From a virus, in the IMG/VR virus record IMGVR_UViG_3300042934_000314, positions 1-27,344 of that record: a DNA stretch of 27,344 bases; one strand, given 5' to 3'. Positions 1 to 27,344 of this stretch are shown piece after piece. A model generated the notes under the pieces. It did no database searches and was not told the DNA's origin. It saw only the letters and a program-made list of their open reading frames with translations. Positions within the stretch are counted from its first letter, which is position 1. Every line of letters starts with the position of its first letter. Made by a program: the position numbers and the translations under genes.

Positions 1-1736
1 GTATCGTCGATGTATTTTTTAATACTAGGATATGCTTCAAAGAATTGTTGTACAAGTCTTTCAGCTTCTTTCGCGGATATATGCAATTTTTCTCCAATCG
101 ATTTAGGCTGTCTTCCGTACATAATTCCAAGCAAAACTTCCTTCATGCTACTTCTTCGTATCTTTCCTATTTTTAAGTCGCCTTCAACATAGGATTCTAA
201 ACAATGCTCGTAAGGAACTTTGTAAACACCACTTGCCATTAAAGCATACAAGTCTTTTCCAGATTTGTATGCGTTTATCATAAAAGTATCACCACTTCTG
301 TAAGCTAGAATTCTAGGTTCTATTTGGCTATAGTCAGAGCTAAGTAATACATGCCCCTCGCTTGGCATGAACAATTGCCTAATACGAGAATCATCCTTAT
401 TAGTAACTTCGTTATAATGTGAGGGAATATTCTGTAAGTTAGGCTCTGAAGAAGAATACCTTCCAGTTCTAGCTCCATGACTCTTAAAGCGTCCATGTAT
501 CTTCCCATCTCGAGGAGACAATCTTTTTGGAAGCGCATCAATGTAAGTATCCAATAGTTTTGTAGTCCCTCTGTATAAGACTAGGTCTTTAAGTATAATA
601 TTATTTGGATTTTTAGATACTAATTTTTCAACAATTTCTTCACCAGTTCCTCTTGGCTTTTTCTTATCGACTGGCTCGCATTTCATTTTATCGTAAATAA
701 TGACAGCCATTTGGTCTGAAGAAGAATAGTTTATGTTCATTAATCCAAACTTGTTGTAAAAATGAGTGTCTAATCTTTGCTTTATATCCTCTAACAACAT
801 GTTGTATTCAATATTTAGTTTTTTTGCAAAGTTTAAATCTAATCTCATTCCTCGCTGTTCCATAGCAGTTACTACTTCCTGTTGTTTTACTTCTACGTTG
901 ATGTATTGGTCTAGCATTTTTTTGTATTCGGCGCCGGACAATTGTTTTTTCTGCCAGTTAAATACAGCGTCTGTTTTCTTTGTATCTCCACCCGCGTATA
1001 TAGTAGCTATATCGATTGGAACGAAACAGAATAATAAATGCTCAAACAATGCTTCAAACGTATCAGTGTCTGGACCAGTTTCCCCTAATACGAATTCTCG
1101 GAATAAATGCTTTAACTTATTATTTTTATGATTTTCGTCAATAGCGTTCATAAACAATAAAGTATCCCAATAAGCGCCTCTAGGCTGGAATCCAAAATTA
1201 TTATCTATTACTCTATTATCGTACGGTAAGTTATGTCCAACTTTTCTTATAGTGGGATCTAGCATCATATCTCCTATAACATCTTTTATGTCCTCGTATG
1301 ACAACTGTCCCTCTAATATATTTTTTTGAGTGTCACAATGCAAAGACGGCACATAAATATCCTTATCTTCTACTGGATCTTTAAAACTCATGCCTACAAA
1401 TTTTGCAGTATCTGGATCAAGCGAATCCGTTTCTGTATCCCAGATACATAATTTTTCGTGTTTAATATTTTTAACCACTTTCCATAAAGTATCCTTATCA
1501 TGCACGCTGTAGATATTAGGATCTGGCGGTAACTTTCCTTGTTTTACGAGTTGCTGTAATAGTAATACTCTTTGTCTAAGCTCGCTATATTGCGGCAACA
1601 CGATTGAAGGTACATATTTGTTAGCTGAAGCTACCTTTTTTACTGCCTGCTGAACTGCATTAGTTACTGAAGAACTACTTGATGTAGGTCTTTTTGGTAA
1701 CATTGAAAATAAATCTCCTTGTCTTACTCCGGACAT
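1..1736 (-). CDS. Family A DNA polymerase (partial, 3' end outside window)
   Basis: Replicative phage DNA polymerase of the Pol I family; 578 residues are visible and the frame runs off base 1. The start is ATG at 1736, behind a strong AAGGAGG site. A 3'-5' exonuclease domain comes first: exo I WDTETDSLD (D100, E102), exo II GHNLPYDNRVI (about 168-178) and exo III YAGGDTKKT (about 248-256). The polymerase domain has ARTGRYSSSEPNLQNIP (about 422-438), motif A SSDYSQIEPR (D468) and motif B RRSSMKEVLLGIMYG (R528, K532, Y540, G541). Motif C and the C-terminus are outside the window. No 5' nuclease domain precedes the exonuclease. The residue matching E. coli Pol I F762 is Leu536. The gene follows the SSB gene across an intrinsic terminator, so its expression may be lower than that of SSB. 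Confidence 0.96.
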   Translation of the reverse strand, partial: MSGVRQGDLFSMLPKRPTSSSSSVTNAVQQAVKKVASANKYVPSIVLPQYSELRQRVLLLQQLVKQGKLPPDPNIYSVHDKDTLWKVVKNIKHEKLCIWDTETDSLDPDTAKFVGMSFKDPVEDKDIYVPSLHCDTQKNILEGQLSYEDIKDVIGDMMLDPTIRKVGHNLPYDNRVIDNNFGFQPRGAYWDTLLFMNAIDENHKNNKLKHLFREFVLGETGPDTDTFEALFEHLLFCFVPIDIATIYAGGDTKKTDAVFNWQKKQLSGAEYKKMLDQYINVEVKQQEVVTAMEQRGMRLDLNFAKKLNIEYNMLLEDIKQRLDTHFYNKFGLMNINYSSSDQMAVIIYDKMKCEPVDKKKPRGTGEEIVEKLVSKNPNNIILKDLVLYRGTTKLLDTYIDALPKRLSPRDGKIHGRFKSHGARTGRYSSSEPNLQNIPSHYNEVTNKDDSRIRQLFMPSEGHVLLSSDYSQIEPRILAYRSGDTFMINAYKSGKDLYALMASGVYKVPYEHCLESYVEGDLKIGKIRRSSMKEVLLGIMYGRQPKSIGEKLHISAKEAERLVQQFFEAYPSIKKYIDD

Positions 1737-1757
1737 ATGATAAATTCCTCCTTAATC

Positions 1758-1787
1758 AAAAAGAATGAGCAAACTTGCTCATCCTTT
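1758..1787 (-). terminator. Intrinsic terminator between SSB and DNA polymerase
   Basis: Read on the minus strand, AAAGGATGAGCAA pairs with TTGCTCATTCTTT across a tiny GT turn. One pair is a G-U wobble, and the hairpin is followed by a run of five T. It lies 12 nt after the SSB stop codon and just upstream of the polymerase ribosome binding site. It fits a terminator or attenuator that sets a high SSB to polymerase ratio. Confidence 0.8.
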
Positions 1788-1799
1788 TATTTGTATTAA

Positions 1800-2423
1800 T
1801 TAAAACATCCTACCACCAGCTGACTTATTTTGTGCTTGATAGTTTCCTGATCCACTTCCTGACCCACTTCCTGGAGTTCCTATTTCGTTTAATAGCTTTT
1901 TCATTTCTTCCTCAGTTTTTTGAAGAATAAACTTATCCGGCCCACAAATTGGCTCTCTTTCTGGAAGACTATTTGGAGTTGGATCTAGTGGAAACATCTG
2001 ATAAGTAGTATTAGTGTCTCCCTTTTTACCGTGTCGTACAATATCGTACTCTCTTCCATCTAAAGCTCCGTATCTAGTAACTAATCCAACTATATTAGAT
2101 ATTTCATTCTTTCCTCTATCCCATAATTTATTTTTTCCATCTCTAAGATCTGACAACGATATGAATATTCTAACATTTGGTTTTAGTCCTGCTTGGCAGA
2201 ACGGACACGGTTTATTTTCGGATCCTAAGCATTCAATATATCTATCTTTCCCACCAAGTAATACTTTATGAACTACATAGATATCTAAGTCCTTATCATC
2301 CTTATGATTAAATCTAACTCTAGCCTGTTCTCCATCCTCTTTTAGTATAAAGAAGTCAGCACTAGAACTTGCGTATTTGTCCATTACCTCTTTAATGCTG
2401 TCAATTCCTGTTATTCTTGCCAT
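1800..2423 (-). CDS. gp32-like single-stranded DNA-binding protein
   Basis: A 207-residue protein that probably coats ssDNA at the phage replication fork. It carries a zinc-site pattern H52, C65, C73, C76 (ECLGSENKPCPFC), whose order and spacing closely resemble the His-Cys3 zinc site of T4 gp32. A long C-terminal tail begins with a GSGSGSGSG linker (about residues 187-195) and ends in GGRMF. Bacterial and phage SSBs typically use a flexible tail for partner docking; here the tail is basic to neutral rather than acidic. The gene sits directly behind one of the five shared promoters and ahead of the DNA polymerase, a classic pairing. The family assignment rests on motif and context. Confidence 0.85.
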   Translation of the reverse strand: MARITGIDSIKEVMDKYASSSADFFILKEDGEQARVRFNHKDDKDLDIYVVHKVLLGGKDRYIECLGSENKPCPFCQAGLKPNVRIFISLSDLRDGKNKLWDRGKNEISNIVGLVTRYGALDGREYDIVRHGKKGDTNTTYQMFPLDPTPNSLPEREPICGPDKFILQKTEEEMKKLLNEIGTPGSGSGSGSGNYQAQNKSAGGRMF

Positions 2424-2453
2424 TTAAATTACCTGCCTTTACTCTTTATTTTT

Positions 2454-2462
2454 TAGTGTTTA
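2454..2462 (-). promoter_or_regulatory. Shared leader 9-mer TAAACACTA (SSB leader)
   Basis: TAAACACTA, read on the minus strand, lies immediately downstream of the ATGTA element in the SSB leader. The same nine bases occur in the leaders of the sigma factor gene (3160-3168) and the GHKL ATPase gene (18814-18822), in each case 20-35 nt before the start codon. It could be an operator or a binding site in the mRNA. Its function is unknown. Confidence 0.4.
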
Positions 2463-2464
2463 TT

Positions 2465-2503
2465 TACATTTATATATACAAGTTTGCGAGTGAATTTTTA
2501 AAG
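2465..2503 (-). promoter_or_regulatory. Phage middle-type promoter for SSB/polymerase
   Basis: On the minus strand there is CTTTA (2503-2499), 18 nt, TGTATATAT (2480-2472), two bases and ATGTA (2469-2465). The same layout with the same spacing occurs at four other places in this window, always just upstream of a transcription unit. The -35-like box begins five bases after the sigma gene stop codon. Confidence 0.8.
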
Positions 2504-2507
2504 CGAA

Positions 2508-3131
2508 TTAAAAATTATTTTTACAAATACCATATTGTTTAAAACGTTTCTCTAATCTGCTAAAAATTCCCCGTATTGCTGGAACAGTAAGCCCTATCTC
2601 ATTAGCTATTTCAGCTTGAGTTAAGTTATGATTTTCCTGTAGTATAACTTTGCATACGCGATATTCGTTATCATCAAGAGTATCTTTTAAGGACTCTAAC
2701 AATATAGATACTTCAGAATTAACCACATCATGATTTCTTTTATCCTCTAGCATACCACCTAAAGTAGCAGACTCTCCAAAACTATTATCGTTGTTATATT
2801 CAGCATCCAAACTAAGATGCTGTTTTTTATATTTTACATGATTAATTAATGCGTTAGATAAACACTTATTGTAATATGTAATAAACCCAGCTGTGCTATT
2901 AGGTTCGTATGAATTTATAGCGTCAATTAATTTATCTTCAAATAACTCGAGTAATTCATGTTTATCTGGATAATCTGTTTTATAGTACAAGAAATAATTT
3001 ATTGTACCCTTAAGCTTGTATAAGATAGCTCTTAATAAAAATTCGTTACCACTATGCTTGTACTGTAATACACAATCCTGTAATCTAAGTTTGTCAAATC
3101 TTGTGTCATGAATAAAATAAACTGCATCCAT
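2508..3131 (-). CDS. Phage RNA polymerase sigma factor (sigma-70 family)
   Basis: A 207-residue sigma-70-like protein that should direct host RNA polymerase to phage promoters. The first half resembles region 2: a helical segment of about residues 25-110, including FEDKLIDAINSYEP and an aromatic-rich YYNKCLSNALINHVKYKKQ stretch that resembles the core-binding and -10-melting helices. The C-terminal third resembles region 4, with a clear helix-turn-helix (LTQAEIANEIGLTVPAIRGIFSRLEKRF, about 171-198) that would read the -35 box. Size and architecture are like short sporulation-type or phage sigmas, with no region 1.1. The start is ATG behind TTTGGAGG. Its own upstream region differs from the five shared promoters. 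It is the best candidate for the factor that recognises them, which is inference. Confidence 0.88.
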   Translation of the reverse strand: MDAVYFIHDTRFDKLRLQDCVLQYKHSGNEFLLRAILYKLKGTINYFLYYKTDYPDKHELLELFEDKLIDAINSYEPNSTAGFITYYNKCLSNALINHVKYKKQHLSLDAEYNNDNSFGESATLGGMLEDKRNHDVVNSEVSILLESLKDTLDDNEYRVCKVILQENHNLTQAEIANEIGLTVPAIRGIFSRLEKRFKQYGICKNNF

Positions 3132-3159
3132 TATTAATCATCCTCCAAATTTTAGTTTT

Positions 3160-3168
3160 TAGTGTTTA
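3160..3168 (-). promoter_or_regulatory. Shared leader 9-mer TAAACACTA (sigma leader)
   Basis: The second copy of the nine-base leader element, about 29 nt before the sigma factor start codon. It is shared with the SSB and GHKL leaders even though the sigma gene lacks the canonical shared promoter. This suggests a post-initiation or repressor role rather than a core promoter element. Confidence 0.35.
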
Positions 3169-3194
3169 GGTTTAATACGTATATGTATGCGACG

Positions 3195-3203
3195 TCACAC
3201 CAT
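3195..3203 (-). other. Two-codon minigene (ATG GTG TGA) with strong SD
   Basis: The minus strand reads AAAGGAGGGTAG and then ATG GTG TGA: a near-perfect Shine-Dalgarno followed by a start, one Val codon and a stop. It lies in the leader about 70 nt before the sigma factor start. No longer frame opens from this site, so the strong ribosome site is otherwise unexplained. It could act as a ribosome standby or translational control element, or as a leader peptide. Confidence 0.35.
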
Positions 3204-3246
3204 CTACCCTCCTTTCACATAGTTTACAGTTTTTTACTGAAATAAA

Positions 3247-3297
3247 GTCGAATGTAAAATATTTACATGTCGAATGTAAAATATTTACATGTCGAAT
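3247..3297 (-). repeat. Tandem palindromic repeats (candidate operators) in the sigma leader
   Basis: Two identical 22-bp direct repeats occupy 3247-3268 and 3269-3290, followed by a 7-bp partial third unit (3291-3297). Each unit holds an inverted repeat, ATGTAAA / TTTACAT, separated by three bases. The half-site ATGTAAA matches the ATGTA(A) element conserved downstream of the -10 box in the five shared promoters. A further ATGTAAATA half-site lies at about 3307-3315. As DNA these look like tandem operators; as RNA they would form two small stem-loops. Confidence 0.65.
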
Positions 3298-3334
3298 TTC
3301 CAATAAATGTAAATAATAGTTGTGTATTATTTTG

Positions 3335-3360
3335 TAAAAAAGTGTTGTTTTTTAACACTT
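3335..3360 (-). terminator. Hairpin with U-tract just downstream of a sigma-A-type promoter
   Basis: On the minus strand AAGTGTT, a seven-base A-rich loop, then AACACTT followed by T residues. It could terminate the long primase operon. It also starts only a few bases after the predicted start site of the promoter at 3371-3399, so it could act as an attenuator or as a 5'-terminal mRNA-stabilising hairpin. The stem is only 7 bp and A/T-rich. Confidence 0.5.
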
Positions 3361-3370
3361 ATTACTTATA

Positions 3371-3399
3371 ATTATACAAGGTTTTCGCAAATTTTGCAA
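3371..3399 (-). promoter_or_regulatory. Sigma-A-like promoter for the phage sigma factor gene
   Basis: On the minus strand TTGCAA (3399-3394), 17 nt, then TATAAT (3376-3371): a perfect -10 and a 4/6 match at -35 with optimal spacing. The predicted transcript would begin near 3364. It would carry a leader of about 230 nt with the hairpin, the tandem palindromes and the minigene before the sigma factor start at 3131. Host RNA polymerase should recognise it without phage factors. Confidence 0.6.
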
Positions 3400-3448
3400 T
3401 AACACAAATGGCATATATTGAACGCCTTGAATAGATCTTAATTTGACA

Positions 3449-4528
3449 TCACATATTTATAAATTGTTGCCTATCAAGCTCTTCCGAAGTAAAATTATTA
3501 GCGTCGTTCAGATGTGGAAATTGAGCATAATTTGGAACAAGTACTCTAAAATCTTTATAAGTTTGTTGGTATATAGTTTGTACAGCTTCCTTTCCCGCAT
3601 CATCGTTATCCATCCAAGCAACTAAATCTCGTATTCCATATCTAAGAAGTAATTCTTTTTGTAATACTCGCTTCTTAGATTTGTCTTCGAATAATATTCT
3701 TCCTAATAAACTGACTGCCGGATAGCCATTCTGAAATAAATAGCTTGCATTAAATTCCCCCTCAGTTAAAAATAAACCGTATCGTAAATAATTTTCTTTA
3801 AGTTTATTATTAGTACATGTTCCATTATTTATTGCTTGTATTAGTTGAAGAACTTGATGAAATCCATATAGCAAATGTTGTTTAGGAATTCCACTTTCAT
3901 TCATATATTTGTCCATGCCGGGCGGTGGATTTATATATCGTTTTTTAATAAACACTAGCCCTCCTTTGTGGTCACGCACTGGCATAGTTATAGCATTATT
4001 CCAAGTATCCAATCCGTACTCATAAAAAAGTATAGTGTCGTCAGTAAACTTACGAGAATATAGATAATCGCTAGTAAAACGATAATGATCTAACTCTGCT
4101 TCGTCTAGGTATTTATAAGGGGAGCTTCCAAGTCGCTCACGCTTATAATTTAATGGAATTTCAGGCCTAGAAGCAACATCCATAGTATTATATTTTCGTA
4201 GTATATATCGTTTACCAAATGACCTATCATTAGTACCCCAACAATACGAAGTAAACTCAAACAAGTCGGCCGTGTATCCACATGTAAAACAGTGAGCAGT
4301 ACCCGCTGGATACTGCTTTCCATTTCTAATTTTATCTACTAAGGTTATTCCGCACGACGGCTTGCTTTCTTGTCCATTATTATGATGAGGACACGTAACC
4401 ATGATATCGTTATTACTATGTTTGGTATCAGCTAATTTTAAAACTCCATTAGCATGTAGATCCGTTCTAAGATCCTCAACTATATTTTCTACGTCAGCAA
4501 GTATAACTACTCCATCAAGCGTTAACAT
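3449..4528 (-). CDS. DNA primase (DnaG-like, zinc finger plus TOPRIM)
   Basis: A 359-residue phage primase that would lay RNA primers for lagging-strand synthesis. The N-terminal zinc-binding domain has CPHH (C46, H48 or H49), C59 and a HCFTCG pair (C80, C83). The TOPRIM core has LTEGEFNA (about 254-261, catalytic E256) and the acidic WMDNDDAGKEA (D307, D309), followed by HLNDANNF (about 339-346). The helicase-interacting C-terminal domain of full-length bacterial DnaG is absent, as is common in phages. The start is ATG behind AAGGAGG and lies inside the end of the small upstream gene (14-nt overlap). The gene follows the helicase in the same operon. Confidence 0.92.
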   Translation of the reverse strand: MLTLDGVVILADVENIVEDLRTDLHANGVLKLADTKHSNNDIMVTCPHHNNGQESKPSCGITLVDKIRNGKQYPAGTAHCFTCGYTADLFEFTSYCWGTNDRSFGKRYILRKYNTMDVASRPEIPLNYKRERLGSSPYKYLDEAELDHYRFTSDYLYSRKFTDDTILFYEYGLDTWNNAITMPVRDHKGGLVFIKKRYINPPPGMDKYMNESGIPKQHLLYGFHQVLQLIQAINNGTCTNNKLKENYLRYGLFLTEGEFNASYLFQNGYPAVSLLGRILFEDKSKKRVLQKELLLRYGIRDLVAWMDNDDAGKEAVQTIYQQTYKDFRVLVPNYAQFPHLNDANNFTSEELDRQQFINM

Positions 4529-4703
4529 TATCCAAATCCTCCTTATGTAATCGCTTGTGTATCAAGATTCTGCAAGCCTTGCATAAAGCTATACTTGTCA
4601 TAAAGCCTGTATCTATCCCAATCTTAATCGACCGAACATCAATAATACCTCTATAGGAATTACACGCTCTATCATTTTTATCTTTGACTGCTTTTTCTAT
4701 CAT
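4515..4703 (-). CDS. Small cysteine-containing protein of unknown function
   Basis: A 62-residue basic protein between helicase and primase. It has C14 near the N-terminus and an LCKAC pair (C41, C44) before a helical, basic tail (ILIHKRLHKEDLD). This layout is typical of short phage proteins with a treble-clef-like knuckle, but with only three cysteines a zinc site is not certain. The start is ATG at 4703 behind AAGGAAG. The frame overlaps the primase start by 14 nt and follows the helicase stop by 12 nt, so it is translated as part of the replication operon. Its function is unknown. Confidence 0.65.
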   Translation of the reverse strand: MIEKAVKDKNDRACNSYRGIIDVRSIKIGIDTGFMTSIALCKACRILIHKRLHKEDLDNVNA

Positions 4704-4715
4704 AGAATCACTTCC

Positions 4716-6062
4716 TTAGAATAAATTATCTTTTATATTCTGCTGGTTCATTGACTTAAATATTCCGTAATCAATGTTCCATATAGCCATAAATTCTTGA
4801 CCCTTTTGTCCATATCTGTTTTTAGGAACCTTTATTTTAACTCCATTTTCTATTTGAGTAAACGTTATAAGCCGAGTTAAGTGATGAGTCATTGCATCAG
4901 CTCCAAATGCATCTTCTAATTCAGGAGTTGCATTTTCGTCTCGTTTTTTACTGGCTGCCGCAGTTCTTCCTGCCTGATGGAGTATCATTACTGGAGTTTG
5001 ATAGTCTTCTGTAAATCTAGCTAAATCTTCTGATATATTTCCATATCGAATTCTTTCTTCTCTACCCTTTCTGTCATCGTCCATAAGAGATAATTGATCT
5101 AAACCCCAAAAATCAAAATTAAATTTATCTTGTAACACTCTCATTTTATTAACAGACATTCTACCGTCTACATCTTTTTGAGTAAATACTCTGAATCCCG
5201 GCATGCTTCCAGTTACTAAGGAATTAATATAATCCCTGTAATCGTTCATACTTTTTGATCCCACTTCTGGATCGTCTGGTTTACCCAAATCAGCATTTCC
5301 CCCGACAAGTCCACTGTTTCTAAAATGTTTATGCACAGTATCAAATCTAAATCCATACATTATGGAAGACATTTCTCCAGAATATATAGCTACATTTTTA
5401 CCCGAAAGCCAAGCAACAATAGCAAAATATAAAAGCAACCATGATTTACCTTCATTAGTTCTAGCAATTACTCCAATTAAATCTTCTGGTAGCCATCCGT
5501 GTAAGGCTTTAGTCATCTCTTCTAGACCACAAGGAATGCCCATTAATCCGTTAAGCTCAACTCTTTTTATATAGTCTTCAAGCCTTTCATTAGCACCTCT
5601 TATTATATCAGTTCCGCCACCAATAGTATGCTTTGAAAATCGGTATAATTTATCCATCTCCTGTTTAGCAAAGTCAATTGCCTCAAAACTGCTAGTTTTA
5701 CTTTTTTGAGCGCCCTCTTGAAGAGCTTGCACAAACAGGCTATAGCACTTCTGTTCTAGCAACTCCTCACACATTGTATTAACTGCATTTCCAGTATCAA
5801 ATAATGGAAAGTCTGGAAAATCAAATGCAAATTTAACTTTATCGGGAACACATCCAGTTCCGTCTCGTAATTTAGAGGTACTAAAATAGTTGATAATGTA
5901 GTTATACTCTTTCTCGTATCCAGGAAAATAAGTTTCATCAAGTTCATGTTCTAATATGGGTTTTATACTATTGTTGTTAAGTAACCAATTTATAAATTGA
6001 ACATGAATAATACTATCTTGTACATTACTTTGTTGTGACTGCTCATTCATATCTTCGCTCAT
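4716..6062 (-). CDS. Replicative DNA helicase (DnaB-like)
   Basis: A 448-residue hexameric-type helicase that would unwind DNA at the fork. The N-terminal helical domain covers about residues 15-145. The RecA-like motor starts near residue 179 (CGLEEMTKALHGWLPEDL), with Walker A ARTNEGKSW (200-208), the catalytic-Glu element YSGEMS (E230), a Walker B-like DFWGLDQLSLMD and an LHQAG sensor where DnaB proteins usually have a SQL-like motif. The C-terminal KNRYGQKG is typical of DnaB-type DNA-binding or arginine-finger regions. The Walker A lacks the usual first Gly (Ala200). The protein ends in DNLF. Its ATG overlaps the stop codon of the loader gene (TAATG), showing translational coupling. Confidence 0.92.
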   Translation of the reverse strand: MSEDMNEQSQQSNVQDSIIHVQFINWLLNNNSIKPILEHELDETYFPGYEKEYNYIINYFSTSKLRDGTGCVPDKVKFAFDFPDFPLFDTGNAVNTMCEELLEQKCYSLFVQALQEGAQKSKTSSFEAIDFAKQEMDKLYRFSKHTIGGGTDIIRGANERLEDYIKRVELNGLMGIPCGLEEMTKALHGWLPEDLIGVIARTNEGKSWLLLYFAIVAWLSGKNVAIYSGEMSSIMYGFRFDTVHKHFRNSGLVGGNADLGKPDDPEVGSKSMNDYRDYINSLVTGSMPGFRVFTQKDVDGRMSVNKMRVLQDKFNFDFWGLDQLSLMDDDRKGREERIRYGNISEDLARFTEDYQTPVMILHQAGRTAAASKKRDENATPELEDAFGADAMTHHLTRLITFTQIENGVKIKVPKNRYGQKGQEFMAIWNIDYGIFKSMNQQNIKDNLF

Positions 6063-6727
6063 TATTTAACACCCCTTTTCGATCTGCCTCTAAATTGAAG
6101 AGATTCGCAGTCCCTAAGTCTATCCGAAATTCTACTTCCTAAAGATTCTGCGATTTGCTCTAAACTACAATTACTAGTGTATATAGTTGAACGATTGTTG
6201 CTGTACCTTTCATCAATAATATTAAGCAGTCTCTCTCTTACCCATTCTGAAGTTTTTTCAGCTCCAAGGTCATCTACAATGAGCAAAGGTATTTTTTCTA
6301 CTAACTCTAAAACAGTTCCGAATGATGGATCAGGATCATTAAACTGTTTTCGCATATCCTCTAAAAACTTAGCAGTTTTTATAAAATACATCACTGGTTC
6401 CATTTTAAATTTGTTTATAGTAAGTCTGGCATATTTGTTTGCAAGTGAACAGGCAAGGGTTGTTTTACCAGTTCCTTTTCCCTCTCCCCATAACAGTAAG
6501 CTGTTCCCTTGATATACCCACGTATCAGCAGATTGCATAATTTCAGCTACTCTAGAGTATACCACCTCGTCAATTGGTTCAATCATTAGTTGCCTAGGAT
6601 ACTGATACCTAAGAGGAATGTTACTTTGTTTATATATAATATCAAACATTACAGCACCTTCACAAAAATTATTACAATGCTGTGGAGCTTGTTTACAATA
6701 TTCTGTTACCTGACATCGTTGTTCCAT
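6062..6727 (-). CDS. DnaC/IstB-like AAA+ helicase loader
   Basis: A 221-residue ATPase that should load the adjacent helicase. Walker A is WGEGKGTGKTTL (81-89 core), Walker B is LLIVDDLGAE (148-157), sensor 1 is YTSN (183-186), and the Arg-rich GSRISDRLRD (about 197-206) carries the likely arginine finger. These match DnaC and DnaI-type loaders. The first 22 residues hold four cysteines (C5, C11, C18, C22), a possible zinc knuckle that recalls the N-terminal zinc-binding domain of DnaI-type loaders but is much shorter. The C-terminus is basic (GRSKRGVK). It lies immediately upstream of the helicase with a one-base stop/start overlap. Confidence 0.9.
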   Translation of the reverse strand: MEQRCQVTEYCKQAPQHCNNFCEGAVMFDIIYKQSNIPLRYQYPRQLMIEPIDEVVYSRVAEIMQSADTWVYQGNSLLLWGEGKGTGKTTLACSLANKYARLTINKFKMEPVMYFIKTAKFLEDMRKQFNDPDPSFGTVLELVEKIPLLIVDDLGAEKTSEWVRERLLNIIDERYSNNRSTIYTSNCSLEQIAESLGSRISDRLRDCESLQFRGRSKRGVK

Positions 6728-6737
6728 GTAATACCTC

Positions 6738-7406
6738 CTAATATATTGAGTGCTCTTTTAAATTTAAGTCTAATCCCCATAGTTTATTGATATTAAGATA
6801 TCCTGAATATCTATTGCCATTAGAAGTAAATTTAAACATATCGTATTTTTTTAGAGTCTCAAGTACCTTGTTAGGATTATCTCCACAATAAAATACATAG
6901 TTTTCTATTGCTTGACGATCACCTACTTTACACATAGCCTGAATTCTAATGTTACCACGACTAACCTCATAGATACAATCATTAAAAGAACCATAAACTC
7001 TAGAACCTGATTGAGTTTTTTCATAATCGAAGCTTCCGGGTCCTGGACCTGTATAGCTTGAATCTGAGTAAGTATTACTTCCAGACCTAGATTGATTATT
7101 TCTTTTATTGGAACGTCCCGCCTCTCTAGCCCTTCTAAAGATATCATTCCATTCCTTAGTGAAGATATCGTCAAATCCATAAAATCCTTCAGAGCTATAA
7201 TTATTGCGTGTATTATAAGATTTCCTACCTAGCTGATCATCCATCATTCGTCTCTCGTAGTTTTGTTTATAGTTATCCGCGTTTATATTATTACTTTTAC
7301 ATTTTCTATGAAAGACGTTAAGACTAGCTTCCTTTTCGCCCGGCGATGTACTTTTATGATAGTATCTAGACAAGATACTATCCAACGTCTCATTTAAGTT
7401 AGACAT
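6738..7406 (-). CDS. DUF2786-like N-terminal protein of unknown function
   Basis: A 222-residue protein in three parts. Residues about 5-40 (LDSILSRYYHKSTSPGEKEA and onward) resemble the helical DUF2786 segment found in many phage proteins. Residues about 60-130 are polar and low in complexity (Arg, Asn, Ser, Gly, Tyr), probably disordered and able to bind nucleic acid. The C-terminal 90 residues look globular (VYGSFNDCIYEVSRGNIR, then a helical VLETLKKYDMF). The gene lies between RNase HI and the helicase loader with short gaps, so a role in replication or nucleic acid handling is plausible. The DUF2786 match is by eye and tentative. Confidence 0.6.
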   Translation of the reverse strand: MSNLNETLDSILSRYYHKSTSPGEKEASLNVFHRKCKSNNINADNYKQNYERRMMDDQLGRKSYNTRNNYSSEGFYGFDDIFTKEWNDIFRRAREAGRSNKRNNQSRSGSNTYSDSSYTGPGPGSFDYEKTQSGSRVYGSFNDCIYEVSRGNIRIQAMCKVGDRQAIENYVFYCGDNPNKVLETLKKYDMFKFTSNGNRYSGYLNINKLWGLDLNLKEHSIY

Positions 7407-7420
7407 CCAATTATCCCCCT

Positions 7421-7936
7421 TTAGCTTACAGACAATTTACCCTTTACTGCAAGCTTGTCACATACTTCGTTATACAAGACTCCCTTATGCCCTCTTATTT
7501 TCGTCCACAATATAGTAATATTATTATCTTTTGCACACTGCTCCGCGCTAATAAGCCGTTGCCATAAATCTTTGTTAGCAATTGGAACTAACTTTCCAGA
7601 ATCATCTCGTTTTGTCCAATCATTAAATCTCCAATCTATGTACCATTTTTCTACCATACCCCGATAAACATATGCGCTATCTGTGATTATTTCTATAGCA
7701 TCGTAATGTATGCTATCTAGCTCATGACGATGTATTCTATCCTCTAATCCTCTAATAACTCCCATTAACTCCATTCGCTGATTAGTTGTTGGTTTTTCCC
7801 CATCCCAACCAGTACAAATTAACATATTATTATACACATAGGCGTAAGCCCACCCTCCAGGAACCACTTCGGCCCTAGGAGTACTTGCTCCGTCTGTATA
7901 TAGCTGTATTGTAGCGTGTGTCAATTCCCCGCTCAT
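7421..7936 (-). CDS. Ribonuclease HI
   Basis: A 171-residue RNase H that would remove RNA primers from RNA-DNA hybrids. The four catalytic carboxylates are visible: D15 in LYTDGAS, E56 in RMELMGV, D86 in ITDSAYV and D160 in NEVCDKLA. They come with the usual NxRMEL context and the conserved RGHKG loop (H150), which carries the catalytic-cycle His. Length is typical of RNase HI. The start ATG overlaps the stop of the MazG-like gene by one base. The gene sits in the replication operon upstream of loader, helicase and primase. Confidence 0.95.
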   Translation of the reverse strand: MSGELTHATIQLYTDGASTPRAEVVPGGWAYAYVYNNMLICTGWDGEKPTTNQRMELMGVIRGLEDRIHRHELDSIHYDAIEIITDSAYVYRGMVEKWYIDWRFNDWTKRDDSGKLVPIANKDLWQRLISAEQCAKDNNITILWTKIRGHKGVLYNEVCDKLAVKGKLSVS

Positions 7937-8247
7937 TATATCTGCCTCCTAATATTATCGGCAATCATCATACAAAAATTAGCTACGTCGGCGCATTCTT
8001 GTATTATTGCTTGAGGAGAATGATCCAGTAATAATGCGTTAGTTAATTCGTCTAACTCGTCTACAACTCTATCTAATAAATCATTAACATTAGTATCCTT
8101 CCATCCTGGTTTGTCATCGTTACTTTGTAGTTTTAATTCCATCATAGTAGCAAACCACTCTACACTTGATCGTAAACCTTCGTTATTTACTGGCACCAAG
8201 CTAATACTAGTTTTATTCGAATTTGACAGATCTTTAATACTTTTCAT
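7936..8247 (-). CDS. MazG-like NTP pyrophosphohydrolase
   Basis: A 103-residue all-alpha NTP pyrophosphatase-like protein. It has the signature of paired acidic helices: FATMMELKLQSNDDKPGW (about 32-49), VVDELDELTNAL (about 61-72) and IIQECADVANFCMMIAD (81-97), with E84 and D87 in the second metal-binding helix. The ECADVANFxMM ending is typical of phage members of this family, which remove unwanted (d)NTPs or modulate nucleotide pools. Its start overlaps the YkgJ-like gene by 14 nt and its stop overlaps the RNase H start. The substrate cannot be told from sequence. Confidence 0.8.
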   Translation of the reverse strand: MKSIKDLSNSNKTSISLVPVNNEGLRSSVEWFATMMELKLQSNDDKPGWKDTNVNDLLDRVVDELDELTNALLLDHSPQAIIQECADVANFCMMIADNIRRQI

Positions 8248-8614
8248 TATTATTCATCTCCTTTAATTCTTTCATGTAGCCACAAGTATCTGTATAAAAT
8301 GAATAATTCATTCCATGGTGTCTTCCGTAAAAAGGATACCCAGTACATACGTGTGGTTGACCTTTTTTGTGAACAGTGCATTTATTATTATTCAGCAAAT
8401 TACAACGATAAAAATATATCGCGATCTTCTGTTCGTTGTGAAGGTTTATCCATTTTGTTAAATATGGATTGATTTTAATAGCCTCTTCTTCTGTAATAGG
8501 GCTCCAGTTAGTAACAATAAAATGAGCCTCATTGGTACTAAAACTTTTTAATTCTTTTAAGGAATACCCTAACATAATAGCTTTACAGCAGGTACCGCAC
8601 TGATTACACGGCAT
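8234..8614 (-). CDS. YkgJ-family cysteine cluster protein
   Basis: A 126-residue protein with the YkgJ metal-chelating layout: MPCNQCGTCCK at the very start (C3, C6, C9, C10), CNLLNNNKCTVH (C71, C79, H82), PHVCTGYPFY (C90) and C111. Family members are annotated as putative zinc or iron-sulfur chelating proteins. The family's biochemical role is poorly known and in phages is unexplained. The start is ATG at 8614, one base after the XapX stop codon, with its GGAGG inside the upstream gene. The context is nucleotide metabolism and replication. Confidence 0.85.
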   Translation of the reverse strand: MPCNQCGTCCKAIMLGYSLKELKSFSTNEAHFIVTNWSPITEEEAIKINPYLTKWINLHNEQKIAIYFYRCNLLNNNKCTVHKKGQPHVCTGYPFYGRHHGMNYSFYTDTCGYMKELKEMNNNEKY

Positions 8615-8615
8615 A

Positions 8616-8783
8616 TCACATTCCTCCTTTCTGAAACCACAACATAATTACATAGCCTAAATATATGCCTACTATTCCCATGACTCCTACTAAGCTTGGT
8701 GGAGCTGGTAACGGAAGCTTTAGTTTAGTGCATAAGGCTCCAACTATAATACCAGTTAACAGTGCTTTAATAATTAATGCCAT
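8616..8783 (-). CDS. XapX domain small membrane protein
   Basis: A 55-residue protein with two hydrophobic segments: residues about 2-18 (IIKALLTGIIVGALC) and about 31-49 (LVGVMGIVGIYLGYVIM). They are separated by a KLKLPLPAPPS linker. The pattern GxxVGxL, then LPxPAPPxLxGVxGIxGxxLGY, is the XapX (DUF1427) family signature, a short two-helix membrane protein of unknown function. ATG at 8783 is preceded by AAGGAGGAACATAA. The C-terminal codons contain the ribosome site for the next gene. XapX proteins are mostly bacterial, so a copy inside a phage replication operon is unusual. Confidence 0.82.
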   Translation of the reverse strand: MALIIKALLTGIIVGALCTKLKLPLPAPPSLVGVMGIVGIYLGYVIMLWFQKGGM

Positions 8784-8849
8784 TTATGTTCCTCCTTATA
8801 TTTGCTTATATATTATTATATGCAGATGAACTGCTGAATATAACCTAGA

Positions 8850-10001
8850 TTAAAATACTTGATGTTTAACATTTTCATTTTGGAATTGAATGGGTTCTGT
8901 TTCAATTTTAGACTTTTCTGCATAATAAAAATTTTCTAAAAGTTTATTAAATACCCAAGTAATTCCAAGTTGATATACTTTTGGACGCCTATAATCTTCG
9001 CTATAAAATAATTTTTGATAGTTAGCTATGTAGTAGTTAATTGCTCCAATTAAAACACTTGGTTCCATATCTTTAAGACGATTTTTTATTGCGGCGGTAT
9101 CTTTTATTCTATCGACCACTAACATTTCCCCCGGATACTGTAATTCGTATTTATGTTTAAAGTACTTGCAATAGTCTAAAGGTTTTAAATCTTCTAAATT
9201 ACCTATCATAATACGAACCACAGGATCCTTGTCGTTCCATTTATCGTTTTGCATAGATTTTATTTTTTCTTGTTTAGATTTAAAACTAATAGGAGTGCTC
9301 GGTGATTTAAAGCTAATTTCAAAATTATCTTCGTTCTGCTTGTTATCAGTACAATTTGAAGTTTCAACAACTTCGTCCACTTCATCATCGTACCCATACT
9401 TCTCAGTTTGGGGAACTTCTTCTTCTTCAAACATACTAATAATTTCTTCTGGCGTCGCAATTTCTCCTTCTATAATCTCGCTTGAGCGCTCTCCAGTTAT
9501 AATATATTGTAAATCAAACGCCTCTTCATTGATGCTTTGGATCCCACTATTAGTTTGTACTTTTATAGTGTTTAATCCAGATATGGCATGTTTAACTTCA
9601 ATGTTTCTCGTGGCGGCAATTCTTATTCTGTCAGCTTCGCTTAAGCTTGGTAATATATTTAATATATAGATCGAACTCTTTTTTCCATTAATAGAACAAT
9701 TTCTGTAAATGACAGTTACCATTCCAGACTCTACTAATCTTTTTAAATGTATCTGTACAGCTCGTACGCTCAATCCCATGTAATTAGATAGAGTATCTAG
9801 ACTAGGATCGCACCATCCCTTTCGTTTTCCGTCCTTATCCATAAAATCAAATGTACACAGTATTTCGAATAAAACTCTTTGCTGAGCTGGAATGTTACCA
9901 TTTCTTATAAAGGAATTAGGAAATATACAATAGGAGATTAAATCCTCAAAGTTTATGTTGCTTACCTTATTTGAAAGTGTTACCTTAAAATCATTATTCA
10001 T
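8850..10001 (-). CDS. Winged helix-turn-helix protein, probable replication initiator/DnaD-like
   Basis: A 383-residue protein. Residues about 30-120 form a winged HTH: QRVLFEILCTF, then LDTLSNYMGLSVRAVQIHLKRLVESG, then a YRNCSINGKKSSIYIL wing. This is the arrangement seen in phage replication initiators and DnaD N-terminal domains. A long acidic, probably disordered linker (about 180-245; EEIISMFEEEEVP, DDEVDEVVE) leads to a helical C-terminal domain (about 260-365; LDYCKYFKHKYELQYPGE, VLIGAINYYIANYQKLF) of the type often found in such initiators. It is the first gene of the helicase/primase transcription unit and has its own shared promoter and upstream terminator. The initiator role is inferred from context; a transcription regulator is possible. 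Confidence 0.7.
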   Translation of the reverse strand: MNNDFKVTLSNKVSNINFEDLISYCIFPNSFIRNGNIPAQQRVLFEILCTFDFMDKDGKRKGWCDPSLDTLSNYMGLSVRAVQIHLKRLVESGMVTVIYRNCSINGKKSSIYILNILPSLSEADRIRIAATRNIEVKHAISGLNTIKVQTNSGIQSINEEAFDLQYIITGERSSEIIEGEIATPEEIISMFEEEEVPQTEKYGYDDEVDEVVETSNCTDNKQNEDNFEISFKSPSTPISFKSKQEKIKSMQNDKWNDKDPVVRIMIGNLEDLKPLDYCKYFKHKYELQYPGEMLVVDRIKDTAAIKNRLKDMEPSVLIGAINYYIANYQKLFYSEDYRRPKVYQLGITWVFNKLLENFYYAEKSKIETEPIQFQNENVKHQVF

Positions 10002-10025
10002 TTTATTACCCTCCTGTACAACTTT

Positions 10026-10064
10026 TACATTAGTATATACAGTATTACAAACTGATAAATAAAG
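10026..10064 (-). promoter_or_regulatory. Phage middle-type promoter for the HTH/helicase/primase unit
   Basis: On the minus strand ACTTTA (CTTTA at 10064-10060), 18 nt, TGTATATAC (10041-10033), two bases, ATGTA (10030-10026). It matches the other four shared promoters in boxes and spacing. The -35-like box overlaps the 3' arm and U-tract of the preceding terminator. Confidence 0.8.
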
Positions 10065-10091
10065 TGGCTTTAAAAAATAATTAAAGCCACT
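10060..10091 (-). terminator. Intrinsic terminator of the ligase unit
   Basis: On the minus strand AGTGGCTTTAA, a seven-base loop, TTAAAGCCACT: a perfect 11-bp stem followed by TTATTTAT. It begins nine bases after the stop codon of the 68-residue gene. The final ACT of the stem is also the start of the next promoter's -35-like box. Confidence 0.85.
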
Positions 10092-10099
10092 CAGTTTAG

Positions 10100-10306
10100 T
10101 TATTGCTCGTTATCGAATCTCTTTAACTGTTTAGCACATTCATCAGTTACTCTGTTCCAAGCATTTTCCCATATATCTTCCTTCATATTATTATCTTCTG
10201 GATCAGTAAATTCTACTTCCATCTCCGCATTAGCTTTTAGCCAGTTATTTGGACCCTTTGCCTGAGATATACCGAACCCAACTCGTATTGATTTAACTTT
10301 TGCCAT
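10100..10306 (-). CDS. Small conserved-looking phage protein, function unknown
   Basis: A 68-residue protein that I do not recognise. The first half looks like beta-strands (VKSIRVGFGISQ, then WLKANAEMEVEF). The second half is an acidic then amphipathic helix (EDIWENAWNRVTDECAKQLKRFDNEQ). It is compact, soluble, has no cysteine cluster, and is similar in size to small phage DNA-metabolism accessory proteins. It is the last gene of the ligase unit, 17 nt after the 177-residue protein gene, and a strong terminator follows. The start is ATG behind GGAGGGG. Confidence 0.7.
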   Translation of the reverse strand: MAKVKSIRVGFGISQAKGPNNWLKANAEMEVEFTDPEDNNMKEDIWENAWNRVTDECAKQLKRFDNEQ

Positions 10307-10323
10307 AATATTTTCCCCTCCTA

Positions 10324-10857
10324 TTAAAACATTTTAGATGGTTTAGCATTTGTAGCTACATTATTTACTAATTCAGCTCCAACTGACTGAGCTGTTGCCT
10401 TCTTTTTAGGAAAGTTAAGAATTGTTACCTTATTTGGAATCATACAACTATTTAATTCTTCATCCGTTATAAGACCTTCCGCAAGTAATTCTGGAATCTT
10501 GTTTGGATCGGGCTTTTCAACTATCTTAATAGCATCAGTTAGTCCTTTTAACTTTAAAATTGCAGTTAACTTATCTTCGTCCATGGTATCTCGATTTTGT
10601 ATGGTAATTGATAACGTAACATCACCAAAGGTTCCTTTTTTAGCCTTTGCAGATAATAAAGCTAACTTTATTTTATCTTTTAAAGGTTTTATCTCTTTTT
10701 CCAGTTCAGTGTATTGCTTAGATTTTAAGTTAAGCTCCTTAATGTCCTCAAATGTCACTCCAATTGATTTACATAGATTCAAAGTCTCTGTTAAATTTAG
10801 TTCATTAATAATTTCCTCTGGATTAATCGAGTTATTTTTTAGCTGTATATCACTCAT
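10324..10857 (-). CDS. Hypothetical coiled-coil protein with basic tail ending KMF
   Basis: A 177-residue protein of unknown function. Residues about 35-75 are strongly helical and charged (LNLKSKQYTELEKEIKPLKDKIK), probably a coiled coil. A beta-rich part follows (GTFGDVTLSITIQNRDTMDE), then PDPNKIPELLAEGLITDEEL (about 116-135) and a C-terminal tail rich in Lys, Ala and Asn. It ends in PSKMF, resembling the SSB terminus GGRMF. The gene lies directly downstream of DNA ligase. I infer a replication or recombination accessory role; the shared tail hints at a common partner. Confidence 0.72.
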   Translation of the reverse strand: MSDIQLKNNSINPEEIINELNLTETLNLCKSIGVTFEDIKELNLKSKQYTELEKEIKPLKDKIKLALLSAKAKKGTFGDVTLSITIQNRDTMDEDKLTAILKLKGLTDAIKIVEKPDPNKIPELLAEGLITDEELNSCMIPNKVTILNFPKKKATAQSVGAELVNNVATNAKPSKMF

Positions 10858-10920
10858 ATAAATTCCTCCCGTAACATATTATATTCTTTTTTAAGTTTTG
10901 GCAAAGTTTCGTTATCCCTA

Positions 10921-12246
10921 TTACTTGTCCCTCCTTATTCCTTTATACCTTGGATGTTGTAAACTATGGGTACCACTTTTATTATCAGTTTCTTCAAAAA
11001 ATCTAACTTCAATCACTTTATCAATGATCATATTAGGATTCTCCCAAAACAATTTTCGTTCGTGGTCACTAAATCCCCCTCCTACGTTAACCTCCTGACC
11101 TTTATAATCAACCACAACAGCCCCTAACACACCTTCGTGCTTCCCGCCTGCCTTTCCTTCTTCTAGTCTAATTACACGCAGATCTTCAGTTTCAAATCCT
11201 TTAACTTTTAGCATGTTGTCAGTTCTTTTTCTAACATAAGGAGTATTAAACTTAACCATAATTCCTTCCCAACCCTGTTCTTGAGAATAATCGTACCACT
11301 TATCTATACAATCTAAATCCTCTCCTCTATAAAGTTCTTCAACAACTTCGATGTGTGGAGTATAAATATCTGTAAATCTATCTCTAAGTTGATCGTATCT
11401 GGAAAATTGATTACTAGTCGATTCTTCTAATTCAAACTCGCGTATGGTCAAGCAATCCCACACATGATATTTTACATTGTATTTTGGTCCTTCGCTCATT
11501 GCTATGGAAACTATATTGTTAACTTTATCGGATTTGTCAGTTATTTCTCCGTCGTACAACATTCCTTTGTCAGAAACTTCTACTCTCTTAAAATCCTCTT
11601 CTATTTCTGGAAAGTTAAATAACTCGACTCCGTTACGAGTAAAAAACTTTAATTCTCCATCTGGAAAATGATAAATTATAAACCTGAATCCATTATACTT
11701 TCTTTGGATTTGGAAAGGACCTTTTTTAGTTAATTTTTTAGCGTGATCATCTATTGGGAAGGCTAACATAACTTCGAACACATCGATTAATTCATTATAC
11801 ACCTCATTAATCGTTTTCGAACTACATCCAATTTTTAAGTCTTTTAATAAGAGTTTACTATACCAGTAATACTCCTCTTCAGTACAAGTGCTAAGAAAGT
11901 CATTAACTATTTTAGTATCTCTCTGACTTCCATAGGGATGTTTCTTTAACTCCTCGCATATACTAAAAATGTCTGCATATGTACTACTAACTTTTGTAAT
12001 GCTTGGTCCTCCAAATAAAGAACGCTGTGTTATTCCTAACGACGACGATACTGTTGTGTTTGGGGCGGTTTTTCTCTGTTTCTCAATGCTCTTTGGTCCA
12101 ATACCATAAATCCATCTAGGGCTGTACGCATATAACAAAAACTTCTTTAAATTCTCGTTATTCTGATTCTGAATTAAAATGGACTTTTTAGAGTTTCTAC
12201 TAGAGTTTGACTCAATTGATCTAAGAATTTTAAATACCTCGTTCAT
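10921..12246 (-). CDS. ATP-dependent DNA ligase
   Basis: A 441-residue ligase that would seal Okazaki fragments. Residues about 90-165 resemble the helical N-terminal domain of eukaryotic/phage ATP ligases. The adenylation domain has motif I QRKYNGFR (nucleophile K183), motif III FFTRNG (201-206), LYDGEI (230-235), motif IV EGIMVK (327-332) and motif V MLKVKGF (345-351). The OB domain follows (VLGAVVVDYKGQEVNVGGGF, then VIEVRFFEET and RYKGIRRDK). Motif I has Asn (KYNG) where most DNA ligases have Asp. It is the first gene of a unit behind a shared promoter, with ATG behind AAAGGAGG. Confidence 0.94.
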   Translation of the reverse strand: MNEVFKILRSIESNSSRNSKKSILIQNQNNENLKKFLLYAYSPRWIYGIGPKSIEKQRKTAPNTTVSSSLGITQRSLFGGPSITKVSSTYADIFSICEELKKHPYGSQRDTKIVNDFLSTCTEEEYYWYSKLLLKDLKIGCSSKTINEVYNELIDVFEVMLAFPIDDHAKKLTKKGPFQIQRKYNGFRFIIYHFPDGELKFFTRNGVELFNFPEIEEDFKRVEVSDKGMLYDGEITDKSDKVNNIVSIAMSEGPKYNVKYHVWDCLTIREFELEESTSNQFSRYDQLRDRFTDIYTPHIEVVEELYRGEDLDCIDKWYDYSQEQGWEGIMVKFNTPYVRKRTDNMLKVKGFETEDLRVIRLEEGKAGGKHEGVLGAVVVDYKGQEVNVGGGFSDHERKLFWENPNMIIDKVIEVRFFEETDNKSGTHSLQHPRYKGIRRDK

Positions 12247-12378
12247 ATTACCTCCTTTTGAATCCTTGCTGTATTAAAATTTAGCAATAAAGTTTTTTAT
12301 AAACGTACATTTATAAGTATTTATAAAAAGTTAACGCCGAATTTTTAACACAAACGGGATTCTCTTTGTATATAAGTA

Positions 12379-12417
12379 TACATACATATATACAAAAATT
12401 CATGTGTTTTTATAAAG
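12379..12417 (-). promoter_or_regulatory. Phage middle-type promoter for the ligase unit, embedded in a terminator
   Basis: On the minus strand ACTTTA (CTTTA at 12417-12413), 18 nt, TGTATATAT (12394-12386), two bases, ATGTA (12383-12379). The -35-like box lies in the loop of the preceding terminator hairpin, and the 3' arm of that hairpin is the promoter spacer. The leader to the ligase start is about 130 nt, long for this genome. Confidence 0.78.
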
Positions 12418-12433
12418 TGAACACATGAATTTT
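12394..12433 (-). terminator. Intrinsic terminator after the HTH regulator gene
   Basis: On the minus strand AAAATTCATGTGTT pairs perfectly with AACACATGAATTTT (14 bp, 11-base loop), and the run of T continues past the stem. It lies about 20 nt after the stop codon of the HTH gene and overlaps the ligase promoter. Confidence 0.85.
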
Positions 12434-12453
12434 ATATAAAAGTATCATAAGTT

Positions 12454-12945
12454 TTAATAGTTAATGTCATTGTAAGCAGTTTTTACTCGCTTTCTAACGT
12501 TAGATAACATATGTTTACGAGCTTCCTTTATGGTTAATATTTGTTGCTGTGTTTGTAACTTCTTAGCAACCTTATTTACATTATTTCGATATTGTTGTCG
12601 CAGTTTACGCCCCTCACGACTTCGATCCTGTTTTATCTCCTTCCCACGTTCCCCCCACCTAGTTCTAGAAAATTTAGATACATCTCCGTACTTAATATTC
12701 TTGCTAAATTCAACAAGCTGACTAATTTCCATTTCTGTCCAACATCTTACTTCATTTTTTCCAATACGAGTACTTTTTGGAATCAACCTAGACTTACCAT
12801 CAGACTCCAATTCATCGGACCAGCTATCCCATAACTGAACTGTTTGGCGACTCTTTCCAACAATTTCAGCTACTGTTCCAACTCTAAAGTATTCAATTCC
12901 ATCAATAATTTTAAAAGGCTTGTATATCTTTTTTACATAGGACAT
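12454..12945 (-). CDS. MerR-like helix-turn-helix DNA-binding protein
   Basis: A 163-residue basic protein. Residues about 20-42 (FRVGTVAEIVGKSRQTVQLWDSW) form a MerR/excisionase-type HTH. A segment with a MerR-like wing follows (SRLIPKSTRIGKNEVRCWTEMEISQLVEF). The C-terminal half is very basic and helical (RTRWGERGKEIKQDRSREGRK, then NNVNKVAKKLQTQQQ), which suggests nucleic acid binding or multimerisation. It could be the regulator of the ATGTAA-containing operators or promoters, which is inference. It is the last gene of its unit, 18 nt after the dCMP deaminase, and a strong terminator follows. Confidence 0.75.
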   Translation of the reverse strand: MSYVKKIYKPFKIIDGIEYFRVGTVAEIVGKSRQTVQLWDSWSDELESDGKSRLIPKSTRIGKNEVRCWTEMEISQLVEFSKNIKYGDVSKFSRTRWGERGKEIKQDRSREGRKLRQQYRNNVNKVAKKLQTQQQILTIKEARKHMLSNVRKRVKTAYNDINY

Positions 12946-12963
12946 GTTACTCCCTCCTATTCA

Positions 12964-13422
12964 TTATTTCCAATCCTTAACTAAATATATATTATACGCT
13001 CCGTAATCGTTTCCAGGAACTATAACTCTCGATATTCCGGAATTAATTATTAATTTTTTACATATTTCACATGGCATTATATTTTTAGGGCAGAGCATAG
13101 TGTTTCTATCGATTCCAGACAAATACAAGGTAGCGTTATTCAACATATTTCTAGGAGCTTGCAAAATTGCATTAGCTTCGGCATGAACGGATTTACAAAG
13201 TTCATATCTTTGTCCACGAGGAATTTGTAGCCTCTCTCTAATACAACTACCATGTTCGTTACATTTCTTTCTTCCGATTGGAGAAGCGTTATATCCAGTA
13301 GCTATGATATTATCGTATTTAACAATAACTGCTCCATAACTTCGTCTAAGACACGTTGAGTTAGATAATAATTGATTACAGATAGTTAAATATTCAAAAT
13401 GTTTATCCAAAATAGAGTCCAT
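12964..13422 (-). CDS. dCMP deaminase (zinc-dependent)
   Basis: A 152-residue deaminase that would convert dCMP to dUMP for dTTP synthesis. The zinc site is H80-A-E-A-N (catalytic E82) and P-C118-E-I-C121. It also has the family's N-terminal LLSNSTCLRRSYGAVIVKYDNIIATGYN and a Cys-rich insert (C54, C60, C76) typical of dCMP deaminases that bind a second zinc. Length matches ComEB and phage homologues. Its ATG overlaps the stop of the zinc-finger gene (TAATG) behind AAGGAG. In a phage with an AT-rich genome it would bias precursors toward dTTP. Confidence 0.92.
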   Translation of the reverse strand: MDSILDKHFEYLTICNQLLSNSTCLRRSYGAVIVKYDNIIATGYNASPIGRKKCNEHGSCIRERLQIPRGQRYELCKSVHAEANAILQAPRNMLNNATLYLSGIDRNTMLCPKNIMPCEICKKLIINSGISRVIVPGNDYGAYNIYLVKDWK

Positions 13423-13706
13423 TAAAAAAGTCTCCTTCCAACTAGTTTAATTTGTTTACTCTCGTTAAGCTGTGTAAAAATTTTATACTCTTCCATAGTT
13501 TTAGAATGAATTTGGTGTACATGATTTTTTAGATTAACCACATACACCTCACATATTTCGCATTTATACATACTACGTTTACTATACTTATTGCATTTGT
13601 CCTTATTGATATCTTGAATTACCGTATTTTTTAGCCGGCAGATTTTTTTAATTATAGAACAATTACTGCAAGTATAACAATTTTCTACGATTACCACAGC
13701 GCTCAT
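13422..13706 (-). CDS. Small C2H2/Cys-rich zinc finger protein
   Basis: A 94-residue protein when started at the ATG at 13706. An upstream in-frame ATG at 13772 would add 22 residues but overlaps the small membrane gene and has a poorer ribosome site, whereas GGAGACCGTTA precedes 13706. It has an N-terminal cysteine group (CYTCSNC, then C22, and a further Cys near residue 38) and then a C2H2-like finger, CEICEVYVVNLKNHVHQIH. It ends in GRRLF. It is basic and probably binds nucleic acid. The start overlaps the preceding stop and the end overlaps the dCMP deaminase start, so it is tightly coupled to both. Confidence 0.7.
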   Translation of the reverse strand: MSAVVIVENCYTCSNCSIIKKICRLKNTVIQDINKDKCNKYSKRSMYKCEICEVYVVNLKNHVHQIHSKTMEEYKIFTQLNESKQIKLVGRRLF

Positions 13707-13816
13707 TAACGGTCTCCAGAATCGCCAAAAGATACCGTAATAAAAAGTACACACAAACACACCGCACCACATACCCAGAATATAGCCTCTTTTAAATTAG
13801 GCCCAATATCATACAT
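13706..13816 (-). CDS. 36-residue Cys-rich single-pass membrane peptide
   Basis: A short ORF starting at ATG 13816 behind GGAGGAAATCAA. About ten polar residues are followed by one hydrophobic segment (AIFWVCGAVCLCVLFITVSFG, about 11-31) with three cysteines, and a GDSGDR end. Its stop overlaps the zinc-finger gene start (TAATG), and its start overlaps the end of the 79-residue gene by 8 nt. Overlaps at both ends and the good ribosome site support a real gene. The role is unknown; a membrane or host-takeover function is possible. Confidence 0.6.
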   Translation of the reverse strand: MYDIGPNLKEAIFWVCGAVCLCVLFITVSFGDSGDR

Positions 13817-14048
13817 TTGATTTCCTCCTTGACACTTCAATTAGGGTATCAGCCTTGAACTTAAACTCGTCAGCTCCCCCGAGCATTCCTTTAGACATAA
13901 CTTCAATCACTGTTCCGCTAGAGGTAAAAATCGGATTAATTATAAATACTTCCGATATATACTTTCCTCCATCGGTTATAATAATGTCGTGTTCCTGTAA
14001 ATCTTGTGCTAATATTTTAATATCTTCAAATTCCCTCGTTTTAAACAC
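13809..14048 (-). CDS. Small beta-rich protein of unknown function
   Basis: A 79-residue protein with a short N-terminal helix (FEDIKILAQDL) and then alternating strands (DIIITDGGKYISEVFIINPIF, then GTVIEVMSK, then TLIEVSRRKSNV). It is likely a small barrel or SH3/OB-like fold. No catalytic motif is seen. The start overlaps the 3' end of the SNF2 gene by 8 nt, behind the AAAGGAGG in that gene's last codons, so it is translationally coupled. Its function is unknown. Confidence 0.7.
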   Translation of the reverse strand: MFKTREFEDIKILAQDLQEHDIIITDGGKYISEVFIINPIFTSSGTVIEVMSKGMLGGADEFKFKADTLIEVSRRKSNV

Positions 14049-15741
14049 CTCCTTTATTATCTAAATCTAATAGCTTACATAGTACGTCACCAGTGTTTCT
14101 AAATTTAACTACCCCGTCAACTACCTGATCAATGTAAAACTGATCGTTTTCTAATATTTCCTCAACCCGCTCATCGACAGTGTCTTTTACAATAACAGAT
14201 ATTACTGTAACTGTGTCTTCACTTCCTATTCTGTGACACCGATCCTCTGCCTGAGCATTGTTTCCCACAGTCCAATCCTTATTTAAAAATATTACATAGT
14301 TACTTTTAGTTAATGTATAACCAGTTCCTAGAGTAGCAATAGTTCCCATCATCACTTCAGATAGCTTTGTGGATTGAAACTTATTAACATAGGATTGTCT
14401 TATTTCTGGATCCTTCTCGTCTCCAGTTATAACGTACATTTGTTTATCTGATAAAGTAGTTTGTAAGTCATATATTCCTTGTTTATACTGACTAAAAATT
14501 ACAGCTGAGTTATCATTTTCAAATAATTCATCAATTAGGGACTTAACTGCTCGTTGCTTTATCGTATCAGTAAACTGTCTTAATTTAATCGTAGCTACTG
14601 CTGGATTTAGGTATTTTACATCGCCAGATTCTAAGTCACGTATAATGCCTCGCTTTATAGAGTTATATTCAGATTGTTCGTCTTTTGTCATATCAACGTA
14701 TACTGTTTGATACAGCTTAGGAGGTAGTTCTAAGATGTCTTTAGTTCGTCTTACTTGGTACCGATCAAGTATTTCGTGAAGCTCGTCCATATTTCGATAG
14801 CTTACAACATCCCAACCGCTATAACCTCCAAGCACACAATATCTTTTAACAAAGCTCCAATAAGAGTCAGTAATAATACCCATCCAAGTCAGCAAGTTCC
14901 AAAGTCTTTCTACTCTCTTTGTAATCGGAGTTCCAGTTAGTGCAATTTTAAATCTTGAGTTTAACCTAACTAAGTTGGATCCTTGAGTGGATCTATGATT
15001 GGCCATTTTATGCACTTCATCGGCTATAATCATTCCAATTTCTCCAGTGTCAATTAAACTTTCTAAAATTTCCACTATCTCGTCATTTCTTAACATTTCT
15101 ACATTAATTATATTATAGTAAAACATCCCAAGGTTATTAAGTTTTTCCAGTTTCTTTTTCTTAGTCCCATCAATAACTTGACAGTTATTCCAAGAATGTT
15201 TTTTAATTTCGTCAACCCAATTGTATTTTATCGAGTTAAGCCCGCATATAATTAAACAATGCTTTACCTGTCCGTTATACTTCTTGAAATCGGCAATATC
15301 TAACGCTTGCTTAGTCTTACCGAGTCCCATAACATCAGTAATAAATATACTATTGTAATGTAAAGCATAATTAAACGATTCTATTTGGTGACCTTTTGGG
15401 GCGGTTTTAAATTTATAATCCACCTCTGGTTTTATATTTTTATAAAACTCTTTTAGTTCTTCTGGACTCTTTTTTCCTTTTACATGTTTGTTTCTATATT
15501 CTATAAATTGTTCATATTCTGGAAAGCTTGTAAACAATTGAATATTATCCACTCCAAATAAATTTACAATTCGATTAATCGAATCTATTGGAACTTCCCA
15601 TACTTTTTCATTTGCAATGTAGCGTCTTACGGGTAACGACTTTACTTTTTCTATTAAGCCGTAATCAAATGTTTTAAATTTAATAAATGCAGAGTATTCC
15701 GACTTTAATTCTATGCTTGGGTATTTACCGAGTAGTATCAT
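14041..15741 (-). CDS. SNF2-family DNA-dependent ATPase/helicase
   Basis: A 566-residue superfamily 2 motor. Residues about 16-65 (FIKFKTFDYGLIEKVKSLP, then RRYIANEKVWEVP) resemble the HARP-like segment found ahead of SMARCAL1-type and many phage SNF2 proteins. The motor has Q-like APKGHQIESF (about 114-123), Walker A DVMGLGKT (136-143), IIADEVHKM (DEVH 241-244), LTGTPI (268-273), and a C-terminal RecA lobe with IFSQY, TLGTGYTL and motif VI QAEDRCHRIGS. Phage SNF2 proteins are thought to remodel forks or assist recombination and replication restart. It is first in a run of overlapping small genes and has a 5' leader with a very stable hairpin. Confidence 0.93.
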   Translation of the reverse strand: MILLGKYPSIELKSEYSAFIKFKTFDYGLIEKVKSLPVRRYIANEKVWEVPIDSINRIVNLFGVDNIQLFTSFPEYEQFIEYRNKHVKGKKSPEELKEFYKNIKPEVDYKFKTAPKGHQIESFNYALHYNSIFITDVMGLGKTKQALDIADFKKYNGQVKHCLIICGLNSIKYNWVDEIKKHSWNNCQVIDGTKKKKLEKLNNLGMFYYNIINVEMLRNDEIVEILESLIDTGEIGMIIADEVHKMANHRSTQGSNLVRLNSRFKIALTGTPITKRVERLWNLLTWMGIITDSYWSFVKRYCVLGGYSGWDVVSYRNMDELHEILDRYQVRRTKDILELPPKLYQTVYVDMTKDEQSEYNSIKRGIIRDLESGDVKYLNPAVATIKLRQFTDTIKQRAVKSLIDELFENDNSAVIFSQYKQGIYDLQTTLSDKQMYVITGDEKDPEIRQSYVNKFQSTKLSEVMMGTIATLGTGYTLTKSNYVIFLNKDWTVGNNAQAEDRCHRIGSEDTVTVISVIVKDTVDERVEEILENDQFYIDQVVDGVVKFRNTGDVLCKLLDLDNKGGV

Positions 15742-15771
15742 TTTAGTTTCCTCCTGTTTGATATAACAAAT

Positions 15772-15795
15772 GGGGTAACAATTACTTGCTACCCC
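15772..15795 (-). promoter_or_regulatory. Stable GNRA-capped hairpin in the SNF2 leader
   Basis: On the minus strand GGGGTAGCAA, the loop GTAA, TTGTTACCCC: a 10-bp stem (one G-U pair) closed by a GNRA-type tetraloop. It ends about 30 nt upstream of the SNF2 start codon and has no U-tract directly after it. It is unusually G-rich for this genome. It could be an RNA-processing site, a 5' stabiliser or a protein-binding operator. Confidence 0.55.
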
Positions 15796-15883
15796 CGCCT
15801 TCCATTATATGTAATTATGTAATTAAATTTTTAGAATTAGATTAAATTCGCTAGCCGAGTACAACATACGCAAATTATATAAG

Positions 15884-15924
15884 CAGTAAAGTAAGCTTTA
15901 AGCCAGCGAATACTTACTTTACTG
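15884..15924 (-). terminator. Long perfect hairpin right after the low-complexity protein gene
   Basis: A 12-bp perfect inverted repeat (CAGTAAAGTAAG / CTTACTTTACTG) with a 17-base loop, starting three bases after the stop codon. The minus-strand sequence after the stem, CTTATATAATTT, has only a short T stretch. It may be a weak or partial terminator, or an mRNA 3'-end stabiliser that separates the abundant upstream message from SNF2. Confidence 0.55.
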
Positions 15925-15926
15925 AC

Positions 15927-16868
15927 CTATTCAGCAGTTACTGAATCTGTCTTTACTTCTTCTGTCTTTACTTCTTCTGTCTTTACTTCTTCTGTCTTTA
16001 CTTCTTCTGTCTTAGTTTCAGCTTTCTTATCTGACTTTAAATCTTCCGCAGTTACTTTCGTAACCTCTTTAGGCTTTTTTTCAGACTTTGGTAACAAGCC
16101 TCTACAAATTTTAATATACTTATCAGCTTGTGGGAAGGACATTCCTGCAACTTCTCCATATTTATAAATAGCATCCATTAAGCTAACTCCAGTTATAAGC
16201 ACTTCGCCTTTAACTTCTTCATAGTTTTGAATAATGTCAACATCGTGTGGATTAACTCCGTTTTTACCTGACACAAGCACAACAGCTGGAGCACCTTCTC
16301 CATCTTTAAACTTATACACCTCAGTAGTTCTATTTTTATCACTATAACGATTGATGTGTAATCCAATTGTATCGGATAGTTTAATATCCTCAGTATCCAA
16401 AGGTTTTTGATCTGGAAGTATTACTTTAACTTGAACAGTTCTTTCAACTGCACCAGTTGGCAAGTTAAATGTCATTTTTACTGGATCAGGTTTTTTAGTT
16501 TCTACTTTGTCTGATTCCTTATTAGTCTCAGTTGATTTCTTATCATCAGATTCGCCATCTTTTTTGGAGTCAGCTTTTCCTTTTCCTTTTCCTTTTCCTT
16601 TTCCTGATCCCTTCTTTTCATTCTTAGCATTCACAGTAGTAACTGCTCCAGATACTTCTAAACCTTCTAGTGATTCAGTAGCATTAAGCACTGCTATAGC
16701 TTCCTCTTTAGTGCCGCCATACTCGTCAGTTAAAAAGTCTGCCGCTTTTTCATAGTTTGGGAATGGAAACTCTAGTCCCGCATCATTAATATTAACTCTT
16801 ATCAGTTTGTTTCCTTCCTTTACTAAAGATAGATCAAATGATTTTCCCTTGAATTCAAATTTTGCCAT
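15927..16868 (-). CDS. Low-complexity acidic/basic protein with KTEEV repeats, function unknown
   Basis: A 313-residue protein that I do not recognise. An N-terminal globular part (about 1-80; FPNYEKAADFLTDEYGGTKEEAIAVL) is followed by a GKGKGKGKGK stretch (about 89-98) and a charged linker to about 128. A middle domain follows (about 130-262; MTFNLPTGAVERTVQVKVILP, then YSDKNRTTEVYKF, then VSLMDAIYKYGEVAGMSF). The tail has five KTEEV-type units (about 286-308). Both low-complexity stretches come from tandem DNA repeats. It has its own shared promoter and a structured leader, suggesting high expression. It may be a scaffold or DNA-associated protein; there is no firm homology. Confidence 0.7.
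   Translation of the reverse strand: MAKFEFKGKSFDLSLVKEGNKLIRVNINDAGLEFPFPNYEKAADFLTDEYGGTKEEAIAVLNATESLEGLEVSGAVTTVNAKNEKKGSGKGKGKGKGKADSKKDGESDDKKSTETNKESDKVETKKPDPVKMTFNLPTGAVERTVQVKVILPDQKPLDTEDIKLSDTIGLHINRYSDKNRTTEVYKFKDGEGAPAVVLVSGKNGVNPHDVDIIQNYEEVKGEVLITGVSLMDAIYKYGEVAGMSFPQADKYIKICRGLLPKSEKKPKEVTKVTAEDLKSDKKAETKTEEVKTEEVKTEEVKTEEVKTDSVTAE
15946..16013 (-). repeat. 15-bp tandem repeat encoding KTEEV units
   Basis: Four exact copies of a 15-bp unit at 15946-16005, then a partial copy to about 16013. The unit is a multiple of three and encodes Lys-Thr-Glu-Glu-Val in the C-terminal tail of the low-complexity protein. Exact copies suggest recent slippage expansion and likely length variation between related phages. 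Confidence 0.9.
16575..16604 (-). repeat. 6-bp tandem repeat encoding Gly-Lys units
   Basis: Five exact copies of the plus-strand hexamer TTTTCC, which encode alternating Gly-Lys in the linker of the same protein. This is a second independent slippage-prone tract in one gene. Confidence 0.9.
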
Positions 16869-16914
16869 TTTGTGTACCTCCTAAATTTATTATTAATTAT
16901 TTTATAATTGGGTT

Positions 16915-16943
16915 GTGTTAACTTCCTGGCAAGTAATTAACAC
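16915..16943 (-). promoter_or_regulatory. Imperfect hairpin in the leader of the low-complexity protein gene
   Basis: On the minus strand GTGTTA, a 3-base bulge, ACTT, the loop GCCAGG, AAGT, TAACAC. It lies between the shared promoter and the start codon. It may be a regulatory or stabilising 5'-leader structure. Confidence 0.4.
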
Positions 16944-16970
16944 TAGTTTACAACTTTCTTGTTTGTTGCT

Positions 16971-17009
16971 TACATACATATATACAAGTTTAGGATTGAT
17001 TTTTTAAAG
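16971..17009 (-). promoter_or_regulatory. Phage middle-type promoter for the low-complexity protein gene
   Basis: On the minus strand ACTTTA (CTTTA at 17009-17005), 18 nt, TGTATATAT (16986-16978), two bases, ATGTA (16975-16971). The spacer shares AAACT before the TGTATATAT with the SSB promoter. The leader to the ATG is about 105 nt. Confidence 0.8.
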
Positions 17010-17097
17010 TGAATTTTAAATATTTTTAGATTTATCAATCGTTATTTTTATAGTTTAATAAAGTTGTTTAATTTTAATTCGTTATTAAAGTACTAAA

Positions 17098-18792
17098 TCA
17101 TAGACTAGACAGTAACAATCCAATTTCCTTGGATATTTTATCTATCTTGTTATAATGATCTACAGTCCCTTCTACAGTGTTGTAAACCAATATAGCTAAT
17201 CCACTCGCAATGGTTTGTATATTTAGCATTACAACTAATACATCGAACTTTGTTATGTTAGCTTTAGATTTGATAACATCCACTTTACCTAAGTTTAATG
17301 ATTTTCTATCTAAGTAAATTCTATTTCTGTCTTTCATTGTGGCGGAAGATTTTTTAGCCAACTTATCTATAAGAGTACGTTCTCCATCCTCTACTAGTAT
17401 ATGCTCTTTTATGTCGCCAATTCTAAATACATCCTTCAAATCGAATGACTCTTCTATACAGCGAAGTACGTTTAGTAACCTAGCTTCCTTATAAGTAACA
17501 TCATCGTCTTTAGTTGAAACTCTATTAATCACATATGAGGATACAGTTTTCTTAAATACATCCTCTATGTATGGAACCCGTAAGTATTCGTAGGCCTTAT
17601 CAGTTAGTTTATTCCAGGAATAATACACATGAACTTCAAGTTCATGAGCCTTAGCAATAAGTTCCAACAGTTCATCTTTCTTCCTGGATTCTACCCAAAC
17701 GCTATTGATTAGTTTTTTATTCTTTAAAAATTTAGGATACGACTTAGTTTTATCTTGTGATACAGTTTCATCGAATACAGTTTCTCCTGAATGACAACTC
17801 GATTTCTGAGGTTCTTCAAAGAAGTCGTTATCTACAATTACTTGATTAGCTACTGGAACTTTTGCAATAGCTTCAAAGTCTGGCAAGTAGTCTATGTAGT
17901 CCTTGGGAGTTAGATACTCGTCGATATAGTCGGCATACTTTTCAAAAGCTTTTGAATCAGGTTCGCTAGATATAAATTCCTTATATACATGTGTAGCATC
18001 TTCGATAAGTTGATTTTCTAGCTTCCTATGCAGTTCGTCCCTAATAATTGATTTTCTATCAGGCGCTTTTAAATTAACAGCTCCCTCCTTAAGTTCAATT
18101 TTTCCGGTAATTCCACGAACCCAAATATCAGTTACTTTTCTTTTTTCAAAGAACACCTCACAGTCTCTCCAACCGCTTTGTACTCCTAAAATCGCTTCGT
18201 ACATCTCATTGTTAAAGCCTAGTTTGTACTCCGAACTTACGGTTAACAGCGGAGTGTATTCTAATACTTTTCCGTTTATATAACACGTATAGGGATAGTG
18301 GGATAATGTCTCTGAAAGATATGACGCTATTAATTCTATGTTGCCGGCAATTTTTTCTCCACTTCCGTAAATTTCATAACCCGCTAAGTAAGGCATCTCG
18401 TCAACATCGACTTTTAGATTTTCGGTTTCTAAAATCTGATTTACATCGACAGTACACTGCCATCCATGACTTCTAATAATAAATACATCAGCGATTTGAA
18501 ATATACTTTCCGAACCTCCTTGCCCAAAAGCTGATTGAATATCCCAACCAGATTTCTCAAATTCGAAGATTGACTGAGGATCTTCGCAACCACTTCCATT
18601 ATCCCTTATAATAAAATAATCTTTTCCTACAACAACATCGATTACTGGAGTTTCAGTTTTACTTACTTTAAAGCTTCTCTGACAGTTCTGAAGTAGTTCA
18701 TCTAGAACTGTTTCTATGTTTCCATATACAATTCCTTGACGAATTTTACGCAAACGATTATAAGTGTTTACTTTAATTTGTACATCTGTCAT
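17098..18792 (-). CDS. GHKL-superfamily ATPase of unknown role
   Basis: A 564-residue protein whose N-terminus carries the Bergerat ATP-binding fold. It has the N box ETVLDELLQNCQRS (E32, N36), the G1 box IIRDNGSGCEDP (D64, G66, G68), and the G2-like ATP lid SAFGQGGSESIF (about 87-98) followed by strands. It most resembles the HSP90/MutL/MORC-like branch rather than a histidine kinase: no H-box or DHp helix is visible. Residues about 120-300 look like the ribosomal S5-type transducer seen in MutL and gyrase. The rest (about 330-564) is unrecognised. It stands alone as a transcription unit between the late terminator and the next shared promoter. It could be a DNA clamp, remodeller or topoisomerase-related protein; the role is unknown. 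Confidence 0.82.
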   Translation of the reverse strand: MTDVQIKVNTYNRLRKIRQGIVYGNIETVLDELLQNCQRSFKVSKTETPVIDVVVGKDYFIIRDNGSGCEDPQSIFEFEKSGWDIQSAFGQGGSESIFQIADVFIIRSHGWQCTVDVNQILETENLKVDVDEMPYLAGYEIYGSGEKIAGNIELIASYLSETLSHYPYTCYINGKVLEYTPLLTVSSEYKLGFNNEMYEAILGVQSGWRDCEVFFEKRKVTDIWVRGITGKIELKEGAVNLKAPDRKSIIRDELHRKLENQLIEDATHVYKEFISSEPDSKAFEKYADYIDEYLTPKDYIDYLPDFEAIAKVPVANQVIVDNDFFEEPQKSSCHSGETVFDETVSQDKTKSYPKFLKNKKLINSVWVESRKKDELLELIAKAHELEVHVYYSWNKLTDKAYEYLRVPYIEDVFKKTVSSYVINRVSTKDDDVTYKEARLLNVLRCIEESFDLKDVFRIGDIKEHILVEDGERTLIDKLAKKSSATMKDRNRIYLDRKSLNLGKVDVIKSKANITKFDVLVVMLNIQTIASGLAILVYNTVEGTVDHYNKIDKISKEIGLLLSSL

Positions 18793-18813
18793 AAATTTAA
18801 CCTTCCTTTCGTG

Positions 18814-18822
18814 TAGTGTTTA
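18814..18822 (-). promoter_or_regulatory. Shared leader 9-mer TAAACACTA (GHKL leader)
   Basis: The third copy of the nine-base leader element, about 22 nt before the GHKL start codon and about ten bases downstream of the ATGTA element. Confidence 0.35.
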
Positions 18823-18832
18823 GTTTTAAAAT

Positions 18833-18871
18833 TACATTTATATATACATTAAAAACGTATAAAATATAAAG
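18833..18871 (-). promoter_or_regulatory. Phage middle-type promoter for the GHKL gene
   Basis: On the minus strand ACTTTA (CTTTA at 18871-18867), 18 nt, TGTATATAT (18848-18840), two bases, ATGTA (18837-18833). It lies about 20 nt after the terminator of the late operon. Confidence 0.8.
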
Positions 18872-18888
18872 TGGTATAAAGATAAATA

Positions 18889-18922
18889 TAAAAAAAAGAA
18901 CCTAGTATATACTAAGTTCTTT
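18889..18922 (-). terminator. Intrinsic terminator of the late/lysis operon
   Basis: On the minus strand AAAGAACTTAGTA pairs with TACTAGGTTCTTT (13 bp, with a G-U pair, around a central TA) and is followed by a run of T. It starts six bases after the endolysin stop codon. This is the strongest terminator in the window. Confidence 0.92.
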
Positions 18923-18927
18923 CTTAT

Positions 18928-19713
18928 TTATTTTACTAGGGCGGCCCAAGTATTTGGACCAACAATCCCGTCGTCATCTAATCCGTTATTGCGCTGAAAG
19001 TTTAATATTGCGTTATAAGTTTCAAAATATGGAGAGTTTCCGTAACAATTGTCAGATGTAATATTTAAAACTTCTTGGATCCACCCAACTAAAATATTTA
19101 CATCGCCCCTTCTAACAACTGCTTGTCTTTTAGATAAAGCAGATAAAGTTTTTGAGCCAATCCATCCATCTTCTATTAATGAGTTCCCATTACTGTCAGT
19201 AATTCCAAGTATATTTAAAGCATGTTGAAGTTTAAATATCTTGTTATGAATTGGATTAGTGGGAGCTGTGACAGAATTTGAAGCACACAACTTAATCTCA
19301 GAAAGCGGATAATTTTTTCCTGGACAATCAGTTGATGCAACTTCCTTATGGCCTTTAAATTCAATTCCATAAGTGTCCTTACAATACTGAACAAGCTCCT
19401 TTATTGATTCCTTTTGAACATCCGGCATTACCATGTTTTCAAAATTTCCTATAGCCATGACATGCACTGTGTTTGTGTTAAACCCAGTTATTCCTGCGGG
19501 AACACAATCGATAGGTCTTCCAATATATATTTTACCATCTAAATCAACTGCATAATGATATCCTAATCCTGCCCATCCCTGATCTAAATGTTGCTGATGA
19601 TATTCTAAAACAGTTCTTATTCCTCCGCTATGATGTAGAAATCCAACTTTTGGAGTATTTCCGTAAGTTAATCTATTTGGTACAAACTGTAATTTTAAAT
19701 CAATTATTTCCAT
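18928..19713 (-). CDS. Endolysin: N-acetylmuramoyl-L-alanine amidase with peptidoglycan-binding domain
   Basis: A 261-residue lysin that would cleave the amide bond between muramic acid and the stem peptide. The N-terminal Amidase_2/PGRP domain (about 1-145) has zinc ligands in FLHHSGG (H27 or H28), GLGYHYAVD (H53 region), GHKEVASTDCPG (His and Cys ligands). Two C-terminal segments resemble PG_binding_1 repeats: FKLQHALNILGI with DGWIGSKTLSAL (about 160-193), and VGWIQEVLNI with NGLDDDGIVGPNTWAALVK (about 209-261). There is no signal peptide, so export depends on the holin encoded just upstream. It is the last gene before the late terminator. Confidence 0.95.
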   Translation of the reverse strand: MEIIDLKLQFVPNRLTYGNTPKVGFLHHSGGIRTVLEYHQQHLDQGWAGLGYHYAVDLDGKIYIGRPIDCVPAGITGFNTNTVHVMAIGNFENMVMPDVQKESIKELVQYCKDTYGIEFKGHKEVASTDCPGKNYPLSEIKLCASNSVTAPTNPIHNKIFKLQHALNILGITDSNGNSLIEDGWIGSKTLSALSKRQAVVRRGDVNILVGWIQEVLNITSDNCYGNSPYFETYNAILNFQRNNGLDDDGIVGPNTWAALVK

Positions 19714-19761
19714 AATGTGCTCCTTTCTTATATAGTGATTAGTGATCCATTACAGTCCGAA

Positions 19762-20175
19762 TTATTTGAACTGGTTAACATAGAACTCTATCTTAGTGTT
19801 TATCCAAGTTATTACATCGGGTTTTAGATCCTTTAAAGCCGAAAAGATTTCGCTTCCCATTAAATCAATTGATTTAGAATAGGTGGCTTGAAAAGCTTGT
19901 TTAATTTCTTCTGGAGTTAATTTTCCATCGTTACTGCTATTTTTAAGTGCATCTACCAAAGTTTGATTAGTAGCAACTACAGAAGTTCTTATTGCTTCTT
20001 CAGCTTCCTGTAAAACACTTTGAGCTAATTTTCTCGTAGCTTCATCATCAATTTCTTTTATTTGCATTTGTATTTTCTTTATAGCTAATGCAAACCACAC
20101 TCCAATAATACCCGCAAGTCCAGTGGACACTACTGATAATATAGGGGTTAGAATTTCTAGCAGTTCCTTGTTCAT
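19762..20175 (-). CDS. Holin (LLH-like, one transmembrane segment)
   Basis: A 137-residue protein with one N-terminal hydrophobic segment (about 8-32; PILSVVSTGLAGIIGVWFALAI). A long amphipathic helical region follows, rich in Ala, Glu and Lys (ATRKLAQSVLQEAEEAIRTSV), and then a C-terminal helical part. This matches the LL-H/phage_holin_6 type rather than a two- or three-helix holin. It lies directly upstream of the endolysin, the standard lysis cassette order. The start is ATG behind AAAGGAGGTG. Confidence 0.82.
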   Translation of the reverse strand: MNKELLEILTPILSVVSTGLAGIIGVWFALAIKKIQMQIKEIDDEATRKLAQSVLQEAEEAIRTSVVATNQTLVDALKNSSNDGKLTPEEIKQAFQATYSKSIDLMGSEIFSALKDLKPDVITWINTKIEFYVNQFK

Positions 20176-20188
20176 TTAATCACCTCCT

Positions 20189-20857
20189 TTATAATTTTAT
20201 TCCCTTAAACGTAAGCCCTTTTAAATCTCCGTTTATCTCATTTAAAGTTAACTCTGCGTCGTTTATTATATCTACAAATGCGCCCTGTAACACATCTAGG
20301 GCGACAGAGGACTTAGTAACAACTCCAGAATAAAATTTTGAAGTGCATACGCTCTGAATGCTATTAAATATGCTTTCTATTCTAGGAGAATGCCATTTAT
20401 TAAATTTTCTCATCACTATTTCTAAACATTTTTGTTCTTCTATAGTGTACGAGGATGTTCTAAAATAAACTTCGTGAAGCTTTAATCCATTTCTTATATG
20501 ATCAATTAATAAATTATACAGCTCAAGTTCTGATAAGGTATCCTTCTTAGATTCTATTTCTTTTATCATCTGCCAGTACTCTTCAATCACTATAGCAAAT
20601 TTGTTAATCAAAATATCTTTAAATACTTCCTGTTTTCCCGGGTTAGTTAATTCGAAAGAGTATTGAATATGAGTTTTTAAAATCTTCATTCTTTCAAAAA
20701 AAGGGTGACTTGTTAAGCTTATTTGAAGTTCTGAAATAGGTACAGATTTTACACCAAACTCTTTAATTTTTTTATCGTATATGTACTTAGCGTATAATGC
20801 AATAGTGGGAGATATGATTCCAGTGATTATTAGTTTTATTACTTCAGTATCCATCAT
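20189..20857 (-). CDS. Membrane-anchored helical protein in the lysis cassette, function unknown
   Basis: A 222-residue protein. The first 27 residues form a likely membrane anchor (VIKLIITGIISPTIALYAKYIY) followed by basic DKKIK, which predicts a cytoplasmic body. The body is alpha-helical and rich in Ile, Lys and Glu, with no recognised catalytic motif. Two adjacent ATG codons (20857 and 20854) follow AAGGAGGTCC; the second has the better spacing. It sits 13 nt before the holin gene. It could be an antiholin, a second lysis factor or a superinfection-exclusion protein; none is proven. Confidence 0.6.
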   Translation of the reverse strand: MMDTEVIKLIITGIISPTIALYAKYIYDKKIKEFGVKSVPISELQISLTSHPFFERMKILKTHIQYSFELTNPGKQEVFKDILINKFAIVIEEYWQMIKEIESKKDTLSELELYNLLIDHIRNGLKLHEVYFRTSSYTIEEQKCLEIVMRKFNKWHSPRIESIFNSIQSVCTSKFYSGVVTKSSVALDVLQGAFVDIINDAELTLNEINGDLKGLTFKGIKL

Positions 20858-20875
20858 TGGACCTCCTTCTGTTGG

Positions 20876-20898
20876 CGGGCTAGTTTTTATCTAGCCCG
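20876..20898 (-). promoter_or_regulatory. G+C-rich hairpin between tail fibre and lysis genes
   Basis: A perfect 8-bp inverted repeat CGGGCTAG / CTAGCCCG with a seven-base loop. No U-tract follows on the minus strand, so it is not a classic terminator. It may be an RNA processing or pausing site that separates structural from lysis messages. Confidence 0.5.
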
Positions 20899-20908
20899 AT
20901 AATTAACA

Positions 20909-21661
20909 TTACGGTATTGCTATAATGTTCACGTCCAACGAAGCTGGAGTGCCATTTATTACAATGTCTAACTTATTAGTTGGATCAGTTGAGTTTCTTG
21001 TAGCTGATATTGACACCTCTGATCCACTTGACCATCCTTGAACAAAAAGTTTAAGCGATCCTAATCCATGAGTAATAGTAACAGTTCCTGTCGGATTAGT
21101 TAATGTCTCACTAAAATAACCTTTAATTAAACGGGAATCGTTTCCTTGAACAGCTTCTCCAGAATTAGTAGCTCCATCCGAAGAAAGCTTAACTTTACCC
21201 GGAACTATTTCAGTTGCATATGGAATACTTCCAGAAGACTTCATTACCCAAGAATCAGTGTCGCTGTCGTACGTCCACTCTTCATCGCTGTCGATTGCAA
21301 AAACAGTCCAGTTAGGTTCGGGAGTTTCTCCTGATCCCCAAGATCCAGTGGTAGTACAATTATAAAGTTTACTATCTTCGCTATTCAGGTATCTGTCTCC
21401 GATTTCTGGATCCTCCGGAGGAGTTTCAGAAACAGTGTCTACTGGATCTCTCCAACGAATCCCAGATCTGAATGCATTTAAATCATTCTCATGTTGGAAT
21501 TTAGATACTACAGGATTGCTTGAAGATAAAGGTCCTCCTAAAGCGTTAACAATTCCAAGTCTTTCGTCAGTTGTTAGAGATATCTGATTTCCGCTTTCGT
21601 CTGAAACTACGGAGCCCATTAACTTAATATTGTGCCAAAATTCCTTTTCCGCAATTGGCAT
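20909..21661 (-). CDS. Tail-fibre-like/receptor-binding accessory protein
   Basis: A 250-residue protein with tail-fibre motifs. Residues about 68-120 (IRWRDPVDTVSETPPEDPE, then IGDRYLNSEDSKLYNC and EWTYDSDTDSWV) resemble the DUF2793-like module of phage tail proteins. Residues about 146-182 (ATEIVPGKVKLSSDG, then SGEAVQGNDSRL) match the short collar repeat seen before receptor-binding heads of tail fibres. The C-terminal 70 residues are beta-rich. It lies downstream of the two large tail proteins and upstream of the lysis cassette. It may form the distal fibre tip or a host-range adapter. Confidence 0.72.
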   Translation of the reverse strand: MPIAEKEFWHNIKLMGSVVSDESGNQISLTTDERLGIVNALGGPLSSSNPVVSKFQHENDLNAFRSGIRWRDPVDTVSETPPEDPEIGDRYLNSEDSKLYNCTTTGSWGSGETPEPNWTVFAIDSDEEWTYDSDTDSWVMKSSGSIPYATEIVPGKVKLSSDGATNSGEAVQGNDSRLIKGYFSETLTNPTGTVTITHGLGSLKLFVQGWSSGSEVSISATRNSTDPTNKLDIVINGTPASLDVNIIAIP

Positions 21662-21674
21662 ATAATAACCTCCT

Positions 21675-21899
21675 TTAATAAATATAAGCAGTAAATGTGG
21701 TTGGAGTATTAGTTAGTATTCTTATGGAGTCTAAATCTGGGTAACGTACCTCAACTGAAATTTCACTGCCATTACTGTTGATAACTACAACCTTTGGCAT
21801 CCTTCCTTTTTTATGAATAATAGTTACGTCGTTAACTGCCAGAGTTTGTTGATGAATTATTGGGTCTAATTGGTATAGTACTGCTTGTCGATTCATCAT
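21675..21899 (-). CDS. Small beta-rich tail-region protein, function unknown
   Basis: A 74-residue protein when started at ATG 21899 (a second ATG follows at 21896), behind AAAGGAGTGAAGTTG. An upstream in-frame ATG at 21938 lies inside the inverted repeat and lacks a ribosome site, so I reject it. The sequence is mostly strands (LAVNDVTIIHKKG, then MPKVVVINSNGSEISVEVRYPD, then ILTNTPTTFTAYIY). It is likely a small virion or tail-tip adapter. Both neighbours are tail proteins. Its function is unknown. Confidence 0.65.
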   Translation of the reverse strand: MMNRQAVLYQLDPIIHQQTLAVNDVTIIHKKGRMPKVVVINSNGSEISVEVRYPDLDSIRILTNTPTTFTAYIY

Positions 21900-21920
21900 C
21901 AACTTCACTCCTTTCAAAAT

Positions 21921-21953
21921 ATCTACATAATATAGCATGTATATTATGTAGAT
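21921..21953 (-). repeat. Perfect 14-bp inverted repeat between tail genes
   Basis: ATCTACATAATATA and its exact reverse complement flank a five-base loop. It lies 11 nt downstream of the 719-residue tail gene and upstream of the small tail gene. The minus-strand sequence after the stem is ATTTTG, a weak U-tract. It could be an attenuator or RNase III-type processing signal, or a protein-binding palindrome. Confidence 0.7.
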
Positions 21954-21964
21954 TTACAATATAT

Positions 21965-24124
21965 TTAATTAGGTATAAAATTTTCTCTATTCCATACTCT
22001 GGGCAGTTTTCTATCTTGATAATCAAAGATATCGTTTGCATGAATATTCGGAATCCATCTTCTTGCAGTAGTTTTAATCTCTGCTACGCCAGATAAATAA
22101 TTAGTATCATATCTTTGTATATTGACCAATGAAACCAAGTCTACGACTTCTAGTCCAAGGATATGAACAATTGATTGTATTTCTTCTATATCGAATTGTC
22201 TGACGATACCCGACGATAACATATCTAGTATATCAGTGTTTCTTACATTAACAGAAGAAATCAAATCACATATTTGTAAAATTATAGCACCTGATTCTAA
22301 ATCAGAAACAGATTTAATATTTGCAGTAGACATCAATTCTGTTAGCTTAGTAAGCCTTACACGTAAACTACTAGAAAGGTTTAAATTCTGATAAACATCT
22401 GCGCCAGACACTATGTCATTGGATTCCGTTAATCGAATTCTTGCACTAGAAGACAAATCATTGCTTGAATCGATACTAGCAGATCTAACAACTACAGAGC
22501 TATCAATCGATGTTCCAATATAAGTGTATCCAACCGAATTTAATTCTGTGCTACCTTTATTTGGAATTCTTGCCACACTAGACAATTCAGTTACATTGTT
22601 TCCAATTACGATAGAAGAGCTTAAGTCTAATTCTCCTGAGTTCCTAACTCTGGCTATAGCATTTAAATCCACATTAGTATTTCTTCGAGCAATTACAGTA
22701 CTTAACAAATCATAAAGCTGACGAATAACTGCGTTACCTTCAATATTTGTATAGGAACTTAATCTAGATTTTGCGCTTGATTCTAAATCAATTAATTTTT
22801 GTAATCTAGTTAATGCCGAAGAATCTAAATCCAAATTATTTCTTATAATTACAGAACTTGGTAAATTAGTATTATCTACTCTTCGGATAATTGCATTTCC
22901 ATCTAACCACTCAAACATAGTATTTACGTTTGCAATACTGTCTAAATCTGAAGAGATATACAAGTTAGAAGTTGAAATAAGATCTAAATAATCGTTTTGT
23001 CGGATAATAGCATTTGAATCTATGCTTATATTAGGATTAATACTTACTACAGAGGACAGATCGATATTTCCGGACTGTCTTATAACTGTATTACTTAAAA
23101 TATCCGTAACATTGCTTCGTCTGCTTACTGAATTTGAATTTAAATCATGTGTCAAAGTTTTTCTGATAGTTACAGTACTATGAATGTCTCTAGCATTACT
23201 TGTTCTTATCGTACTAATAGAGTCTAAGTCCCCATTATCGGTAAATCCTGTCCATGATGGATCTTGGTATCGGATTTCTATTTTGGGCCGAATTGATTCT
23301 TCTGTAGCCTCTTTAGAATCAAAATAAAATAAATCAATGTTTGGAGAATTTACCTTAAAATATAGGTTAATGTTATCTTTTCCTAATAGCTTAGTTTGAT
23401 TTAAATAGTCTAGAATATTTATTTTAACGGTAGAAGAATTACATACAAACGAGGTTAGTGGAGCGCTTAATGTTGGATTAAAGTTAGACCAGGTTATTGT
23501 CGATTCGTTCCAAGATTCTGATACTTCATATACGTCAATTGAAATATTAGTATTAAAAGTCGAGCTTAGATGAAAAACTAAATTAGCATCCAAAACCAAA
23601 CTATTTTGTAAGTTATTATACGGCTTAGTGTCAATTTGAACTACAAATTGATAGCTTCCCTCAACAGGGTTCCCCAATAACAAAAAAGGCGAATCCCCAT
23701 AGTTTAGCGTCGGACGAGATTCTCGAATATATGCGTCCTGTATTACAATACAATTCAATGTACTTATAGGAGCTTGAATTAGATTATATATAAGATCTAA
23801 AATGTTCATCTCAGTAATACTTACATAGGAATCTAAATCAACATTATACGGACGATATGCAGTCGATAACCATTCTGTAAAATGAGCTATTTGCGCAGTC
23901 GATATCAAATCTGATTCTGAAGTGTTTTTAACTATTACATTTGAGGCCATATCCAGAAACTTAGAAACTGCAACTACAGCTTCTAAGTCCTTGTAAGATT
24001 CCATACTCAATATCAGATAATCTATGTTAAGCGTGTTTACAAATTGAATAAATGCATTACTACTTACATCCTCGCAACTCCTAATAATTACGGAGGAGCT
24101 TAAATCATGCATGTTTATTGACAT
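21965..24124 (-). CDS. Tail protein with DNRLRE-like domain and a long 14-residue repeat array
   Basis: A 719-residue virion protein. Residues about 122-287 resemble the DNRLRE domain (QDAYIRESRPTLNYGDSP, then WNESTITWSNFNP, then a RPKIEIRYQDP end), a beta-sandwich common in phage and surface proteins. From about residue 299 to 690 there are more than 20 degenerate units of about 14 residues with the pattern x3-D-L-x-S-x3-(I/V)-R-x2, for example ARDIHSTVTIRKT and GNIDLSSVVSINPN. Further degenerate copies lie before the DNRLRE domain (MHDLSSSVIIRS at the start). The array probably builds a regular beta structure such as a fibre shaft. The C-terminus (RRWIPNIHANDIFDYQDRK) is distinct. Confidence 0.8.
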   Translation of the reverse strand: MSINMHDLSSSVIIRSCEDVSSNAFIQFVNTLNIDYLILSMESYKDLEAVVAVSKFLDMASNVIVKNTSESDLISTAQIAHFTEWLSTAYRPYNVDLDSYVSITEMNILDLIYNLIQAPISTLNCIVIQDAYIRESRPTLNYGDSPFLLLGNPVEGSYQFVVQIDTKPYNNLQNSLVLDANLVFHLSSTFNTNISIDVYEVSESWNESTITWSNFNPTLSAPLTSFVCNSSTVKINILDYLNQTKLLGKDNINLYFKVNSPNIDLFYFDSKEATEESIRPKIEIRYQDPSWTGFTDNGDLDSISTIRTSNARDIHSTVTIRKTLTHDLNSNSVSRRSNVTDILSNTVIRQSGNIDLSSVVSINPNISIDSNAIIRQNDYLDLISTSNLYISSDLDSIANVNTMFEWLDGNAIIRRVDNTNLPSSVIIRNNLDLDSSALTRLQKLIDLESSAKSRLSSYTNIEGNAVIRQLYDLLSTVIARRNTNVDLNAIARVRNSGELDLSSSIVIGNNVTELSSVARIPNKGSTELNSVGYTYIGTSIDSSVVVRSASIDSSNDLSSSARIRLTESNDIVSGADVYQNLNLSSSLRVRLTKLTELMSTANIKSVSDLESGAIILQICDLISSVNVRNTDILDMLSSGIVRQFDIEEIQSIVHILGLEVVDLVSLVNIQRYDTNYLSGVAEIKTTARRWIPNIHANDIFDYQDRKLPRVWNRENFIPN

Positions 24125-24137
24125 TTAAACTCCTCCT

Positions 24138-27011
24138 TTATAATGGCCTACCATTTAATTTTAACTGAAATTGTTTGGCTCCTATAGTTCCGTATATGCT
24201 TGGAGTTATACGTATATAAATGATTTGACGTTGGCCGGCGTTTAATGTAAACGTTAAAGGATACTGAGGCATAAATACTCCTCCAGTTAAACTTAACTCC
24301 AGCTTAGTACGACCAATCTCATCTAGATTATCATATAAACGTCCATAAGTTTCAAATTCTTCTGCAATAAGGCCATCTAAAGTTACTCCCCGTAAAGTAA
24401 CTTCAAATCCGATACTATCATATGAATTAATTATCTCAACTCCAAAAATCGACTGAGTTCGACCCCCAATCATAGTTCCCATATCTAATGACCGCATCAC
24501 TATTCTATCTGGAGTAGTATAAAAATTATAATCTACTGAAACGTCGTCAAATGATAATCCCTCTGATAATTCTAAAGTATAAATAATATTTATTGGGTCA
24601 GTCAATACGTTTCTATATCCGCTTTCGGGAACAGGTGCATACACGCTATTAACGGGTATTTTGGTTTCGTTATCATTTAATTTAAATTTTAAACGATAAT
24701 AGTATGTTCCAAAGGATACTGAGTTATCTGTATAACTGAGCTTGTCCAGTAGATTTGTTTGCATTATCATTATTTCATCGTCAAACAATAAATTGGTAGC
24801 TCTCCATAGTTCATAATTATAAATATTATCCAAGTCCGAAAAAATTATAGGTTTCCAAGTAATTGGACATGAGTTTCCATGTATAATTATAGGGGGATTA
24901 AGTAACGTAGGCAGATAGTTAAAAGAATAAACGTTTCCTTCTAAACTAATGACAACATCTGAAGTATCCGATGAAACATATATTCCATAGTTAGGAAAAG
25001 AATAAAGTTGTGTAATTAACTCAGTAATATCAATTTCATACGATCCGAATGAAGTAGGAGTTACTATGATTGACGCATTGTCATAATTTGGATGCGTATT
25101 ATACGTAACGGTAGTTAAATCCCAGTAGGATTTAATTAAACCTAATCTTAAATTTCCCAAAGTTCCAGATTTTAAATTAATCGTTAACTTCGCGTTTAAA
25201 AGATATCCCGATGACGCATCTAAAGGACAGGTGAACAGTAATGTGTTATTTGAATTTAGAATATTCTGATTCTCTACATAGTTCACATCGGGCTCATCTA
25301 AAGACACGTGAGTAATTTCGGATTTTTTCCAAACATAAAAAGTTTTTTCAGCTTCCGGATAAATATCAGTTCTAGCCTCTATTTTAATTTGAGAAGAAGA
25401 GTTCAGTTTAATTAACTTATATAAATCAGTAGAATATAATGTCCAATCCTCATAAATAAAATTGTTTATTAATATTCGGTATTCAACTGGAACATTGTCC
25501 TCTATAGAAATATTTCCAGTTATCAAAATTGGTTTATCAAAAAAACTAACTCTATCAATTGATATATTTATCTTTGGAAGAGCTTTAATAGTTTCCACAA
25601 GAAGCACTGGTCTGTATCCGTAAAATCCAGAAACATTTGTAGAGGAAGTTCCCATTCTATTAGACACAGAAGAGTATCCCCTTGCTAAACGAGTCGAAGC
25701 CGCAGTTGACGAAGAGGTTATAGTGTATGTTTTACTCCAGTTCCATAACTCGTAATTCCCAAGAAAGTCGTTTACTATAATTTGGTCCCATTCGTTATCA
25801 ACCTCTGATCCTGTAAAAGTAGATCCCCCCGTCATTAGTCTGACAGTAGTTGCATACCTAGGATCAAGTTGAAGTAGCTCAATTTCTCCAATTCCAGTAG
25901 AATAACTGCCGCTTGAATAATAGTTCTTGATCACAACTGACCAATATCTTGAGGTTTCATTAATGCTGATATATTGAGCCTTGCTCTGTTGTAATAGTGT
26001 TCCGGAATATACAATTTTCCAATCGACCCCATTTTCTGAGATTTCAATATCATAATCTTTACATCGGTATACTGACGACACTTGTAAATTAGTTAACCGA
26101 ACTCCATCTATAAACTGAGATTCTCCAAGATCAATAGACACTCTAGAGATTAAAGATGAGGTTTCACACAAAAATCCGTCACTTGAAGTAACTATTCCAT
26201 CCACACATTTATCTACAGTATACGTCAAATAAGGAGTTTGATCTGCTGACACAGATTTTCCCAAGGCAACATTATTATACATTAAATTTATTGGAGCACC
26301 AAATCCAGACTGTCTGCCGATGTTGTTTATCTCGTCAGAAGAAACCCCTATCTGAAGACCTCTATCTGCAATAAATTTCATTCTATCTTGAGAATCGTAT
26401 CCTACAAATACCCAATAAAACCGACCGTCAGTGGTAGCCGCGGGTAATATATTTGATGCAACACAAGTTCCAAATTCGCTGAAGCTGCCCAACTTTCCAG
26501 AAACTGAAGAAGTATATCTACACGGAATTCCATCTCCCGGATTTAAAGATGAACTAAATTGTTTGACTTTATCCGGATTTTTGTAATAGTAGTCATCATT
26601 GTAGGTATATAAACTTGCATGTTCGTCTATATCCAACCATCCAATTCCACCCCGGAGAGATCCTCCTGTCAGATCTGTCAGTATTAATAAAGAATGCTCC
26701 TTATCCTCTAATCCCTGTATATCAAATACAACTACTGGAGAAGCGTTATATCCGGTAGAATTTGCTAAGTATTTTATCCCATCCAAATAAAAATTATGTT
26801 GTGTGCAATAAGAAGCTGATGGAACAGTATCGATTAATCTTAGTTTAGTTCCAGTAAAATCGACACGCTGTATTCCGTTAACATTAGTTGTATAATCTCG
26901 AAATACTGTCCAAGTTCCAGCAAAAACCACAGTTGTATCATCTTTGGTAGAAATACGACGCCACCCTGATTCTGGAGTAGTTAATATAGTTCCTTGTGGT
27001 AAAACAGACAA
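24138..27011 (-). CDS. Large tail/adsorption protein with discoidin-like domain (TTG start)
   Basis: A 957-residue multidomain virion protein. It opens at TTG 27011 behind AAGGAGGTG; no in-frame ATG lies near. The order is an N-terminal jelly-roll-like region (about 20-135), an F5/8 type C (discoidin) domain (about 244-381; NNVALGKSVSADQ, then VSIDLGESQFIDGVRL, YDIEISENGVDW, GIGEIELLQL), a tail module (about 395-474; NEWDQIIVN through SGFYGYRPVLLVE) also present in the next gene upstream, a DNRLRE-like sandwich (about 573-690), a fibronectin-like part (YELWRATN through YYYRLKF) and a beta-rich C-terminus. Discoidin domains usually bind sugars, so host wall-glycan binding is likely. Confidence 0.82.
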   Translation of the reverse strand: MSVLPQGTILTTPESGWRRISTKDDTTVVFAGTWTVFRDYTTNVNGIQRVDFTGTKLRLIDTVPSASYCTQHNFYLDGIKYLANSTGYNASPVVVFDIQGLEDKEHSLLILTDLTGGSLRGGIGWLDIDEHASLYTYNDDYYYKNPDKVKQFSSSLNPGDGIPCRYTSSVSGKLGSFSEFGTCVASNILPAATTDGRFYWVFVGYDSQDRMKFIADRGLQIGVSSDEINNIGRQSGFGAPINLMYNNVALGKSVSADQTPYLTYTVDKCVDGIVTSSDGFLCETSSLISRVSIDLGESQFIDGVRLTNLQVSSVYRCKDYDIEISENGVDWKIVYSGTLLQQSKAQYISINETSRYWSVVIKNYYSSGSYSTGIGEIELLQLDPRYATTVRLMTGGSTFTGSEVDNEWDQIIVNDFLGNYELWNWSKTYTITSSSTAASTRLARGYSSVSNRMGTSSTNVSGFYGYRPVLLVETIKALPKINISIDRVSFFDKPILITGNISIEDNVPVEYRILINNFIYEDWTLYSTDLYKLIKLNSSSQIKIEARTDIYPEAEKTFYVWKKSEITHVSLDEPDVNYVENQNILNSNNTLLFTCPLDASSGYLLNAKLTINLKSGTLGNLRLGLIKSYWDLTTVTYNTHPNYDNASIIVTPTSFGSYEIDITELITQLYSFPNYGIYVSSDTSDVVISLEGNVYSFNYLPTLLNPPIIIHGNSCPITWKPIIFSDLDNIYNYELWRATNLLFDDEIMIMQTNLLDKLSYTDNSVSFGTYYYRLKFKLNDNETKIPVNSVYAPVPESGYRNVLTDPINIIYTLELSEGLSFDDVSVDYNFYTTPDRIVMRSLDMGTMIGGRTQSIFGVEIINSYDSIGFEVTLRGVTLDGLIAEEFETYGRLYDNLDEIGRTKLELSLTGGVFMPQYPLTFTLNAGQRQIIYIRITPSIYGTIGAKQFQLKLNGRPL

Positions 27012-27025
27012 TATCTCTCACCTCC

Positions 27026-27344
27026 TTACCTAAATAATGTTGTAGCTTTAGAATCATATTCTAAAAATTCTATAACTGGCCTAAATCCTGACATTGCTAC
27101 TGCCGTAGAAGACTGAATTCCAGTAAAACCTCTCCAGTTAGCATCAGTTCTTTTCTCATATCCTCGATAAGTTCTATACGAGCCTGCATATGTTAACGCC
27201 TCAGTAACAAAATTAGTTAATACCCCTGAATAGGTAGTTTCTTTACAGGTACTGAAAATATAATTTTTATGCCAAATGTCCTCATTCCCGGGTTGAATTT
27301 TATTATCTAACGACGACCCTAATACATACCTATCCCACTCGTTT
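27026..27344 (-). CDS. Tail/adsorption protein (partial, 5' end outside window)
   Basis: The last 105 codons of an open frame ending in TAA at 27028-27026. It includes NEWDRYVLGSS, a Trp/Tyr-rich middle, YRTYRGYEKR and SGFRPVIEFLEYD near the end. This is clearly the same module as residues about 395-474 of the 957-residue protein downstream (NEWDQIIV, STRLARGY, YGYRPVLLVE). It is probably another virion protein of the tail tip or baseplate, ending with the module the next protein carries internally. The stop codon overlaps the ribosome site of the next gene. Confidence 0.8.
   Translation of the reverse strand, partial: NEWDRYVLGSSLDNKIQPGNEDIWHKNYIFSTCKETTYSGVLTNFVTEALTYAGSYRTYRGYEKRTDANWRGFTGIQSSTAVAMSGFRPVIEFLEYDSKATTLFR

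Follow-up and report, generated by a model that had tools for sequence, protein, structure and literature searches.

Sigma cascades are known from phage SPO1. Regulons of phage-encoded sigma factors with diverging promoters have been established experimentally in phiEco32 and 7-11, where several near-identical sites precede operons, namely the late promoters of Salmonella phage 7-11 (sigma gp47) and the middle/late promoters of phiEco32 (sigma gp36) (PMC8948821). The window analysed here, which is an entire IMG/VR record of 27,344 bases, likewise carries a predicted sigma gene and several near-identical sites before operons. The boxes of 7-11 and phiEco32 diverge with their sigma factors (GTAAtg-16-aCTA vs tAATGTAtA; PMC8948821), as do those of the window and its relatives. 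Both of those phages infect enterobacteria; the window class instead serves replication genes and keeps a constant distance between the -35 and -10 boxes across diverged phages. The 7-11 motif computed in one study (PMC4331800) differs from the motif that was later mapped (PMC8948821), which is a caution for predicted phage promoters. By analogy, the window class may work like these established regulons.

Two other systems share parts of the layout. T4 middle promoters (MotA/AsiA) also combine a phage-specific upstream box with a sigma-70-like -10 element, but T4 keeps and remodels the host sigma-70, whereas the window phage has a separate sigma gene. The late promoters of Listeria phage CKA15, whose host is Gram-positive, carry a TGYTATAWTA motif without a sigma-A -35 box; unlike the window class, they have no conserved -35 box at all and belong to a P100-like group (PMC12282133). 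The pneumophages Dp-1 (sigma gp69) and MS1 (sigma gp74) share the window's DnaB-DnaG-sigma-SSB-PolA gene order, and the MS1 sigma is homologous to that of the window (23 per cent identity). Both carry GTTTA-N20-TATATT before the SSB gene, and MS1 also before DnaN, with boxes unlike those of the window (GTTTACA, GTGTATATTAnnGTATAA). The MS1 promoters were predicted with BPROM, and the class shared by the two phages is not described there (PMC5511896). In the literature searched, whose coverage left out most subscription journals, we found no description of the window's promoter layout; the lineage and its promoter sequences appear to be undescribed in that literature.

Five sites and the genes behind them

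The polymerase gene is truncated at the end of the window, which is therefore a fragment of a larger phage, so that the early genes and most late genes fall outside it. Its annotated genes are encoded by the minus strand. An exact pattern search found five copies of CTTTA-N18-TGTATATAY-NN-ATGTA (P1 to P5, Table 1), all on the minus strand, where an order-3 Markov estimate predicts 9e-6 exact matches by chance. There is no sixth copy in the window with up to three mismatches, and at that threshold dinucleotide shuffles gave a mean of 0.10 matches. The coordinates, strand, 18-nt spacing and three boxes given in an initial annotation of this DNA were all reproduced, as was its observation that an A lies 5' of CTTTA at four of the five sites. 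With a weight matrix trained on P1 to P5 themselves, these sites scored 34-44, the runner-up in the window was an intragenic match at 13.3, and the reversed matrix reached 9.6. By pattern and matrix alike, several near-identical bipartite sites precede phage operons and strong matches elsewhere in the window are absent.

Each site lies directly 5' of a transcription unit, as had been proposed, with gaps of 41, 24, 132, 102 and 40 nt from ATGTA to the start codon for P1 to P5. The sites also do not fit the host sigma-A pattern (TTGACA-like, 16-18 nt, TATAAT-like), as they have CTTTA at -35 and 20 nt between it and TATATA. Since TATATA is close to sigma-A-like boxes, the class is distinguished mainly by CTTTA and the longer distance to the -10 box.

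Read from right to left, the window holds tail-fibre-like, holin-like and endolysin genes, the P5 unit, the P4 unit, the ligase behind P3, the P2 operon, the sigma gene and the P1 unit. The P2 operon runs from the replication-initiation-like gene through RNase H, a DnaC-like loader and a DnaB-like helicase to the primase, with the sigma gene next. No site precedes the endolysin, holin or tail-fibre-like genes (18.9-27.3 kb). The claim that all units encode replication, nucleotide or regulatory functions and none is structural stands in part: three units are of this kind and no recognisable structural gene lies behind any site, but the first genes after P4 and P5 are unassigned. A second dyad in the window, TTACT-N18-TCTGTCT, was set aside, as all but one of its copies belong to a 15-bp tandem repeat within the gene at 15927-16868. 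This repeat (TTACTTCTTCTGTCT, plus strand, 15938-16018) gives the 313-aa product a short repeated peptide near its C-terminus.

Table 1. Predicted promoters and assigned genes in the window.
Feature	Position	Strand	Details
P1, predicted promoter	2465..2503	-	CTTTA 2499-2503, N18, TGTATATAT 2472-2480, AA, ATGTA 2465-2469; predicted to drive SSB and DNA polymerase A
P2, predicted promoter	10026..10064	-	predicted to drive the replication-initiator-like gene and operon to helicase, primase and possibly sigma
P3, predicted promoter	12379..12417	-	predicted to drive ATP-dependent DNA ligase
P4, predicted promoter	16971..17009	-	predicted to drive a 313-aa protein of unknown function, perhaps a SNF2-like helicase beyond
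P5, predicted promoter	18833..18871	-	predicted to drive a 564-aa protein of unknown function
Single-stranded DNA binding protein, first after P1	1800..2423	-	phrog_14578, E=1.8e-43
ECF-like sigma factor, 207 aa, proposed reader of P1 to P5	2508..3131	-	phrog_351, E=1.4e-12; AlphaFold model
Sigma-A-like promoter TTGCAA-N17-TATAAT	3371..3399	-	10/12 consensus bases; in noncoding leader of sigma gene
Replication-initiation-like protein, first after P2	8850..10001	-	phrog_270, E=6e-10
ATP-dependent DNA ligase, first after P3	10921..12246	-	phrog_114, E=1e-93

Geometry and site class in relatives

The full motif was present in three of the 2.9 million viral contigs scanned, two of which are true relatives. 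Proteins of these two (L007 and L008) are about 42-79 per cent identical to those of the window. In L007/L010 the site precedes the SSB gene, the position orthologous to P1, and in L008/L011 it precedes the initiator gene, the position orthologous to P2; L020 retains a variant site before SSB. The site in L006 is probably a chance match, as a single weak polymerase match ties this contig to the window. A motif scan of a genome collection gave four matches, about the number expected by chance, none in a genome encoding relatives of the window proteins. One of them, in Clostridium guangxiense (L154), follows a terminase-like gene and so has a suitable position, in what is apparently a prophage unrelated to the window. 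Neither the window nor its relatives L024 and L047 had a megablast match among named phages.

More than 100 further loci were gathered through primase and helicase alignments, and in many of these relatives a homologous sigma gene lies beside the primase. Protein searches with the window sigma alone confirmed no relatives in viral contigs. We counted gapped pairs with no motif preset, and in several phages the top pair was a dyad resembling -35 and -10 boxes whose copies precede genes. An unsupervised motif search of leaders returned the ribosome-binding site instead. Five large diverged relatives were then scanned by matrix over their whole records, giving 7-12 strong sites apiece, most of which lie between genes and are oriented with the coding strand. 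Their boxes are CTTTA/TATAAT with ATGTA downstream (G001), CTTTA/TATATT (G003), CTTAA/TATAAC (G004), CTCAA/TATAAT (G005) and CTTTA/TATGTT (G007), compared with CTTTA/TATATA in the window. One distance is common to all six: the -35 box is followed by exactly 20 nt and the -10 hexamer.

Nearly all sites of the five relatives fall in the replication half. Structural genes, located with MS1 proteins in four of the five, occupy a separate part of the genome that has no site; none were located in G005 with these proteins. Sites outside the replication part are one in G007 (at 3358) and a weaker one in G005 (at 62784, opposite strand). A few relatives (L044 and L047) have a sigma gene yet carry another repeated dyad, TCTAAA-N16-GATTAAGTTA, also directly behind the sigma gene, which weighs against the sigma-regulon reading.

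We compared 42 non-redundant helicase/primase loci, nineteen with a full-length sigma gene and twenty-three without; these are windows of ~14-27 kb, and a sigma gene could sit beyond a locus. Loci with the gene held 73 phage-type sites (45 expected) and 19 sigma-A-type sites (13 expected). Those without it held 43 phage-type sites (50 expected) and 54 sigma-A-type sites (11 expected). Because relatives that carry the sigma gene had served to define the phage-type pattern, it is the sigma-A count that provides independent evidence here. Judged from these sequences, site class is associated with whether a locus encodes a phage sigma (Fisher p = 7e-7, which is indicative only because the loci share ancestry and are not phylogenetically independent). 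The dedicated phage promoter class proposed in the initial annotation is thus favoured by conservation at orthologous positions, fixed geometry, restriction to the replication module and association with a sigma gene.

The sigma gene as candidate reader

The initial annotation overlooked the sigma gene, which adjoins P1 and would account for the promoter class. Its AlphaFold (AF2) model has a pLDDT of 84, and among the matches listed nearly all fold matches are sigma factors. Against E. coli sigmaE region 2 in complex with its -10 strand, the model aligns with Z 9.9 and rmsd 2.2 over 91 residues, and it includes a region-4-like helix-turn-helix at the C-terminus. The PHROGs profile and the model together identify a phage-encoded sigma with both region 2 and region 4. 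Three relatives carry a second sigma-like gene 5' of the helicase-loader region in addition to the primase-adjacent one (L054:1193-1765, L052:7446-8036, L082:3915-4535). ORFs of 66-91 aa with strong sigma-profile matches (E 1e-12 to 1e-18) occur in L083, L103, L107, L109, L115, L117, L129, L130 and L131, all loci without a full-length sigma gene; these are perhaps one-domain derivatives.

The sigma gene has a noncoding leader of 317 nt (3132-3448). Since a sigma-70 promoter scan across the region was at chance level, the evidence for the sigma-A-like promoter in this leader is its conservation in L010, and it can also be made out in L011. At the matching place before its own sigma gene, the MS1 record annotates a sigma-70-like promoter. 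Conservation of the leader promoter and the MS1 annotation suggest that the first step is driven by the host sigma. The leader also contains two exact 22-bp tandem copies (3247-3290) with an incomplete third. A terminator-like hairpin directly follows the promoter, and a two-codon ORF (ATG GTG TGA) comes after a ribosome-binding site. These elements may regulate the sigma gene by attenuation or through an operator.

We consider it probable (about 0.85) that P1 to P5 are promoters that define a single regulon and are recognised by host core RNA polymerase with the phage ECF-like sigma. We infer sigma binding, start sites and timing as follows. Early in infection, host sigma-A would make the phage sigma from the leader promoter. 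CTTTA, at about -37 to -33, would be the contact of region 4 of the phage sigma. Region 2 would engage and open TGTATATA, whose hexamer TATATA lies at about -12 to -7, and transcription would start within the ATGTA element. The phage sigma would then activate the units of SSB and polymerase, of initiator, helicase and primase, and of the ligase, as well as two further units, and by way of P2 it may also raise its own expression. A cascade from the sigma-A promoter through the sigma factor to the replication operons is likely.

Alternatively, host sigma-A could read TATAWW, with CTTTA bound in lieu of a -35 box by an activator of the phage or by the sigma-like protein as co-activator, as by MotA at T4 middle promoters. 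The -10 hexamers are compatible with this, being TATAAT in G001 and G005 and TATATA or TATATT elsewhere, and the TGA-TATAAT of G001 resembles an extended -10 element of sigma-A. We nevertheless find this arrangement unlikely, since a two-domain sigma lies beside the primase in many relatives, loci without sigma bear standard TTGACA-type promoters instead, and CTTTA sits, at a single fixed distance, near the position expected for sigma region 4.

Terminator-like hairpins at the predicted promoters

A stem enclosing the -35 box, with a T-tract in the spacer, was found at seventeen of fifty-one sites, compared with 1.8 expected from shuffles that retained the boxes. This arrangement is strongest in G004 (seven of ten sites). 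The -35 box of P3 lies in the loop of a hairpin resembling an intrinsic terminator, with the T-tract in the spacer. P2 has a hairpin (AGTGGCTTTAA/TTAAAGCCACT) whose stem ends within the -35 box, and P5 has a separate intrinsic-terminator-like hairpin just upstream (18892-18925), behind the endolysin gene. Besides the window (12379-12417), -35 boxes in terminator-like stem-loops were seen in G004 (L141-L144), G003 (L138-L140) and G005 (L145-L148). The T-tracts favour putative terminators over operators.

The inverted repeats around some sites would also be expected if these were binding sites of a repressor, an origin-binding protein or another DNA-binding factor and not promoters, which we regard as very unlikely: all are oriented with the genes and lie 24-132 nt 5' of start codons, their layout is that of -35 and -10 boxes, and the T-tracts behind the stems are consistent with terminators. 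A single-subunit RNA polymerase encoded by the phage, with promoters of its own, would explain near-identical, rigid and phage-specific sites. This is the least probable reading, since T7-type promoters are contiguous and the sites here are split into two boxes by 18 nt of variable sequence, and no RNA polymerase gene is among the annotated genes of this 27,344-nt partial contig.

Within the sigma regulon that we favour, we tentatively suggest, at somewhat less than even odds, that this phage family often fuses a sigma promoter with the putative terminator of the preceding operon. Such an element of ~50 bp would end one operon and start the next, with the -35 box in the stem-loop, the T-tract serving as spacer, and boxes that drift with the sigma factor at a fixed 20 nt. 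If true, terminator-promoter fusion would be a new variant of phage transcription system. An uncharacterised phage family, distantly related to Dp-1 and MS1, gains a predicted sigma factor together with its promoters, and its diverged sigma/promoter pairs at fixed spacing offer a data set for the evolution of sigma specificity and for orthogonal expression parts.
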